A stretch of 64,000 nucleotides of DNA from a virus: IMG/VR virus record IMGVR_UViG_3300043395_003024, positions 1 through 64,000 of that record. One strand, written 5' to 3'. The notes under the pieces are model-generated. The model worked only from the letters and a program-made list of their open reading frames with translations. It had not been told where the DNA came from and made no database searches. Made by a program: the position numbers and the translations under genes. The stretch's first letter is position 1, and each line of letters starts with the position of its first letter. Positions 1-64,000 of this stretch are shown piece after piece.

Positions 1-2
1 GA

Positions 3-62
3 GTGCTGGTGCGCCCTGCGAAGGGTGCGGTCAAGCCCACCGCCAAGTCCGAGGCGGTCTGA
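3..62 (+). CDS. 3' end of an unidentified gene (partial)
   Basis: An open frame enters from the window edge and ends at TGA (60-62), giving a 19-residue basic tail that includes RPAKGAVKPTAKSEAV. It lies just before the first intergenic repeat cassette, where other left-arm genes also end. Too little is present to assign a function. Confidence 0.45.
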   Translation: MLVRPAKGAVKPTAKSEAV

Positions 63-363
63 CCAACCGAGCCGAGTGGGTGTAGGTAAGTCCCCACCAC
101 TTACCTACACTCACCCCACCCCCCCCCAAGTGTCCGAGTGGCGCAGGGGGGGGGTAGGGGCTTGCGGTCTAGGTGTAGGTAAGTCTGCGACCGAGGGGCG
201 AGGGTTGGGGCAGGAGCCCCGCCCGAAGCCCGACCAGAACGGGGCTCCACCCCCAGCAGGCAGGGGTCGGCACACGGGGGTGTTCGGCAGGTAGGTTGGG
301 AAGTCTGACCCACGGCTGGTACGCTGTGGTCGCCAGTATCAACATGACTGAAAGGGGTCACCA
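63..363 (+). repeat. Intergenic repeat cassette I
   Basis: No gene is supported here. The 12-mer GTGTAGGTAAGT lies at 80-91 and its exact reverse complement at 99-110, so the RNA would form a 12-bp hairpin with a 7-nt loop. A third copy is at 173-184. The hairpin-forming GGGGCAGGAGCCCC is at 207-220, and the conserved promoter block is at 298-325. The same parts recur in the cassettes near 1.2, 3.1, 5.6, 6.5 and 9.8 kb. Confidence 0.8.
298..325 (+). promoter_or_regulatory. Conserved left-arm promoter, copy 1
   Basis: GGGAAGTCTGACCCAC is followed by GGCTGG and TACGCT. The last hexamer, preceded by TGG, fits an extended -10 box (320-325). The block recurs at 1473, 3276, 4431, 5848 (degenerate) and 6669, each time just upstream of a gene. 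The predicted start near 332 leaves a leader of about 30 nt with a GAAAGGGG ribosome site before the ATG at 364. Confidence 0.7.
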
Positions 364-816
364 ATGGCACAAGCACTACTCATCAAGACCACGGGAGAGG
401 TGGAACTCACCACCGTTCCCGAGGAAGGCGGTCACCTTGTTCTGAACGAACTCTGTGGTGGCTGGATTGACTGCGTTCGCACCGAGGACATTGTTGGCTA
501 TGTGAACGATGAGGGCATTCTCATCGGTCTCGCACCCAACGCTCTCGCAAGTCTCTTGTTCGGTCGCCCCCTTGTGGGCGATGTGGTCGTTCTTGGCGCA
601 CTCAACGATGAGGGCGACTATGACGGAGAGAACCACGATGTTCCCGAGCAGTACGACCCGACCCACTTGGAGACCATCTCTAAGGCTCTGCTCGCTGACG
701 AGAATGTCATGAAGGCTCTCGTTCTCGCCGTTGAGGAAGTCCTGTCCACGCCCCCCACCGTCACTGCCTTCACCGATGAAGAGTTTGACGCATGGCTGAA
801 CGGGAAGGGGGAGTGA
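364..816 (+). CDS. DUF3846-domain protein
   Basis: A 150-residue acidic protein. The first ~90 residues follow the DUF3846 pattern: an N-terminal strand MAQALLIKTTGEV, then LNELCGGWIDCVR, then a DEGILIGLAPN segment and a GDVVVLG strand. This family is common in phages and mobile elements; its function is unknown. The C-terminal third is acidic and helical (AFTDEEFDAWLNGKGE). It is the first gene after promoter copy 1 and overlaps a possible upstream start of the next gene. The family call rests on pattern memory, not on a profile search. Confidence 0.75.
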   Translation: MAQALLIKTTGEVELTTVPEEGGHLVLNELCGGWIDCVRTEDIVGYVNDEGILIGLAPNALASLLFGRPLVGDVVVLGALNDEGDYDGENHDVPEQYDPTHLETISKALLADENVMKALVLAVEEVLSTPPTVTAFTDEEFDAWLNGKGE

Positions 817-818
817 CC

Positions 819-1136
819 GTGGAAGGTGTAGGTAAGTCCCCCACCGACACCTACCCCATGCGCACCCTGCGTGTGGGCGAGGTCATCACCCCTGCCAGTA
901 GCGATAACCCCGTGACGGTTCTCGCTTGCTGGCTACTGCGCCCGAGCGATGTAGACGCATACGCCGTGTGGGTGGTGCTGTGCCACCTTCCGCACAACGC
1001 CTTCCACCCTTTCGCCGTGTGGACTGCCTACGACCGACCCGAGGGCTGGTCGTTCGGCGGTGGCGACTACTGCCGAGACATAGCCGAGGGCGTGGCGTGG
1101 TACGAGAGCCGAGGCGGTCAGTACTCGCTGGACTAG
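819..1136 (+). CDS. Hypothetical protein with a GVGKS leader encoded by the 12-mer
   Basis: About 105 residues from GTG 819, chosen because AAGGGGGAG lies a few bases upstream and the previous gene stops at 816. An ATG at 858 is the alternative start. The dispersed 12-mer (826-837) is read in frame as GVGKS at residues 3-7. The rest is rich in Trp, Asp and His (VDAYAVWVVLCHLPHNAFHPFAVW, then YDRPEGWSFGGGDYC). I do not recognise a family. If translation starts at 858, the 12-mer lies in the leader instead. Confidence 0.6.
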   Translation: MEGVGKSPTDTYPMRTLRVGEVITPASSDNPVTVLACWLLRPSDVDAYAVWVVLCHLPHNAFHPFAVWTAYDRPEGWSFGGGDYCRDIAEGVAWYESRGGQYSLD

Positions 1137-1506
1137 CGAGTTACCTACACCTGTTCTCCACCCCCCTTGCTTCGGTTGGGCGAGGGGGAGTGGATAGGTG
1201 TGGGATAGGTGTAGGTAAGTCCCCCGAGCCAGTCGGTGGCGGTCAGTCGGTCGGTCGGGGGTCGGGTTGGGGCAGGAGCCCCGCTACATGCACTTGGGCC
1301 GGGGCTTCCTGCGCTCGGCAACGCACGGGGTGTACGGCAGGTTGGGGCGAGCGAAGAAGGGGGTTGTGGGAATCTTTGAGAATCTGGCGAGCACACGGGT
1401 GAGCGCAGCAGGTATCCCCAACAGTTTGACGGTGGTGGAAAGCGGAGATTTGTGTAGGTAAGTCAGCCAGTTGGGAAGTCTGACCCACGGCTGGTACAGT
1501 ATTGGC
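1137..1506 (+). repeat. Intergenic repeat cassette II
   Basis: No convincing gene in about 370 bases. It contains an inverted 12-mer variant (1139-1150, AGTTACCTACAC), a 12-mer at 1209-1220, the hairpin GGGGCAGGAGCCCC at 1269-1282, the element TTGACGGTGGTGGAA at 1426-1440, another 12-mer at 1452-1463 and the promoter block at 1473-1500. This is the most complete copy of the cassette and has the same order of parts as the one at 3052-3337. Confidence 0.8.
1473..1500 (+). promoter_or_regulatory. Conserved left-arm promoter, copy 2 (leaderless)
   Basis: GGGAAGTCTGACCCAC, then GGCTGG and the -10-like TACAGT (1495-1500). Only six bases (ATTGGC) separate this box from the ATG at 1507, and no ribosome site fits between. 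Transcription should therefore start at or next to the A of ATG, giving a leaderless message. Confidence 0.65.
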
Positions 1507-1779
1507 ATGAGTTACAGCATCACCTCACCCAAGTATCCGCACATCAACATTCCCCTCGTTGGAGAGGACGGCAACGCCTTCTCCATTCTCGGGCGTGTCA
1601 GCCGAATCATGAGGCAGAACGGAATCCGTGACCAGTGGGACGAGTTCCACACCGAAGCCACCTCGGGTGACTACGACAACCTGCTCCTGACCGTCATGCG
1701 CTGGTTCGCCGTGGACGAGCAGTTGGACGAGGACTACGAGGACGACTGGGACGAGGATGACGACGAGGACGAGGAGTAG
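1507..1779 (+). CDS. Conserved phage/actinobacterial hypothetical protein
   Basis: A 90-residue protein starting MSYSITSPKYPHINIPLVGEDG. The stretch NAFSILGRVSRIMR followed by EATSGDYDNLLLTVMRW resembles a small conserved protein I recall from actinobacteria and their phages. The C-terminal ~20 residues are almost all Asp and Glu. It is read from a probably leaderless promoter (-10 box ending at 1500). The function is unknown. The acidic tail could be protein-binding or a DNA mimic, but nothing beyond composition supports that. Confidence 0.8.
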   Translation: MSYSITSPKYPHINIPLVGEDGNAFSILGRVSRIMRQNGIRDQWDEFHTEATSGDYDNLLLTVMRWFAVDEQLDEDYEDDWDEDDDEDEE

Positions 1780-1781
1780 AA

Positions 1782-1886
1782 ATGACACACACCTGTTCAG
1801 GCTGTGGTGCGTTCTTTCTGACACTCCAAGAACTCATCAACCACATGACCGACAAAGAAGCATGTATCGGAACAAACGAGGACTGA
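1782..1886 (+). CDS. Tiny zinc-finger-like protein
   Basis: A 34-residue open frame two bases after the preceding stop, from ATG 1782 to TGA 1884-1886. The pattern CSGCGAFF, then a helix LQELINHM, then EAC gives a C-x2-C-x11-12-H-x6-C arrangement like a single C2HC zinc finger. It probably binds zinc and may bind nucleic acid. The next gene starts one base after its stop, so the two are likely co-translated. Confidence 0.6.
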   Translation: MTHTCSGCGAFFLTLQELINHMTDKEACIGTNED

Positions 1887-1887
1887 C

Positions 1888-2073
1888 ATGGGACAGATGA
1901 AGCGAATCTCCGAAATGCTGGACGACATGTTCCGTCCACTATGCAAGAAGTGTGGGCTGATTCCTGCGAACAAGAACGCCTACAACGAGCGATACTGCTT
2001 CTACTGCGAAATGACGGCTGACTGGTGTCAATGCGATGTTTCGGATTTCTGCAAGTGCGAAGGACAGGTGTAG
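1888..2073 (+). CDS. Small cysteine-rich protein
   Basis: 61 residues, starting at ATG 1888 with GAGGA about six bases upstream. CKKCG, then YCFYC, then WCQCD and FCKCE give at least eight cysteines in CxxC or CxC pairs, suggesting one or two structural zinc sites. The gene ends inside the 12-mer: the codons GTG TAG at 2068-2073 are its first six bases. The function is unknown. Confidence 0.7.
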   Translation: MGQMKRISEMLDDMFRPLCKKCGLIPANKNAYNERYCFYCEMTADWCQCDVSDFCKCEGQV

Positions 2074-2086
2074 GTAAGTGTCAGGA

Positions 2087-2236
2087 ATGATGTACACACA
2101 GAGAAACGCCCACTCATGCCCGTGGGGTTGCTGTGGAGATTTCGTCAAAGGTCGTGGAACGAAGCATGCCTGCAAGAAGTGGCATAAGATTCTCCGCACA
2201 CGGGAGAAGCGGAACTGGAAGAAGGAGCAGTGGTGA
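2087..2236 (+). CDS. Tiny basic Cys/His protein
   Basis: A 49-residue frame, ATG 2087 (a second ATG directly follows) to TGA 2234-2236. It contains CPWGCCGDF and KHACKKWHK, then a strongly basic C-terminus (RTREKRNWKKEQW). Composition suggests a zinc-stabilised nucleic-acid-binding peptide. It starts eight bases after the 12-mer at 2068-2079, and its stop overlaps the next ATG (TGATG). Confidence 0.6.
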   Translation: MMYTQRNAHSCPWGCCGDFVKGRGTKHACKKWHKILRTREKRNWKKEQW

Positions 2237-2484
2237 TGGACATCGTAAACGAGCGAATCAAGTCATACATGAAAGACCCAACTCTGTACAGGACAACAGT
2301 TCAGGTCGGGCAATGGGGCAACAGTAATGGTGTAGATAACTATGTTGCCTTCTCGTTCTCTGACGGTGATGACATTCAGACGGCAGAGGACATCTCGCTG
2401 GCTCACATCATTCGTGAGAACAATCTTGACAATGACGACATCACGGAAGTCACGACAGACACATACAAAGAGGTATGGCAATGA
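2236..2484 (+). CDS. Hypothetical protein
   Basis: 82 residues from ATG 2236, which overlaps the previous stop; GGAG lies upstream. The protein is acidic and hydrophilic (FSFSDGDDIQTAEDISLAH, then NNLDNDDITEVTTD). No family is recognised. Start and stop overlap neighbouring genes on both sides, so it is part of a tightly coupled small-gene operon. Confidence 0.65.
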   Translation: MDIVNERIKSYMKDPTLYRTTVQVGQWGNSNGVDNYVAFSFSDGDDIQTAEDISLAHIIRENNLDNDDITEVTTDTYKEVWQ

Positions 2485-2747
2485 ACAAGAACGAACTCTA
2501 CGAAGTCATGGACGCAGTGTGGGACAACTACTTCACGCTTACTACGACTGCGGTGGAAGCGATGGCGATTATTTGGCACGATTATGCCAATGGGACGCTG
2601 TTCGAGTCGCTGAATCAGGACCACGGAATCACCGATGCAGAGTTCTGGGAGATTCTCGTCTCGCTCACGGTGCATGTCCGTGACATTCCCAACCGACGCA
2701 TGCCGGCGATGGAGTTCTACAAAGAGTGGGAAAGCAGGAAGGTGTAG
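2481..2747 (+). CDS. Hypothetical protein
   Basis: 88 residues. The start at ATG 2481 overlaps the previous TGA (ATGA) and has GAGG seven bases upstream; an ATG at 2475 is possible. The protein is mostly helical (NELYEVMDAVWDNYFTLTTTAVEAM) with an aromatic, acidic C-terminus. It ends in GTG TAG supplied by the 12-mer at 2742-2753. No family is recognised. Confidence 0.7.
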   Translation: MNKNELYEVMDAVWDNYFTLTTTAVEAMAIIWHDYANGTLFESLNQDHGITDAEFWEILVSLTVHVRDIPNRRMPAMEFYKEWESRKV

Positions 2748-2751
2748 GTAA

Positions 2752-3051
2752 GTGTTTCTGTACCTTTCTCTCCTCATTTCCTACCTACGGAACAGTCTGT
2801 TCCACTCTGACCTATTGCTGGTCGGAGCAGAGTGCCATGTTCGGTGGGAGTGGCAGGACGAGCCTGACCTACGAATCATCTCGTTTGCGCCTGAGCCAGA
2901 AGGTGACTGTCCGTTTGACGACTACGGCTGGCACGAAGCGTTTGCGCACCTGAACGGTTTACCTGCACTCATGCGATTCATTAGGCACGGCCGACGCATG
3001 GGCCATGAGTTCGTCAGTGTCAAACTCTGCTACGGAATCATCGCAGAGTAG
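2752..3051 (+). CDS. Hypothetical protein with GTG start inside the 12-mer
   Basis: About 99 residues if started at GTG 2752, whose first two bases are the last two bases of the 12-mer at 2742-2753. The N-terminal ~25 residues are hydrophobic (LYLSLLISYL) and may be leader sequence or untranslated. The region from HVRWEWQDEPDLRIISF onward has the codon use of its neighbours and looks coding. It ends in TAG overlapping the next 12-mer area. The product is unrecognised and the start uncertain. Confidence 0.5.
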   Translation: MFLYLSLLISYLRNSLFHSDLLLVGAECHVRWEWQDEPDLRIISFAPEPEGDCPFDDYGWHEAFAHLNGLPALMRFIRHGRRMGHEFVSVKLCYGIIAE

Positions 3052-3337
3052 GTGTAGGTAAGTCTTTCCCCTAGGGGGCGCATCGAGCTGGGAAGCCCCG
3101 CTGCGCTTCATGGTCCACAACCATGCGGGGCTCCTGCCCGAAGGAGCGGGTGGACGGCTCGGGGTGTCCAGCAGGTTGCTCGGGGGTGAGGAGCGCGGAA
3201 CGGGGATGGACGGCAGGTAGCGCACCCCACCCAACGCATTGACGGTGGTGGAAAGGGTTGGTGTAGGTAAGTCAGGGGAAGTTTGACCCACTGCTGGTAC
3301 GCTGTGGACAAGCCACCAAAGCCGAAAGGGAAATCAA
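3052..3337 (+). repeat. Intergenic repeat cassette III
   Basis: Holds a 12-mer (3052-3063), a long perfect-arm hairpin (AGCCCCGC 3094-3101 with GCGGGGCT 3125-3132, and inside it ATGGT 3110-3114 with ACCAT 3120-3124), the TTGACGGTGGTGGAA element (3239-3253), a second 12-mer (3261-3272) and a promoter block (3276-3303). No gene is seen. The order of parts matches cassette II. Confidence 0.8.
3276..3303 (+). promoter_or_regulatory. Conserved left-arm promoter, copy 3
   Basis: GGGAAGTTTGACCCAC followed by TGCTGG and the -10-like TACGCT (3298-3303). It differs from copy 1 by only two bases. The gene at 3338 follows after a leader of about 25-30 nt containing GAAAGGG. Confidence 0.7.
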
Positions 3338-4093
3338 ATGCCGAACTGGTGCTACAACTACATGACAGTCATGGGGAACAAGCGTGATTTGCGCAAGTTC
3401 ATCTCCGACATCAAGGTTGCAGAAAGTAACCCGAAAGGAATGTACCTTTCATCGGACGAGCAGTACGACCTGAACAAACTTGTACCGCTTGACCCGAGAG
3501 GACTCATTGAGACGACCTACACCCACAAGAACGCAGAGGGTGAAGAAGTCACTACAACAATGACGGTCTTTGCTCAGAAAGAGCGTGACGGCTTTGACGG
3601 ATACCTTGACGCTTGCGAGACATGGGGAAGCAAGTGGGGCGCATGCCGACCCGAAGTGGACGACGAGAATCCTACGAACGGCATGATTTCCATGCGATAC
3701 GAATCTGCGTGGGGTCCGTGTGACGGTCTGATTTCCAAGATTTCTATGCAATACCCGAACCTCATCTTTGGCGTTGCGTCAGACGAGGAATCCCGAGCCT
3801 TCATCTGCTGGACAGTGTTCCACAACGGAGATGTGGTTGAGGCTGGCGAGCGTGACCCGAACTTCCTCACCCCCGAGTTGCAAGAACTGTCTGACAAGGC
3901 AGAAGCAGAGGACGCAGACGATGACGCTTTGGAGATTTGGTGGGAAGCCCACTCTGAATGGAACAACCACCTTATGGAGATGTGCGATGACGACATGCTG
4001 ACATGCATGAAGGAATACAAGAAGCACCTTGCCTATGTTCGCCGTTGCGAGAAAGAAGGGAGAACGCCACGCACATTCATTTCATCTATCTGA
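3338..4093 (+). CDS. Api92/YubB-like ferredoxin-like-fold protein
   Basis: 251 residues beginning MPNWCYNYMTVMG, the hallmark N-terminus of the phage Api92-like / DUF1281 (YubB ferredoxin-like) family, usually MPNWCxNxLxVxG. Further family-like features are the KLVPLDP segment and the middle region SAWGPCDGLISKISMQYPNL. The C-terminal ~80 residues are acidic and helical. The molecular function is unknown. The gene stands alone behind promoter copy 3 and ends just before another 12-mer variant (4099-4110). Confidence 0.8.
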   Translation: MPNWCYNYMTVMGNKRDLRKFISDIKVAESNPKGMYLSSDEQYDLNKLVPLDPRGLIETTYTHKNAEGEEVTTTMTVFAQKERDGFDGYLDACETWGSKWGACRPEVDDENPTNGMISMRYESAWGPCDGLISKISMQYPNLIFGVASDEESRAFICWTVFHNGDVVEAGERDPNFLTPELQELSDKAEAEDADDDALEIWWEAHSEWNNHLMEMCDDDMLTCMKEYKKHLAYVRRCEKEGRTPRTFISSI

Positions 4094-4149
4094 ACTAGGT
4101 GTAGGTAACTACACACCACCCCCCAAACAAGAAAGAAGGAATCCCCAAC

Positions 4150-4371
4150 ATGGGAACATCAACCAAATCCATTGAGCAAATCTCAGAATCTGTACGGACA
4201 TACCGAAGCGAACAAGGCTGGTCACAGTTGGAACTTGCCAACCGTGCTGGTCTTGACCGCAAGACTGTGAACCGTATTGAGAATGGAAGATTCTCGCCGA
4301 GCGTGGAGACACTGCTCGCCGTAAGCACTGCTCTTGGAGTATCGGTAAACACTCTCCTCGGAGAGAAGTAG
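4150..4371 (+). CDS. XRE-family HTH transcriptional regulator
   Basis: 73 residues, essentially one HTH_3 domain: SVRTYRSEQGWSQLELANRAG, then LDRKTVNRIENG, then PSVETLLAVSTALGVSVNTLL. The recognition-helix positions (DRKTVNRIENG) are typical of Cro/CI-type DNA-binding proteins with no extra dimerisation or cleavage domain. The start has AAGGA upstream. It is followed within 45 bases by a 12-mer and a promoter copy, so it is a good candidate to bind one of the repeated left-arm elements. Confidence 0.9.
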   Translation: MGTSTKSIEQISESVRTYRSEQGWSQLELANRAGLDRKTVNRIENGRFSPSVETLLAVSTALGVSVNTLLGEK

Positions 4372-4415
4372 AAACATGGCTGGCATGTGGGGGCTTGTAC
4401 CGACCCCCACTACCA

Positions 4416-4457
4416 GTGTAGGTAAGTGTTGGAAGTCTGACCCACGAATGGTACGCT
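4416..4457 (+). promoter_or_regulatory. 12-mer plus conserved left-arm promoter, copy 4
   Basis: The 12-mer (4416-4427) is followed after three bases by GGAAGTCTGACCCAC (4431-), GAATGG and the -10-like TACGCT (4452-4457). The gene at 4496 follows after a leader carrying GAAAGGGG. The 12-mer to promoter spacing differs from copies 2 and 3 by only a few bases. Confidence 0.65.
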
Positions 4458-4495
4458 TCTATCACACCAACCAAACCGCCTGAAAGGGGCAACAA

Positions 4496-5188
4496 ATGAC
4501 ACAGAGAGATAGCGAAGTTCTTGATAACGACATCAAGACAGTCATGGAAGATTTGCTGAACCGAGCAGTGTTCGCAAAGACGGAAATGTGCAAGGACAAC
4601 CCGATGAGTGATAGCCCACCACTGTTCCTTGTCGCAGTTGAGAGCAACGACTCCAACCCCGACCATGACGCATGCTTGGACTACCAGCAGGAGTTCTCGC
4701 TCTCCAAGCCGTACCACCTCGCCATGATTCCTCTCATTCACAAAGAGGACATTTATGACGCATACGAAGATGTGGTGAAGTCACTTCCGATTCGCCCATT
4801 TGAGTTCATTGTCATGCTCGTTGAGGGATACGCCAAAGAGGACATGACCGAGGAAGAAGCAAAGAACCACGACCGAGGCGACTTTGAGAAGGACTACAAG
4901 GAGAACCCCTTCTCTACCGTCCGTGAAGGAATCGTGATGACTGCGGTGGACTGGAACGCCACTGGCATTTGGAACATCGCAAGCCTTTACCGCTATGACG
5001 ACAACGGTGTGCCTGTCTTTGACGATGAACCGAACTGCACGACCACGCCTGTTGATGTGGACTCAGACTCGCACGGTCGCATGCCTGACGCACTGCTCGC
5101 CACAGTCGGATACATGCAACTTGCCACCAAGACGCTCGCCTACAAGGAAATGCTTGACAAGGCTCCGAGGAAAGGCAAGGGGGTGTAG
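4496..5188 (+). CDS. Hypothetical protein, first gene of a three-gene unit
   Basis: 230 residues, acidic, with no transmembrane segment or signal peptide. A central stretch LPIRPFEFIVMLVEGYA, then TVREGIVMTAVDWNATGIWNIASLYRYDD, alternates strands in an alpha/beta manner. No family is recognised. Promoter copy 4 lies upstream. The last codons GTG TAG are the start of the 12-mer at 5183-5194, and the next gene begins two bases after that 12-mer. Confidence 0.75.
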   Translation: MTQRDSEVLDNDIKTVMEDLLNRAVFAKTEMCKDNPMSDSPPLFLVAVESNDSNPDHDACLDYQQEFSLSKPYHLAMIPLIHKEDIYDAYEDVVKSLPIRPFEFIVMLVEGYAKEDMTEEEAKNHDRGDFEKDYKENPFSTVREGIVMTAVDWNATGIWNIASLYRYDDNGVPVFDDEPNCTTTPVDVDSDSHGRMPDALLATVGYMQLATKTLAYKEMLDKAPRKGKGV

Positions 5189-5195
5189 GTAAGTC

Positions 5196-5345
5196 ATGGA
5201 CAACGAACTGGTAGCCCTAGTGGACAAGGCAATAGCCCACTGTTCGGGCAGAGACATTGTGTCATCGGCAGAGATAACCGACATGCTCTTGGACATTCGC
5301 ATACTTCTCATCACCACCAACACAGAAAGTGAGATTCCAGCATGA
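5196..5345 (+). CDS. Small hypothetical protein
   Basis: 49 residues from ATG 5196 to TGA 5343-5345. The start directly follows the 12-mer (5183-5194); the GGGGGTG at the front of that repeat may act as the ribosome site. Helical and mixed-charge (VALVDKAIAHCSGRDIVSSAEITDMLLDIRILLIT). The stop overlaps the next ATG (ATGA), so translation is probably coupled. No family is recognised. Confidence 0.65.
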   Translation: MDNELVALVDKAIAHCSGRDIVSSAEITDMLLDIRILLITTNTESEIPA

Positions 5346-5551
5346 GACGAGCAAGAAACCAGCACCTAATCGGGGAGAGGGTCAGACTCATTTACTGCTC
5401 CGACCCCTACACTCTCCTGAAAGCAGGAGAGGAAGGAACCGTGGATTTCGTAGACGACTGGGGGACGGTGTTCGTCCAGTGGGATAGCGGAAGCAACCTC
5501 GGAATGGTTGAGGAAGCGGGCGACCGCTTTGAGGTCATTGGTCAGGTGTAG
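5342..5551 (+). CDS. DUF4314-like protein
   Basis: 69 residues. IGERVRLIYCSDPY, then LKAGEEGTVDFVDDWGTVFVQWDSGSNLGM, matches the DUF4314 pattern: a small SH3-like beta barrel common in phages and mobile elements, with the GxxGTVxxVDDxGxxxVxWD core. Function is unknown. Start overlaps the preceding stop. The gene ends GTG TAG within the 12-mer at 5546-5557. Confidence 0.8.
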   Translation: MRRARNQHLIGERVRLIYCSDPYTLLKAGEEGTVDFVDDWGTVFVQWDSGSNLGMVEEAGDRFEVIGQV

Positions 5552-5918
5552 GTAAGTCCCCCCTTTCATTTACCTACACCCGAAGGGGTGTTGCCGTTCG
5601 GCTGGGCGGTGACACCCCTTCTTCGTGCCGGCGGTTATGGGGCAAGGAGCCCCGCCCGAAACGTCAGAAGGCGAGGGGTTAGTTTTCGCCTCGCACGATT
5701 TTTTGATTTTTTCGCATGGGTTCTCGAGAGCTGGCGGCAGAATCCTCGAGATTTCACATTGACGGTGGTGGAAAGCCAAGCCCATTGGCTAAACCCGCCG
5801 CCAGTTTTTCGCTTTTTTGCAGATTCTCAGTTTTTGTTTGCAACTCTGGGAAGTCTGGGAGATGGGTGTTAGAGTCGGACGGGTTGCACAGCAGGTAAAT
5901 CTAAATGGAGAGAAAGTT
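5552..5918 (+). repeat. Intergenic repeat cassette V
   Basis: No gene is supported. The 12-mer at 5546-5557 faces an inverted variant at 5568-5579. AAGGGGTG (5583-5590) pairs with CACCCCTT (5613-5620), and GGGGCAAGGAGCCCC lies at 5639-5653. TTGACGGTGGTGGAA is at 5759-5773, and a degenerate promoter block is at 5848-5875. Around 5698-5720 and 5800-5850 the sequence is T-rich. Confidence 0.7.
5848..5875 (+). promoter_or_regulatory. Degenerate copy of the left-arm promoter
   Basis: GGGAAGTCTG (5848-5857) matches the block exactly. The next 12 bases have diverged, but a -10-like TAGAGT (5870-5875) sits at exactly the spacing seen in the other copies. The gene at 5919 follows after a leader with GGAG. 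Confidence 0.45.
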
Positions 5919-6401
5919 ATGAACTTTACTATTGAGTTTGTTCACTCAGAGAACGCACGGCTGTATGCCGATTTTGAGAAGAAGTACAAGAAGCCCCAAG
6001 ACAGGTACGCCAACCAGAATGAAAGGTGGCGCATTGCCGAGACGGTGCGTGGGCTGTATGTCATGGAGAAGTGGCAGAGAGAAGGGTGCAATGGGAACCC
6101 TGTTGCAATGTTGCGTTTCTACTCACTCAGCGAAGATGTGCTGTCCTCATTCATCAAGACTTACCTACCACATGTCAATGCCAAAGACAGTGGAATCGTC
6201 AAGACGGAGAAGCGCAAGGATAAGTACGGCGCATTTGACGAATGGGCAGATGAACACAGGGGCGGAGAGTTCACCACTGACCAACTCGTTGAGATTTCTG
6301 GATTTTCGTACCAGACCACTCTGAAGTACGTCAGCGATTCTCCGATTTTCATCAAGGTCAAGAAGGGGCTGTGGCGAATCGCCGACCCCAAAGATGAGTG
6401 A
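5919..6401 (+). CDS. Hypothetical protein with C-terminal winged-helix-like segment
   Basis: 160 residues from ATG 5919, which has GGAG nine bases upstream; earlier in-frame codons run into untranslated repeat DNA. The last ~45 residues (FTTDQLVEISGFSYQTTLKYV, then IFIKVKKGLWRIADP) look like a small winged helix: a helix-turn-helix, then a basic wing. The N-terminal part (ARLYADFEKKYKKPQDRYANQNERWRIAETVRGLYVMEKW) is helical. Possibly DNA-binding; no family recognised. Confidence 0.7.
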   Translation: MNFTIEFVHSENARLYADFEKKYKKPQDRYANQNERWRIAETVRGLYVMEKWQREGCNGNPVAMLRFYSLSEDVLSSFIKTYLPHVNAKDSGIVKTEKRKDKYGAFDEWADEHRGGEFTTDQLVEISGFSYQTTLKYVSDSPIFIKVKKGLWRIADPKDE

Positions 6402-6736
6402 CCAGTAGGTGTAGGTAAGTCCACCAAAGTGTAGGTAAGTGGAAATAATCGACCCAAGAGCCCCGGCCCGCCCATGACCAGCGGGGCTCCAGCCCGAAGG
6501 GGTGGTGGGGGCGCACGGGGTGCGGTGCAGGTTGCTGGCAGGCGAGCGGGGGTGTTCGGCAGGTTGCTGGCGAAGCACGGACACGCTCTCGCAGTAGGTG
6601 TAGGTAACCCACCGCAGGTGTAGGTAACCGCCCCATGAGGTGTAGGTAAGTAGGTGTCAACAGAAGTCGGGAAGTCTGACCCACGGGTGGTATGGTGTGC
6701 CTGTCCGTAACCAACCGCTTACAAAGGAGCAATACA
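6402..6736 (+). repeat. Intergenic repeat cassette VI
   Basis: The densest cassette, with no gene. 12-mers lie at 6409-6420, 6429-6440 and 6640-6651, with AACC variants at 6598-6609 and 6618-6629. GAGCCCC (6458-6464) pairs with GGGGCTC (6483-6489). Two GCAGGTTGCTGG segments follow, and the promoter block is at 6669-6696. Confidence 0.8.
6669..6696 (+). promoter_or_regulatory. Conserved left-arm promoter, copy 6
   Basis: GGGAAGTCTGACCCAC, then GGGTGG and the -10-like TATGGT (6691-6696). It drives the MoxR/VWA pair; AAGGAG (6724-6729) is the ribosome site for the ATG at 6737. Confidence 0.7.
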
Positions 6737-7462
6737 ATGGACGCAACAACGGAGACAGCACTTCCGCAGTGCTGGCAAGATGTCAAGGACGCACTTGACG
6801 CAGGCATTGACCGAGTGATTCTGTTCGGTCCTGCTGGAACTGGCAAGACCTACGCAGGCTTGTCGTTCGGAGACATTGAGGCTGGTGCGTACCGCCTCGT
6901 CTGCACCGAGGACATGACCAACATGGACGTAACTGGTGGCTTCATGCCGTCAGCGAACGGTGGCTTCCAGTGGCTTGACGGCTCTGCCCTCAAAGCGTGG
7001 AAGGGCAACGGAACGAAGGGTGGTCGCCTCATCGTGGACGAAGTGGACAAGGCTGGTGGCGATGTGTTCGCAACCCTGCTCGCCATGCTGGATTCTCCCG
7101 AATCGGCTTCCTTCCAGCACCCCGAGACTGGCGAGACTGTTCGCCCTCTTGACGGATTCTCTGCGGTGATGACCACCAACATTGAGAACATGAGCGAACT
7201 GCCCACGGCACTCGCTGACCGCTTCCCGATTCGTATCCGAATCAACGAACCGCACCCGAACGCACTTCTCCGCTTGTCTCCCGACCTGCGTGGCTACGCC
7301 GTTCGCATGGCAGACGGTGGCGAGGCTCGTATCTCGCTCCGTGCGTTCATGGCACTGGACAAGTTGCGCAAGTCGGTCGGAATGGAGCGAGCCTGCCAAC
7401 TCACATTCGGCAACCGTGCCATGCAGATTCTTGACGCTCTCGCAGTGGACGGAGTGCGCTGA
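6737..7462 (+). CDS. MoxR-like AAA ATPase
   Basis: 241 residues. Walker A is GPAGTGKT (residues 31-38) and Walker B is GGRLIVDEVD (about 95-104). TTNIENM fits sensor 1, and LPTALADRFPIRI is the Arg-finger region typical of MoxR-type AAA+ proteins. These are ATP-driven chaperones that work with a VWA-domain partner to remodel or activate a target complex. The partner is the next gene, which starts one base after this stop. The start was chosen for the AAGGAG site; an upstream in-frame ATG (6692) lies inside the promoter block. The phage substrate is unknown. Confidence 0.9.
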   Translation: MDATTETALPQCWQDVKDALDAGIDRVILFGPAGTGKTYAGLSFGDIEAGAYRLVCTEDMTNMDVTGGFMPSANGGFQWLDGSALKAWKGNGTKGGRLIVDEVDKAGGDVFATLLAMLDSPESASFQHPETGETVRPLDGFSAVMTTNIENMSELPTALADRFPIRIRINEPHPNALLRLSPDLRGYAVRMADGGEARISLRAFMALDKLRKSVGMERACQLTFGNRAMQILDALAVDGVR

Positions 7463-7463
7463 A

Positions 7464-9038
7464 ATGTCGCTGAACCCTGCCAAGTCAGGTGTAGGTAAGT
7501 CGTTCCCCTCTCCGCTCTCAGACGCAGAGAGGGGGGCGCACCGCCCTGAACCGAACATGCTCGGACGCAAAGACCTTGCCCATGAGCGTTGGACTGTTGA
7601 GGACTGCCGTGCCGTGCGTGGCGAGCCTCGTACCGACCTTGCACACCGTGTCATGTTCGCACCGTCAGCAGACGGTGAAATGGAGCGTGTCGTTCGTGCG
7701 CACGAAATGATGCATGCGAAGGTGTCGCCCTCGCCCGAGCAAATGGAAGTGTTTATCGCTCGCTCTATCGCCTCTGCTACTGCCATGACAGTTGTTGAGG
7801 AACTGCGAGTGAACTACCTCTGTCAGAAGGCTGGCTTTGATGTCAAGACGCACCTCGCAGACGGAAACGAACTTTCCGCAGGCGAGCAACTTGCCAAGTC
7901 AAACGACTGGGCAGGCGCAGTGGCGACTTGTATCGCCACCGTTGGTACTGCCGGTCACAAGCCATTCCTGAACGGAATCCGCAGGCACAACCGAGCATGG
8001 GGTGACGCACTGGTGGACATTGGCAAGCGAGCCATGAAGGAAATGCGCAAGGCTGACCAGTATCGCACACTCGCAAGCACCGATACCCATGAAGGCGTTG
8101 CTCCGTACGGATTCACCCACACCGAGCGACTTGCCGAGTGGGTGGACAGGCTCGCCTCGTTCCCACCGCCGAAGTCTCGCAAGAACGACCCGAAGGGGAA
8201 GGCTGGCAAGAAGGAAGGCGAAGGCAAAGGTGTAGGTAAGTCCGAGGACGGTGACGGAGACAAGGAACACTCTGCCGAGTACGAGGAGACTGACGGAGAG
8301 AAGGAAGGCGATAGGGACGGAAACCCACACGGCAAAGTCACCCCTGCTGAATCAGGTGGTGCGAGCCGTTGGGCAGAACTGCGTGTCAGTCGTGAACCGT
8401 TGCCTCGTTACCACTACGGCTCAATGGGCAAGAAGCGAATCGCCACGAATGTCGGTATTCGCCCACGGCGCATGCACCGCTACATGACCGACCCTGCGAA
8501 GCGTGTCTTTGACAAGACGGTGCGTGGTAGTGGTGGCATGGTCATCATTGACGCAAGTGGGTCAATGTCATTCACCACCGAGCAAATCGCAGAAATCATT
8601 GAGAACGCTCAGGGTGCGACTGTCCTCATCTACTCCGACCGTGGGCGTGGCAAGGGTGACCAGCCGAACGCATGGGTCGTGGCAGACAAGGGACGCATGG
8701 TGGAGAATGTGGAATACATTGACTACGGACACGGCAACGGCGTGGACTTCCCTGCTATTGAGTGGGGCGTGAGGAATCGTCAATACAAGAACACTCCGCT
8801 CGTGTGGGTCACAGACGGTGGGGTGTGCGGTGCAAATGACGGATTCTCCGACCTGCTCGCCATGCAGTGCATTACATACGCTCGTCAGCACCGCTACATC
8901 GTGGTTCCCCACATTGAGGAAGCCATTGAGCAGTTGCGCAACCTGAAAGTGAATGGCAAGGCACACAGCGTGTTCCCATACACATTCCGCAACATCTACT
9001 ACAAGCACATGGGAGTACCGCTCCCCGAGCGTGAGTAG
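7464..9038 (+). CDS. VWA-domain protein with N-terminal metallopeptidase-like motif
   Basis: 524 residues from ATG 7464, one base after the MoxR stop. Residues 80-84 are HEMMH, a zinc-peptidase HExxH motif, as in the DUF2201-type putative metallopeptidases that carry a C-terminal VWA-like domain. A charged linker (about 220-300) is followed by a VWA domain with an intact MIDAS start, IDASGSMS (about 361-368), and VWVTDGG near the end. MoxR-VWA pairs act as a chaperone machine; here the peptidase motif suggests proteolysis or a relic of it. The 12-mer is read in frame twice, as GVGKS at residues 9-13 and about 256-260. The linker insertion suggests the repeat can spread into tolerant coding positions. 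Confidence 0.8.
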   Translation: MSLNPAKSGVGKSFPSPLSDAERGAHRPEPNMLGRKDLAHERWTVEDCRAVRGEPRTDLAHRVMFAPSADGEMERVVRAHEMMHAKVSPSPEQMEVFIARSIASATAMTVVEELRVNYLCQKAGFDVKTHLADGNELSAGEQLAKSNDWAGAVATCIATVGTAGHKPFLNGIRRHNRAWGDALVDIGKRAMKEMRKADQYRTLASTDTHEGVAPYGFTHTERLAEWVDRLASFPPPKSRKNDPKGKAGKKEGEGKGVGKSEDGDGDKEHSAEYEETDGEKEGDRDGNPHGKVTPAESGGASRWAELRVSREPLPRYHYGSMGKKRIATNVGIRPRRMHRYMTDPAKRVFDKTVRGSGGMVIIDASGSMSFTTEQIAEIIENAQGATVLIYSDRGRGKGDQPNAWVVADKGRMVENVEYIDYGHGNGVDFPAIEWGVRNRQYKNTPLVWVTDGGVCGANDGFSDLLAMQCITYARQHRYIVVPHIEEAIEQLRNLKVNGKAHSVFPYTFRNIYYKHMGVPLPERE

Positions 9039-9206
9039 GTGTAGGTAAGTCGCCCGAGAGGGTGGCGGTGGGCTTGGACACTCACCGTCACCCGAACGGC
9101 GTTGGTACAAGAGTTACCTACACCTTGTACCACCACTGCCCCGAGCGTGAGAGCCATGCTCCTTTGGTTCTCCGCAGGGGCGGTGGGAAAGGGGAGCAGT
9201 GTAGGT
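9039..9206 (+). repeat. Intergenic repeat cassette VII
   Basis: 12-mer at 9039-9050, inverted variant AGTTACCTACAC at 9112-9123, and variant GTGTAGGTATGT at 9199-9210, which overlaps the ATG of the next gene (9207). ACCACTGCCCC (from 9131) can pair with GGGGCGGTGG (from about 9177). No gene is seen. Confidence 0.65.
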
Positions 9207-9446
9207 ATGTTGGAATCGGTACTAGGAACAGAGGCAAGCACAGTGGACGAAGAAGAACTACTAGACGAGTTGTATGACACCCTCACGAATCTCTGTCACC
9301 ACTACGAAGGAATGAAGCGTGAACTCGCAAAGGGCGACTACACGGCAGAGCAAGCGGAACGAGACTGGACTGCACTCACATACAACGAGGGAATGAATGT
9401 TCTGCCGATACTGGCAGACATGTTTCAGAAAGTGAAAGAACCATGA
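9207..9446 (+). CDS. Hypothetical acidic protein
   Basis: 79 residues from ATG 9207. The ATG is part of a 12-mer variant (GTGTAGGTATGT, 9199-9210). The protein is helical and acidic (VDEEELLDELYDTLTNLCHHYEGMKRELAKGDYTAEQAERDW). No family is recognised. The stop overlaps the next ATG (ATGA at 9443). Confidence 0.7.
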   Translation: MLESVLGTEASTVDEEELLDELYDTLTNLCHHYEGMKRELAKGDYTAEQAERDWTALTYNEGMNVLPILADMFQKVKEP

Positions 9447-9589
9447 GAACGCCACGACCCGAACAGCCCGAAGGACATGAGAGCAAGTGTCCGTGCGCAC
9501 AGTGCGACTCATGGGCATACGCACTCATTGAGTGGGAACAGCAAGAAGTCACTGCTGGTCGTGACCCGTGGGCAGAGTACCGCCTATGA
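9443..9589 (+). CDS. Small hypothetical protein with CxCxxC
   Basis: 48 residues, ATG 9443 (overlapping the previous TGA) to TGA 9587-9589. KCPCAQCDSWAYALIEWEQQ holds a CxCxxC cluster that could bind metal. Acidic otherwise. Its stop overlaps an ATG at 9586. Confidence 0.6.
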   Translation: MRTPRPEQPEGHESKCPCAQCDSWAYALIEWEQQEVTAGRDPWAEYRL

Positions 9590-10023
9590 CCCACTTACCT
9601 ACACTCGTCCTGCTCACGCTCGCAGTCGTGCTTGCAGGCATGCTCACTGCATGCACGGTGCATGCTCACAGCATGCTCGTACTGCCAGTGGTACTAGGTG
9701 TAGGTAAGTCCTACGACTCTCGCTTTGCGCTCTCCCACGACATGAGAGAGAGTGAACGCCACACGCAGTACAGCGTTCCTAGTTTCAGAGAATCCGACCA
9801 ACCGACTTGCCACGTCACGATTCCTGCCGATTCTGCGACACGCAGTGTTGCCCAGAAGACGGCCGTGTGCGTCAGCGCAAGAAGGACGAATCCGAGAAGT
9901 GCGTTCGGCTCTCGCCGGCTCCGGCTGCGCTTCTTTGGGGCAGGAGCCCCGCTTGAAATCGGAGAATCTCGGAAAGCCCTCGGAAAGCTGCCAGAAGATT
10001 TATTTGTGTTTTTCCAATTTTGA
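9586..10023 (+). CDS. Doubtful ORF with lipoprotein-like signal peptide
   Basis: An open frame of 145 codons from ATG 9586. The first ~25 residues resemble a lipoprotein signal (LVLLTLAVVLAGMLTAC). They are followed by VLGVGKS, encoded by the 12-mer at 9698-9709. After that the sequence has low coding character and runs through the GGGGCAGGAGCCCC hairpin (9937-9950), which is non-coding in the other cassettes. Either a short secreted peptide or a chance frame over repeat DNA; I lean to a short real N-terminus with a non-coding tail. Confidence 0.3.
   Translation: MTHLPTLVLLTLAVVLAGMLTACTVHAHSMLVLPVVLGVGKSYDSRFALSHDMRESERHTQYSVPSFRESDQPTCHVTIPADSATRSVAQKTAVCVSARRTNPRSAFGSRRLRLRFFGAGAPLEIGESRKALGKLPEDLFVFFQF
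9638..9676. repeat. Four GCATGC palindromes at exact 11-bp spacing
   Basis: GCATGC begins at 9638, 9649, 9660 and 9671, so the four hexamers are phased at one helical turn. The intervening bases are partly conserved (TCACT, ACGGT, TCACA). Confidence 0.8.
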
Positions 10024-10082
10024 GAAACCATGCCATCTCCTCGTGCGGGAACTAATTGACGGTGGTGGAAGACCTTGGCGGC
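9698..10082 (+). repeat. Intergenic repeat cassette VIII
   Basis: 12-mer 9698-9709, hairpin GGGGCAGGAGCCCC 9937-9950 and TTGACGGTGGTGGAA 10056-10070, in the cassette order. A recognisable promoter block is missing, and the downstream gene (10083-10457) points the opposite way. A weak reading frame crosses the region (see 9586-10023). Confidence 0.55.
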
Positions 10083-10457
10083 CTACGAGATTTTTAGTTT
10101 TTTGATTATCTGATGTACGCGCTGCCGCGACAAATCAAACTCATCTGCGATTTCACGCAGCGACTTGCCAGAAATCCGAAGTTCGCGAATTGATTCATTT
10201 CTTGCAGAATCCGTCGCCGGCCCTGGCTGGAATGGACCCCACTGCCAACCATTGATTTGCTCAAGCCTGGTTACACGTGCTGCAGGAAGTTGATTTTTGC
10301 GAAATCTCTGACGGATATAGCCGGCCCATGCACCGAGAGAAATTTCTTTTTCATTTACGATTTCAATATGAGATGCTGGAATCTTCGAATTTCCATTTTT
10401 TGAAATGTAAAGCTCGAGGGCCTCGACATACATATTGAATTTTGTGCTGTTGTCCAT
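10083..10457 (-). CDS. Helicase-associated-domain / HTH DNA-binding protein
   Basis: 124 residues, the only minus-strand gene in the first 16.5 kb. Residues ~40-75 (LGAWAGYIRQRFRKNQL, then RVTRLEQINGWQW) match the helicase-associated (HA) domain, a small DNA-binding unit. The C-terminus (ISGKSLREIADEFDLSRQRVHQIIKKL) is a sigma-region-4-like helix-turn-helix. It probably binds DNA as a regulator. A perfect LexA-type palindrome and a TAATAT -10 box directly precede the ATG, so it looks SOS-controlled and leaderless. It stands divergent from the + gene at 10583. Confidence 0.75.
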   Translation of the reverse strand: MDNSTKFNMYVEALELYISKNGNSKIPASHIEIVNEKEISLGAWAGYIRQRFRKNQLPAARVTRLEQINGWQWGPFQPGPATDSARNESIRELRISGKSLREIADEFDLSRQRVHQIIKKLKIS

Positions 10458-10462
10458 AGACG

Positions 10463-10487
10463 AGATATTAGTACGAACATATGTTCG
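10463..10487 (-). promoter_or_regulatory. LexA-type SOS box and leaderless -10 for the HA/HTH gene
   Basis: CGAACATATGTTCG (10474-10487) is a perfect 14-bp palindrome. It fits the Gram-positive LexA/DinR box CGAAC-RNRY-GTTCG and the actinobacterial GAAC-N4-GTTC core. On the minus strand TAATAT (10468 down to 10463) follows, then seven bases, then the ATG at 10457. A repressor on the palindrome would block this promoter. Confidence 0.65.
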
Positions 10488-10547
10488 GTGCTGGTGAAAA
10501 AGTCAAAAATCTCGTTTTTTATTTACTGGCAGCATTTAAAAATCTAG

Positions 10548-10576
10548 TTGACAAAACCGACGGTGGTGGATAAGAT
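10548..10576 (+). promoter_or_regulatory. Sigma70-type promoter, leaderless
   Basis: TTGACA (10548-10553), a 17-bp spacer containing GACGGTGGTGGA, and TAAGAT (10571-10576). The ATG at 10583 comes six bases later, so the transcript should start at the initiation codon. The spacer carries the shared core of the TTGACGGTGGTGGAAG family. Confidence 0.75.
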
Positions 10577-10582
10577 GTTGAC

Positions 10583-10810
10583 ATGCAAGTCCAGACGCTC
10601 ATAGAAGCATTGCAGAAGCTGGATAAGGACGCAGAGATTTGTGCACTTATCTACACCAAAGACCAGTTTGATTACGACCCCGACGATGAGGTTGAACTGA
10701 CCACCGAGGACTGGAACAAACTGTGTCAAGAGTTTGACGAAACCCCTTTTGCGGACATATGGGAATCCATTGCTATGGGCGTCAGCGATTATGCAAAGGA
10801 CAAGGACTAA
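10583..10810 (+). CDS. Hypothetical acidic protein
   Basis: 75 residues (MQVQTLIEALQKLDKDAEI, then LTTEDWNKLCQEFDE). Begins six bases after a near-consensus promoter -10. The N-terminal LIEALQKLDKDAEI pattern is common in small phage proteins of unknown function. The stop overlaps the next ATG (TAATG). Confidence 0.75.
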   Translation: MQVQTLIEALQKLDKDAEICALIYTKDQFDYDPDDEVELTTEDWNKLCQEFDETPFADIWESIAMGVSDYAKDKD

Positions 10811-10989
10811 TGGGACTAGTCAGTCACATAGTTACCTACAAAGTAGGTAAATCACGTGGACGCCGTAAAGCCGAACGAAATCAGCCAAAGGCGGAAGACT
10901 CACGTGACCCAGACTGCCTGAATTATGCGTCTTTTTGTAAGCACTTCGGCAGCTGTGATGGTCAAAAATGCGAATACGAGGAGGTATAG
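10810..10989 (+). CDS. Small basic Cys protein with KVGKS
   Basis: 59 residues from ATG 10810. Near the N-terminus the partial palindrome GTTACCTAC-aaa-GTAGGTAA (10831-10850) is read as VTYKVGKS. A basic stretch (SRGRRKAERNQPK) is followed by CLNYASFCKHFGSCDGQKC, four to five cysteines in a likely zinc site. It ends in GTA TAG within a 12-mer variant (GTATAGGTAAGT, 10984-10995). Confidence 0.6.
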   Translation: MGLVSHIVTYKVGKSRGRRKAERNQPKAEDSRDPDCLNYASFCKHFGSCDGQKCEYEEV

Positions 10990-10993
10990 GTAA

Positions 10994-11227
10994 GTGCCTG
11001 TATACAGAGTTCAAGTAATGGTCGGCGTGGATGTGGAAGCAGAATCGCCCCAGCGTGCCATGGGTGAGGCAATCACAAAAGTTCGTCAAGAACTCGGCGA
11101 AGACCCAATTGCTCCAATGCCAAAACCAGCTTGGGTTACTGGAATTGTTCAGTGCGACCCACTCGACTGGGGTCATACGGCTATCGAGGGTTATATGGTT
11201 TTCGAGACATCGGCGAAACCAGCCTAA
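10994..11227 (+). CDS. Hypothetical protein, GTG start in 12-mer variant
   Basis: 77 residues from GTG 10994, whose first two bases are the end of GTATAGGTAAGT; GAGG lies upstream. Short strand-rich start (VYRVQVMVGVDVEAESPQRAMGEAITKVRQEL) resembles small ferredoxin-like phage proteins that handle N-terminal beta-alpha units. No firm family. The stop overlaps the next ATG. Confidence 0.65.
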   Translation: MPVYRVQVMVGVDVEAESPQRAMGEAITKVRQELGEDPIAPMPKPAWVTGIVQCDPLDWGHTAIEGYMVFETSAKPA

Positions 11228-11376
11228 TGCCAGCGTACGAATGTACCGAATGTGGTTCAGTCGCGTTTATCCATGACGCGTGCGAGCTCTGCGGCCTCGA
11301 GACGGATTTCTTCAAAAATCAAAAATCTTCCCTGGCCGCTGCGGCCGCGGACTCCACAGAAAAAGAGAAAAAATGA
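11227..11376 (+). CDS. Zinc-ribbon protein
   Basis: 49 residues, ATG 11227 (overlapping the previous TAA) to TGA 11374-11376. YECTECGSVAFIHDACELCG is a two-knuckle zinc ribbon (CxxC ... CxxC). The tail is Ala- and Lys-rich. Likely a small nucleic-acid- or protein-binding factor. The stop overlaps the next ATG. Confidence 0.7.
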   Translation: MPAYECTECGSVAFIHDACELCGLETDFFKNQKSSLAAAAADSTEKEKK

Positions 11377-11837
11377 ACAACGAATACTGGGACACGTCTG
11401 GGAATGCAAGCCCATTTGAAAAAAACAAGCTCGTCGAAATGTTGACAAAGTCAGGCGCTGAGCTCGACGTAGCTCATGAAGTTGCAAATCAGCTTTCTCT
11501 GATTGACGAAGAGAACAACAACGTAATTTTCATTTTTACCGACGACAACCAGATGGTTGTAACTGGAATTCATGTACCTGCAGAGTCTCTTAACGGAGAA
11601 ACTGGACCAGTGCTTATGCGTGGCGGAAACGATAAATCGATAATCGCAGCTTTCTCTCGAGACTTCATCGTCGAGAAACTTGAAAAAGTCGAATTAATGG
11701 AGGAGGGAGCGGGGCTCCACAGAGCTGGCGATGCCGAATGGATTACTGAGTTGGAGAATCTCGCCGAGCTAGTTAGAATCGAAATGAAAGCCAACCCCCC
11801 AGAGAGCTGGGATGACCTGTTGGCAGGGGGTAACTAG
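11373..11837 (+). CDS. Hypothetical protein
   Basis: 154 residues from ATG 11373 (ATGA overlap). Acidic, alpha/beta (LSLIDEENNNVIFIFTDDNQMVVTGIHVP), with a helical C-terminus ending SWDDLLAGGN. No family recognised. The next gene starts four bases later. Confidence 0.7.
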   Translation: MNNEYWDTSGNASPFEKNKLVEMLTKSGAELDVAHEVANQLSLIDEENNNVIFIFTDDNQMVVTGIHVPAESLNGETGPVLMRGGNDKSIIAAFSRDFIVEKLEKVELMEEGAGLHRAGDAEWITELENLAELVRIEMKANPPESWDDLLAGGN

Positions 11838-11841
11838 AAAG

Positions 11842-12528
11842 ATGTTGACGGTGGTGGAAGAGATGGAACCAGGGAACCCAAGGTCATGGAACGAGGCTGC
11901 GGCAATCTGCGTTTCTGAGATTTTTGACGAAATTGGCGGACCTCTGGGGCATCTTCGAAAAGTAGAAGAAAATGGAAAAAACAGAATTGTGAGCTCGAGC
12001 GGCCCGGCGGCAGAAATCGAGAATTCTTTAAATTCTGTACTCGAAGGCCTTTCGATAATCGATAATCAATTCGAGGGAATGGTCCAATCTAGGGAATGGT
12101 TCCCGTCGGACCAGATGTGCTGGGTAGAAGAATGGAAAAATCTCGGCTCCATCGCGGCAGCTGCTGGCATCAAAAACGGAAATTTATTCAATATCCACCA
12201 GGGCCCTGGCGGTCATCCAGAAAATCTGATTTCCTCAGCTTCCGCGGCAGCTTCACTCGACAGCTGGATGCTTCGCGAAGACATCACATCGACACTGATT
12301 CGTAAACAATCAGATTACGGACATCACAATATTGCGCGTTTTGGTCGACACGGTCTCGTCGTGCGCTGCCATGACAAAATCGCAAGATTGAAGAATTTGC
12401 ATCTGGCCCGCGGCGGCCAGGCAGCCAACGAATCACTTACTGATACCTACACCGATATTGTCGGATACTCCGCGATTGGGATGATGTGGGAACGTGGGTG
12501 GTTTCTGTTAGATTTAACCAGAGACTAG
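11842..12528 (+). CDS. Nmad1 (DUF1599)-like protein
   Basis: About 228 residues from ATG 11842. The C-terminal ~85 residues (LIRKQSDYGHHNIARFG, then RCHDKIARLKNL, then ESLTDTYTDIVGYSAI) match nucleotide-modification-associated domain 1, a helical domain found in phages, often with DNA-base-modification genes. The DYG, DK and ESxxDTxxDxxGY positions resemble all-alpha NTP pyrophosphatase-type sites. The N-terminal ~110 residues are unassigned. The start codons MLTVVEE are written by the TTGACGGTGGTGGAAG element (11845-11860), so that element overlaps the initiation site. Confidence 0.7.
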   Translation: MLTVVEEMEPGNPRSWNEAAAICVSEIFDEIGGPLGHLRKVEENGKNRIVSSSGPAAEIENSLNSVLEGLSIIDNQFEGMVQSREWFPSDQMCWVEEWKNLGSIAAAAGIKNGNLFNIHQGPGGHPENLISSASAAASLDSWMLREDITSTLIRKQSDYGHHNIARFGRHGLVVRCHDKIARLKNLHLARGGQAANESLTDTYTDIVGYSAIGMMWERGWFLLDLTRD

Positions 12529-12535
12529 GAAGGGA

Positions 12536-12841
12536 TTGACGGTGGCGGAAGAGACGCAAAAAGCCGTATGGGAGAGGGCGCTCGGCGTCTCGATTAACTT
12601 CCCCGAAGACGACACGGATGAAATCGATGTATGGGCAGCATTTGCGTCGCCGGCTCCGATTATTAAACAGGAACATTTCCACCAGGCAATCGACGAGCTA
12701 CCAGAAATAGAAGCAATTATTGCCAAATCCTTGGTACACCATGGCGTGAATATCTGGCTCGGAATTCCAGAACACATAATCGAGGAGCTCGAGCGCGCCG
12801 GCTACAAAATCTCAAAAACGAGAAAATCTACGCGGCAGTAA
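12536..12841 (+). CDS. Hypothetical protein with TTG start in the TTGACGG element
   Basis: 101 residues. The start is TTG 12536, with AGGAAGGGA just upstream. The first codons are the repeat TTGACGGTGGCGGAAG (12536-12551), read MTVAEE. Middle region VWAAFASPAPIIKQEHFHQAIDELPEIEAII, C-terminus basic. No family is recognised. Confidence 0.65.
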   Translation: MTVAEETQKAVWERALGVSINFPEDDTDEIDVWAAFASPAPIIKQEHFHQAIDELPEIEAIIAKSLVHHGVNIWLGIPEHIIEELERAGYKISKTRKSTRQ

Positions 12842-12867
12842 AAAGCCGGTGTAGGTAACTACTAGAA

Positions 12868-13140
12868 ATGGAAAACATGAATACTCAAGAACTCGAAGTA
12901 AAGCTTCTTGAAGCCGTTCTTTACAACGAAGAAACGGGCGAGCTACACACCCCAGAAGAAAGGGCAGAAAATCTTGATGCAATTCGACTCAAGCTTATTG
13001 AGTTGGGTAATGCATTTGAAAAAATGGACGACATATCGATTGGGATAAGAATGGTATACATCCAGACTTTCATACGTGTCACTGAGACATATCTCGGAAT
13101 TAACGAAAAACATGAAGAACTTCTGGACGCCGGCAGGTAA
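12868..13140 (+). CDS. Hypothetical helical protein
   Basis: 90 residues, preceded by a 12-mer variant GTGTAGGTAACT at 12849-12860, eight bases before the ATG. Mostly amphipathic helices (LEVKLLEAVLYNEETGELHTPEERAENLDAIRLKLIELGNAFEKM). No family is recognised. This is the last clear 12-mer before a 7-kb gap. Confidence 0.7.
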   Translation: MENMNTQELEVKLLEAVLYNEETGELHTPEERAENLDAIRLKLIELGNAFEKMDDISIGIRMVYIQTFIRVTETYLGINEKHEELLDAGR

Positions 13141-13142
13141 CC

Positions 13143-13298
13143 ATGGCGCCAGAAGACATCGAAGTGGAGTTTCTTGCTTTTCAAGAAAGCTGGCGCGACG
13201 ACGTCCTGCTACGTGAGGCAGACATCAAAGCTGAATATCAGGATTTTTGTGATGCGCAGCGGGATGCTTACCTGGATGAGCTCGAGGCCGGCGAATGA
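13143..13298 (+). CDS. Small acidic helical protein
   Basis: 51 residues, ATG 13143 to TGA 13296-13298, two bases after the previous stop. Highly charged single-helix composition (EFLAFQESWRDDVLLREADIKAEYQDFCDAQRDAY). The stop overlaps the next ATG (ATGA). Function unknown. Confidence 0.55.
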   Translation: MAPEDIEVEFLAFQESWRDDVLLREADIKAEYQDFCDAQRDAYLDELEAGE

Positions 13299-13420
13299 AA
13301 TTCTTCTTTTTCTCCTACATGGCGCTGCTGGGATGGTTCTTTTTCTGGCTAAGGCCTCGTGTTAATGATGGCCGCATAGAAGACATAGTCAACAACATTC
13401 AAAAAAGGATAAAAAAATAA
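13295..13420 (+). CDS. Tiny single-pass membrane protein
   Basis: 41 residues, ATG 13295 to TAA 13418-13420. FFFFSYMALLGWFFFWL is one aromatic transmembrane segment, then a basic tail (NNIQKRIKK). Overlaps genes on both sides by 1-4 bases. Together with the next gene it forms a pair of small membrane proteins. Confidence 0.6.
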   Translation: MKFFFFSYMALLGWFFFWLRPRVNDGRIEDIVNNIQKRIKK

Positions 13421-13764
13421 TGAATCTAATTCTCACGTTCGGAGCACTCCTGGCGGCCATGGCGGCAATGACTATTTTCGCCGATTCTTTGTCCAGATGG
13501 AACGAGCGACGTCAGTATCGTCGAGCTACTCACCCGCGAAATATCGAAAAAACCGCAAACCATCTTCTGGAGCTCGAGCTGCAGCAGTTGCTGCTCGAAG
13601 AGGAAATTAAAGAAAAAGCACGAAACCGGATGGAGCACCCGTCGAGCTATTCAAAAACCGTCGGCGGCGGCCTCGATGGCAAAACCAAGGAAATTCTCGC
13701 AAAACTGACAGACCCGCGGCCGGCGCGGCGCGATAGGAACAACCAGTTCTGGTGGGGCGAGTGA
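13420..13764 (+). CDS. Membrane-anchored coiled-coil protein
   Basis: 114 residues: an N-terminal transmembrane helix (LILTFGALLAAMAAMTIFA), a basic stretch, then a helical coiled-coil segment (ANHLLELELQQLLLEEEIKEKARNRM). The topology would leave the coil in the cytoplasm. Starts on the previous stop (TAATG). Could be a membrane-remodelling or lysis accessory protein; no family recognised. Confidence 0.65.
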   Translation: MNLILTFGALLAAMAAMTIFADSLSRWNERRQYRRATHPRNIEKTANHLLELELQQLLLEEEIKEKARNRMEHPSSYSKTVGGGLDGKTKEILAKLTDPRPARRDRNNQFWWGE

Positions 13765-13775
13765 AAAGCGAAGGT

Positions 13776-13939
13776 GCCCCCGGGGAGTCAAAGACGGCCA
13801 CCTACCAACCCATCAATGAACTCAACCCGGGGGCGAACTTCTTTCCGGGCGAAAGGGGAACCCGTAGGAAGCCTGGATAAATTACCACAATGCAATTAGC
13901 CCGTCTTGCAAGTCCAGAAAAAAAATCCTGGATTGTGGT
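13776..13939 (+). ncRNA. Candidate structured RNA region, part A
   Basis: Gene-free but folded-looking. GCCCCCGGG (13776-13784) pairs perfectly with CCCGGGGGC (13826-13834), CTTTC (13841-13845) with GAAAG (13851-13855), and ACCACAAT (13884-13891) with ATTGTGGT (13932-13939). The last stem encloses TCCAG (13913-13917)/CTGGA (13928-13932). Such nested perfect stems over 165 bases suggest a functional RNA; the family is unknown and it could be an operon 3' leader structure. Confidence 0.45.
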
Positions 13940-13967
13940 TGACGGTGGTGGAAGAGCCTGATATGGT
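13939..13967 (+). promoter_or_regulatory. Promoter made by the TTGACGGTGG element
   Basis: TTGACG (13939-13944), a 17-bp spacer and TATGGT (13962-13967). The -35 is the start of TTGACGGTGGTGGAAG. The predicted start near 13974 is gene-free DNA, so the immediate product would be non-coding or a long leader for the gene at 14278. Confidence 0.55.
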
Positions 13968-13973
13968 CTCCGG

Positions 13974-14235
13974 CCACTAGCTCAATAGAGCAAAGTTTGG
14001 AATTCCAAGGCGCCGGCCAGCGCCACACCTACAGAATATTTCTGACACCTCGAGGGGAGGTGTAGTTTGGGTTGCACCTGCGCAATATCTTTTGTAAAGG
14101 TTCCCCCCAGACCCCCCTCCAAAGTATCCTTCCTGGCCAAACCGCAACTGTTCCATTCACGGAACCTAGGAAAGCCAAAGCTCTTACGAAAGTATGATTA
14201 CGGACTTAAGGTGAAGTCTGTTCAAAATCATAAAT
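13974..14235 (+). ncRNA. Candidate structured RNA region, part B
   Basis: About 260 bases without a gene, downstream of a good promoter. It begins CCACTAGCTCAATAGAGC, a tRNA D-arm-like hairpin, but there is no T-loop, so it is not a tRNA. CACCTC/GAGGTG forms a hairpin around 14047-14063, and GACTT/AAGTC another around 14203-14217. Identity unknown; a small regulatory RNA or a long structured leader are both possible. Confidence 0.35.
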
Positions 14236-14239
14236 TTGT

Positions 14240-14269
14240 TTGACGGTGGCGGAAGACTTCAACTAGATT
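14240..14269 (+). promoter_or_regulatory. Second TTGACGG-type promoter
   Basis: TTGACGGTGGCGGAAG begins at 14240. With a 17-18 bp spacer, CTAGAT/TAGATT (14263-14269) is the -10 candidate. The ATG at 14278 follows eight bases later, so initiation would be leaderless or nearly so. Confidence 0.5.
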
Positions 14270-14277
14270 GGGAAACA

Positions 14278-14652
14278 ATGACTACTGAAAAGAAAAAACG
14301 CGGCCCTAATGCTCACAACCAGAACAAAACAGAAATCGGCCGCAAGGTAGCCCTTCCCCTAGTACTAGAAGTATTTGAATACTGGAAGCATGTAATGGGT
14401 AAGAAGCGCGCTCAGCTCGATATCAAGCGCGAGAGAGACCTCAGATGGGCGATAGCTGTATACAACGTCGAAGGATGTAAAGAAGCCATCGCCGGCTGCG
14501 CCCTTTCAGATTTCCATATGGGTAAGAACAAACAGAGAACTGTTTACAATGACATATCTGTCATATTCAGAGATGCAGAACATGTAGAGAAGTTCCAGGA
14601 ACTGTACGACGCTGGCAACACTTCAGCTAAATCTAACTGGGCAAGCGAATGA
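14278..14652 (+). CDS. Replication-organiser-like protein (C-terminal domain type)
   Basis: 124 residues from ATG 14278. VFEYWKHVMGKKRAQLDIKRERDLRWAI, then SDFHMGKNKQRTVYNDISVIFRDAEHVEKF, resembles the conserved C-terminal domain of actinobacterial phage replication-initiation proteins, where a FHMGxN motif precedes a DIxxIxRDxxxxExF helix. Usually this domain sits behind a winged helix; here it stands alone with a short basic N-terminus. Probably helps recruit replication proteins to an origin. The next gene, which overlaps by four bases, looks like a helicase loader. Confidence 0.55.
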   Translation: MTTEKKKRGPNAHNQNKTEIGRKVALPLVLEVFEYWKHVMGKKRAQLDIKRERDLRWAIAVYNVEGCKEAIAGCALSDFHMGKNKQRTVYNDISVIFRDAEHVEKFQELYDAGNTSAKSNWASE

Positions 14653-15140
14653 ACAAAGAAGAACTCGTTGAACTCGTAGACCAGGCTTATGCTACATACC
14701 GCCTAGACATGCCTACAAAGGATGACGAAGTCAAAGCGCTCCTTAATGCATGGTACGAGATGCTGCATGACCTAGAGCTCGCAGATGTCAAGAGAGCATT
14801 TAGGAATTTGGCGGTGGTGGAAGAGTTCCTCCCCAGGCCAGGGAAACTCAGAAGAGCAACTATTGACACCACCACAAAAATACCCCCATTCGATGATGCC
14901 CTCATTGCTTGGGGTAAATGGATTACCCTTTCCCAGGAGGTCAACTCAGGTATGCCTCCGTCTATAGAGGTATCGGAGGCACTGTCAAAGACAGTCCAGG
15001 CGATGGGCCAGTCCGCATACAACCTCCACACCAATGCAGACAGAGCTGCATTCTGCACAATGTACGAAAAGGTGGTCTCCCAGCTGGAAGGCGACAAGTA
15101 TGCTGTGCCAGACCCCCCATCAAAAAAGATTGCCCAATAA
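14649..15140 (+). CDS. Helicase-loader-like protein (G39P type)
   Basis: 163 residues. The N-terminal ~75 residues (LVELVDQAYATYRLDM, then LLNAWYEMLHDLELADVKRAFRNLAV, then PRPGKLRRATID) fit the pattern of the phage loader/inhibitor of replicative helicase. In that family a helical domain with an aliphatic WYxxLxD helix ends in a PxPGDLRR-like turn. It would bind the host DnaB-type helicase. The preceding replication-like gene supports the call. A TTGGCGGTGGTGGAAG copy lies inside the gene (14808-14823), read LAVVEE. Confidence 0.5.
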   Translation: MNKEELVELVDQAYATYRLDMPTKDDEVKALLNAWYEMLHDLELADVKRAFRNLAVVEEFLPRPGKLRRATIDTTTKIPPFDDALIAWGKWITLSQEVNSGMPPSIEVSEALSKTVQAMGQSAYNLHTNADRAAFCTMYEKVVSQLEGDKYAVPDPPSKKIAQ

Positions 15141-15179
15141 TTATTGGCCAACTATTGTGACCAAACTGGAGTTGCCTAA

Positions 15180-15320
15180 ATGTTGTTGCTCAAAATACTT
15201 GCCCTTATCTGTTCCACAACTTTAATTTGGAAACTGGCATATTCCCCTTTTGATTGGGTCTTTAGAGTGGCGGCAATTATGTTGATAGTTGTTGCAATGA
15301 GGATGTTCGTATTGCAGTAA
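15180..15320 (+). CDS. Tiny two-segment membrane peptide
   Basis: 46 residues, ATG 15180 to TAA 15318-15320. Hydrophobic stretches LLLKILALICSTTLIW and VAAIMLIVVAMRMFVL flank a short SPFDWV turn, so a hairpin membrane peptide is likely. No family recognised. Confidence 0.5.
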   Translation: MLLLKILALICSTTLIWKLAYSPFDWVFRVAAIMLIVVAMRMFVLQ

Positions 15321-15330
15321 ATTCGCCGGC

Positions 15331-15495
15331 ATGAAACGCAATCCCGGCCGACCAGTATCTGCACCAACAAAACCAGTCGTCACTCTTACACTGCGCGTCA
15401 GTAAAGAGTTCAAAGAAAAGCTCATTGCCCAGGCTGAGGCAGTAGACCTTACCCTTACCGACTACATCAAAGCCCTAGTTGAACGCGATAGCTGA
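15331..15495 (+). CDS. Ribbon-helix-helix-like DNA-binding protein
   Basis: 54 residues, ATG 15331 to TGA 15493-15495. VVTLTLRVSKEFKEKLIAQAEAVDLTLTDYIKALV follows the RHH (CopG/Arc-like) layout: a strand, then two helices with a TLTDYI second-helix start. Likely a dimeric DNA-binding regulator. Its stop overlaps the next ATG (TGATG). Confidence 0.7.
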   Translation: MKRNPGRPVSAPTKPVVTLTLRVSKEFKEKLIAQAEAVDLTLTDYIKALVERDS

Positions 15496-15839
15496 TGGGC
15501 CGGCGCGCAGAGAAGACGCGCTTTGTAGATAAGTACGTCATCTTAAATGTCCGCATGAAGGGCAAACAGAAAAACGAGATAATCGACTATGCCCGCAAAA
15601 AGGGTTTAGCAGTAAATGACGTCATCCTGTACGCAGTCTGGGAATTCATCCGGGCCGACAAGGGAATCCCCAGCGCCGGCTCCGCACAATTCTCCATCCC
15701 CACAGTAGAAGAAACCGTGCTGGCCTACATCAGAGGAGACCATATCCTCCAGCCGTGCGGCAAAAAGGAATGCGAGAAAAAAGTAATCGAATTAAATGAG
15801 ATGCAGTTCTGTGAAACCTGCAACCTCAGAATCCAGTAA
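15495..15839 (+). CDS. RHH-like protein with C-terminal zinc site
   Basis: 114 residues. The N-terminal FVDKYVILNVRMKGKQKNEIIDYARKKGLAVNDVILYAVWEF also has a strand-helix-helix, RHH-like layout. The C-terminus (CGKKECEKK, then QFCETCNLRIQ) has two CxxxC/CxxC pairs for one zinc. A fused DNA-binding/zinc protein; its target is unknown. Co-translated with the gene before it. Confidence 0.6.
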   Translation: MGRRAEKTRFVDKYVILNVRMKGKQKNEIIDYARKKGLAVNDVILYAVWEFIRADKGIPSAGSAQFSIPTVEETVLAYIRGDHILQPCGKKECEKKVIELNEMQFCETCNLRIQ

Positions 15840-16052
15840 CTAGGACTCTTGACAATTAGCAATTGGCAATTACAAAATTTTAAAAAATTTGAAAATCCCG
15901 CGCCGGCGGAAACTTTCCAGCCATTTTTGGTGTTTCGTTTCCGGTTTTGGTGTTTCCAGGCGATTATGCCTTTGGTGTTTTGGTGTTTATGCGCTACCAT
16001 TCCCCTGTCGGGTGGGTGCACTGTTCGAACCTTTGGCTTCTTCCCGACATTC
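15840..16052 (+). other. Gene-free stretch with GGTGTTT repeats
   Basis: 213 bases before the tRNA. GGTGTTT occurs at 15929, 15949, 15974 and 15982 in a T-rich context. No gene and no clear promoter is seen. Confidence 0.5.
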
Positions 16053-16127
16053 GCCCTTGTAGCTCAGTGGTAGAGCGCCCGCCTTGTAAGCGGAAGGTCG
16101 TCAGTTCAATCCTGACCGGGGGCTCCA
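16053..16127 (+). tRNA. tRNA-Thr (anticodon UGU)
   Basis: A full cloverleaf: acceptor GCCCTTG pairs with CGGGGGC through two G-U pairs. D-arm GCTCAGTGGTAGAGC, anticodon loop CTTGTAA with TGT at 16085-16087, T-arm with GTTCAAT, discriminator T and encoded CCA (16125-16127). The first anticodon-stem pair is a C-A mismatch. Likely supplies Thr for ACA codons, which are frequent in the Thr-rich fibre and surface genes of this genome. Confidence 0.95.
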
Positions 16128-16136
16128 TTTTCCGAG

Positions 16137-16165
16137 TTGTCAAAATAATCGCACCCAGATATGCT
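16137..16165 (+). promoter_or_regulatory. Promoter of the K+ channel gene (leaderless)
   Basis: TTGTCA (16137-16142), 17-bp spacer, TATGCT (16160-16165). The ATG at 16173 is seven bases on, which places the RNA start at the initiation codon. This argues against the earlier in-frame ATG at 16161, which lies inside the -10 box. Confidence 0.55.
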
Positions 16166-16172
16166 CCTAGAC

Positions 16173-16571
16173 ATGCGAGCAAACAAGCACCTACTTATGC
16201 GTCTCGGGTTTCTTCTAGTAGCCCTCTACCTATCAGCCGTTCTGGCTTACTCGGTCTGTGACCATAAATCCATATGGGATTCGATGTGGTGGGGTTTCAT
16301 GACCTTTACCACCGTTGGATACGGCGACCAGTACCCGTCATCTGTCTGTGGTCGGTTCTTTGGTATCGCCCTTGTAATGGCTGCTGTCTTTGTAGTTCTA
16401 CCCACTATCACAGCCCTAGTTTCCCAGTACCTAATCCATGATGAGCATGAGTTTACCCATGATGAGCAAGAGGAAATAAAGGCTCTCCTGCGTCAAATAC
16501 ATGCCGCCACTTCGTCACTCATTGTCTTTCCAGAGCCACTTCTCGAACCACACCAGGAAGATAGTGACTGA
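16173..16571 (+). CDS. Two-TM potassium channel (Kcv/KcsA-like pore)
   Basis: 132 residues from ATG 16173. TM1 (about 9-27, LMRLGFLLVALYLSAVLAY), pore helix (WDSMWWGFMTF), selectivity filter TTVGYGD (46-52), TM2 (about 61-84, RFFGIALVMAAVFVVLPTITAL), then an acidic soluble tail rich in His, Asp and Glu. This is the complete minimal architecture of a tetrameric K+ channel, with the canonical TVGYGD filter. It would sit in the host membrane. Placed between a tRNA and whiB, it could depolarise the cell, exclude superinfection or aid lysis timing; that role is inference. Confidence 0.9.
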   Translation: MRANKHLLMRLGFLLVALYLSAVLAYSVCDHKSIWDSMWWGFMTFTTVGYGDQYPSSVCGRFFGIALVMAAVFVVLPTITALVSQYLIHDEHEFTHDEQEEIKALLRQIHAATSSLIVFPEPLLEPHQEDSD

Positions 16572-16597
16572 TATGAATGTGATAACCCCTGTCAGCA

Positions 16598-16948
16598 TTA
16601 GTCTCCCCACATTTGTGCAAGGGTCGGTCGTGTGGGCTTTATCTTGCGTCTTCGCTGTTCGGCCGCCAACTGCCTACTAGTCAATCCTGCCCATACCCCA
16701 TGCATATCTGCCGGTGGGAACTCAAGTGCGTACTCTAGGCACTCTTTCTTTACTGGGCATGATTTGCATATAGCTCGTGCTTGTGCGATATAAGTAATGT
16801 CCTTATGTTGTTTGGGAAACATAAGTTCCGTTTTCCCTTTGCAACTTGCAAGGTCAAACCAAGACTTACGAGGTATATCTAGAGATTTATCTTGTTGGGC
16901 ATTATTATTGGGTAATTTTTGTTTGGGCTTTTTACTGGAGTCTGACAA
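16598..16948 (-). CDS. WhiB-family transcriptional regulator
   Basis: 116 residues. The four cluster cysteines are visible: DLASCKG, then AICKSCPVKKEC. GVWAGLT corresponds to the family G-V/I-W-G/A-G turn, and a basic C-terminal segment (RRRKIKPTR) fits the DNA-binding part. WhiB proteins bind a 4Fe-4S cluster and host sigma factor and are confined to actinobacteria and their phages. Starts at TTG 16948 with GAGGA upstream. A promoter candidate lies at 16986-17014. Likely reprogrammes host transcription or mimics host WhiB. Confidence 0.9.
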   Translation of the reverse strand: MSDSSKKPKQKLPNNNAQQDKSLDIPRKSWFDLASCKGKTELMFPKQHKDITYIAQARAICKSCPVKKECLEYALEFPPADMHGVWAGLTSRQLAAEQRRRKIKPTRPTLAQMWGD

Positions 16949-16985
16949 TGGTTATTCCTCAAAATTGACCCCTTTTTTCTCTCCC

Positions 16986-17014
16986 TTAATATTTATACAC
17001 CAATGATGTGTCAC
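16986..17014 (-). promoter_or_regulatory. Candidate promoter of whiB
   Basis: On the minus strand GTGACA (17014-17009), 17-bp spacer, TATTAA (16991-16986). Next to it, on the other side, TGTATT (17044-17049)/AATACA (17056-17061) forms an inverted repeat that could be an operator. Confidence 0.35.
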
Positions 17015-17097
17015 CATGCCTGTCTAGTATTTATTAGTGTTTGTGTATTGTAATGAATACAGGGTAGGTGTGTATCTCTAGCGATACAGGTGTACTA

Positions 17098-17184
17098 ATG
17101 AGAGTTGTTTATCTACTACTAGGTGTTGTTTCCCTATGGGGAGTTTTTGCCTTATGCGGAATTCGCAAACGTGGAAGGAATTAA
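17098..17184 (+). CDS. Tiny membrane peptide
   Basis: 28 residues, ATG 17098 to TAA 17182-17184: MRVVYLLLGVVSLWGVFALCG, then a basic tail. One transmembrane helix with a positive end. A GATACA -10-like box nine bases upstream would make it near-leaderless. Weak on its own; supported by the following similar peptide. Confidence 0.35.
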   Translation: MRVVYLLLGVVSLWGVFALCGIRKRGRN

Positions 17185-17288
17185 GCGGCGTTTGTTTATC
17201 CCAGTATTTGAGGCCGGCGTGGCGAATGTCTACATAGTTCTATCATTGAGTACTAAAGGCGATATATATCCTGGTGCTGGAGGTATAT

Positions 17289-17363
17289 ATGCACTTAGCA
17301 GTAATAGCGGTTGTTTCCTGGGTAACCCGTCTGTTTATGCGCGACGGACTTCAGCGCGGATAG
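17289..17363 (+). CDS. Tiny membrane peptide
   Basis: 24 residues, ATG 17289 to TAG 17361-17363 (MHLAVIAVVSWVTRLFMRDG). A perfect GGAGG lies six bases upstream, a stronger start signal than most genes here. Hydrophobic first half, basic end. It ends seven bases before the convergent gene at 17370. Confidence 0.45.
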   Translation: MHLAVIAVVSWVTRLFMRDGLQRG

Positions 17364-17369
17364 ATTTAT

Positions 17370-17606
17370 CTAAAGAGAGCGTTCTCTTCTCCACACAAAC
17401 ATGTTCCGCCAGTGGACTATTTGCCACAGGGCCCACATGGCTATGAATCCAGGTTTATCATAAATTACAGCATAGATAAACCATGGGAATGAGTGCAGCG
17501 CGACAATCATGTGTCCGTACCAGCGCTTATTGCCTACCTGATAGCTGCCGTATACACCTACTAATTCCATAGCAAATAGGACCCATGTCCAGGTTGCTTC
17601 ATTCAT
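17370..17606 (-). CDS. Small multi-pass membrane protein
   Basis: 78 residues with about three Trp-rich transmembrane segments (WTWVLFAMELVGVYGSYQV, MIVALHSFPWFIYAVIY, GFIAMWALWQIVHW) and a basic C-terminus (RRERSL). Last gene of a minus-strand run from 19971. The function is not recognised; the shape resembles small transporters or channel helpers seen in actinophages. Confidence 0.7.
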   Translation of the reverse strand: MNEATWTWVLFAMELVGVYGSYQVGNKRWYGHMIVALHSFPWFIYAVIYDKPGFIAMWALWQIVHWRNMFVWRRERSL

Positions 17607-17613
17607 AACTTAT

Positions 17614-18249
17614 CTACTTCTTTTTGGCCGGCGCCTTTGGTTCCATTGTTTGGATGTAGGTGTGGTACGGAGACCCGGTGTGTGGTTCCATTTTTGCAGC
17701 AATACTTAACGCCTTGAGGCACACACCTTTAGCCTGTATTGCAGAAAGCTTTTTACCGCCAGCGAGAGCGTGTGCTGCCCCAAGCGCATAGTCAGAGCCG
17801 CTCCCAACCGAATAGAGCCCTGAAGCATCTACCAGCCAGGAATAATCGTTATCAATCATGTAAATAGTTGCGTTCACAACTACAAGAATTGAAGAACCTT
17901 GCTCTGCGTTGTGGTTCTTATTCTCTTTGTTCTCTGGCGCTGAGTAGCCATGTGTATCGAAGCATGACCTCAAAGCTGGGATAAATTTAACTGTAATGAA
18001 CTGGTCGAGCTTCTTGCCTTTAATTCCGGGCGGCGGCGGAGGCGGAGAGAATGCGTGCGTAAGGAGGTTGATGGCACGAAGGTCGCCGGCGGTCCCAAGA
18101 AGGTATTTTCCATTTGCGGCTATCTTTGATACGCCAGAGCCGAGAGTGGCCATTTGGTAGGCCGGGCCATCATCTGAAAATGACGTAATTCTTGTATCAG
18201 CAGCAAGGACTGCAAAGCCCTCTCCCTGAATTCCGATTACTGTAGTCAT
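17614..18249 (-). CDS. HslV/proteasome-beta-like Ntn hydrolase
   Basis: 211 residues. MTTVIGIQGEGFAVLAADTR matches the proteasome-beta/HslV start. Thr2 becomes the catalytic Thr1 after Met removal, Asp18 of AADTR corresponds to Asp17, and the later SKI holds the Lys33 equivalent after a short insertion. GSGSDYALGAAHAL matches the conserved SGSGxxxAxGA helix of the family. There is no propeptide, as in HslV. An insert (PPPPPPGIKGKK) is unusual. Such subunits form rings and need an ATPase partner; none is next to it, so it may use the host unfoldase or act alone. Coupled to the gene upstream. Confidence 0.75.
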   Translation of the reverse strand: MTTVIGIQGEGFAVLAADTRITSFSDDGPAYQMATLGSGVSKIAANGKYLLGTAGDLRAINLLTHAFSPPPPPPGIKGKKLDQFITVKFIPALRSCFDTHGYSAPENKENKNHNAEQGSSILVVVNATIYMIDNDYSWLVDASGLYSVGSGSDYALGAAHALAGGKKLSAIQAKGVCLKALSIAAKMEPHTGSPYHTYIQTMEPKAPAKKK

Positions 18250-18479
18250 TCTTCGTCAATTCTCTCGATGTTCTCAAATACCTGGGCGAGCACATCATAG
18301 TTCATGCCGTTTGTATCAAGCATCAAGGCTTTCCCCTCTTCTGTCATGCTATACAGCCACTGACCATCGTCGGAGATGCCCTCAATCTGGATAATTCCAG
18401 CTTTTCTGAGAACTTCCATATCCCGGTACAGGTCTTGTTCGGTGTACCGCTCGTAGCCCGATTGGTCGTCTTGGCTCAT
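18246..18479 (-). CDS. Small winged-helix-like protein
   Basis: 77 acidic residues. LYRDMEVLRKAGIIQIEGISDDGQWLYSMTEEGKALM reads as a winged helix (helix, wing GISDDGQWLYSMT). Start and stop overlap the flanking genes by four bases, so translation is coupled to the phosphoesterase and the peptidase. It may regulate or bridge them. Confidence 0.55.
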   Translation of the reverse strand: MSQDDQSGYERYTEQDLYRDMEVLRKAGIIQIEGISDDGQWLYSMTEEGKALMLDTNGMNYDVLAQVFENIERIDEE

Positions 18480-19690
18480 TCGGCAACGTATTCTTTGCCT
18501 CGGAGTATTCCCCTACCCTTATATATCCACATTGGCTCGTAGTTAAACCATTCGTTACCCTGTCCGTATGGCTGATAGGTTACGACGCCCAATCCCTGTT
18601 GCCAGTTCTCTGCTCCCTGGAGAATTGGTCTACCGAATTCATCCATTCCAGATTTCGTGGAGGGAACAGCGCCATCTACTCTGCAGAGACATCCAGGGCT
18701 AGCGGCCATGATTGTCCGCGGTCCACTGTCAGTGCGGTATGTGCGGTATGCCAGCTCGTTCCGGTGGATGTGTCCGTATATCACTGAAATTCTCTCGTTG
18801 TCTAGGTACTTCTTGGTGGTTGAGTTGTTTGAAACAACTTTGTCACCGTGTACAACGACAAGATTCGAGTTCAGATAATGGGCAGATTCTGGGTACCCTG
18901 GCAGATAATCGACGCCAAATTCGTCCATTCTGCACAAAAATGGGACCGACATGACAGGCCAGCCCTCTCGAAGTTCGTCATTGGCCTTGCCTCTGGTTAT
19001 TCCAAAAGCAGCTTCTGCGTTGGTCTGGATATACCTGGCCATTCTTGCTTCGTGGTTTCCGGCAATCCATGTGATTTTAGCGTTAGGTGCAGCTGTTCTA
19101 AGCTGGGCGCAGAGCATTGTTGCCCTGTCGATTGATGCCTGGAGCATCTGCTTGAATGGGGCCGCCGTCAGATATTTGCCCAATTCAGCAAAATCGAGGT
19201 TGTCGCCGACCAGAACAACCTGGTCTGGGTTCATTTCCTCGATAACGGCTAGGGCTACGGCAATTGCCGACTCGTCATGGATTGGCTCTAACTCAACAGA
19301 GTCTATTGATTTTCGATAGAAACCTATTTGTATATCAGGCACGATAACTGCCGTTTCCCACTGCTTTGGGGTGCCCGATTTTGTCTTTGGCTTTTGTATT
19401 TGTATTTTGGGCCCTTGTTCCATAAGGGGCCACTGTGGACCAGTTTCCCATGAAGGACTAAACTGGATTGCCTGCAGGTCGTGGACGATTGCCTCACCAG
19501 TATCTGGGTTCTTTGTGACGGACTGGTAGAGGGAGACCTTTTGGATATTTCCCACTTCGCTTGGGTCGATTCCCTTGCGCTCCAGCATTGCCGCAATATC
19601 GTTGAGAACCTTCTTGCTATTTGCCTCGCGGTTTGCGCCATCGGCAATGGTCTTGAGCGTTGATTTGAGGCCTTCTTTTTTTGCAGCCAT
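18476..19690 (-). CDS. Calcineurin-like metallophosphoesterase
   Basis: 404 residues. Metal-binding motifs in order: VPDIQIG (usual D-x-H, here D-x-Q), VLVGDNLDF (GDxxD), WIAGNHEAR (GNHE), LVVVHGDK, and YGHIHR (GHxH). The domain covers about residues 110-340. The N-terminal ~90 residues are helical and may bind a partner. Likely a phosphodiesterase acting on nucleic acid or nucleotide; the missing first His could alter metal or substrate preference. Confidence 0.85.
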   Translation of the reverse strand: MAAKKEGLKSTLKTIADGANREANSKKVLNDIAAMLERKGIDPSEVGNIQKVSLYQSVTKNPDTGEAIVHDLQAIQFSPSWETGPQWPLMEQGPKIQIQKPKTKSGTPKQWETAVIVPDIQIGFYRKSIDSVELEPIHDESAIAVALAVIEEMNPDQVVLVGDNLDFAELGKYLTAAPFKQMLQASIDRATMLCAQLRTAAPNAKITWIAGNHEARMARYIQTNAEAAFGITRGKANDELREGWPVMSVPFLCRMDEFGVDYLPGYPESAHYLNSNLVVVHGDKVVSNNSTTKKYLDNERISVIYGHIHRNELAYRTYRTDSGPRTIMAASPGCLCRVDGAVPSTKSGMDEFGRPILQGAENWQQGLGVVTYQPYGQGNEWFNYEPMWIYKGRGILRGKEYVAE

Positions 19691-19971
19691 TATTTTCTCT
19701 TTTCCTTTGACTCAGCATTCTGGGCGAGGCAACAGCCGGCGCCCCCAGCCTTGAAGCAGGTATTTCTTTTTTCTCCGAGATATTCCCGGCTCACTGGGAT
19801 GCCCTCGTCCTTAAGTGCGCGGACTAGACCCATTGTGGATGCATCGCTCTTGAGAGCTTCTACAAGAATGGCCGCCGTCTCTCCGTCAAGCGACTTAATA
19901 ATGTTTCCGAGCTTGCAATCTCGTTCTCGGCCTGGACTGTCAATAAGTTTCTGTAGCGAGTCCCTCAACAT
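19690..19971 (-). CDS. Small HTH-like Cys protein
   Basis: 93 residues from ATG 19971, chosen because AAGGGG precedes it; the frame stays open to a TTG/ATG at 20067. MLRDSLQKLIDSPGRERDC, then LDGETAAILVEALKSDASTMGLVRALKDEGIPVSREYLGEKRNTC, resembles small phage proteins with a helix-turn-helix-like core. It could be a small regulator or a terminase-small-subunit-like DNA binder; neither is proven. Ends with a Lys-rich tail. Confidence 0.55.
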   Translation of the reverse strand: MLRDSLQKLIDSPGRERDCKLGNIIKSLDGETAAILVEALKSDASTMGLVRALKDEGIPVSREYLGEKRNTCFKAGGAGCCLAQNAESKEKRK

Positions 19972-20076
19972 GTTTCCCCTTTTCCTGCTATTGTCGCAGT
20001 TGTGATTCTTTTTACTTATGGTGTTCTCAGTGTTGTTCACACCGCTGCTCTCATAGTACACCATCAAACTACATGG

Positions 20077-20088
20077 GTGTAGGTATCT
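20077..20088 (+). repeat. Isolated 12-mer variant
   Basis: GTGTAGGTATCT, one base before the TTG start at 20090. It is 7 kb from the nearest other copy and in the divergent region between two regulators. Confidence 0.55.
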
Positions 20089-20089
20089 C

Positions 20090-20539
20090 TTGAGGTCTCA
20101 AAAAGTCGACGACATTAAAAAAGCACTTGAGGAAGCAATTGCTGAGCAGGGCGGCGATAGTGAAACCCTTGAGAAGGTCATGCGGACTCTTGACAGTAAA
20201 AAAATACTTCGCTACCACAAAGAAGACGAAATAAGTCTTCTGTCTACTGCGGGCAGAGTTCTTGTTGCGCTTATTGAAGACCCCAATATGACGGTACGTG
20301 CTATTTCTGTGTATTTAGACCTAAGCGAAACAATGATTGAGAAAACAGTCAAACAACTCATCAACGCAGGGCTAATTACAAAGACAAAAGTGAATCGACA
20401 AAATGTCTATCGATGCAACGATAAATCAATTCTTTCGCAGCGTGATATACAGAACTTTTTTGCCGCTATCACTCTCTTAAGTAATCCAAATTCCACGGAT
20501 GAAGTTACGGAAACTGGTAGTGATACGTCGCCGTTCTAG
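20090..20539 (+). CDS. Winged-helix transcriptional regulator
   Basis: 149 residues from TTG 20090. The core LLSTAGRVLVALIEDPNMTVRAISVYLDLSETMIEKTVKQLINAGLITKTK is a MarR/ArsR-like winged helix, with a recognition helix followed by NRQNVYRCN as the wing. Preceded by helical DIKKALEEAIAEQ, likely for dimerisation. Divergent from the minus-strand run starting at 19971, so it may control both. A 12-mer variant abuts its start. Confidence 0.7.
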   Translation: MRSQKVDDIKKALEEAIAEQGGDSETLEKVMRTLDSKKILRYHKEDEISLLSTAGRVLVALIEDPNMTVRAISVYLDLSETMIEKTVKQLINAGLITKTKVNRQNVYRCNDKSILSQRDIQNFFAAITLLSNPNSTDEVTETGSDTSPF

Positions 20540-20555
20540 GTAATCTCCTCGGTGC

Positions 20556-21020
20556 ATGGTTTCATCAAGGAGTCTTTCGACAGGTAGACCAGTGTTTCCT
20601 TATAGGAGCAAGGGTTATTCAATTCTCTACTATGGAGTATCACAAAAAGGGCAATTTACGACTTGGGGTATAAAGAATTGTTTCAAGGGTTTGTTCCCTC
20701 ATGAGGTGAGGACTTGGGATTTTGCCCAACATGCCCAAAAGTTAGTTAAGGCAGGGCTCCTAGAGCGGATTGACAAGGATACGTGGGCTGTAACGAATGC
20801 TGGCGTTCGCGCAATGGTGTCAGCAGCTGCATTTCATCGTGAATACAAAATTAGGACCACAAGCATTGCATATATGAATGATGTGAGCCAAAGAATAATG
20901 AAAATACATGCAAGCTCGATGAGCGTTATGGAAAAACTTGACGCAGAGGACGAAATACTGGAAGAAGTCGCAAGAAAGATGGATTCCCGTAAAAAAGTCA
21001 AAAAGGGGAAAAAGAACTAG
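20556..21020 (+). CDS. Winged-helix-like protein
   Basis: 154 residues. KGQFTTWGIKNCFKGLFPHEVRTWDFAQHAQKLVKAGLLERIDKDTWAVTNAGVRAMV reads as a winged helix followed by a coil and a Lys-rich C-terminus (SRKKVKKGKKN). Second gene after the regulator at 20090 in the same direction. May bind DNA; family not recognised. Confidence 0.6.
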   Translation: MVSSRSLSTGRPVFPYRSKGYSILYYGVSQKGQFTTWGIKNCFKGLFPHEVRTWDFAQHAQKLVKAGLLERIDKDTWAVTNAGVRAMVSAAAFHREYKIRTTSIAYMNDVSQRIMKIHASSMSVMEKLDAEDEILEEVARKMDSRKKVKKGKKN

Positions 21021-21361
21021 CCCTCTATTGCTTGTGTATTTGCTACGACCCAAGCTCTAAATATTTCATCTGTTAATGGCATGAACCAGACTTGGCACGA
21101 ATCAAAATTATTGATATCGCCAACCAGCGTCCACGATACCTCGAGAAATTCACTCGGTGGGCATATCCCCCCGTTGCATTCCATACCGAAACGGTTCACA
21201 AACCATGTCACGGCACAATCCCCGGCGATATTCTTGCAGGCGGCGTTTTCTTCGTGAGGACAGATGACTTCGAGGACCTCTAGTTCTCCTTTGTTTATTC
21301 GGAGCTGAAGAGTGTGTCCGTCGTTGTGCCAAACCTGCTCAATTTCCTGGGTTCTCGCCAT
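21017..21361 (-). CDS. Hypothetical protein with conserved cysteines
   Basis: 114 residues with six cysteines (VICPHEENAACKNIAGDCAV, MECNGGICPP). LEVSWTLVGDINNFDSCQVWFMPL is strand-rich. Convergent with the gene at 20556, overlapping by four bases. No family recognised. Confidence 0.65.
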   Translation of the reverse strand: MARTQEIEQVWHNDGHTLQLRINKGELEVLEVICPHEENAACKNIAGDCAVTWFVNRFGMECNGGICPPSEFLEVSWTLVGDINNFDSCQVWFMPLTDEIFRAWVVANTQAIEG

Positions 21362-21441
21362 ATTGAATCGCTTTGGATAAATTTGAAAAAATCACTACGT
21401 CCCTTTACAGACGGCAATGCCTATCAACAAATTACCACTCA

Positions 21442-21774
21442 TCATTCCACTGGGGCAGAAGTATTTTTGCTAGCTCGAATTTTTTTTGCAGCAGCCTCTT
21501 CGTTGTTCGCCATTTCCTCGTCGCTTACAGCGGCGCCCTTTTTGTCAAATCTTGAGAATACTGCATTTATCTCTTTTGCGGTTAGTTTTCCGTCATCAAG
21601 GAACGCTCTTGACAATCCTTCAACAACAGTTGCTACTCCGGCGATACCAGCCATGAATACAGATTTCCACACTGGAACTCCAGCAATTGTTCCGGCGCCG
21701 ATGACGCCTAAACCAGAGGCTGCAAAAGTGGCAACAATCCTCATGAGTATGTTGGCAATAAGCTCACGCTTCAT
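21442..21774 (-). CDS. Holin-like membrane protein with EF-hand-like tail
   Basis: 110 residues. Two hydrophobic segments (ANILMRIVATFAASGLGVIGAGTIA and WKSVFMAGIAGVATVVEGL) form a small two-TM holin layout. The tail FLDDGKLTAKEINAVFSRFD looks like one Ca-binding EF-hand loop. It sits 2 kb from the endolysin on the same strand. Holin is the best guess; no family profile is recognised, and the EF-hand-like element is unusual. Confidence 0.55.
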   Translation of the reverse strand: MKRELIANILMRIVATFAASGLGVIGAGTIAGVPVWKSVFMAGIAGVATVVEGLSRAFLDDGKLTAKEINAVFSRFDKKGAAVSDEEMANNEEAAAKKIRASKNTSAPVE

Positions 21775-23233
21775 TTTTTCTCCTTGATATCGCGATGATT
21801 AAAAGACCAACGGTGAATAGGCCAATGGCAAGTGCATAGACGGACAGAGCATTGGTTCCAGTCTTAGGGAGGTGACCGTGTGAGTGTGAACTATGGTCAT
21901 GGACGGTTGTTGGTACTATTGGTTGTTGTGTAGTAGTTGTTTCTGGGGGTATAAATGTTGTGGGAGGTAGTGAAGTTTGAGGTATCACTACTACTTGTGT
22001 TGTACTCGGTATTTGCACTTGCGTTGTGGTTGACGCGATAGTTGTACTCGTAGGAATTGTCGTAGTGGTGCTGGTTGTAGTACTGCTTGTAGTTGTAGTA
22101 GGAGCGGCAGTTGTAGTAGTTGGCGGGTTCCATGAAACAGTTGCAGAAACAGTCTTTGATACTCCACTAACTACAGCCGTAGCCGTATAGGTGGCAGAAC
22201 CAATAGAGTTGGTGCGAACAGTAATTGTTGCTATACCGCTTGCATTTGTTGTAGCAGTGAACGTCTGCCCTGCATCTGGGCCGGCGCTAACTGTCACTGT
22301 TACAGAAACACCAGATTGTGGGACTCCTGCGATTGTTTGGGCAGTGGCAGTAATTGTCAAATCTTCTCCAGCATTCGGAGACTCTGGGCTGATTGACAGG
22401 GTAAATGAGCTTGGAAGGCTTACGCTTCCACCACCAATCGAAACAGCCTTACGTGTACTAGTTGGGCTTGGATATGGATAGTCAACTAGTGTTTTTAGAG
22501 TTCCAACATTGCCAGTAAAGTATCCATGCCAACACGCTGCAACTATTGTATTGCTCAATCCAAAGTCGGCGATGCCATCTGCGGTAGCTTCTGGTCCACC
22601 ATTGCATCCTCCACTATTAAAAACTGCTGAAGGAAGAAGTGCAGTTAGCCAGCCGTATGCATTATTGCTAGCAAATAATCCGCCACCAGAGTTAACGAAG
22701 TCTGCAATTTTTTCGGCATTTGCAGTAAATTTTGTATTTATTGCTCCAGACCTACTCCAGTCATCTGGAATCCATAGCATTCGTGGTGGTGTTGAGGTAA
22801 TTCCAGTTGAGAAGAACGCATCGAGCTCTGAGGATGTTGTTATAAACTCAACAGTTGGTTGTGTTGTAAATCTAGTTAGGAACTTGGAGCTAAGCTGAGT
22901 AGTCCATGAGCCGCCACATCCACCAGCGGAAGTCATACTAGAAACTCCAAGAATTGCTATTTTCCCGGTGTTTGATGGCATTGTCGACTGGTCGTATACG
23001 CTTTTAACAACCTTCGCTATGTATTGGTCCGTATTCTCCCCATACGCGGCATGGCACACTGGGTCCATACCGTCGAGGACTATGGGGCCGCCTCCGGTTA
23101 TTGCGCTTGCCTGGGACCCAAATATTAGTCCATCATCGTTCTTGTCAACGCTAACTGCAAAAGGAAGAACGGCTGCTGATATTAGACAAACAGCTCCAAT
23201 AAATTTACTAAATCGTGTCCCCACGTTTTGCAC
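21764..23233 (-). CDS. LPXTG-anchored surface protein with Ig-like domain
   Basis: 489 residues. A signal peptide (FIGAVCLISAAVLPFAVS) leads to a globular ~250-residue N-domain (VDFVNSGGG-like Rossmann strands; several cysteines). A Big-type Ig domain follows (about 290-380: FTLSISPESPNAGEDLTITATAQ), then a Thr/Ser-rich stalk. The C-terminus is a full sortase signal: LPKTG, a hydrophobic helix and SRRKNEA. The protein would be anchored to the host wall, not the virion, by host sortase. It overlaps the holin-like gene by 11 bases. Possible roles are receptor masking, superinfection exclusion or host adhesion. Confidence 0.85.
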   Translation of the reverse strand: MQNVGTRFSKFIGAVCLISAAVLPFAVSVDKNDDGLIFGSQASAITGGGPIVLDGMDPVCHAAYGENTDQYIAKVVKSVYDQSTMPSNTGKIAILGVSSMTSAGGCGGSWTTQLSSKFLTRFTTQPTVEFITTSSELDAFFSTGITSTPPRMLWIPDDWSRSGAINTKFTANAEKIADFVNSGGGLFASNNAYGWLTALLPSAVFNSGGCNGGPEATADGIADFGLSNTIVAACWHGYFTGNVGTLKTLVDYPYPSPTSTRKAVSIGGGSVSLPSSFTLSISPESPNAGEDLTITATAQTIAGVPQSGVSVTVTVSAGPDAGQTFTATTNASGIATITVRTNSIGSATYTATAVVSGVSKTVSATVSWNPPTTTTAAPTTTTSSTTTSTTTTIPTSTTIASTTTQVQIPSTTQVVVIPQTSLPPTTFIPPETTTTQQPIVPTTVHDHSSHSHGHLPKTGTNALSVYALAIGLFTVGLLIIAISRRKNEA

Positions 23234-23265
23234 ACCTCTCTCCTTGTGTGACTAATTGTTTTAAA

Positions 23266-23475
23266 CTACGAAGTTGATGCGCACCTTGCTGAGCAGTAAT
23301 AGTTATCGTTTTTTACTCTCACCATTCCGCGGACGGTGAGTTTGCCGCACTTAGCGCAAGAACATGATGCATTCTTTGACCCTATGTACATAAGGAGTGT
23401 TCCATATACCGCTGGGTCCTGAACAGGCTGTTTTGACTGCCCAGCTATCGGTTTTGCTGGTTTCTTGCCGGCCAT
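23266..23475 (-). CDS. Small zinc-ribbon protein
   Basis: 69 residues, with a Lys/Pro/Gln-rich start (AGKKPAKPIAGQSKQPVQDP) and a zinc ribbon SCSCAKCGKLTVRGMVRVKNDNYYCSARC. Directly after the coiled-coil membrane gene (shared base 23475). Role unknown. Confidence 0.65.
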   Translation of the reverse strand: MAGKKPAKPIAGQSKQPVQDPAVYGTLLMYIGSKNASCSCAKCGKLTVRGMVRVKNDNYYCSARCASTS

Positions 23476-23723
23476 TAGACCTCACCCTTTGCGTGGTCGC
23501 GAATATGCTCATCAACCTTTTTCTCTGTGCGCTCTACGCCCTTTTCGACGCGGTCAATTGAAATACCCAAGCTTTTACCTAGATTTTCAATCTTGTCAAC
23601 GACAAAGTTATGGTCTGCTTTGTTTTCTTCCCAGCGTCGCACGTCTGTGCGTCGACCCTTTTCTATAAGTGCAACAGATACGGCACTAATTAGGCCGATT
23701 ACAGCAATGAGTAGTCCTTCCAC
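23475..23723 (-). CDS. Membrane-anchored coiled-coil protein (holin candidate)
   Basis: 82 residues: an N-terminal helix (GLLIAVIGLISAVSVALI) followed by basic KGRRTDVRRW and a long coiled coil (VVDKIENLGKSLGISIDRVEKGVERTEKKVDEHI). This one-TM plus coil design is common next to lysins in actinophages (DUF2746-like). Lies 15 bases downstream of the endolysin gene, so a lysis role is plausible. Confidence 0.6.
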   Translation of the reverse strand: MEGLLIAVIGLISAVSVALIEKGRRTDVRRWEENKADHNFVVDKIENLGKSLGISIDRVEKGVERTEKKVDEHIRDHAKGEV

Positions 23724-23738
23724 GGATATCTAGATGCC

Positions 23739-24332
23739 TCAGCCTTGTGCTTCTTTTGCTGCTTGACGTGCTTCATAGCGAGCCTTTACATCAGCCGGCG
23801 TTGCATCTCCGCAAACATACTGCCAGTGCCATGCTTCAAATTCTGGTGACTTTGGGTCATCTCCCTGTAGGTAAAAGCCGTACTTTGGAGCGTTTTCACA
23901 CATCCAATCAAGGCACTTGCCGCCCATTGAGGTCAATTTGCCGTTTACTTCATAACCAAGGTCGATAGCTAATCCAAATCCATGGTTTGACTTACCAGGC
24001 GATGAACTCGGCGCCTTCCCGGGCTTGAGAAACCACTTCTTGCCTTCGTAGTCGCGAGTAACTTGTGGCTTGCGACCTTCATCCTTGGTGCTGTAGCGGT
24101 CTTTGAACATCGCCAGCTGGTCCTCGAATGGTCGGAAATCTCCAACATTTTTGAGGACAAATCCTGCTTTTTCTGCGTCCACATACATTTGATTAAATGC
24201 AATAGCGGCCCATGTCCACATCCGGCCGCCTGTTTTCACTTTCTTTAGCATCGCGTCGGTTAACTTCCCGTTACCGACAGCTTCGCACTCCTTAGGAAGG
24301 ACGAGTTTTTTGTAAGGGTATTTTGAGGGCAT
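23739..24332 (-). CDS. Endolysin: M15 D-Ala-D-Ala peptidase
   Basis: 197 residues from ATG 24332 (GGAAG upstream). Peptidase M15 (VanY-type) motifs: SNHGFGLAIDL (SxHxxGxAxD), with catalytic Asp and His, and EAWHWQY. Zinc ligands are His, Asp and the His of AWHW. It cleaves peptidoglycan cross-bridges. Strong lysine-rich N-terminus, with no signal peptide, so release needs a holin; candidates are the genes at 23475 and 21442. Confidence 0.9.
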   Translation of the reverse strand: MPSKYPYKKLVLPKECEAVGNGKLTDAMLKKVKTGGRMWTWAAIAFNQMYVDAEKAGFVLKNVGDFRPFEDQLAMFKDRYSTKDEGRKPQVTRDYEGKKWFLKPGKAPSSSPGKSNHGFGLAIDLGYEVNGKLTSMGGKCLDWMCENAPKYGFYLQGDDPKSPEFEAWHWQYVCGDATPADVKARYEARQAAKEAQG

Positions 24333-24374
24333 TTTTCTTCCTTCCGAAAGACGCAAATGATGCTTGTTTCATCA

Positions 24375-24380
24375 ATTGTA
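24375..24380 (-). promoter_or_regulatory. Candidate -10 box before the endolysin
   Basis: TACAAT on the minus strand, 43 bases before ATG 24332, in an A/T-rich gap. No good -35 is seen. TGATG/CATCA flanks form a short inverted repeat just downstream. Confidence 0.3.
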
Positions 24381-24427
24381 CCCTAAAAAATAATGCTAAA
24401 AATAAATGCCTAAATAAAAATGTGGCT

Positions 24428-26836
24428 CTATTCTGGCTCTCGCATATGTAAGTACATTGCTGAAATAAATGCGAGAATAGATGACACAAGGGCAATTTTT
24501 TGTATTGTTCCGGAAAGAGTGAAGTACACAACTACAGAACCAGCAATTGTGAATCCGAGATTCAATACACCAAACCAAAATTTCTTGATGAATGCTTTCA
24601 AGCTGAACACTCTCTCCCCGTTAATAGTTGTATAGATACTTAAAGCAGCAACCCAGTCGACGCCATCCCCGGCTATCTCCCCGGCCATTTCCTGCTCTTC
24701 GTCTTCTTCATTCTTTTTGCCAGAACCATCACCAGATGGGCTTCCGCCACCGGTTCCGCCTCCGGAGCCACCGCTTCCACCTCCGGGACCAGGCATTCCG
24801 CCAGAAAGAGCCGTTGCAGCCGCAGTTGCTGTTATCAAGTTTACCGCAACTATTGTTCGTCTCTGTCCAACATCAATCGTCTGACCAACCATCTTGTATG
24901 TGTCAAAATTTCCACCAAATAGGTCGACAGTGTCCTCAAATGTTTCACGCACTTCCGCTGGCGCGTCTTGAACTGCATCAATAATTTTCAGTGCTTGTTC
25001 TTCTGTAAGAGAAGATTCGTCAATTGCGGCGAAAATTTCCTCAGCTTGTTCTGCCGTGACAGATTCAAGAACTTCTGGCGATGCAGCAAGTTCCGTAGCC
25101 AGTTCACTGTCCAGCGAGTCTGATTCTAGGAGCTTATCAACTGCTTCTACAATTTGTTCACCGGTAGCTTCCCCGCTGGTTAGAACGTCGACTATAGCTG
25201 CAGCTTCCTGTGGTGATATATCGCCAGACAGTGCTTCATCCAGATTTTCGGCACTTACGTCTTGAACATCTGGCGCTAGCGCGGCTGGGACTTCCTCAGT
25301 GACAGGTGGCGCATCTGTTGTTGAATTATCGGTATTGTCATTATTAGTAGAATTATTATATGAATCTTCTTCTAATTTCTCTGGTTGTGTTGTGCCTGTT
25401 GGGACTTGTGGTATTTGTTCCTCTTCTGGTTGTGCTGAAGGCGGTATGTCAGTTTGAGGCGTTTCCGATTCCGGAGGAAGAGTGGGAGTTTGACTGGTAG
25501 GACTCTCCGTAGTTTGGGGAGTTGTAGTGGTTGTCGTTTCAACGGCAGCAACTATCGTAGTTGTGGTACTGGTTGTAGTAGTACTGGTGGTTGTCGTCGT
25601 TGGTAAAGCTATTAATTCTACGTCAAAGCCACACCAGCCAAATAGCCAGTCTGAAGTTGTAATACCGTTTGCAGTGCTCCCCGGATAAGACTGATAGTAG
25701 GCAACATTTGTTGGTATAAGTGTTACCGTTTCACCAACAGCGGCAAGCCCAGAGTGCACCGCAACAACGCCAAAATCTGAATCGTCAGTGTACGGCCCAG
25801 AGCCCCATGCTGAACCATTTGTTTTACCTGTTGTAGTTATGTTTTCGTATGGCCCGCATGATGGAGGCAAAGTTGTAGTAGTTGTAGTAGTTGTAGTAGT
25901 CGTGGTAGTAGTTGTATTTGGTGTTCCGCCTGTATATTTGAGAACAACATATAAGCGCTTGTATGTCCCTCCACATGGGTCGCCGAATATCCCATTGCTA
26001 GCGCCTATTGAGGCATTTGATTTTCCAACCAATTCTTTAGATACCCTAAGTATTGAATTTGTAGCGTGGCAAGAACCTTGTAGGTATTGACCATTTGTTC
26101 CATTTGGTGTTCCATAGCTAGCGAATACAACCTGCGAAAAAACACCCCCACCCGGTGCGGATATTGATAAATTCCATCCCTCATTTGCCGTGGCCCACAC
26201 CATATTTTCAGATAGCGAATATGACGAGTTATTTGTTTTTGTTTCTATTGTGGAGCATGGTTTATCGCCCTGTGTTGCGTGACATGCTTGCCACCCAATA
26301 GAGGAAGACCAGTTTTCTATCCCCCTATAAAACTCTGCATTCTGGAGGAGTTCTGTACCGTCTACCTTTAGAGACGCCGATTCGATGGATGGTCCATAGT
26401 TGCCAGCCCAAAACTCGCCGTCATCTCCACCTATTGATATTCGTGCTGTTGTTACTTCGTTCCAGCCATCGCCGACAGATACCGCATCAATACTTATAGA
26501 AAAATCAGAATAACCACCAGACGACAATGAAAGCCATCCAGTGTTATGCGAGTAAATCCCACCGCCACCAGGTCCGTATAGGTCTATTCCTACGAAAACC
26601 CTGTCTGTGCCATATCCAAATTCTGCAGCCCTGGCTTTTGCTGTAATTGTGCTCTTACCAGAGAGGTCAACATTTACTTCTTGATATACAACAGTCTCAT
26701 TGTATGAAAAAATGACACCGTCACCTTGTTCGTCATTAACGGCTTTAGCTGAAGTTGGGAAGCAAACAGCAACCAGCGCAATTGCCACAGGAAGCCATAT
26801 AAGTAAACGAAACGCACTTATTGAACGTCTTGCCAT
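24428..26836 (-). CDS. SUEL-lectin/LCCL surface membrane protein
   Basis: 802 residues from ATG 26836 (GGAGG upstream). Signal peptide ends near SAKAV. An N-terminal jelly-roll-like region (40-190) is followed by a galactose-lectin (SUEL) domain at about 215-305, with YGTPNG, GSCHA, FGDPCGGTYKRLYVVLKY. After a run of about 15 Thr comes an LCCL domain (about 330-410): GSAWGSGPYTDDSDFGVVAV, then HSGLA. Then come Thr/Ser/Pro stalks, a long acidic helical-repeat region, a Gly-rich segment and two C-terminal transmembrane helices. It is exposed on the cell, tied to the membrane. The domain mix is eukaryote-like but is also found in actinobacteria. Confidence 0.8.
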   Translation of the reverse strand: MARRSISAFRLLIWLPVAIALVAVCFPTSAKAVNDEQGDGVIFSYNETVVYQEVNVDLSGKSTITAKARAAEFGYGTDRVFVGIDLYGPGGGGIYSHNTGWLSLSSGGYSDFSISIDAVSVGDGWNEVTTARISIGGDDGEFWAGNYGPSIESASLKVDGTELLQNAEFYRGIENWSSSIGWQACHATQGDKPCSTIETKTNNSSYSLSENMVWATANEGWNLSISAPGGGVFSQVVFASYGTPNGTNGQYLQGSCHATNSILRVSKELVGKSNASIGASNGIFGDPCGGTYKRLYVVLKYTGGTPNTTTTTTTTTTTTTTTLPPSCGPYENITTTGKTNGSAWGSGPYTDDSDFGVVAVHSGLAAVGETVTLIPTNVAYYQSYPGSTANGITTSDWLFGWCGFDVELIALPTTTTTSTTTTSTTTTIVAAVETTTTTTPQTTESPTSQTPTLPPESETPQTDIPPSAQPEEEQIPQVPTGTTQPEKLEEDSYNNSTNNDNTDNSTTDAPPVTEEVPAALAPDVQDVSAENLDEALSGDISPQEAAAIVDVLTSGEATGEQIVEAVDKLLESDSLDSELATELAASPEVLESVTAEQAEEIFAAIDESSLTEEQALKIIDAVQDAPAEVRETFEDTVDLFGGNFDTYKMVGQTIDVGQRRTIVAVNLITATAAATALSGGMPGPGGGSGGSGGGTGGGSPSGDGSGKKNEEDEEQEMAGEIAGDGVDWVAALSIYTTINGERVFSLKAFIKKFWFGVLNLGFTIAGSVVVYFTLSGTIQKIALVSSILAFISAMYLHMREPE

Positions 26837-26874
26837 CAATCCTCCGATACACCCGGAGTAATTTTACAGCAAGA

Positions 26875-27453
26875 TTATTTATTGTTTATACACGTAACGG
26901 CAAAGTGCCAGTGCCAGTGGCCAACGACCGGCCATGTAATTTCGCCATCTTTCCATGTTTTACCTAGGGGATTCTTTGGTATTACGTCAAAAACGTCTGT
27001 GATATCAGAAAAACCAGCAGAATCTAAAAGGCTTACAACTCTTTCATGATGACAATTCCAGTGGTGGTGTGCACCATCCCACCATTCGAGACCAGAAACT
27101 CCCTGGTTTTCAATATCTAAATGCTCGAGCACCGACATAACCATTTCCCATGGCTCATGTCCGGCTGCCCACCTCTTAATCGTCTTGAATACGTCCGGGC
27201 CGCAGATTAAAAATTTTGCATCTGGCTTTGCAATGCGCTTCATGTCGTGAAGGAACTCCGGAACCTGCTTCCACGGAATATGTTCAAGTACATGCCCAAG
27301 AAAGACAGCGTCGAAAAAGTTATCGTCAAACGGGTAAGGTTTCCCGGGTTCAACCCGAACATCGGGCCTGGTGTCGTCTGTTTCCCAGGTATCGGTGTTT
27401 ATCCAGCCTTTTGCGTAATGGGTGCCGCATCCGGCGTTTAGATAATTGCTCAT
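26875..27453 (-). CDS. SAM-dependent methyltransferase (class I)
   Basis: 192 residues. LNAGCGTHYAKGWINTD is motif I with the acidic end of motif II, and FFDAVFLGHVLEHIP is the methyltransferase-11 post-motif. Short, compact fold, as in phage cassettes that modify glycans or peptides. Overlaps the PhyH gene by four bases, so they act in the same unit. Confidence 0.8.
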   Translation of the reverse strand: MSNYLNAGCGTHYAKGWINTDTWETDDTRPDVRVEPGKPYPFDDNFFDAVFLGHVLEHIPWKQVPEFLHDMKRIAKPDAKFLICGPDVFKTIKRWAAGHEPWEMVMSVLEHLDIENQGVSGLEWWDGAHHHWNCHHERVVSLLDSAGFSDITDVFDVIPKNPLGKTWKDGEITWPVVGHWHWHFAVTCINNK

Positions 27454-28265
27454 ACGTTATTTCCGCCATCTATTGGGAAATACCATCCATCATTATGCTG
27501 TAGCGCTTTAGGCATGTCTTGGCGATGGTTAATGCCAGAATAATGCGCAATAAGAGACTTGCGCGGAATGGTGAAGTTATTTGGCTTAGCGCCTCGATGT
27601 AGTAGCCGACCGTGCCAAAAAAGGACGTCCCCTCTTTCTGGGAGATATGTAAGAACTTCCGCGTTTCGTCTTTCTATTTCATGTTCAAAAATCGGAGTAA
27701 GAACATCCTCACTAAAACGCGGCCACCTATAGTCTCTTTGGTCTTCTGGTAGGGCTTTTAATATTTTTTCCTGAGTTACGGTTGGCCATCTGTGGGAACC
27801 GGGTATTAGCTGAAAAGGCCCAGAGTCTGGATGGATTGTCTCAAGTGCAATCCAAATTGCAGCATAATAATCTCCAACATGTGGAGGGTTTAAATATGTG
27901 TCTTGGTGCCAGTTTCGTGTTGTCGTTACCCATCCAGTCAAGTTCAGATGAGTTGCTGCAGGTTCCCCGAGTAGTTCCTCTAAAGTTTCTGCAACACCCT
28001 TATAAGTCAGGATATTCATTACTTCTGGGTGCCTTCTGTACGGGGTACAGTCGGGCCACCCGCCAGGTCTTGTCATGCTGAACTTTCCGTCAACGTATTC
28101 GGCATTGTTTTCAATCCAACAAGCCTCATAGTCCTGCATAAGGCTCTCGGGTATTAAGTTCTTTTTTATAACGAAACCATCATCATTCCAGTCTGAAGGT
28201 CCAGGTTCTGGGGCTGGAATTGTTAATTCCGCATACTGTCTTTCGAGTTCTTCTGCCGATTTCAT
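27450..28265 (-). CDS. Phytanoyl-CoA-dioxygenase-like Fe(II)/2-oxoglutarate enzyme
   Basis: 271 residues. RNWHQDTYL supplies the HxD iron pair, LLHRGAK the distal His, and RKSLIAHY the 2-oxoglutarate-binding Arg. GPFQLIPGSHRW is the family signature. The enzyme hydroxylates an unknown small molecule, peptide or sugar. Between the methyltransferase and the glycosyltransferase with 1-4 base overlaps, it forms a three-gene modification operon. Confidence 0.85.
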   Translation of the reverse strand: MKSAEELERQYAELTIPAPEPGPSDWNDDGFVIKKNLIPESLMQDYEACWIENNAEYVDGKFSMTRPGGWPDCTPYRRHPEVMNILTYKGVAETLEELLGEPAATHLNLTGWVTTTRNWHQDTYLNPPHVGDYYAAIWIALETIHPDSGPFQLIPGSHRWPTVTQEKILKALPEDQRDYRWPRFSEDVLTPIFEHEIERRNAEVLTYLPERGDVLFWHGRLLHRGAKPNNFTIPRKSLIAHYSGINHRQDMPKALQHNDGWYFPIDGGNNV

Positions 28266-29353
28266 ATGTTCTCCTTGATAAAAGCCATTGTTGCATCCCA
28301 GTCATCACCGCGAGCATCCATAGAAAAATCACGTAATAGCGAATAATTTTCGTTTATATCATCCAGCCTCTTGACTGGATTGAGGAGTTCATCGAGATGA
28401 TAAATCCATTCTTTTTCTGTTCTCGCTATTCTCCCTATTCCTTTATCAGATAAATACTGATATTCCGGCGAGTATGAAGAAATGAATGGAACTCCAGCCG
28501 CTGCGTATTCGAGACCTTTTATAAAAGATTTTGCGTGATTGAATTTAATATCATTTAGAGGGATTATGCCTATATCAATCGGAAGCATTAGGTTTGGATA
28601 CTCCAATATCGGGACCATAGGCAATTTTCTCGCATAATCATCATGAACATTTAAAAGTCGATGCGCCATTGGTGCGTTGTCGTTGTGTCCAGAATGATGA
28701 AATAAAAGATTATGTTTTTTAATATATTTACCAAAAAACGGAGCAAGTTGCTCTAGGTCATTTGACCTCCAGTGGGTTGCCCCAACCCAACCAATTTTTG
28801 TTTTTCTATTCGAACGGAACTGTTTTTTACGCCAGCGGTCTAGGTCTATTCCATTTCGTACCATAAAAACATTGTCACGTTTTTTCCCGTAGTACTCAAA
28901 TAGAAATGGCGTTGATGTTATTACTGCATCTGCCGCCATAATAATTTGCGCGTAGATTTCCCTGTTTGAGTCTGGGTTATTCTTTGGGTCTGTTGCCTCA
29001 AACGCTCTATTCGATTTAGAAAGACCATCAAACCAGTCGTCAATATCTACAACAATTTTTTGCCCCATAGCCTGAGCTTTTGGTATTGACTCAAGTATTT
29101 CTTTTTGCATCAATAGTTTTAAGACAATTATGTCCCACCCATGGACGGCCCTTCCGCCGTCAACGAGCATTCCAAAACCGCGCTGTTGATTGAACCCGGG
29201 GAAACCAGTAGCGGAAAACCACCCACGTTTATTTAGTTCCTCGGACGGAAGCTTGCATCGATACCAGGCGCATCCATTTGGCTGAAGAGGGGCAGTACCC
29301 CATGCCCAATCATGGGTTAAAAATGCGACTGTTGGTTTCTGTGGCTTTTGCAT
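28262..29353 (-). CDS. Glycosyltransferase (GT-B type)
   Basis: 363 residues. Two Rossmann-like halves: VAFLTHDWAWG at the N-terminus, KIVVDIDDWFDG, IGWVGATHWRSNDLEQL in the linker, and FIKGLEYAAAGVPFISSYSPEY near the C-terminus (the EYxAxGVPxI nucleotide-sugar pattern). First gene of the modification operon; divergent from the tail-fibre cluster at 29.5 kb. It could glycosylate fibres or host surface. Confidence 0.8.
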   Translation of the reverse strand: MQKPQKPTVAFLTHDWAWGTAPLQPNGCAWYRCKLPSEELNKRGWFSATGFPGFNQQRGFGMLVDGGRAVHGWDIIVLKLLMQKEILESIPKAQAMGQKIVVDIDDWFDGLSKSNRAFEATDPKNNPDSNREIYAQIIMAADAVITSTPFLFEYYGKKRDNVFMVRNGIDLDRWRKKQFRSNRKTKIGWVGATHWRSNDLEQLAPFFGKYIKKHNLLFHHSGHNDNAPMAHRLLNVHDDYARKLPMVPILEYPNLMLPIDIGIIPLNDIKFNHAKSFIKGLEYAAAGVPFISSYSPEYQYLSDKGIGRIARTEKEWIYHLDELLNPVKRLDDINENYSLLRDFSMDARGDDWDATMAFIKENI

Positions 29354-29435
29354 AAAATCAAGTCAATACTAGTAAAACAGTGATGTATCTATCCATAAAT
29401 AGATATAAAGATAATTCATAAAGTCGTTTAAATAC

Positions 29436-29463
29436 TTGGACCGTTAAGTACTGCTCATAATCT
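29436..29463 (+). promoter_or_regulatory. Candidate promoter of the tail-fibre operon
   Basis: TTGGAC (29436-29441), 16-bp spacer, TAATCT (29458-29463), in an A/T-rich divergent gap. It would drive the gene run 29506-45762. Confidence 0.4.
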
Positions 29464-29505
29464 ACAATCTTTGTGAAGCTGTTTAATTTGGAGGCATTCT
29501 TCGCA

Positions 29506-29889
29506 ATGTTGGCCGGCAACTACAATATGACGTGTCAACAGGGGTCGACGTTTTCGCGCACCATAGAGATAGAACAGCCAGACCTGGCATCCGACCCAAC
29601 AGGAAATACATTTATCCCTTTTGACCTATCTGGATACACGGCAAGGATGCAGGTCAGGAGAACTATTGATTCTTCTAATGTTTTGCTTGAATTAACGACG
29701 TCAAATGGCGGGCTAACAGTAAATCCAATTGAGGGCGACACAAATAAAATATTTCTTTACGCCTCAGCCAACGTTACGGCATCTGTATCGACCAGTGGCG
29801 TGTACGACATAGAGATTATTAGCGCCGAAAATATCGTGTCAAGAGTCCTACAGGGAACTTTTAACCTCAGTCCAGAGGTAACTCGATGA
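29506..29889 (+). CDS. Phage structural protein, first of fibre cluster
   Basis: 127 residues from ATG 29506, preceded by GGAGG; an earlier GTG at 29473 is possible. NYNMTCQQGSTFSRTI, then FIPFDLSGYTARMQVR, follows a widely seen phage protein (N-terminal QGxTF, then LTGYTARMQVR), which sits beside baseplate or fibre genes. Probably a beta-rich adaptor. The stop overlaps the next start. Confidence 0.65.
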   Translation: MLAGNYNMTCQQGSTFSRTIEIEQPDLASDPTGNTFIPFDLSGYTARMQVRRTIDSSNVLLELTTSNGGLTVNPIEGDTNKIFLYASANVTASVSTSGVYDIEIISAENIVSRVLQGTFNLSPEVTR

Positions 29890-30194
29890 GCGACGTCCCC
29901 AATAATGTAATCATAAATGAAGACACGGCAAATAGGGTTATCGTAAACCAGGATGCCCCAAATCAGGTTGTTGTTCGGCTCTCCGCAAATGGTGGCAACA
30001 CAAGAAGACTAGTGTACAGCCAGCCAGTGGCGTCTGATACTTGGCTAATTACGCATTCTCTGGGTGGAAGACCGTCAATAACCGTTGTTGATACTGCAGA
30101 TACCGTAGTTATTGGTGAGGTAACATATATTAGTGATTCCCAAATAAGGGTGGAGTTCACATCGGCATTTTCAGGATTCGCTTATCTGACCTAA
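29886..30194 (+). CDS. Tail-fibre-associated beta protein
   Basis: 102 residues. WLITHSLGGRPSITVVDTADTVVIGEVTYISDSQIRVEFTSAFSGFAYL is the short fibre-tip or attachment domain often found after collagen or fibre genes (THxLGxRPxVTVVDSAGxxV). Overlaps the previous stop (ATGA). Likely trimerises at the fibre. Confidence 0.7.
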   Translation: MSDVPNNVIINEDTANRVIVNQDAPNQVVVRLSANGGNTRRLVYSQPVASDTWLITHSLGGRPSITVVDTADTVVIGEVTYISDSQIRVEFTSAFSGFAYLT

Positions 30195-30206
30195 AGGCAA
30201 GGACAA

Positions 30207-31535
30207 ATGGCAACAAAATTCGTAACAAATCTTGACCTAAATCAGAATCAGATTCTGAATGCAACATTTGAGGTCCTTGCATCTGACCCGAATACAAATC
30301 TGTTCGACGGCCGCATGTACTTTAACAGCGTCGATGGGGTTATTAAGGTTTATGACGCAACTGCAGCAGCATGGCGAAAGATTGTTGCTGGAATTGGTGC
30401 TGATGCAGGCGTTGTGTCTGGCGGCTCATATTCAACAGCATTGACAATTACTGAGTCCGGCGGTCAAATAACAATTACGCCAAACCTTGCCACTTCGGCA
30501 AGTGCTGGTTTGATGACGTCGTCTGACTTTACTAAACTCGGCGATGCAACATCTGAGGCAACGGCTAGCAAGCTTGTTATTCGTGATGCCAGCGGCAATA
30601 TTAAAGTTGCTACGCCAACCGACTCGGCACATGCTGCTACAAAGGGGTATGTAGATGCCGCACGGTCTGGTCTTGATGTTAAGCAGTCAGTACGAGCCGC
30701 AACTACGGGCCCAGTCAACCTTGCTAACCAACTTGAGGCCGGCGATACTCTTGATACAACTGTAACTCTCGTTGCAGGCGACCGTGTCCTAGTAAAGAAC
30801 CAGTCAACAGCTTCGGAAAACGGTATCTATGTTGTTCAGTCGTCCGGGGCAGCGGTTCGCGCTTCTGATGCAAATGGCACGCCAGATACTGGGGAGATGT
30901 CTGGTGGAACCTTTACATTTGTTGAGGAAGGAACAGTAAACGCCGATAGTGGCTGGGTTGTTACGTCAAATGGTGCAATAACAGTCGGAACTGATGCGAT
31001 TAACTGGGCACAATTCTCCGGCGCTGGACAAATAACAGCTGGAGATGGTCTTACCAAGTCCGGCAACACTATTAATGCGGTTGGGACTTCTGACAGAATT
31101 ACCGTCAATGCTGACAGCATTGATATTGCATCAACATATGTTGGTCAGTCTTCAATAACAACAGTTGGGACAATTACTTCTGGTACGTGGAATGGTACAG
31201 ATGTCGCCGTTGCAGACGGTGGTACTGGTTCTTCAACAGAGTCTGGAGCAAGAACAAACCTGGCGTCCGCATCTGGGGAGGCCACTGGAAGGACTACAAG
31301 CACACCATCACTAGCAAGAGTATCAAAGCAGGGATGTGCAGCGTCCTCGGCTGGAGTCTCGAGCACAACTGTTACCCATAACTTCAATACAACAGACGTA
31401 ATGATTCAGGTGTACGAGGTTTCAACCGGAGCAACTGTATTTGCAGACACAACTCGCGCAAATGCAAATACTGTTACAGTTGTAATGAATGGAACAATTT
31501 CGGCTAACGATTACACAATCGTTGTAACTGGCTAA
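30207..31535 (+). CDS. Tail fibre protein
   Basis: 442 residues. KFVTNLDLNQNQILNATFE is the usual start of these fibres; DSAHAATKGYVDAARSGLDVKQSVRAAT is the phage fibre hinge (TKxYVD). The middle shows repeating beta motifs (GSGTWNGTD-like), and the C-terminus (VTHNFNTTDVMIQVYE) is a typical tip. It forms a trimeric adsorption fibre on the virion. Confidence 0.8.
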   Translation: MATKFVTNLDLNQNQILNATFEVLASDPNTNLFDGRMYFNSVDGVIKVYDATAAAWRKIVAGIGADAGVVSGGSYSTALTITESGGQITITPNLATSASAGLMTSSDFTKLGDATSEATASKLVIRDASGNIKVATPTDSAHAATKGYVDAARSGLDVKQSVRAATTGPVNLANQLEAGDTLDTTVTLVAGDRVLVKNQSTASENGIYVVQSSGAAVRASDANGTPDTGEMSGGTFTFVEEGTVNADSGWVVTSNGAITVGTDAINWAQFSGAGQITAGDGLTKSGNTINAVGTSDRITVNADSIDIASTYVGQSSITTVGTITSGTWNGTDVAVADGGTGSSTESGARTNLASASGEATGRTTSTPSLARVSKQGCAASSAGVSSTTVTHNFNTTDVMIQVYEVSTGATVFADTTRANANTVTVVMNGTISANDYTIVVTG

Positions 31536-31543
31536 GGAAAAAT

Positions 31544-31732
31544 ATGAAACTTACGGCACAACAAAAAGCTATGGTGGCGTCTTACGCGAGAAGCGTAATT
31601 GGTGCAGCAGTTGCAGCCTACGCGGCAACAGGCGACCCCAAGGCTGCGTTGAATGCGTTGTGGGCCGCACTTCTCCCTGTTGCTGTGCGGTATTTCAATA
31701 AGAATGACGCAGCATTCGGTAAAACAAAATAA
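31544..31732 (+). CDS. Small fibre-cluster protein with hydrophobic helix
   Basis: 62 residues (MKLTAQQKAMVASYARSVIGAAVAAYAATG, then ALWAALLPVAVRYFN). Similar short proteins follow fibre genes in other phages. May be a holin-like or scaffold helix; role unknown. Confidence 0.6.
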   Translation: MKLTAQQKAMVASYARSVIGAAVAAYAATGDPKAALNALWAALLPVAVRYFNKNDAAFGKTK

Positions 31733-31738
31733 TTTTTA

Positions 31739-31756
31739 ATTCCCTCGAGGGGGAAT
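31739..31756 (+). other. Small inverted repeat between fibre genes
   Basis: ATTCCC and GGGAAT flank TCGAGG. No T-tract follows on the plus strand, so it is not a convincing terminator; it could stabilise the mRNA end. Confidence 0.3.
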
Positions 31757-31776
31757 AGTAGGAAGCGATTGAGGTC

Positions 31777-36046
<4,270 letters not shown>

Positions 36047-36047
<1 letters not shown>

Positions 36048-36811
36048 TGCCTGCTATTACTTTTCCTTCATCTCCATACACGAATCAGATTTACACCGTC
36101 GGCTCTAAGAGTTGGCAGTGGGATGGCTCGGTTTGGGTTGCTTACTATAACGAAGGGTCGGACATTGTGTATGGCAGCGGCTCGGATGGCGACGCGACCC
36201 TAGACGGAACGACAACAGTTCTAGGAATGGCTCCATCGGCAAGTGTTTATTCAATGACGCGAGATATGTTCTTTAACGACTTAACAATAAATACAAGCTG
36301 CCGACTTGCTCCAAATGGTTATCGAGTTTTTGTTAAGGGAACTCTAAAGTTCGGTGGAACAAATGCGACCATAGGGTATACATCTGGTTATTCAACTTCT
36401 GGCTCGATAGCGCAAGGAGGAGCAGCTGCCACTGCTGTAACACATTCACTTGGTGGTTCCGCAACTGGATACACAGCCACTGCCCCAACTGACGCAATGG
36501 GGGGTTCGAACTATTTTAGAGTGGCTCATCAGGCTATTACTGGTTATTCAGTCACAGCATCTGGCGGACCGACATTTTTGCGTGGTGGCGCGGGTGGCTC
36601 TGGACAGGCTGGCGGAGGAGTTGTGATAGTCGCTGCTAGATATATTTCTGGACCTTCATCCGGAACTGCATACATAAAAGCTCCAGGTACTGCTCCAGCA
36701 GGGGGAGGAGTAATCATTGTAGTTTCTTCAGGCTCAGCCCTTCCAAGCGGAGTATCAACTGATGTCACTGGTCAAAATGCAGGAACATACATCTATATCA
36801 CGAGGGTATAG
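36047..36811 (+). CDS. Tail fibre/tip protein (Gly-rich)
   Basis: 254 residues. Opens with FPSSPYTNQIYTVGSKSWQWDG, the same fibre motif as its neighbour. Then come a DMFFNDLTINTSCRLAPNGYRVFVKGTL strand domain and a Gly-rich shell (GGPTFLRGGAGGSGQAGGGVVIVAARYI). The Gly-rich segment resembles a parallel-beta fibre wall. Starts on the previous stop. Confidence 0.75.
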
Positions 36812-36813
36812 CC

Positions 36814-38565
36814 GTGGCGGTTAATAGGGTTGAATCAAGCATAGGTCGTTCCGGAAACGATGCAATATACGGAACCGGCGTTGACGGAAACGTAACCATT
36901 TCTTCTAATACGACGATTACGTCCGACATGTATTACAACAACCTAACGGTTAACTCCGGAGTATTTCTAAATACAAACGGCTACAGAGTGTTTGTAAAAA
37001 ACACATTGGCAAACAATGGATATATAGGAATTGGTTCGGTTAGCAGTGGGACAGTTGGCGAACCAGCAAGTGCTGTTTCTGACGGAACCTTAAAGGGACA
37101 TACATCTGGAGCAATTACATATCGAACAGGCGGTCAGGGTGGTGGGGGTACCAATCCTGGAATTACTGCTCTTCCGTCGTTCTTGTATAAAGACGTAAAC
37201 GCAATGTCTGGTGGAATGATGATGGACCCGGTTCTTGGGGTTCTTCCAATGTCTGGAGGTTCACGTGGCGCATCAGGCAGTGTCGGGGCGTCTGGCGCTA
37301 ACGTCGCAGGTTCTGCCGGAGCAACAGGCCTTTTAGGCGCAACTGGTTCTCCCGGGGCAACCGGTTCTCCAGGAGGCGCTGGTTCTGCTGGGGCAACTGG
37401 TGCGTATGCTCCGAATGCTACAACAGTTGGTGCTGCTGGGGGAAAGGGTAACCCCGGCGCAGTTGGTGTTTCTGGCGCTAGCGGAAGTCCTGGAGCAAGC
37501 GGAAATAAGGGCGCAAGTGGAAGTCCTGGAGCTACTGGTCTGGGAGGTGCTGGTGGTGCTGGCGGTATTGGTGGTATGGGTGGTGGTGTTGTATGCATCA
37601 TTGCCAAGTACATAACGGGTTCAGGAAAATTTGTTTCATTAGGAATGTCTGGGGCAACTGGTTCTGCTGGCAGTCCTGGGACTACTGGCTTAACGGGGGC
37701 AAGTGGAGCTAGTGGAAGCCCTGGTTTAGTTGGGGCTAGCGGGTTAGCGGGTGGAACGGGGGCTACGGGTACTCCGGCTCCAGGAATAACACACCCAAAC
37801 CCCGATACATCAGTAGCAAACCCTGATGCTCGCAACTATTCACACCATCATCACTACGACAATCACTCAGACCGACATGCCCACTCCGTTAGGGCGCACG
37901 TTGATGGAGGTAAAGGGCACCATTACTTGGGTCCCCACCATCATCATGCTGGCCACTATCATCACCCTCATAACGACGGGCCGCATGGAGGCGCTCACCA
38001 CTGGGATGGCCATTGGTGGCATGCGTACTTTCAGCTGAGCCACAGTTACCCATTCCCCCACTACCATCAAAAACCAAATGGCCATGGCGGCCATAGCCAT
38101 CCAAGCGGTGATGGGTACCACCACTCTGGGGTATATCACGGTTCGTTTGGTGGTCACGATGGACACGTTCATGCCCATTTTGGGCTGCCACACCATAGCC
38201 ATACGCACGCTCATCACCCAACTACAAGCCCCACATGGCACCACCACCACGTCGCCCCACATACACATACTAACCCGGCAAGCCATTATGCAGGCGGGGC
38301 AGGCGGAGCCGGAGGTGCTGGCGGAGCCGGAGGGGCAGGCGGAGCCGGAGGAGCTGGCGGTCTTGGCGGAGCTGGTGGGGCTGGCGGTACTGGGGCTACT
38401 GGGGCTACTGGGAAAAGGGGCGGAGCCGGCGGAGGAGGGTCAATTTTGATTCTCACCGACTCGATAGATGCTACGATTACATATGACACAAGGGCTGGAC
38501 TGACGGCTGACGCGGACAACTTTTCCGCATCATCTGGAAGTTCCTATGTCTTATTGAACGTTTAG
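36814..38565 (+). CDS. Collagen/Gly-rich fibre with a His-rich domain
   Basis: 583 residues from GTG 36814. The N-terminal domain resembles the previous gene (MYYNNLTVNSGVFLNTNGYRVFVK). Gly-Ala-Ser-Pro collagen-like blocks follow, then from about residue 330 to 490 a domain with about 49 histidines in HxH, HHHH and HH clusters. Next come an AGGAGGAGG polyglycine stretch and a short C-terminus. The His domain should bind metal ions (Fe, Ni, Zn), by analogy with iron-chelating His pairs in T4-type fibre tips, though it is far denser here. It may stabilise the tip or mediate adhesion. Confidence 0.85.
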   Translation: MAVNRVESSIGRSGNDAIYGTGVDGNVTISSNTTITSDMYYNNLTVNSGVFLNTNGYRVFVKNTLANNGYIGIGSVSSGTVGEPASAVSDGTLKGHTSGAITYRTGGQGGGGTNPGITALPSFLYKDVNAMSGGMMMDPVLGVLPMSGGSRGASGSVGASGANVAGSAGATGLLGATGSPGATGSPGGAGSAGATGAYAPNATTVGAAGGKGNPGAVGVSGASGSPGASGNKGASGSPGATGLGGAGGAGGIGGMGGGVVCIIAKYITGSGKFVSLGMSGATGSAGSPGTTGLTGASGASGSPGLVGASGLAGGTGATGTPAPGITHPNPDTSVANPDARNYSHHHHYDNHSDRHAHSVRAHVDGGKGHHYLGPHHHHAGHYHHPHNDGPHGGAHHWDGHWWHAYFQLSHSYPFPHYHQKPNGHGGHSHPSGDGYHHSGVYHGSFGGHDGHVHAHFGLPHHSHTHAHHPTTSPTWHHHHVAPHTHTNPASHYAGGAGGAGGAGGAGGAGGAGGAGGLGGAGGAGGTGATGATGKRGGAGGGGSILILTDSIDATITYDTRAGLTADADNFSASSGSSYVLLNV

Positions 38566-38573
38566 GAGAAAAA

Positions 38574-38807
38574 ATGGACTTAGGTCTGACAAATCAGCAA
38601 AAAGAGATGGCTCTTCGTAATTCTAAGTCTGGTATTACAACAGAGATTTACAACATCCTCATTCGCCTAGGCATAGACCCTGACACATTTTCATCGGTCG
38701 ATGAACTCCCAACGCAAACGGATGGGTCTTTTGCTGGTGAGTACAACAGGGTTAAGGGCCTTATTTCTGCACTAGAGCTTATTGAAAGCAAGTTAAATGA
38801 GCTTTAA
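38574..38807 (+). CDS. Hypothetical protein
   Basis: 77 residues (LTNQQKEMALRNSKSGITTEIYNILIRLGIDPDTF, then GEYNRVKGLISALELIESKLNEL). Helical; likely an accessory chaperone or regulator of the fibre genes. Overlaps the next ATG. Confidence 0.6.
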   Translation: MDLGLTNQQKEMALRNSKSGITTEIYNILIRLGIDPDTFSSVDELPTQTDGSFAGEYNRVKGLISALELIESKLNEL

Positions 38808-39226
38808 TGAAACGTTTTGTATATGTTCCCCCATCATTAGCGAATGATGAGCTAGCGCTAAAAGAAGCAGAAAAACTAGCAAAAGATGCGCAGCTGTCAT
38901 TAAGAATAGGCTCTATTGGTGACGGAATAAATAAATATTCTATTAGCATCATTGCCATTCCAGAATTTTCTGCTACAAACCACGATGAAGTAGTCAAGTC
39001 TAATTTCATTTTTTCTGCGGATATAACTAATGAATTTGTCAGCATGGACAAAAGCATCCAAATGGAGACAATTTCTCCCACCGGACTTAAACAAAGTTTT
39101 TATCCAACAGTACTAGAAAGACATGTGGCTAAATTCAGGGTACGTTTTGCTGAGACTGGAAAATATGAATTTTCGGTATGCGATAAAGATACAAAGTTTT
39201 TAGTATCTTCTTTCGAGGTCATATGA
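38807..39226 (+). CDS. Hypothetical protein
   Basis: 139 residues, mixed alpha/beta (NKYSISIIAIPEFSATNHDEVVKSNFIFSAD, then GKYEFSVCDKDTKFLVSSFEVI). No family recognised. Its stop overlaps the hydroxylase start, so it may act with it. Confidence 0.6.
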   Translation: MKRFVYVPPSLANDELALKEAEKLAKDAQLSLRIGSIGDGINKYSISIIAIPEFSATNHDEVVKSNFIFSADITNEFVSMDKSIQMETISPTGLKQSFYPTVLERHVAKFRVRFAETGKYEFSVCDKDTKFLVSSFEVI

Positions 39227-39804
39227 AGATTGAAAAACCAGCAACATGCATCACTGTTTATAGAGACGTTTTTGAACCAGACATGGCTCAAGCCTTTGTA
39301 GATATGCTCAATTCCGAAATAGAAAATGAATGGTCAGAGATGGGGTGGAACTCATCTGGAGTAGGCCAGGGTGTAGTTACTCAATACCGCACTTCCTTAT
39401 CGTGTTCTTTGGTGCCGCTTATGAAGCCCTACCCAGAGACCGACCTATCTAGATTTTTTAAACGCACTATTGGCGACCAGGTTGCTGATGTTGCAGAAGA
39501 TTATAGGAAAGAGTACCTGATAGGAAGTGCCGTATTTGAGCCATACCAGGTTTTAAAGTATCTTCCAGAGTCTGAATACCATAGTCATTATGACCATTTT
39601 AGAGATAATGCAAGAGTATTTAGCATGGTTGCCAACCTGGTTTCACCAGAATCCGGCGGAAGCTTGGAATTTCCTCTATTCGACGTAGAAGTTGAATGTG
39701 AAGCTGGTTCTGTAGTTATGTTTCCCAGCAATTTCCCATATCTACATACAGCGCATCCTGTGGTATCCGGAACTAAATATTCATTGGTGACGTGGTTTAG
39801 ATGA
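39223..39804 (+). CDS. Prolyl-4-hydroxylase-like Fe(II)/2-oxoglutarate dioxygenase
   Basis: 193 residues. Double-stranded beta-helix with HYDHF (HxD iron ligands), LEFPLFDVEVECEAGSVVMFPSNFPYLHTAHPV (distal His) and GTKYSLVTWF (2-oxoglutarate Lys). This is the P4H / 2OG-FeII_Oxy_3 layout. Located directly after the collagen-like fibres, it may hydroxylate their proline or lysine. Caveat: their Pro is mostly in X, not the classic Y position. Its role on another peptide or a small molecule is equally possible. Confidence 0.8.
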   Translation: MKIEKPATCITVYRDVFEPDMAQAFVDMLNSEIENEWSEMGWNSSGVGQGVVTQYRTSLSCSLVPLMKPYPETDLSRFFKRTIGDQVADVAEDYRKEYLIGSAVFEPYQVLKYLPESEYHSHYDHFRDNARVFSMVANLVSPESGGSLEFPLFDVEVECEAGSVVMFPSNFPYLHTAHPVVSGTKYSLVTWFR

Positions 39805-40061
39805 GCATATTTAGTTATTTTTCCGCCCGATTTTGGCCTTCTGGGAATATTAGAAACAAGAGACCATGGGACGGGAACTCGCTTAATGAAAAAGACCTTC
39901 AAGATTTAGCTGACGTCGATTATGACGAAATGGAGTGGGTTGCTAGAAAATATGACCTTACTCAGCATGCGGTGATTGACTCGGAAGGTGATAAGTTCAG
40001 GTGCATTTTTATGGCTACACCAATGCCATCATTCAATCAGGAAGAAGAAGACGATGATTAG
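39801..40061 (+). CDS. Hypothetical protein
   Basis: 86 residues with an acidic C-terminus (NQEEEDDD). DLADVDYDEMEWVARKYDL and KFRCIFMATPMPS are the only recognisable features. Overlaps both neighbours, so it belongs to the modification unit. Confidence 0.6.
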   Translation: MSIFSYFSARFWPSGNIRNKRPWDGNSLNEKDLQDLADVDYDEMEWVARKYDLTQHAVIDSEGDKFRCIFMATPMPSFNQEEEDDD

Positions 40062-40290
40062 CTATTCGCTAGAAGACCATATGCAGTATGTCGAAGCAAG
40101 GCTTATTCGCATATGCGGACTGGCCGGTGTATCAGACATGACTGTTACGGAAGATAATTACAAAGCCGTTAAAAAGGGGCTAAAAGATAATCTAAACAAA
40201 GCAGAATATAATCGCTCGTACGGCGAATTGCGGCATCTGTATTTTGCCAAGTTCTTAGCACCACAAATCGAGGCGGCCGACAATGCCTAA
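40054..40290 (+). CDS. Small helical protein
   Basis: 78 residues from ATG 40054, overlapping the previous stop. Helical (LEDHMQYVEARLIRICGLAGVSDMTVTEDNYKAVKKGLKDNLNKAEYNRSYGELRHLYF). No family recognised. Confidence 0.6.
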   Translation: MISYSLEDHMQYVEARLIRICGLAGVSDMTVTEDNYKAVKKGLKDNLNKAEYNRSYGELRHLYFAKFLAPQIEAADNA

Positions 40291-40990
40291 TTTCACAATC
40301 GAAGAAATGTCTCGCATTGCACGCTCAATGCACAGCCGTCCAAGTGAAGACCTACAGCCAGTTCTTACTGATGAACAGTTAAAAGAACTATATATAAAAA
40401 TGCGTCAGGTTTATGATGCATCCGGAATCCCGCTAGAGCGCGTCATTTTTGTTGACGAGTTTCATTCTTTTATTCTCGGCTCCGACGAAAATGCAGAATT
40501 TAGAAGCATTGTTGCGGCTGCCGTTGACATCGTAGAGGCGCTCGTGCGAATGCGTAGACCGCAAAAAATGTTATTTGTTGGAGCGCTAGAGGGGCTTACA
40601 AGAACTGCACCATATGTCGAAGAGGTATCTGTCCTGAATACTGTGATTACGCAAAGCGTCGTTAAGTATTGTGATGTATCAAAGTTTGAAAATGTAACAA
40701 CTGTTAACTATTCAGAAATAGATTCATTATTTGGAACGCAGGACATGGCGGTCGTCTATTGCCAGTCGCTTGGGTTCAATGAACACCTGCTGGACTCTGT
40801 GATAGGGTCACTAAAAGAAGACGGTGTACTTGCTGTTTCAAATTCATCAGATTTAGGAAATTTGTATGAAAATGGTGATGAAACTGGAGCATATTTAGTC
40901 CATCAGCAAATACTTAATTCAGGATTATTCACTTCTTTCCATATTCCAACACAGGTAGCGTTCACAATTTATGTCAGACACGGTAACTAA
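40283..40990 (+). CDS. Rossmann-fold protein, possible methyltransferase
   Basis: 235 residues. Rossmann-like pieces: KMLFVGALEGL, then VVYCQSLGFNEHLLDSVIGSLKEDGVLAVSN. The first could be a degenerate SAM site, the second the post-motif strand. A weak resemblance only. Overlaps the halogenase by 20 bases. Confidence 0.5.
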   Translation: MPNFTIEEMSRIARSMHSRPSEDLQPVLTDEQLKELYIKMRQVYDASGIPLERVIFVDEFHSFILGSDENAEFRSIVAAAVDIVEALVRMRRPQKMLFVGALEGLTRTAPYVEEVSVLNTVITQSVVKYCDVSKFENVTTVNYSEIDSLFGTQDMAVVYCQSLGFNEHLLDSVIGSLKEDGVLAVSNSSDLGNLYENGDETGAYLVHQQILNSGLFTSFHIPTQVAFTIYVRHGN

Positions 40991-42521
40991 ACAGGACCTA
41001 ATTAACCTTAGAACTGGTGCACAAAGTGAAAAACCTGAATCGATAGCGATAGTCGGTTCCGGAACTGCTGGATTGATTGCGGCTCTTTTACTTAGGAGAG
41101 CTTTTCCGCTGTCTGACATAACAGTAATTTCTTCATCCAAGATAGGAATTATTGGCGTCGGTGAAGGTTCTACCGAGCATTGGCGCCAATTTATGGACAT
41201 ATGTGATATCCCTCTAGAAGAAATGATTGTTGCAACAGCAGCAACACATAAATACGGTATCCGCTATGAAAATTGGCATAACAAAAATTCCGATTATTTT
41301 CATAGCGTCGGCGCAATAGATGAAGTATTTGCGTTTGGACTCTATGGCGTGTACATGGGTCTTATTGAACAAGAAAGACTATTTACGCCGAATACGTCAA
41401 GCGTCGGAATAATAAAAGATAAAATACCAAGAAACGGTCTGCACAAAAGTACCAATCAATTTCATTTTGATACCTTCAAATTAAATGAATACTTCACTTC
41501 TTTAGCATTTAAGAGGAGTATTAAGTTTATTGACGCAGAGGTCAGTCAGGTCATCATAGATGCAGAAACTGGAAATATATCTTCTGTAAAAACTGATGCA
41601 GGTGATGAGGTATCTGCGTATTTTTGGTTTGATGCGTCTGGGTTTTCTCGTGTTTTAATGAACGAGGTTGGCAATACGGAGTGGGAATCTTTCAATAAGT
41701 ACCTGCTCAGCAATACGGCTATTCCTTTCCCTACCGAAAGCGACCCAAATGGGAGAATCCGGCCATACACAAGAGCACGCGCTGCTTCGTCTGGGTGGAT
41801 GTGGGAAATCCCTACGCAGGAACGTCGCGGTAACGGCTATGTCTTTTCTTCTGATTTTCTTTCGCCTGAGCAGGCGGTAGAAGAAGCAGAAAAGATGAGC
41901 GGATACAAGATAGACAATCCACGTGTTATCTCGTTTGATGCTGGGTATCTAAAAACCCCATGGGTAAAAAACTGCATGGCTATTGGTCTTGCCTCTTCTT
42001 TCGTTGAGCCGCTAGAGGCAACTAGCATTGGCTCCACTATTCAGCAGGTTAGGCAGGCGATACCATACATAGCCTCGTATGTACCAGGAAATCAGGCATC
42101 ACAGAAACACTTCAACAAGGGTTTCGGCAAAATAATGCGAAATATATTGACAATGATTCGTCTTCACTACTACACAGATAGGGCGGATACGCCATTTTGG
42201 CAGGCCATGTCGAATATGCCAATTAATGATGAACTTCAAGAGCTCATCGAACTTTGGTCAGAACGTCCACCATCAAGATATGACCTTGACAGCAATTCTG
42301 GTGAAATGTTTTTGGCCCCACACCTGGCCCATGTTGCCCAGGGCCAGGGAGTGATAAGTAAGGATGCCTGCACAAGGGCTATGAATATGATGGTCTTAAG
42401 AGACCAAATATTCTATGAAATCGATACCATGAGACAGAATAGGCATAATCATGAACTCGTCGACCACGGCCAGTCATTGAGGGAATTGTTGTCAACAGAT
42501 GAAGAATGGTTGTACAAGTGA
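40971..42521 (+). CDS. Flavin-dependent tryptophan halogenase
   Basis: 516 residues. FAD-binding VGSGTAGLIAALLLR (residues 28-42); Lys94 in ATHKYGIRYENW aligns with the catalytic Lys of PrnA/RebH; SGWMWEIP (about 275-280) is the WxWxIP motif of halogenases; SSFVEPLEATSIGSTIQQ (about 342-359) matches the FVEPLExTxI motif. All key residues are present. The enzyme needs reduced FAD from a host reductase and adds Cl or Br to indole or phenol rings. Substrate unknown; sitting among fibre genes, aromatic residues of the fibres or a small molecule are candidates. Confidence 0.9.
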   Translation: MSDTVTKQDLINLRTGAQSEKPESIAIVGSGTAGLIAALLLRRAFPLSDITVISSSKIGIIGVGEGSTEHWRQFMDICDIPLEEMIVATAATHKYGIRYENWHNKNSDYFHSVGAIDEVFAFGLYGVYMGLIEQERLFTPNTSSVGIIKDKIPRNGLHKSTNQFHFDTFKLNEYFTSLAFKRSIKFIDAEVSQVIIDAETGNISSVKTDAGDEVSAYFWFDASGFSRVLMNEVGNTEWESFNKYLLSNTAIPFPTESDPNGRIRPYTRARAASSGWMWEIPTQERRGNGYVFSSDFLSPEQAVEEAEKMSGYKIDNPRVISFDAGYLKTPWVKNCMAIGLASSFVEPLEATSIGSTIQQVRQAIPYIASYVPGNQASQKHFNKGFGKIMRNILTMIRLHYYTDRADTPFWQAMSNMPINDELQELIELWSERPPSRYDLDSNSGEMFLAPHLAHVAQGQGVISKDACTRAMNMMVLRDQIFYEIDTMRQNRHNHELVDHGQSLRELLSTDEEWLYK

Positions 42522-43303
42522 GTTATAAGCTTCCCCCTGTAAAGCCTGGGCAAATACGATTTACACCCATGGATAACAGATTGATGGAATTTCCGCCGTT
42601 TGTTAATAATGTGAGTACACAACCAAACTGGTTCAAGCGAATTGGAAAACAGCAGGGTTCTGTTCGTAGGTGTGCCGGGACAATTGACTATCTTGCTGCA
42701 GGCATAACACTTCCGCTTTGGACAAACTACAGGTTTAGGCCAGACTCTCATGGGGCGTGGGAGACAGGAGGGGACGACTTCAGCCCACAGGCGGGAATTA
42801 ATAATGTTCAGGGTTTTGCGTACGAGTCAACAGGCTCCTGTCCGGTTACTAATATTAGACAAATAGAAACTGGCCAGTACCCAAAATTGGTAAATCCGTG
42901 GAGATTTGAAACTGCCCCGGGTTGGTCGACCCTTCTTCTTCCACTGCACTGGGAGCCAAATGAAAATTACTCTGTCATACCAGCAATAATTAATACGGAT
43001 TATTACCATTTGGCAAATATTGTTTTAAATATTACTGGTAATTCAGCGTTCGGAATTAAGGTTGGAACGCCAATAGCTCAGCTAGTGCCATTTAAGAGAG
43101 ACTCTGATTTTTCTGAAATTATTTTTAATGACGAGTCGTACTTTAAGTATGTTGCTACCACCGGGTTTGGGATGGGCCATATTGCCCCCCACGATGGAAC
43201 CGCTGGCCCATATAGGCGCGAGCGTGTGAATATTGATAAAATATTAGGTGAATGCCCTGCTGGCGAAAGAAAAAACCGATGGAAAATACTCAAAAAAAAA
43301 TAA
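42506..43303 (+). CDS. DUF6065-like protein
   Basis: 265 residues from ATG 42506 (or GTG 42518, overlapping the halogenase stop). WSTLLLPLHWEPNENYSVIPAIINTDYYH and IKVGTPIAQLVPF recall phage proteins of the DUF6065 type, which sit near oxygenases in marine phages. Jelly-roll-like strands; function unknown. Its place beside the halogenase suggests an accessory role in the modification. Confidence 0.6.
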   Translation: MVVQVSYKLPPVKPGQIRFTPMDNRLMEFPPFVNNVSTQPNWFKRIGKQQGSVRRCAGTIDYLAAGITLPLWTNYRFRPDSHGAWETGGDDFSPQAGINNVQGFAYESTGSCPVTNIRQIETGQYPKLVNPWRFETAPGWSTLLLPLHWEPNENYSVIPAIINTDYYHLANIVLNITGNSAFGIKVGTPIAQLVPFKRDSDFSEIIFNDESYFKYVATTGFGMGHIAPHDGTAGPYRRERVNIDKILGECPAGERKNRWKILKKK

Positions 43304-43377
43304 CAGAGTACAGCGATATTAAAAAAAATTCAAAAAAGAACGTCACGGGAAGCAAAAATAAAGGCGGTCTTCGATGA
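43279..43377 (+). CDS. Tiny Lys-rich peptide
   Basis: 32 residues, ATG 43279 to TGA 43375-43377, filling a 70-base gap. Lys/Asn-rich (TQKKITEY, then IKKNSKKNVTGSKNK). Overlaps the genes on both sides, which supports translation. Confidence 0.4.
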   Translation: MENTQKKITEYSDIKKNSKKNVTGSKNKGGLR

Positions 43378-43745
43378 GAATTCAGATATATGGCTGGCCG
43401 CTTGCGCCATTTGATAAGCCAGCTACAACGCAGGAAGAACTAATGTCAGCCCTCCGACAGATGAGGGATGTTCTTTTAAAGGAAAGCGACTGGACACAGT
43501 CTTCGGATTCCCCCCTTTCGGAAGAGATACGTAACGACTGGAGGATATGGAGGCAAAGCGTCCGTGATATTACGGATACTGTTGAAAATCCGTTGCCATA
43601 TGTTGTTGACCTTGGTGAGTTGCCAGGGCAGGGTGTTCCCAGCAGCTGGTCTAATTGGGATGTAGATGTTCTCGAGTCGACATGGACCACTACTACGGCG
43701 GAGCAAAAAGCCGCAAAACTGGAGGATTCAAATGGCGAGAACTAA
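43374..43745 (+). CDS. Tail fibre assembly-like protein
   Basis: 123 residues. LRQMRDVLLKESDWTQSSDSPLSEEIRNDWRIWRQSVRDIT matches the C-terminal LxxxRDxxLxxTDWTQLxDxPL repeat of fibre-assembly chaperones. They bind and help trimerise fibre ends. Located just before the collar gene. Confidence 0.75.
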   Translation: MRIQIYGWPLAPFDKPATTQEELMSALRQMRDVLLKESDWTQSSDSPLSEEIRNDWRIWRQSVRDITDTVENPLPYVVDLGELPGQGVPSSWSNWDVDVLESTWTTTTAEQKAAKLEDSNGEN

Positions 43746-44685
43746 ATTTTCAGTCAAAGATGGCATATCTGTATCGACAGATTCGGTTCCAGCTGGATTT
43801 GAGCTTATCCCGCCAGGCATAATGATGGCTTATGCTGGGTCAAGCGCCCCAGACGGCTGGCTTCTATGTGACGGAACTGCATACTCAAGAACAACTTATG
43901 CAAATCTATTTGCCGCAATATCGACTACATTCGGCAGCGGTGACGGGAGTACTACGTTCAATCTTCCCAACACAAAGGGGAGAACACTTGTTGGGGCCGG
44001 AACTGGGGATGGCGGTGGCTCATCTGCCTCCTCTGGCGTTATATCTGGTGGTTCAGCTTTAACGGCCAGGCCCCTTGGTTCATGGTATGGCAGAGAGTCT
44101 GTCACCTTAATAGCCAACAATCTTCCGGCTCATACACACGGACTAAATAGTCATACTCACGGAGCAAGTCATGACCATACGGGCTCAAGTGGTGGCCCAT
44201 CTGGTGGAAGCGACACAGCATCAGCCGGCATTGGTTCGCCTAGCCCCAGCGGAACGCAGTCAACATCAATAAACCATAACCATAGTGTTGATTTATATCA
44301 TTACGCGGCCGGCAACCATGAACATAGGTTATATTACGTAACGGATGGACAGTCGGGGACTAACAAAGCGAGAGTTTCAGCTTCAGGAACAACATTGTCA
44401 AACAGTGGCATAACAACATTTGAAGCCAGCCATACCCATACTTTTACAAATGGCACTTCAGGCGACTCAAACCCATACCATAATCATGACATGTATGACC
44501 ATCGGCATAGTTCAGACCACTATCATGGACTCGGAGCCCATACTCATACAGTAACAGTAAATTCAAAAGCACTTACAACAGATGGCCCTAGCACGTCAAA
44601 TACAACGGATGGTGGGTACTCGGCTAGCTCTGCTGTTGAAAATATGCAACCAATGCTCGCAGTAAATTACATCATCAAGTACTAA
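43732..44685 (+). CDS. Tail collar (microcystin-dependent-like) protein
   Basis: 317 residues from ATG 43732. The phage collar domain is present: GIMMAYAGSSAPDGWLLCDGTAY, then FGSGDGSTTFNLPNTKGRTLVG. The C-terminal half has HTHGLNSHTHGASHDH-type HxH repeats (about 30 His) for metal binding at the fibre tip. Ends in the typical NYIIKY. Confidence 0.85.
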   Translation: MARTKFSVKDGISVSTDSVPAGFELIPPGIMMAYAGSSAPDGWLLCDGTAYSRTTYANLFAAISTTFGSGDGSTTFNLPNTKGRTLVGAGTGDGGGSSASSGVISGGSALTARPLGSWYGRESVTLIANNLPAHTHGLNSHTHGASHDHTGSSGGPSGGSDTASAGIGSPSPSGTQSTSINHNHSVDLYHYAAGNHEHRLYYVTDGQSGTNKARVSASGTTLSNSGITTFEASHTHTFTNGTSGDSNPYHNHDMYDHRHSSDHYHGLGAHTHTVTVNSKALTTDGPSTSNTTDGGYSASSAVENMQPMLAVNYIIKY

Positions 44686-44694
44686 GATAGGCCG

Positions 44695-45762
44695 ATGCGC
44701 TTCCACGTTGTATCGCTACCGCATACAAACACAACAGAAGAATTTACTGCTTGTGCATATACCGAAAAAGTTCGTAAGTTCTGCATAATGATGAAAAACC
44801 TTGGGCATACAGTGTTTCTGTATGCTGGAGAGTTTAATGAGGCACCATGTGATGAGCATATTCAGTGCATCAGCGAGTTAGAGAGGGTGAACGCCGTAGG
44901 CTCAAACCACTACTCTGCGGCATCATTTGACTGGAATTTGCCTCACTGGGTGAGCTTCAATGGGAACGTAATTAATGCAATAAAAGAACGGCTCGAGCAT
45001 AAGGACTTTATTTGTCTTATTGCCGGCTACGCGTCGAAGCCAATTGCAGATGCATTTCCGAACGAAATCAGCGTGGAATTTGGTATCGGATACGGTGGCT
45101 CATTTGCTAATTACAAGGTTTTTGAGTCGTATGCCTGGATGCATTCCTGTTATGGCTCAAAGGTCACGGACCCACACGCCCTTGATGGGAAGTTTTACGA
45201 CACGGTTATCCCTAGCTATATAGACGTCAATGACTTCCCAGTTCGAGACACGCCTGATGACTATTACCTCTATATCGGAAGGCTTATTGAGCGCAAGGGG
45301 TACCAAATTGCTGTTGATGTGTGCAGGAGACTCGGCAAGCGCCTAATAGTTGCTGGAGCTGGAACGCCACCGGATTACGGCGAGTATGTAGGTGTGGTCG
45401 GGACAGAAGAACGCGGGCGGCTAATGGCTGGAGCAATCGCCACATTTGTACCGACAATTTATGTTGAGCCATTCGGGACGGTTGCAGTTGAGGCGATGGC
45501 ATGTGGCTCTCCGGTCATATCGACCGACTGGGGTGCGTTTACGGAGACGGTTATTGATGGCGTAACTGGATTTAGGTGTCACACTTTGAGGGAATTCATG
45601 GATGCAGCTATTGCCGCTCCATCTTTAGACAGAAAAGCCATAAGCCGTTATTCAAAGGAAAGATACGGCTTGGATACAGTTGGGCTGATGTACGACCGTT
45701 ATTTTAGAAGGCTCCAGACACTGTGGGGCGCTGGGTGGCATGAACTCGGCGAGCCTAGTTAA
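44695..45762 (+). CDS. GT4-family glycosyltransferase
   Basis: 355 residues. LYIGRLIERKGYQIAVDVCRRLGKRLIVAG is the acceptor-donor linker region, and VEPFGTVAVEAMACGSPVISTDWGAFTE holds the ExFGxxxxEAMACGxPVI donor site (EX7E). Retaining glycosyltransferase, cytoplasmic. With the one at 28262 it gives the phage two transferases, which could decorate collagen-like Thr or host glycans. Confidence 0.85.
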   Translation: MRFHVVSLPHTNTTEEFTACAYTEKVRKFCIMMKNLGHTVFLYAGEFNEAPCDEHIQCISELERVNAVGSNHYSAASFDWNLPHWVSFNGNVINAIKERLEHKDFICLIAGYASKPIADAFPNEISVEFGIGYGGSFANYKVFESYAWMHSCYGSKVTDPHALDGKFYDTVIPSYIDVNDFPVRDTPDDYYLYIGRLIERKGYQIAVDVCRRLGKRLIVAGAGTPPDYGEYVGVVGTEERGRLMAGAIATFVPTIYVEPFGTVAVEAMACGSPVISTDWGAFTETVIDGVTGFRCHTLREFMDAAIAAPSLDRKAISRYSKERYGLDTVGLMYDRYFRRLQTLWGAGWHELGEPS

Positions 45763-45997
45763 TAGATACTGCTTGCCACTTGCCAATTGGGCATTCGGCG
45801 TGGGCTATTTTTGTTTTAAGATGCATAAAGCAACCGCACTTTATGCACTGTCTTGTTGAGGCTTTAAAAAACTGACACTCTGTACATATCGAGTATCTTG
45901 ATTCTTCGGTCGGTTTATCAACATATTCAGTCGATTTGCGGAAAAAGTCTAAAGGACTTGCCTTGCGGCTATTGTCTCCTCGCTGTTCTCTCATCAC
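45755..45997 (-). CDS. DUF6171-like zinc protein
   Basis: 80 residues. ICTECQFFKASTRQCIKCGCFMHLKTKIAHAECPIGKW is a conserved phage zinc motif (C-x2-C, C-x2-C-x-C, ending CPxGKW). Converges with the glycosyltransferase by eight bases. Function unknown. Confidence 0.75.
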   Translation of the reverse strand: MMREQRGDNSRKASPLDFFRKSTEYVDKPTEESRYSICTECQFFKASTRQCIKCGCFMHLKTKIAHAECPIGKWQAVSIN

Positions 45998-46011
45998 TGC
46001 TCCAGGCCTAA

Positions 46012-46305
46012 TTATATTGTTCCGATTTCCTCAAAATTAGATAAATCTGGAAGAATAAACTTTTCGCCATCCCATGGTGTTCCGTCTGGAACTGGAGCAT
46101 GCTTGACAAGAAGAACTCCACTATCAAAAAACGACGACAACAAAGCCCACCCTGGAATCATAAGTATCACATCACCATTTTCTGTTGTGCCATTTGCCCA
46201 AAGCGCACCAATCGATGCTCCATCCTTTACTGCCACAACACAAAAATCTATGCTTTCTAAACCCGGTCCCAAATCATTGTCTACGGTTATTCCCTTATAT
46301 GCCAT
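46012..46305 (-). CDS. Hypothetical protein
   Basis: 97 residues. IDFCVVAVKDGASIGALWANGTTENGDVILMIPGWALLSSFFDSGVLLVKHAPVPDGTPWDGEKFILPDL; beta-rich, likely a fibre or small structural accessory. No family recognised. Confidence 0.55.
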   Translation of the reverse strand: MAYKGITVDNDLGPGLESIDFCVVAVKDGASIGALWANGTTENGDVILMIPGWALLSSFFDSGVLLVKHAPVPDGTPWDGEKFILPDLSNFEEIGTI

Positions 46306-46316
46306 TGATTGTTCCT

Positions 46317-48044
46317 TTAAATCTGTTCCGTGTATCTGTGAGTGTAGTAGATACGCAAATAAACATCAATCTGTTCGTTAGCTGCCCATGTCCCAGTTAT
46401 GCTTCCCCCGCCTATAACAGAAAACCTATAGAACCCTGCTTTGTCATATGCGCCATCCGTAAAGTCCCATGCCCTGCTCCTGGTTGTTCCGCCAGTAGGC
46501 CATGAACTTCCACTATTAAGAGATAGTAGAGTAGCAGAATCGTGACCAGCACCAGTTGTGCTATTCGACGCAGATATGCCAACGCTTGGGTTTCTGTTAG
46601 ATGTAACCGTATATGAAGTCGAAAGTGAGATGTATGCATATACTGTCGAACTGTATATGGCGTCATCATTTCCTGTAGTCCAGTTGAAGTATGTTCTAGC
46701 CATGCTGCCGCCAGTCACCTTCTTCGTATCCGTGTCATAGCTTGTGTTGTATGTTCTATAACCAGAAGTCACCCATCCAGATGTTGTAAATGACGTGCTT
46801 GAAGATACGCCATGTCCTTCTGTATTGTAAGTTGTTACCGTTGCTGTGACGTACATTCCCGGAGATATGCTTGCTGCGCCAAAAAGGGAGTTATATGTAT
46901 CAACACGCTGAACTTGATTTGCAGCGCTTGAATAAAACGGCCCAAAGGATTGGCCGACAATAAAGTCACTGTCTGTAGTGAAGTATATTTCCGTTCTGTC
47001 GTAGTTTTCACAAGCAGTTGGGCTAAATGTAATATTTACAGGCCTCTTACCATATGTTGCAGAGTTTCCATCTGTTGGGTAGCCGGAAACGCCGGCAATC
47101 GATACCGATGGTGCCGCAAACGTGGGAGTGCGTGCTGTTGATTTAGCGGAATATCCACCATAGTCACGAGCATTTTTTGCCCTAACTCTCCCAACATATG
47201 ATGTTCCGTTGGCCAATGTCCATGTATAGCTAGTGGATGTCGTTGTTTGTGCCCCAACCCAGTTAGCACCATCGTCTATTGAGTATTCAACTTGATATTC
47301 CGTAATGGCACTACCGCCATTTCCAGGGGCGCTCCAGCTAATTGTAAATCGCCTATCTCCAGACGACGACGATGGCGTACCTACTGCGTCTGGGACAGTA
47401 TATGGAGTTACTGGGGATGAATTGTCTGAAACCTGACCAGCACCAGCGGCAGTTTCGGCATATACGCGGAATACATATGACGTTCCATTTGATAGGCTTC
47501 CGACAGTTTCGCTCAGGTCATTTCCCGAGTCAATTGGTGATGACCAACTAGCTCCGCTATTACTTGAATACTGAACCCAATACTTACTAATTGACCTACC
47601 GCCGTTTGATGTTGGCGCACTATATGTTACTGTTACGTTCTGTGAAGACCCGCTGACAACACCTGTTATTGTCGGTTTCCCAGCAATTGTGTAAGGATTC
47701 GTATTGGTTGATAATGGGTCTGATGATGCTCCGCTGCCAAGAGCATTAACTGCACGAAGCTTTACGTAGTACTGCTGTCCGTTGGTTAGTCCGCCTATCG
47801 TCACAGGGGAGGCGGTATCAACAGGTGAAAGAGCGGTCCATGAACCGTATGATGAGCCACCATCGGTTGACAGCGCATACTCATAGTTGGATATGTTGAG
47901 TCCGCCATTAAAAGCAGGCGCAGTGAAAGAAATCGTTAGCTGTTGATTTCCCTCAATGGAGGAGAGGTTGGTTGGGGCAGTCGGAACAGAGCCTCCGCCA
48001 AAAAATCCTCTTGATGCTGTTGCTCTACCGCCAATATAAGGCAC
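46317..48044 (-). CDS. Fibronectin type III repeat protein
   Basis: 575 residues with three FN3 domains: VPTAPTNLSSIEGNQQLTISF-like, then TIAGKPTITGVVSGSSQNVTV, then VPDAVGTPSSSSGDRRFTISWSAP. The C-terminal 250 residues are a beta-rich tip (YFNWTTGNDDAIYSSTV). FN3 repeats in phages are surface adhesin spacers. Immediately follows fibre 48054. Confidence 0.8.
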   Translation of the reverse strand: MPYIGGRATASRGFFGGGSVPTAPTNLSSIEGNQQLTISFTAPAFNGGLNISNYEYALSTDGGSSYGSWTALSPVDTASPVTIGGLTNGQQYYVKLRAVNALGSGASSDPLSTNTNPYTIAGKPTITGVVSGSSQNVTVTYSAPTSNGGRSISKYWVQYSSNSGASWSSPIDSGNDLSETVGSLSNGTSYVFRVYAETAAGAGQVSDNSSPVTPYTVPDAVGTPSSSSGDRRFTISWSAPGNGGSAITEYQVEYSIDDGANWVGAQTTTSTSYTWTLANGTSYVGRVRAKNARDYGGYSAKSTARTPTFAAPSVSIAGVSGYPTDGNSATYGKRPVNITFSPTACENYDRTEIYFTTDSDFIVGQSFGPFYSSAANQVQRVDTYNSLFGAASISPGMYVTATVTTYNTEGHGVSSSTSFTTSGWVTSGYRTYNTSYDTDTKKVTGGSMARTYFNWTTGNDDAIYSSTVYAYISLSTSYTVTSNRNPSVGISASNSTTGAGHDSATLLSLNSGSSWPTGGTTRSRAWDFTDGAYDKAGFYRFSVIGGGSITGTWAANEQIDVYLRIYYTHRYTEQI

Positions 48045-48053
48045 TTTAGTTTC

Positions 48054-49340
48054 CTATGCAAACTTTGACTGGCTAGCGAGGACAATATATGTTGGGGTTG
48101 CCGCTGTTTTGATAATTGTTACCGTGTACGAGTCAACTGCGCCACCGCCGCTTCCGTCCGGGAAGCTGACGCCACCAAACCACTTAACTCCAGTTTGTGT
48201 CACACCATCAACAGCTATTGATGTCGGCCTACATGTTGTTGACCCAGAAGTGATTAGAACAACACCAGTAACAGATTGCCCAACAGATGTCATCGCATTA
48301 AATGAATTAGCTGTACCATCACCAGTGAAATTAAGAGAACACGATGCACTACTTGATGTCTCAAAGAAATGGATTCCCGATGTTAGGACGTCTATATTTT
48401 CAGTCCCTGAAGCGGCTCCCTGGAAGTGTACTTTTTCAATAATTTCTGCAAAATAAGAAGTTCCGGTAACTGACAGGTTATTTCCAACGCCAACATTTGA
48501 CGTAACAGATATTGATGAATCCAGTTTTGCAGAAGTAACGGCGCCTGCATTGATTTTTGCAGTAGTTACACCAAGGTCCTTTATTCTCAACGTATCAGAA
48601 TCTATTTCAATAGTAGAACTATCAACATTGACCGACAGTGCAGAGCCACCTCCGCCGGCAAGTCCATTTCCAGCGACTGCAGTGCTCAATTTCGCGCTTG
48701 TTATTCCGGAATCTTTTACACGAAGGGAGTCTGAATTTATCTCTATTGTTGAGTCGTCAACGTTGACAGATAGTGCGCTTCCGGCTCCACCAGCAAGACC
48801 GTTTCCGGCTACTGCTGCTGCTATTTTTGCACTAGTTATTCCAGAGTCCTTGACGCGCAGTGAATCCGAATTTATTTCGATTGTTGAGTTGTCAACATTT
48901 ACGGAGAGAGCCGAGCCATTTCCGCCAGCAAGACCATTACCAGCAACAGATGTAGTCAGTTTTGCTTCAGTAACTGTGTTATCGGCAACGTCGGAAGCAA
49001 CAATAGTGCCTGGAGCTATTTTGTCGGATGTTACCGAGTTATTTGCCAGTTTCGCTTCAGTGATAGAGCCGTCTGCAACTGTAAATTGCGACGCCGACTG
49101 CCATGAAGTGCCGTTGTAATACTGAACTTCATTAATGTCGTCTAGATAACAGAATCGCCCTTCTGACAGTTCCGGCTTGCCATCTCCGCCCTGCGATACA
49201 GGTATCCCGTCCCCGAATGCCAAGTCCCTAGCGGCCGCATCAGCAAAGCGGGAAATAACCTGGTCCATAAGATAACTATTGACATCAGCTGCATATGCGA
49301 TTTCACCAGAAAGGAATAACCTTACTCCTGAGCCAGCCAT
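48054..49340 (-). CDS. Tail fibre with three ~45-residue repeats
   Basis: 428 residues. Starts MAGSGVRLFLSGEIAYAADVNSYLMDQVISRFADAAARDLAFGDGIP, the minor tail/fibre N-terminus. The middle has three copies of VAGNGLAGG..SALSVNV, then IEINSDSLRVKDSGITSAK (about 130-265). The third diverges slightly. A C-terminal beta domain binds the receptor or the next fibre. Confidence 0.8.
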   Translation of the reverse strand: MAGSGVRLFLSGEIAYAADVNSYLMDQVISRFADAAARDLAFGDGIPVSQGGDGKPELSEGRFCYLDDINEVQYYNGTSWQSASQFTVADGSITEAKLANNSVTSDKIAPGTIVASDVADNTVTEAKLTTSVAGNGLAGGNGSALSVNVDNSTIEINSDSLRVKDSGITSAKIAAAVAGNGLAGGAGSALSVNVDDSTIEINSDSLRVKDSGITSAKLSTAVAGNGLAGGGGSALSVNVDSSTIEIDSDTLRIKDLGVTTAKINAGAVTSAKLDSSISVTSNVGVGNNLSVTGTSYFAEIIEKVHFQGAASGTENIDVLTSGIHFFETSSSASCSLNFTGDGTANSFNAMTSVGQSVTGVVLITSGSTTCRPTSIAVDGVTQTGVKWFGGVSFPDGSGGGAVDSYTVTIIKTAATPTYIVLASQSKFA

Positions 49341-49378
49341 ACTATTCTCCTGAATCCTTAATTAATGATTTTACCATT

Positions 49379-50587
49379 TCAGCCGAACCTCATCGAGTCG
49401 AGAACTCCAAGAGTTGGGTCGTCAAACGAGAAGAAGAACTCGTCAACAGTTTCGTGGACAACCTTATATCCCATTGGTTTGGCCCAATTGACGGATTGGA
49501 GAACAACGTGGCTCTCTTCTCCGGCATCTGCATCTGGCGTTTCATTTGTGAGTGTCTGAACTTTTATTGTGAACAAGTCGTCTAGATATCTGGGCGTAAC
49601 CGCTACAGATAGGGTCGTTGGTTCGCCATCTTTTGTATAAATAAGAACTTGCCTAGCCGCCTCGACCATTGCTCTACGCGTTCCTGCAGCTCTTCCATAA
49701 AATGAGTAGCGAAGTTGCCATTCAATAAAGTCTCTCCTCGCAGATTCGTTTTGAAAAAATACAGACCCATCTGCATATTCAATATTCTGCTTCAGTGCAG
49801 TGCCAGTGAACTGGGACAGCCACGGAGTATATGGTCCGCGTACGGAGCGTGGTGATACCAATGAACTCTGTGCCCAATTAAACATTGAGTCATATGGGCT
49901 ATCAAGCTGCGCTTGCTCTACCCCATACATAAGGTCGTGCTCTATTGCTGTTTCACCAGCAGCAGATGTAAGTATGTCTATTAGGCGAAAGTATGGATAC
50001 GTCGGTGCTTCTTGGGCTGAATCAATTTCAAAATAAAAATCGGGCAAGAAATTTCTCATTCTGCCAACAAACGGATTTTCATAAAATGCAAAATCGTGAA
50101 TGAGGTGCGGTAGTGTTACATGAATTGTCGCGGCATTGTGATTTTCTATAGTAATGCGAATTGTTGCCGTATGCAGCTGTCCATCATTTGGTACTACGAC
50201 AGTGTTGGTATGAACAGCATTGTATAGCCCGCTTGTTAGCGTCTCCTGCACAGCAGTATTATTGTCGTCTTCATCAATAAATAGAAGACCGGATACTGAC
50301 ATTGGAGACAATGCTTTTAGCTTTATATTCGCTGACAATATTCTGTCATTATCTGCAATGTTAAGTGGAATAGCTGCAAGTTCTAGGACAATTGGGGCTA
50401 GTGACGAAGGTGAAAGTTCAAGTACATAGCGCGTGTCTACTACGAATTCACGCCCAATAATGGCAACTGTCGCATTTGTGGCAGTCCAGTTGTGTGGTAC
50501 TTCATTTATCGCGATAATTGCATTATTTTGGGTGGAGACGCGCATCAACGCATCGGCGTTAGATAACAAGTTTCTAGTTCTGGCCAT
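49379..50587 (-). CDS. Tail protein I-like baseplate component
   Basis: 402 residues. The second half (FLPDFYFEIDSAQEAPTYPYFRLIDIL, then WLSQFTGTALKQNIEYADG, ending in RRDFIEWQLRYSFYGRAAGTRRAMVEAARQ) fits the P2 gpI/gp57-like baseplate wedge. The N-terminal 150 residues are an extra beta domain. Follows gpJ as in other contractile tails. Confidence 0.75.
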   Translation of the reverse strand: MARTRNLLSNADALMRVSTQNNAIIAINEVPHNWTATNATVAIIGREFVVDTRYVLELSPSSLAPIVLELAAIPLNIADNDRILSANIKLKALSPMSVSGLLFIDEDDNNTAVQETLTSGLYNAVHTNTVVVPNDGQLHTATIRITIENHNAATIHVTLPHLIHDFAFYENPFVGRMRNFLPDFYFEIDSAQEAPTYPYFRLIDILTSAAGETAIEHDLMYGVEQAQLDSPYDSMFNWAQSSLVSPRSVRGPYTPWLSQFTGTALKQNIEYADGSVFFQNESARRDFIEWQLRYSFYGRAAGTRRAMVEAARQVLIYTKDGEPTTLSVAVTPRYLDDLFTIKVQTLTNETPDADAGEESHVVLQSVNWAKPMGYKVVHETVDEFFFSFDDPTLGVLDSMRFG

Positions 50588-50589
50588 AT

Positions 50590-52053
50590 TTATCCACCAA
50601 CATCAATCGATGTATAGGTTATGTCTAGGTCATCTAGAGACAGAACGGGGAGTGACCCCTTGTACCTAAACAGAATGTCATTGTCGTGCTTTGGCAGCCA
50701 TCCAGAACCTGTTGGAGTGAGTGTTAGTGACTCAACGTATACAACTCCTGGAAGTGAGCTGATTAGTGCAATTATTTGACTTTGCCTAATGCGGTCCAAT
50801 GACAGCGGGAAATTAGCTGGGCTAATAAAGTCTACAAGAGCATCTTCTATAGCTTCTATCAGGGATGATTGTTCGTATTGCTGATTAAGCTTTATTGCTC
50901 CTGATATTTCTAACGTAACTAGCTCTGGGTCAATGATGTCAAACGTAAGCCCGGCATTGGATTTAGAACGCACATCTGTAATGATGTCAAGTTTTTCTAT
51001 AGAGCTAAGCTCTGTGTTATTGCCATAAGCAACAACAGTTACGTATCCCTGAACGTCCTGTCCCGCATATGCGGAGCCCGTAACTACGGTACTGGCAGAG
51101 TTTCCGGCAACTTTTACAAAACTAAAAGTAGTATCTCCGGTTGCTGTAACTGTATGTTCGCCATTGAATGTTGCACTGACTGACGCATTAAAAATATCAA
51201 GCTCAACAACATCGCCAACTACAAATAAATGTGGGGCTTCGGTCTCAATAGTCGCAAGATTGCTATTTAGAAATGTTTTTATTACGCCAGATGAACGATT
51301 TACAGTTATGTCTCCTCCACCGCTATCGCCATTTGTAAGGTCAAATGTTTTTGCCCTTGTTATTACGCCTGGGTAATTTGTCAACAAATAAGCATCAACC
51401 TGCGCAGGACGGACGAGCGCGGAGGTGAGTGAACGTAGATATGTTGTGGCCTTTGATAGATAATCCTCGTCTGAGTCTTCGTTTATGCCATTGGCAAAAT
51501 TAGCAGGAGTTGCGATAACTGCAGAAACAATGTCTGTTCCAGATGACACTACAGACAACTCAATCCCTGGGGTGAGGGGCGGCATAACTCCTGCAGCTGT
51601 TGCTACAACTGTTGCGATTTCTGATGGGTATTCGGTCTCGCCCGGCGCGGTCGGTGGTATTACCAGTGCTGATGTTGTCTGAAAACCATATTGCTGAACC
51701 TCATCTTCAAATAGGGTGTCGTAAACAAATACGGTTCCAGCAGGAATTGTGGCTCCGTCATAAGAGCCAACGGTTATTTCAACATCTACTTCTGCCGGGA
51801 TAGCATCCTGCCTTTGATACCCGAGTATTTGCACAATGCCAGCCATAAGTCTGTCTGGCAAACGATTAATCGCGTTGATGTTTAGGGCGCTTATATATGC
51901 AGCAGCCTGAAATATGGCATCCTCTGGGGTCCCAACACGAAGATTGAAGTCCGGCAATGAAATGCGTGCTAGTTCAATTGAGTCTCTATATATATCCCCT
52001 GGCTCTTTATCAAAAATTGATAAGTCCACATATTCTGAAAAATCTGCTGGCAT
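50590..52053 (-). CDS. Baseplate J-like protein
   Basis: 487 residues. LRVGTPEDAIFQAAAYISALNINAINRLPDRLMAGIVQILGYQ and EVDVEITVGSYDGATIPAGTVFVYDT are the gpJ core; the C-terminus has the canonical ITDVRSKSNAGLTFDIIDPELVTLEI-type segment and VVYVESLTL. Forms the baseplate wedge ring with gp25 and gpI. Confidence 0.9.
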   Translation of the reverse strand: MPADFSEYVDLSIFDKEPGDIYRDSIELARISLPDFNLRVGTPEDAIFQAAAYISALNINAINRLPDRLMAGIVQILGYQRQDAIPAEVDVEITVGSYDGATIPAGTVFVYDTLFEDEVQQYGFQTTSALVIPPTAPGETEYPSEIATVVATAAGVMPPLTPGIELSVVSSGTDIVSAVIATPANFANGINEDSDEDYLSKATTYLRSLTSALVRPAQVDAYLLTNYPGVITRAKTFDLTNGDSGGGDITVNRSSGVIKTFLNSNLATIETEAPHLFVVGDVVELDIFNASVSATFNGEHTVTATGDTTFSFVKVAGNSASTVVTGSAYAGQDVQGYVTVVAYGNNTELSSIEKLDIITDVRSKSNAGLTFDIIDPELVTLEISGAIKLNQQYEQSSLIEAIEDALVDFISPANFPLSLDRIRQSQIIALISSLPGVVYVESLTLTPTGSGWLPKHDNDILFRYKGSLPVLSLDDLDITYTSIDVGG

Positions 52054-52066
52054 GGCTATTTGACCT

Positions 52067-52369
52067 TTAGCTTGTTATCTCAAACGAAACATTTACTTTT
52101 GACGAACCAGAAACAATATCCTTGCTCAAGATGTCTATTTTAGTTATTGTGACTTCTGGAACAAATTGCGACGCATTGAGCACGAACATGCTTTTATCAA
52201 TAACGCTGAACGATGGGTCGTATGAGCCAAACTGGGGACTCATTGGGTGCGTAGTCGGCTCAGTTAGCATGCAGATTGACAAAAGCTGCGCATAATAATC
52301 CGTTGTGTTTTCCTCGAGCTTCTGCAGCCCACTGGAGTCAAATCTGACGGGGAACTTCATCATTTGCAT
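52067..52369 (-). CDS. gp25-like baseplate wedge protein
   Basis: 100 residues. FPVRFDSSGLQKLEENTTDYYAQLLSICMLTEPTTHPMSPQFGSYDPSF is the GPW/gp25 fold: the EENT-like Glu and the R-to-M-P-F-G core. It polymerises sheath ends onto the baseplate. Placed between the OB-fold spike and gpJ, as in P2/T4. Confidence 0.85.
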   Translation of the reverse strand: MQMMKFPVRFDSSGLQKLEENTTDYYAQLLSICMLTEPTTHPMSPQFGSYDPSFSVIDKSMFVLNASQFVPEVTITKIDILSKDIVSGSSKVNVSFEITS

Positions 52370-52371
52370 AA

Positions 52372-52731
52372 CTATGCTCCCTCGAGTTCCTCTACGCGCT
52401 GAATTAAATTAGTCACCAAATTAAATAGAGTGTCATATTCCACTAATGTTGGGTATATGTTTGCTCTAATTCGTGAAGAGCCAAAAACAATAAGCTCAGT
52501 AAAGAATTCATCCGCAAAAGAGCACTTCACTGAATCCCCAACAGAGTAGTGAGAATTTGGAGTTGTATTTAGGGGGATAATCCCATCAAATGTTGACCCA
52601 AGTTCCAAAATATGAACAGAAATGGCTCCACGCTCGTCGACAGACTTGACCGTACCCGTGTAGAACCGCCCTGGTTTCAGGGGGTGAGATGACGCCTTGT
52701 CTGCGCTAATTATATCTGGACGCATATTCAT
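52372..52731 (-). CDS. OB-fold baseplate spike (gpV/gp5-like)
   Basis: 119 residues. PLKPGRFYTGTVKSVDERGAISVHILELG starts an OB-fold; the C-terminus is a helix (LFNLVTNLIQRVEELEG). No long beta-helix spike is present, so it may be the hub cap. Adjacent to gp25. Confidence 0.6.
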   Translation of the reverse strand: MNMRPDIISADKASSHPLKPGRFYTGTVKSVDERGAISVHILELGSTFDGIIPLNTTPNSHYSVGDSVKCSFADEFFTELIVFGSSRIRANIYPTLVEYDTLFNLVTNLIQRVEELEGA

Positions 52732-52767
52732 ACCTTACTATTTTAAATGAATTCGTGTGCCGACATG

Positions 52768-54495
52768 TCACCAGTTGCTATCTGTAGAGCCGGGGGTGTT
52801 GACAAGTGATGAAAAGGAAAACCCAGGAAATCTTTTTCTCATAATCAAGTTTTGTTGAAAACTAAGCAAAAAGGCATAATCGCGTGCGTTAAGCCTTGCT
52901 TCATTGATGGTTCCTCCGGCTATCACCCCAAGATGCTTAGCTGTGCCTGAATATCCACCGCCTTCGTTATACCGCGAAAGCACTTCATCTTCTGTTCTGG
53001 TAACTGCCACGCCATCTTTTGTATAAATAGTTGGCAGAATAACTGCCCTATATTCTGAGCCAGCCGCAACAACGTGGATAACTGGATTTGACCACAGCGT
53101 CATATATCCAGTCACCGAGCTACCGGATTTGTTCAATACAGGCACAATTGGTCGCTCCCAGAGGTCTATATTGCCGGTCAGAATAATTGTATTTCGCTGA
53201 TTTGTACTTGCCGGTATTCGGCCAACTTGCGCAGCATATGTTCGCGAAATGTTTGCATACTCCATCAGTGGGTATCTATACCTGTTGTCTGTGTCCGGCA
53301 GGTTTTCGCCAGTTATTCTCTTATCCGTCGATGGGCTTGAAATCGGTATACCTTTTTCTATTTGGGCAACCTGTGCGGTTGTCCTGATTGGCTGACCTAT
53401 AACTGCTGTTTGTTGGTATGTCTGCCCTATTGGAAGGAGCTTGATTTCCTCTTTTTCCTCATCTCTTGTTAAAGTTCTGAAGCTAATCGTGACTGGTTCT
53501 GGAACCATTTCTTTATAGGAAACTGCATCGACGATGTAGTACCCAGACATGTTTGGTACACGTCCAACGTATGCGGTCATCCCTGGTCTCACTTGAACGC
53601 CATTGAATCTCTCAACCAAACAGCTGCCTTCTGCTGCATACGGGTCGTTTGCCGATTTAGTTATTGTTGGACGCTCAACAAGTCGAAAATAACCGGGCGT
53701 TCCTACATACCCATCCCCGCTATTTGGCCATTGCAGTGGTATAAAGCGACGCGCAAGACGTTTAATTTTCTTCTTTTTTGTCTTCGGGTCGGCAACTTTC
53801 TTATTTATATACCGTATGTCTGTTCCCCATTTATGCATCAAAAATTTTTCAGATGCAAATATGAGTACTCCGTCTACTTCGAATAGTAAAAATTTTGCGT
53901 CATCTGCAAGTCTTTGCATTACAACCCATAGGTCTTCTTTTTGTTTAGAACCGCTCGATTTAGTAATTTTTTTAGCCTTGGATGTCTCTTCGCAATAGAA
54001 TTCTAATCCATATTTTTTCGCTGCATTTTTTATAAATTGAGTGCCATTGCCCTTTACCTCTCCAGGCTTCTTGTCGCGTTTCATTTGCTGAATTGCTTTT
54101 GTATAACACTTAACTGAATAGATTGCGCTGCCGCCTGGACCCTGCGAAACACTTACGTTGGCTATTTCAAACAGAAGTCTGATTGGGCGAACTTCTCCGG
54201 AGTAGGAGTTAACTCTGCCAAGCGTTTGAGTCTCATAAATCACATCTCGGCCGAGAATAAAATAATTATTTTGAGACATCTTTAAGTCAATATCAATAAC
54301 ATCGAATGACAACTCTGAAGCTAGAGATATCGAGTAACTAATATCTACAGATGTCACATTTGCTGATATGTCTGCCTGAAGATTATCTGGCAGTGATGCG
54401 ATGATTATTTTTCTTTCGAACGGCCCGCGAAAATTTGTTAAGTTTCTGCTGTCTTTATATGTATCGACAGTTTCTGGCAAAAAAACCCTAGACAT
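52768..54495 (-). CDS. Baseplate hub (gpD/gp27-like)
   Basis: 575 residues. ANVTSVDISYSISLASELSFDVIDID is the tail-hub strand pattern. GTQFIKNAAKKYGLEFYCEETSKAKKI, then DLWVVMQRLADDAKFLLFEVDGVLIFASEKF matches late-control-D-like hubs. C-terminal GGYSGTAKHLGVIAGGTINEARLNARDYAF is consistent with a trimeric hub. It links tail tube to spike. Confidence 0.75.
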   Translation of the reverse strand: MSRVFLPETVDTYKDSRNLTNFRGPFERKIIIASLPDNLQADISANVTSVDISYSISLASELSFDVIDIDLKMSQNNYFILGRDVIYETQTLGRVNSYSGEVRPIRLLFEIANVSVSQGPGGSAIYSVKCYTKAIQQMKRDKKPGEVKGNGTQFIKNAAKKYGLEFYCEETSKAKKITKSSGSKQKEDLWVVMQRLADDAKFLLFEVDGVLIFASEKFLMHKWGTDIRYINKKVADPKTKKKKIKRLARRFIPLQWPNSGDGYVGTPGYFRLVERPTITKSANDPYAAEGSCLVERFNGVQVRPGMTAYVGRVPNMSGYYIVDAVSYKEMVPEPVTISFRTLTRDEEKEEIKLLPIGQTYQQTAVIGQPIRTTAQVAQIEKGIPISSPSTDKRITGENLPDTDNRYRYPLMEYANISRTYAAQVGRIPASTNQRNTIILTGNIDLWERPIVPVLNKSGSSVTGYMTLWSNPVIHVVAAGSEYRAVILPTIYTKDGVAVTRTEDEVLSRYNEGGGYSGTAKHLGVIAGGTINEARLNARDYAFLLSFQQNLIMRKRFPGFSFSSLVNTPGSTDSNW

Positions 54496-54518
54496 ATATA
54501 TCTACGCTTTCAGCCATA

Positions 54519-56024
54519 TCAACCCTGCGCGTTTTCGTGGAAACACGCAGAGTTCGGAATGTGCCCTAAATTATTTGGAGCGGAATCTGTTGCATAATTT
54601 ATGCACGGTGTTGGGTCGCCGCCTGGTGTTGGCGTGGTCGGAACTTTTGGAACTTTTCTTAGCTTGGGCATGAATATTACTTGGTCTTTCGTTAGCCGAA
54701 CTTCCTGAATTGTCATGCTTACAGTTGCTCTACTTATCCTTCCAACCTCAACATTTGACCCCTGTGGCGTTCTCTGAACAGAGTTTATTGACATTTCAAC
54801 AATGGCCCATTCCCTGTAGTTTGCTTCAAGTGGCGTAAAAATTGCTGCCTCGTCAAACAGTGAGTCAAAGTTCGTAAACACAACAAGTTCTGGCCTATTG
54901 GCCATTCTCTGAAGTTGATGTAGCCGCGATTCGCAGTCCTCATACAGGCTTGAAATATTTTGCGTATAGCTTTCGACGACAAATTCAAATGATATTTTCA
55001 TCAGCTTGTTGTTTCGGTAATCAACTAGAGGAAAATTATTAACTCTATCGACCTCAGTCCATGTAATACCTATATTGGTATATTGAATATTGTTTGGCCT
55101 TAGGTTAAATATGTACGTATCAAGTACTACTTTTTGTGATGAAGTAGCTGACGCCGTCCTCTGTATCATTTTTGGTAGATTGTCAGGAGCGGATGTTGAT
55201 GTCCCTATTTGCGCTGACCCCTGCGAGTTGACGGTAAATGACCCAACCGCTCCCTGGGTGGTGCCAGTCCTAACCTGTGCTGTCTGCGTTGCCCGCCCAG
55301 CTGTTGCTCCACCAATAGCCATTGAACGCTCATCTAGAGAAGCAACAAGTGCTGATGCCGCGGATGATGAGGAACCCTGGGATATAAGCTCTTTAATCTG
55401 CGCAAAAGAAAAGTTATCTAAATTCATATCTTTTGCATCCCCAATAAACCTGTCCCAGCGAGACTGTGTAGGCTCATCGAAGTCCGGAAGTTCGGTGATT
55501 GCGTCAATGTTTGCCAAAACAAAGAACTTCTTCAGGAGTGGGTGATACCAGTGCTGAACCCATGTGTCTGACGTATCAGTAAATTTGCGCCACTTACGTA
55601 TCGTAGATGACTTGTACGGATTCTCGGAAAGCGGCAATCCCGACAGTCCCCAGTCAAATGTGAACCTGGTTGCTACATATATTGTATTGGCGTACACAAT
55701 TTTTTGATTAATTGGGTAATCATCGTATTTTGTAGTTCTCGGATTTGAATACGGTATTTGCGGAGCGCGTTTCGCCTGGTCATCTGACCACCCATATTCA
55801 TCGCCAGCTTCATATTCAATATAGTTTGCTTCGTTCGTAGCTACGTCTAAAAATGGCAACCAGTACATCTCATTAGATATGAGTGTGTAGTGTTCAGGAA
55901 ACTGTGGTGATGCTACGTCTGATGTCTGCTTATATCGCTGTTTTATTGGATAGCCTTTACGTAGACTTGCATTATCAGACTGCGTGTACCCAACGGTTAC
56001 GTAAAGAAGGTTTCCGTATGCCAT
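54519..56024 (-). CDS. Baseplate/tail-tip protein after the tape measure
   Basis: 501 residues. The central DTYIFNLRPNNIQYTNIGITWTEVDRVNNFPLVDYRNNKLMKISFEFVVESYTQNISSLYEDCESRLHQLQ resembles the proteins between tape measure and hub (gp53/XkdP-like). Residues ~215-290 are low complexity. Probably joins tube, hub and wedge. Confidence 0.6.
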   Translation of the reverse strand: MAYGNLLYVTVGYTQSDNASLRKGYPIKQRYKQTSDVASPQFPEHYTLISNEMYWLPFLDVATNEANYIEYEAGDEYGWSDDQAKRAPQIPYSNPRTTKYDDYPINQKIVYANTIYVATRFTFDWGLSGLPLSENPYKSSTIRKWRKFTDTSDTWVQHWYHPLLKKFFVLANIDAITELPDFDEPTQSRWDRFIGDAKDMNLDNFSFAQIKELISQGSSSSAASALVASLDERSMAIGGATAGRATQTAQVRTGTTQGAVGSFTVNSQGSAQIGTSTSAPDNLPKMIQRTASATSSQKVVLDTYIFNLRPNNIQYTNIGITWTEVDRVNNFPLVDYRNNKLMKISFEFVVESYTQNISSLYEDCESRLHQLQRMANRPELVVFTNFDSLFDEAAIFTPLEANYREWAIVEMSINSVQRTPQGSNVEVGRISRATVSMTIQEVRLTKDQVIFMPKLRKVPKVPTTPTPGGDPTPCINYATDSAPNNLGHIPNSACFHENAQG

Positions 56025-59000
56025 TAGCGGCGCTCCTTATTAGAGCGTTCCTTGGCTTCAATTTTTGCAATAACCATATTGGCGATAGCTTCTGGCGATT
56101 GATTAGTTCCGTTTATTTCAAATGAATAGTAGTTTGTTGTGTTTCCGCCTCCCGAAGAAACTGCAGAAACTGGACGCATGCTTGTCGTGTCTCCGATTCC
56201 AGGCCCTGGTACAACATGAAGGTGGCGATTTGCCATACTTCCGTGGAACTCGGCAAATCCGCCATTTGCATGCACAAGCTTTGCGTATTGACCAAGATTC
56301 TGTCCGATTAGGTCGTATGCAGCACCGGTGGCATGGTCTGAACTTGGAGAGCCAAGTGCATAATTTCTGAGGCTTGACGTTATTGTCCTCTTTCCGGTTA
56401 GCTGCCCATTCATTGCAGCATGGCGGGCCATTGTTTGAGACAGTTTGCTTGTAGATGTATCGCCGATGCGCCCTGCTCGTGATGTAGATGTATCTCCACT
56501 ATCTGGAGGTTTTAATTCACCAGTCTGAGAGTTGTACTTGAGCCCCTTTGTCCACCAGTCAGGACCGGCAGCTGGACCAGTAAATGCATCCTTAACTGCT
56601 TTATTGAAATTATCTAGTGCTGTTGCGATATCGCCAGTTGCATTGACAAGCTTATTTAGCTCTGTTTTGTCTTGTTGACCTACTGTAAGCCCCTGGAAAG
56701 CCGGATTGAGGGCAGCAAGTGCGGCAGCTGGGTCTTCTGAGTTAAGTGCTTCTTCAAGTGGGCTTAGTCTAAATCCTGCAGCATTTGCTCCAGCAGCAGG
56801 CCTTTGGCCATAGGCGGACAATTGCTTCAGGAATTTATCCTTATCTTCGGGACTCATTGATGCAATCGCGCCCTCAAGTCTCTTTGTATCAACAGTCATA
56901 CCCCTGTCGGCAAGAATTCCGCGAATTTGAGTTCCAGCTTCTGCTGCGACTCCTGTATTTATTTGCTGTTGTGCTTGCTGAAATAGGGGATTATTTAAGA
57001 AGAACTGTGACATGCCTTCAAATTCTTGGTTTTTACCAAATATTCCCTTATCTGCACCTTGTCCAAACATTTCATTGAATGCACCAAATGCTTTAAATGC
57101 ATCACCACCAGATGCAGCCAATATTTGCGAGAAAACCTGCTCCATACCGGCATTAACAGCACCCATTTTCGTGGCTTCGGAGCCTTTGCCGCGAAGAACA
57201 TCTCCAACTTGGCGCATATTTTGATTTAGGGCCTGCTGTGCTTCCTTCTGCTCTCTATCCTTCTTAAAAGGATTTGCACCAGCGAGGAATATATCAGTTA
57301 TTGCAGCATTTAGTTGGTCTTTATTTTTCTTAAGATTTTTTGTAAACTTTCCTAATAGTGTATCGTAATCGAGTGTTGCATCATAAAGATTTACGCCCAT
57401 AGTTTGGGCAAGTAATTCAAGTTCTGCAGTACTTTTGCCAGTTGCTCTAGATAGTGCATCAAGTCTTTTTGCGTTTACAGCATCTATTTTTGCATAGTCG
57501 TCTCTGAGGCCGCCTTCTTTAAAAATTTCATCTATCGTAGTCCCACCGGCGGCACGCATCGCCTTTTTTTGGTCAGCAGTAAGACCCTTAGCGCTCTGTG
57601 TTCTAAAATAGGCGTCGAGTGTTTGTTGCTTGCGATTATGATAATCGTACTTTACTGAACCATCTGTTTGTTTTTCGCCGACCACTCCTGCAGCCTCTAG
57701 TGATGAAATTATGTCAAGTCGTGCTTGTTGTGCTTTTTCTGACATGGTTTTACCCATTGTCAAAAATGATGCAGTAGCTCCGACTAGTGATTCACCACGT
57801 TCCTGTCTTTGTTTATTCATCTGCATATTTCCAATAGCAGAGCTTGTGGCTGTTTGATAAAGGCTAGTGAACTGCTCTCTTACGGCAGCACGCGCCTGCT
57901 TCATATTTTCTTTTCCTTTATTTATGGCGCCCATAATTCCACCAAAAACAAGACCAATAGCCGCACCAGCAATCGCTGCCTGTGGTCCGAACATCGCACC
58001 AAGTGAAGCACCGCCCGCGGCACCGGAAAGCGCACCCTTCATCGCGCCCTTTGCCTTCATCGCGCCACCAATGCCAGCAACGGCAAGTCCTGCACGTGGG
58101 TCAAATTGGGATACTGTTGCGCCTAGCGCCATTGCTCCACGCATCTCTTCTGGCGCATACTGGCTCATGAGGCCAAGACCCATGCTTGTGCCCATACGGC
58201 CCGTCATACTGCCAGCAAATTTTTGGTTGTAGGCTTGTCCAAATTTTGACTGGCTTCTCGTAACCCTATTCATTCCACGCTTATAGTCAAGCTTTGCAGC
58301 CATAGTTCGCAAGCGTCCAACTTTTTCACCACCTGGAGGGGCAATTATCTGGTCACGCCTAGCCCGAAGTTGTGCTTCTTGACCAGCTATGTCATAGAAC
58401 TCGCCTTTTTCCCTGTCAAAACCCGCAGAATTAAAATATGCCATGGCGCCTTTGTACCCACCGGCTGCTCGCTTCATGCCATATTTAACCTCCTGGAGCC
58501 CGCGTGAACCTGCGAGTTTTACACGCCTCGCATCATTGGCGATTCCCTGCCCGATGCCGACTGGGCGCGGCTCATTTTTGTACTGAGATACGGCACCCTT
58601 TGTGCGCAAAACTTTTTGGATTATCTGTTCTCTATCTGTTTTCGGAGTTAAACCCGTAATCCCTCTACCTGTCGCTATCGAGTGAAGCTCATCCATGGAG
58701 CGTCCACGCAGTGACTGTTCCGCCCTAAATCTTGCGCTCTTAAGGAGGTTGTAGTTTGGATTTGGTACGGTTGTTCCACCCGGCCCTCTCATTGTTGGGT
58801 TTGCATATGGGTCGGCTGGCTGACCAAATAGTGCATACCCAAGACCGCGCCCAGTCATCTTAAAATCTCTATAGTTGTCTCGTCTACGCGTATCTATGTC
58901 ACTGTATTTGACATTAAGACGGCTGCCAATTTTTACGCTTTTGCCAAATCGCGCATAATTATCTCTACTTATGTCTTTTATGTTTGAGTAAAGTGGCCTG

Positions 59001-60838
59001 CTTGGGTATACACCCATTGGCATGGTCATGCCTGGCGCTGCGTAGCTTCCGCTACCCCCGCCGTAAGCGCTTCCGTATGTTCCACGTCCACCAGATGACA
59101 AAGCTGTTGTGCCGTACCTGGCCGGGAGCGGAACTGGTCCGGGCCCACCAGCAAGCGTTGTACCATTGCGTGTCATTGGTCCGCCAGGCATGCCAACACT
59201 GACATTTGTTGCAGTGACTTGCATGTTTTGGGTAGTCATGCCAGCTTTCGGCATTAATTTACCCTTGACGCCAGCCATTCCCCTTCCAAGAACGCTGAAT
59301 CCGAGGATGGGTGCGAGAGCGCTAGCAAAACCCTTACCTGCACCAGCAGTGAATATGCCAGCAATCATATCAAACACCATTGTTAAGCCAGAAACAAGGT
59401 CATTGATAAATGGCAACATGTCCATGAACATCTTCTTTGTCTTCATGAAGAAATTAGACAGTGAATCAATTAATTTGCCGATTCTGTTTCCAAATTCAAC
59501 AACAGTGTCTTTATTCTCAACAAGAAGGTCCTTAAATAGATAAAGGTTGTCTGAACCACGCTTAAGTGCTTCCCACACTGGTTCAAAAGCTTTATATAGA
59601 ACTTTTGCGCCCTCTATGAGCGGGCGAAGTCTGTCCAAGAGCAGGTCCCACCCACGCCTAAACCGTGAAAACCAGTCACCCATTTTGTCGAATAACCCAA
59701 TAGCTCCTGGAAGATAATTTCTAATCATCTTCACAAGCCAGTTCGATGCTTTTTCTATGGCACTAGAAAAATTGTTTATAACGCCCTGTGTTCCGAAGCT
59801 GTACATGACTGCTCCGAGAATGCGCTGCATGTCGCGTCTAATAACATTGAAAACCTTGTCAAAAGCAACCTTGAGTGGTTCCAGGAACTGGTCACCAAAA
59901 TCAGCAAACTCACCCTTAACCCTGGTCATGTAGCCCTTGAGTTGACTTATTAGGGTGTTATTTACTGCGTCAAACTGGCCAGTGACGCCGCCCTTTTTAG
60001 CCAACTCACCAGACATAAGTAGGCTCTCAAATTGCTTCTTTGTCTTTACATTTGCCTTTTTAAGCGCCTGCTCCATTTCTGGACCAAGCTTTTTAGCCTC
60101 TGTAATGACGTCGGATATGCCCTTCTTCTTGTCTGAAAGCGCAGCTATAACTATTGATACCTGCTCTAAGCCCTTGGCTGGGTCTTGACCAGCAGAACCA
60201 AAATCCATAAGAGCTTTCAGAGCACCCTGGCTTTGATTTATTTGAGCTACGTTCATTGATTTTGACATATTTCCATATGCCTTATTCAGTGCCTCAACGC
60301 CAAGTGTTGCTAGGGCTGCATCACTTTGTAGGTTGCGCATACCCATGCGCGTCTGATTCATTGCTGAACCAAAAGCCGGTGCACCCTTTCCCCTGTACGC
60401 AAAAATCGCAGCTTGTTGCTCTCTTATTGCAGCGCTCGCAGACGCCAGGGCAACAGCCGCACCCGCAGCGCCGGCGGCTAACATATGCATAGCACTTCGG
60501 TATGTTTTTACCAAGAAGTTTCCTGCTGCAAACAGTGCGTGGATAGCAATCATCGAGGCACCGAGCGCTGCCATTTCTATGATTACGCCCTTAATTGCCA
60601 TTCCAAGGAACTTGGTAAGGCTCTTTCCGGCCATTTTTGCGCCGGCATCTATGAAGTCAAAGCTGCGTTTCCAGCCCTTTGTAACGCTTTCAAGATTTCT
60701 CTGCCCTAAAGCGGTGCCTCTTCCGCTTGAAAGTTTGTTGAGACGTTTTTGCAGGACGCCTAACTCGGCAATAGCACGACGTATTTCGCCAGTCTTAGCG
60801 TCAAATTTAATTTTTACTTTGACTACTTCGTCTGCCAT
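56024..60838 (-). CDS. Tape measure protein with C-terminal M15-like peptidase
   Basis: 1604 residues. The N-terminal helical region ends in hydrophobic segments (KGVIIEMAALGASMIAIHALFAAG, AAGAAGAAVALASASAAI); helical repeats and Gly/Ala-rich membrane-like stretches follow. The last ~130 residues carry SSDHATGAAYDLIGQN (SxHxxGxAxD) and RHLHVVPG, a peptidase M15-type site, consistent with peptidoglycan digestion during injection. The length predicts a tail of roughly 240 nm by the usual 1.5 angstrom per residue. Confidence 0.9.
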   Translation of the reverse strand: MADEVVKVKIKFDAKTGEIRRAIAELGVLQKRLNKLSSGRGTALGQRNLESVTKGWKRSFDFIDAGAKMAGKSLTKFLGMAIKGVIIEMAALGASMIAIHALFAAGNFLVKTYRSAMHMLAAGAAGAAVALASASAAIREQQAAIFAYRGKGAPAFGSAMNQTRMGMRNLQSDAALATLGVEALNKAYGNMSKSMNVAQINQSQGALKALMDFGSAGQDPAKGLEQVSIVIAALSDKKKGISDVITEAKKLGPEMEQALKKANVKTKKQFESLLMSGELAKKGGVTGQFDAVNNTLISQLKGYMTRVKGEFADFGDQFLEPLKVAFDKVFNVIRRDMQRILGAVMYSFGTQGVINNFSSAIEKASNWLVKMIRNYLPGAIGLFDKMGDWFSRFRRGWDLLLDRLRPLIEGAKVLYKAFEPVWEALKRGSDNLYLFKDLLVENKDTVVEFGNRIGKLIDSLSNFFMKTKKMFMDMLPFINDLVSGLTMVFDMIAGIFTAGAGKGFASALAPILGFSVLGRGMAGVKGKLMPKAGMTTQNMQVTATNVSVGMPGGPMTRNGTTLAGGPGPVPLPARYGTTALSSGGRGTYGSAYGGGSGSYAAPGMTMPMGVYPSRPLYSNIKDISRDNYARFGKSVKIGSRLNVKYSDIDTRRRDNYRDFKMTGRGLGYALFGQPADPYANPTMRGPGGTTVPNPNYNLLKSARFRAEQSLRGRSMDELHSIATGRGITGLTPKTDREQIIQKVLRTKGAVSQYKNEPRPVGIGQGIANDARRVKLAGSRGLQEVKYGMKRAAGGYKGAMAYFNSAGFDREKGEFYDIAGQEAQLRARRDQIIAPPGGEKVGRLRTMAAKLDYKRGMNRVTRSQSKFGQAYNQKFAGSMTGRMGTSMGLGLMSQYAPEEMRGAMALGATVSQFDPRAGLAVAGIGGAMKAKGAMKGALSGAAGGASLGAMFGPQAAIAGAAIGLVFGGIMGAINKGKENMKQARAAVREQFTSLYQTATSSAIGNMQMNKQRQERGESLVGATASFLTMGKTMSEKAQQARLDIISSLEAAGVVGEKQTDGSVKYDYHNRKQQTLDAYFRTQSAKGLTADQKKAMRAAGGTTIDEIFKEGGLRDDYAKIDAVNAKRLDALSRATGKSTAELELLAQTMGVNLYDATLDYDTLLGKFTKNLKKNKDQLNAAITDIFLAGANPFKKDREQKEAQQALNQNMRQVGDVLRGKGSEATKMGAVNAGMEQVFSQILAASGGDAFKAFGAFNEMFGQGADKGIFGKNQEFEGMSQFFLNNPLFQQAQQQINTGVAAEAGTQIRGILADRGMTVDTKRLEGAIASMSPEDKDKFLKQLSAYGQRPAAGANAAGFRLSPLEEALNSEDPAAALAALNPAFQGLTVGQQDKTELNKLVNATGDIATALDNFNKAVKDAFTGPAAGPDWWTKGLKYNSQTGELKPPDSGDTSTSRAGRIGDTSTSKLSQTMARHAAMNGQLTGKRTITSSLRNYALGSPSSDHATGAAYDLIGQNLGQYAKLVHANGGFAEFHGSMANRHLHVVPGPGIGDTTSMRPVSAVSSGGGNTTNYYSFEINGTNQSPEAIANMVIAKIEAKERSNKERR

Positions 60839-60892
60839 GCCTACTCCGAGTGATTTTTAAGTCACGTGAGTGTAAGGCGGCCGAGCTATGGG

Positions 60893-61617
60893 TTATGGGC
60901 CCTGAGTCTTCGACTTTCGCTCTTGCTCTTCGCGGTCGTTACTTATAACTTTAGCACAGGCAAGAAGTAGTAACCAGTCAGTTTCGTCTACATCCAAAAT
61001 CTCTAATGGACTGACATGAAAAAGGTCGCTAAGTCTTGCTGCGGATATAACCGTGGAATCTTCGACTAGTTCGTCGAAGACTCCTTCGTAGGGTCCACCG
61101 CTGCAACCGTATCCGAATATCCAGCAGCGTCAAGAATTGCGAGAGCTGCAGACTCAACATGTGGGTCAACGCCAAATAAAGCACGAACAGCGTCCGGAAC
61201 AGGTCTTGTCGTCTCTGTCATCTCAAGAATTGACGGGTGAGCAAAGTTGAGGTTGTTGCCATCCTCGTCAAAGATTTCCTCGTCATCCATGCAGATTCCG
61301 ACAGTCGTATGGCCAATTACGAGACAGGCAAACTTTGTGGGGTCGAGACCATTTCTAGAATCTTCGCCAGCATTCTTTCGCCAGTTTTTCATCTGCGACT
61401 GGGTGATATTGGGGCTGATGATGATACTTACGCCTGGACGCTCAGGAACCTCGATATGGACTACTGGGCGCTCAACCTTTTTGCTCACAACAGAACGCAG
61501 TCTGTCGAGCTGGGTCTCTTCCTTGGGACGCGTAGCTGATTGGTCGCGCTTGGCGGCAGTTTTGCCTGCTTTTGCATCGTCCGAGTCTTCGTTTACGTAA
61601 AGTGCATTTTCGCTCAT
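60893..61617 (-). CDS. Tail assembly chaperone, frameshift product (gpGT-like)
   Basis: The frame 0 product ends at 61066. In the -1 frame, after a stop upstream, an open segment starts near 61130 and runs 60 codons past the frame 0 stop to TAA at 60895-60893. It reads FDELVEDSTVISAARL, then SDLFHVSPLEILDVDETDWLLLLACAKVI. It has no start codon of its own and ends 55 bases before the tape measure, as expected for a slippage-made chaperone. The exact slip site is not obvious; CCCTACGAAGGAG (about 61092-61080) is the best candidate region. Confidence 0.65.
61066..61617 (-). CDS. Tail assembly chaperone (gpG-like)
   Basis: 183 residues. N-terminal acidic disorder (ENALYVNEDSDDAKAGKTAAKRD), then VERPVVHIEVPERPGVSIIISPNITQSQMKNWRKNA and GLDPTKFACLVIGHTTVGICMDDEEIFDE. 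C-terminal SAALAILDAAGYSDTVAAV. The usual tail-chaperone place, between tube and tape measure, with a programmed frameshift extension (see above). Confidence 0.8.
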   Translation of the reverse strand: MSENALYVNEDSDDAKAGKTAAKRDQSATRPKEETQLDRLRSVVSKKVERPVVHIEVPERPGVSIIISPNITQSQMKNWRKNAGEDSRNGLDPTKFACLVIGHTTVGICMDDEEIFDEDGNNLNFAHPSILEMTETTRPVPDAVRALFGVDPHVESAALAILDAAGYSDTVAAVDPTKESSTN

Positions 61618-61666
61618 GGAGCAGAAACTAGCACAATGTGACTAGCCAAAATTGCAACTAGTTGTT

Positions 61667-62164
61667 TTATGCGTTGTCGACGTCAGAAATCGCAAAAGTT
61701 AGTGCAAATGTTGCCGGAGCACCAGAGGACGAGTCGCCTTCTGGCTCGGTCATGCCAACCAGAAGCGCATTCGTATAGATTCTGTCGTTCGTTGGGTCCT
61801 TGATGTCACAGTCGTAAACAGATACCGTGATGTTGTAGTAGGCCGTACCGACATACTTGCGAAGGTCCTTGAGCTTCTTGCCTATGCCAGCAGCCGTGTC
61901 GGCACCATTCATATCGTCATCGTAATGCGCTGTCAAGGTGATGTCACCAATTTCTGACGGAGCACAGAGGACGGTTGGGCGAGACTTGCCACCCTCGTAA
62001 ATCTTCTCCACAGAAGCAGTGATTTCGCCACCGGAAACTTGAGCAAAGCGGAACGTGTTCCATTTTGGCAGGTTCACCTGCACATTTGTCTGCTGCTTGG
62101 CGTTGTTAGTAAAAGAACTTGGAACAATTGTCGCAAGTACTTGTCTCTGCGCTACTTTTGCCAT
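61667..62164 (-). CDS. Tail tube protein
   Basis: 165 residues. PKWNTFRFAQVSGGEITASVEKIYEGGKSRPTVLCAPSEIGDITLTAHYDD is a classic tube-protein core (xGGxxTAxxxKxxEGG...), with a beta hairpin end GDSSSGAPATFALTFAISDV. Forms the inner tube; directly after the sheath. Confidence 0.9.
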   Translation of the reverse strand: MAKVAQRQVLATIVPSSFTNNAKQQTNVQVNLPKWNTFRFAQVSGGEITASVEKIYEGGKSRPTVLCAPSEIGDITLTAHYDDDMNGADTAAGIGKKLKDLRKYVGTAYYNITVSVYDCDIKDPTNDRIYTNALLVGMTEPEGDSSSGAPATFALTFAISDVDNA

Positions 62165-62180
62165 TGGTTACTTCCTCCGA

Positions 62181-63635
62181 TTAAACCACTGTTGAAGTGA
62201 GGTTTGACTTGACAATGTCGATTTCGATTCTGTCTCCGACGCTGCTGACGCGGACGCCAACCTTCGCCTTAACCAGACCGTCAGCAAGCTGCGAGGTTGG
62301 GTTGAGCGATGCATCGCACTTGACCACGTAGCCATTGTCTAGCTGACGACCATTTGTATCGAATGCCGGGTAAAGGGCACCGATATTGCGCATCACTGAC
62401 AGAATTGACACCAGTCTTGACTCGATATCGGAGAAGATTGTGTTTCTGCCATCGATTGAGCTGAACACAACGTCCTCGATTGAGCGGTAGCACTCTGTCA
62501 CGATTGAGTTAACAACATCCTGCTGTGTAATGTAGCGGAAATTGTCTGTATCAGATGATAGTGAACGAGCACCGTACACGCGAATTGAATTTTGGATAAT
62601 TCTAATTGCATTTACGAAGTTAGTATCCAGGTCATCACCGACTGTCTTGTTGATATCCGCCTTGAGGCCAGTCACAAACTTGGCCGAAGAAAGCAGACCG
62701 GCTGCTGGAAGGTGCGGTCCAGTTTGGTTATGAGCTACTGAACGCTTAGCTGCAACATACCCAACCGGCGGCACCATGCGTGATACGCCGGGTACTGATG
62801 TTGGAATCTGAACCCATGGGTAGTACAGGGCGGCGTGCTCTGCATTATTCTCGGACTGAAGCGTTAGCGCCTTGGCTTTGACCGTTGCCGTTGAATCGTT
62901 CTCGTCAGCGAACAACAGTGCAACTCTGCTGTAGTTGTTGCAGTGGGCGATAAGTGCAATACCCATAGCATCACTTGAATCCTCTGGGCAAACGACAGCA
63001 CCAGAGCCAAGTGCATCATTAAACAGCTCAAGCTGGTCAGCATAAACCTCATAGTCAACAGATGCGTACTGGTCATTTCCAGAGCTTAGCGAGGTAGCGC
63101 CAAGCACGTCTGGAATTAGGTCAGCGTCAACAACGGCGGCAGAGATGTAACGAGCAGCCGTAGCGCTGAGGTTAATTCGTCCAACGGCCTGAGAGGCGGT
63201 GGAAACATTTCCGGTTGAATACTTCAGCTCTCCAGCGTAGTAGACATCAATCTTGAATGTTGAACCAGTAGGATGCGTAACCGCAACATCGACGTCACCA
63301 CTCCATGCACCAGCACCATTTGCCGTGATGGTGATGACATCGTCTCCGCCATCCTGCAGCGTGAGCGTTCCGACTGTTGCAGATGCGCCGACGGCACGAG
63401 CTACATATGCACGTGTTCCACCCTCTTCGAAGAACGTCTCCAGAGTTGGGTGCATGTACGAGTACGAAAGGTACCCACCAAAAATGTCTTCAAAGTCTGA
63501 AAGACTCTCGATAAGCACTGGCTCATCTGATGGACCGCGCTCCGTGAGGCCGACAATGAATAGCTGCGAAGACTCGCGAACTGTTGCCGTCGAAGGGCCG
63601 GTTCTAACTGAAGTTGAAATGACTACGCCAGGCAT
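62181..63635 (-). CDS. Tail sheath protein
   Basis: 484 residues. PGVVISTSVRTGPSTATVRESSQLFIVGLTERGP is a contractile-sheath start (PGVYVxE-like). The middle FEDIFGGYLSYSYMHPTLETFFEEGGTRAYVARAVG is the handshake region; the C-terminus has GLVKAKVGVRVSSVGDRIEIDI. Defines the phage as a contractile-tailed myovirus. G+C and codon use match neighbours. Confidence 0.95.
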   Translation of the reverse strand: MPGVVISTSVRTGPSTATVRESSQLFIVGLTERGPSDEPVLIESLSDFEDIFGGYLSYSYMHPTLETFFEEGGTRAYVARAVGASATVGTLTLQDGGDDVITITANGAGAWSGDVDVAVTHPTGSTFKIDVYYAGELKYSTGNVSTASQAVGRINLSATAARYISAAVVDADLIPDVLGATSLSSGNDQYASVDYEVYADQLELFNDALGSGAVVCPEDSSDAMGIALIAHCNNYSRVALLFADENDSTATVKAKALTLQSENNAEHAALYYPWVQIPTSVPGVSRMVPPVGYVAAKRSVAHNQTGPHLPAAGLLSSAKFVTGLKADINKTVGDDLDTNFVNAIRIIQNSIRVYGARSLSSDTDNFRYITQQDVVNSIVTECYRSIEDVVFSSIDGRNTIFSDIESRLVSILSVMRNIGALYPAFDTNGRQLDNGYVVKCDASLNPTSQLADGLVKAKVGVRVSSVGDRIEIDIVKSNLTSTVV

Positions 63636-63740
63636 AGGACCTCACTGTTTCGAATAGGGAATCCCGTTTGTATGGTCAATTGTACAGATGGGATTCTATT
63701 ATTTTGTGCAACTATGAATTGAACTTTTAAAAGAGGAAAC

Positions 63741-64000
63741 TTAATCATTTAGTGATGGCATTTCCTCGTTCGGACCAGCAGTTCGTGTTTCGATTTCTAT
63801 TTCAGAGACAATTCCGAGCGGCTCCCTAGTGACTACTTCATCTAGTTCAAGCGTGTAGGCGATATAGGCGCCGGCCATCATTCTGTCGCCTTTTAGTAAA
63901 GTGATGTCGGAGTATTCTTCCCTGATGGTATTTTCTGCGATAACAGCCCTAAATGAAGTTCTTGCGTCATAGGCCTTTAAGCATGGGTAGTCGAGAAGAG
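63741..64000 (-). CDS. Structural protein upstream of sheath (partial)
   Basis: The last 86 residues of a minus-strand gene entering from the right edge; stop TAA at 63743-63741. DARTSFRAVIAENTIREEYSDITLLKGDRMMAGAYIAYTLELDEV and a short acidic end PNEEMPSLND. Its place just before the sheath suits a tail-terminator or neck protein. Too short to name. Confidence 0.6.
   Translation of the reverse strand, partial: LLDYPCLKAYDARTSFRAVIAENTIREEYSDITLLKGDRMMAGAYIAYTLELDEVVTREPLGIVSEIEIETRTAGPNEEMPSLND

Follow-up and report, generated by a model that had tools for sequence, protein, structure and literature searches.

An array of asymmetric 12-mers in one arc of large phage genomes, rewritten as a set between relatives: candidate sites of a single co-evolving factor

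The 12-mer GTGTAGGTAAGT is dispersed in many copies over one ~40-kb arc of a large phage genome, and unbiased k-mer counting in near relatives revealed arrays of equal density built on a different word. We put at roughly 0.55 the probability that these 12-mers are asymmetric sites for a single phage-specific factor that co-evolves with them and serves to insulate or switch off early transcription. Such a one-factor site array is supported by the array itself, its confinement to the arc, the placement of its copies, their orientation bias, and the coordinated switching of their letters. The window, that is, the whole stretch of DNA analysed (64 kb), comprises bases 1–64000 of G000, an incomplete IMG/VR virus record of 145,204 bp. 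The host is probably actinobacterial because tail-sheath matches, at 37% identity, are to phages of Brevibacterium, Gordonia, and Arthrobacter.

Allowing up to two mismatches on both strands, we found 37 matches to GTGTAGGTAAGT in the window, whereas dinucleotide-preserving shuffles of the window gave 3.39 ± 1.85 and none of 100 shuffles attained 37. The dispersed 12-mer described from the letters alone in an earlier note on this DNA is therefore real; each coordinate listed there holds GTGTAGGTAAGT or a variant of one to two bases, and the shuffle check that the note itself named has now been run on the window, with the 12-mer count never attained. That the array is a product of chance is practically out of the question in view of these shuffles, and so is an artefact of codon usage, as the sites avoid coding DNA. 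Individual matches can still be spurious: those with two mismatches at 2330, 6159, 10830, and 15523 are probably due to chance, and the match at 10645 (one mismatch, inside a gene, no site in the relative L012) is a doubtful site.

The ~30 copies reported earlier are all present but represent a lower bound, as the whole G000 record has 42 sites with at most one mismatch: the first 13 kb contain 29, the stretch from 136 to 144 kb contains 12, and a single one lies at 122.8 kb. No direct terminal repeat was found in the G000 record, and comparison with collinear complete relatives revealed that ~13 kb from the middle of the array is missing where the record's end should meet its start. Because sites also occur at 122–144 kb and the gap falls mid-array, the array is an arc that spans the record ends and not the "left arm" that it had been taken for; in the relative G002, which is complete and uses GTGTAGGTAAGT too, 73 sites lie within one ~40-kb arc. 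The copy at 20077 drops out as an array member, since an identical ATGGGTGTAGGTATCTCTTGAGG stands there in G001, whose word differs everywhere else. The matches to GTGTAGGTAAGT in the window, many of which were checked for a site at the same position in L012, are listed here together with a promoter-like repeat that adjoins some of them.

80–91 (+) and 99–110 (−): inverted site pair with a C-rich 7-nt spacer; both kept in L012 as the other word
173–184 (+): exact site; L012 has a site at the same position
299–325 (+): promoter-like repeat GGAAGTCTGACCC...TGGTACGCT, with more copies at 1474, 3277, 4431, and 6670
826–837 (+): site directly 3′ of the stop of the 364–816 gene
1139–1150 (−) and 1209–1220 (+): site pair flanking a hairpin
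1452–1463 (+): site 10 bp 5′ of the promoter-like repeat at 1474
2068–2079 (+): site whose internal TAG is the stop of the 1888–2073 ORF
2742–2753 (+): site whose internal TAG is the stop of the 2475–2747 ORF
3052–3063 (+): site 3′ of the stop of the 2752–3051 ORF
3261–3272 (+): site 4 bp 5′ of the promoter-like repeat at 3277
4099–4110 (+): site between the stop of the 3338–4093 gene and the XRE gene
4416–4427 (+): site 3 bp 5′ of the promoter-like repeat at 4431
5183–5194 (+): site at the operon junction of 4496–5188 and 5196–5345; its TAG is the stop codon
5546–5557 (+) and 5568–5579 (−): inverted site pair with the C-rich spacer CCCCCCTTTC, common to G001 and G002
6409–6440 (+): tandem sites at 6409 and 6429, 3′ of the 5862–6401 gene
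6598–6651 (+): three tandem sites (6598, 6618, 6640) 5′ of the AAA gene promoter, where relatives have two to three copies of their own word
7489–7500 (+): site in the VWA gene, encoding GVGKS
8230–8241 (+): site in the VWA gene; the other word in L012 results in the protein change G258D
9039–9050 (+): site immediately 3′ of the VWA gene stop
9112–9123 (−): antisense site in the loop of the hairpin GGTACAAG/CTTGTACC; L012 and L021 retain its position, strand, and flanking arms, with letters changed
9199–9210 (+): site with one mismatch
9593–9604 (−) and 9698–9709 (+): site pair
10984–10995 (+): site variant at an operon junction; absent from L012
12849–12860 (+): final convincing arc site in the window

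A search of IMG/VR with the AAA ATPase encoded beside the array (6737–7462) as a query yielded 122 relatives, the best 80 of which are 69–100% identical. Six further full genomes contain 51 to 77 sites each (at most one mismatch) in one ~30–40-kb arc, and within the arcs proper there are 49 to 74 sites per genome. We counted exact copies of six class words in the seven site-bearing genomes and obtained an almost diagonal matrix: GTGTAGGTAAGT is present 25 times in G000 and 51 times in G002, GAGTAGATAAGT 40 times in G001, AGGTAGATAAGT 32 times in G003, AATAGATAAGT 55 times in G004, ACTAGATAAGT 42 times in G006, and AATAGATAACT 56 times in G007, and any foreign word occurs only 0 to 3 times per genome. 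The more distant genomes G008 and G011 have zero copies of the class words, and in the distant relatives L054, L055, L062, L072, L077, and L087 the dispersed k-mers considered as extra site classes proved to be tandem promoter repeats. On this sequence comparison the site system is confined to one clade, because G008 and G011 lack sites and their dispersed k-mers are likewise tandem promoter repeats.

How the letters change between relatives is best seen by aligning the first 13.2 kb of the window with L012 and pairing sites of the same position and strand. Among the 24 pairs (19 plus-strand, five minus-strand), T2>A and G7>A occur in 24 of 24, and core positions 3–6, 8, and 9 are unchanged in all; the 20 bp on either side of the sites are 46% identical. 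The same two-base switch separates L012 from L021 in 31 pairs, most of the 32 pairs between L012 and L025 are switched at positions 1–2, and the window and L021, which share a word, have positions 1–10 unchanged in 27 pairs. In gene trees the window, L012, and L021 group inside relatives with GAGTAG words, with a branching order among the three that varies by gene. Different copies have flanks without similarity beyond ~14 bp, which makes conversion between copies an unlikely cause of a set-wide switch and also speaks against copying by recombination. Selection by one trans-acting factor would be the simplest cause.

Placement was analysed with our own gene calls on environmental contigs, so that the genes and promoters in the following statistics are predictions. 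Only six of the 41 sites in the G000 arc, which is 70% coding, are wholly coding, and in the seven genomes 29–41% of sites have a stop codon within 25 bp compared with 8–9% of random positions. Relative to the nearest gene, 69–82% of sites in these genomes are sense and 18–31% antisense (30 and 11, respectively, in the G000 arc), which upholds the orientation with transcription noted earlier as a bias but not as a strict rule. Pooling G000, G001, and G002 gave 188 sites, of which 144 are sense and 44 antisense. The 144 sense sites comprise 42 at most 60 bp 3′ of a stop, 36 at most 60 bp 5′ of a promoter-like repeat, 19 within ORFs, 13 between close genes, 31 elsewhere in intergenic DNA, two immediately 5′ of a start that has no promoter-like repeat, and one in a 5′ leader. 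The gene-end placement proposed before thus describes the 42 sites after stops, but not those before promoter-like repeats or in ORFs. Because sites occur inside ORFs, constitutive terminators are unlikely.

The promoter-like repeat, GGAAGTCTGACCC followed by TGGTACGCT, resembles an extended −10 element, and the sites just 5′ of it are 30 sense and no antisense, the gap being most often 3 bp. Such phasing within 60 bp would suit a box for an activator or an alternative sigma factor acting at early promoters. We consider this improbable as an account of the array, since only 36 of the 144 sense sites are so placed, as against 42 after stops and 19 within ORFs; moreover, the gap ranges from 0 to 37 bp and several promoter-like repeats have no adjoining site.

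The antisense minority, together with the many inverted pairs whose spacers are C-rich or form hairpins, counts against a one-factor array and would fit an RNA feature as well. Antisense sites are mostly partnered with a sense site; where the sense copy comes first the spacers are often C-rich and 5–13 bp long, and some pairs have internal hairpins, whereas in antisense-then-sense pairs the spacing clusters near 21 bp. The main rival to our reading is accordingly a signal in RNA, in which a phage RNase would cut, or a phage RNA-binding protein would bind, the transcript GUGUAGGUAAGU at 3′ ends, or this transcript would form hairpins with antisense copies, ending or destroying early mRNAs. The sense bias, the location at gene ends, the inverted pairs with 5–13-nt C-rich spacers or internal hairpins, and the antisense copy at 9112 in a hairpin loop, with arms that changed in step in L012, are all compatible with it. 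We nevertheless judge it rather unlikely: sites directly 5′ of promoter-like repeats are outside the mRNA starting there, 5′ leaders have almost no sites, L012 keeps all five of the window's minus-strand sites, and G003, G004, G006, and G007 contain antisense copies without a partner.

The density of the array, with about one or two sites for each gene cassette, and the ParA-like ATPase encoded in G001, G002, and G003 would be expected if the sites served as cassette boundaries or in recombination, replication, or partition. This has a still smaller chance of being correct than an activator or sigma box, as ParA was not detected in G004, G006, and G007 despite their full arrays and the positions of the sites are stable between relatives.

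For the favoured reading, a one-factor array, we infer a protein factor acting on DNA and stopping elongation, and position and gene content suggest that the arc consists of early genes. A putative phage-specific nucleic-acid-binding factor would recognize the asymmetric 12-mers, which number about one or two per gene (51–77 copies) across the ~40-kb presumed early arc. When bound, it would block transcription leaving one early gene for the next or, alternatively, would insulate or silence each early promoter, so that the whole early region could be switched off at once; the set-wide letter changes between relatives would then reflect co-evolution of factor and sites.

Four proteins were considered as binders and rejected; the coordinates of two of them are given first below, followed by a remaining weak candidate.

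4150–4371 (+): XRE-family HTH gene; recognition helix nearly invariant across word classes
10083–10457 (−): HA-domain and HTH gene; HTH invariant across word classes
20556–21020 (+): winged-helix protein; model pLDDT 82; fast-evolving; weak candidate binder

The XRE protein at 4150, previously proposed as the binder, is not supported in that role, as its recognition helix, (D/E)RKT(V/I)NR(I/V)E, hardly varies across at least seven words. The HTH helix of the HA/HTH protein is likewise unchanged, and this protein is more similar between the window and L012, which has a different word (96% identity), than between the window and L021, which has the same word (91%). That the helices of both proteins stay constant as the word varies counts against the one-factor array. 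The 5862–6401 protein has a winged-helix C-terminus conserved across word classes, and a 222-aa HTH protein encoded beside the primase-helicase gene (G000 110727–111395) has an invariant N-terminal HTH and looks from its sequence like a small terminase subunit. An analysis of residues that co-segregate with word class across genes did not single out a decisive gene; weak signals came from VWA, DUF932, and a 90-aa gene, the VWA signal being partly due to the sites within that gene. The 20556–21020 protein folds as a winged helix according to AlphaFold and Foldseek and at first seemed limited to site-bearing genomes, but weak homologues are present in site-less genomes, and its recognition-helix region differs between phages with the same word; we give it only a slim chance of being the binder. 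No co-varying HTH protein was found among the relatives whose arrays were compared. In an Rfam scan, a tRNA was the sole match above the gathering score.

The closest known system is the stoperators of Cluster A mycobacteriophages, 13-bp, asymmetric, intergenic, and oriented sites of which L5 has 24 and Bxb1 34 (PMC3029335; PMC6550527; PMC9283540). Their consensus is specific to the subcluster, and the HTH repressor binding to them silences transcription of the prophage (PMC3029335; PMC6550527; PMC9283540); the systems compared here (L5 gp71, Bxb1 gp69, and the TipsytheTRex repressor) have 20–34 sites of 12–14 bp. Like stoperators, the present sites are many copies of an asymmetric ~13-bp sequence, are mostly intergenic or overlap gene ends, have one predominant orientation (69–82% sense, less strict than in L5), and have a consensus that differs between relatives as a set (PMC3029335, PMC6550527). 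Unlike them, the present arrays have 51–77 sites instead of 20–34, occupy one ~40-kb arc and not the entire genome, are 18–31% antisense with recurring inverted pairs, and belong to contractile-tailed phages of ~150–170 kb without a detectable integrase. The consensus is also, by eye, unrelated to GGTGGMTGTCAAG / GTTACGWDTCAAG (PMC3029335), which agrees with the earlier remark that the L5 sequence differs. By analogy, the array likely works like stoperators, and we do not claim membership in the Cluster A system because the search for an integrase found none and the array covers only part of the genome.

Of the earlier stoperator and repressor reading, the stoperator-like part is strengthened by the asymmetric, intergenic, mostly sense sites and their set-wide change, and the XRE protein is not supported as the binder. 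The nine genomes contain no detected tyrosine or serine recombinase, so that a lysogeny repressor is no more than a possible reader of the sites; with nothing here pointing to a lysogenic state for a stoperator to serve, this result also counts against the one-factor array. An episomal state of these phages is possible because G001, G002, and G003, alone among the site-bearing genomes, encode a ParA-like ATPase. The start-associated sequences (SAS) of Cluster K mycobacteriophages are another case of short asymmetric repeats in many copies in actinobacterial phages, and they precede start codons. The present array resembles them in its short asymmetric repeats and high copy number and differs in that just two of the 144 sense sites stand before a start without a promoter-like repeat.

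More tentatively, we suggest that large phages lacking an integrase may use a specificity-switching, arc-wide array, read by a factor unlike that of Cluster A, to insulate and shut off every early gene, and that the word switches may be changes of identity that prevent cross-regulation among co-infecting relatives. Judged against a limited open-access literature, this would extend stoperator-like control from temperate siphoviruses to large, maybe strictly lytic phages. This family bears on how a DNA-binding factor can change its specificity when its sites number in the dozens. It offers a natural series in which at least six words occupy collinear positions and some pairs are two bases apart at every site, so that intermediate steps and co-varying residues can be sought directly.

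A second repeat found in the window is kept in nearly all relatives:

1426–1439 (+): second repeat, TTGACGGTGGTGGA, also at 3239, 5759, 10056, 11845, and 13939

Besides the stoperator-like 12-mers of the arc, the approximately 40-kb region of presumed early genes, the window contains further repeats:

Window 1426, 3239, 5759, 10056, 11845, 13939 and others: oriented repeat TTGACGGTGGTGGA
Window 207, 1269, 3125, 5640, 6481 and 9937: repeats of the hairpin GGGGCAGGAGCCCCGC, located between genes of the arc

The TTGACGGTGGTGGA repeat is unchanged in nearly all relatives irrespective of which 12-mer word they carry, and it appears to be an operator or promoter element of a second kind. The sequence CGAACATATGTTCG (10474-10487), which precedes the HA/HTH gene (10083-10457, minus strand) on its upstream side, resembles the LexA/SOS box of Actinobacteria; the form CGAACA....GTTCG is preserved at this place in all six relatives read.

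Downstream of the VWA gene (7464-9038) we found a stem-loop (9119-9180) whose loop holds a conserved CTCCTTT resembling the 3' end of 16S rRNA. The near relatives carry the element after their VWA gene too, many further relatives have one that resembles it (region compared in the relatives L011-L090), and several stem pairs are preserved among the relatives compared despite changes on both sides. It is possibly a new small RNA or a leader that displays an anti-Shine-Dalgarno sequence. The VWA-like protein itself, whose gene adjoins that of an AAA_5 ATPase, matched no model in a Pfam search and carries an HEMMH motif that, judged by eye, appears metallopeptidase-like.

Some relatives encode a ParA-like ATPase in the section of the arc that is absent from the window's record:

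G001 (relative taken as a full genome) 117302-117904: ParA-like ATPase (L100)
G002 (likewise) 33060-33680: ParA-like ATPase (L104)

Within window 1-14000, GC content falls from approximately 60% to 47% over the first 12 kb.
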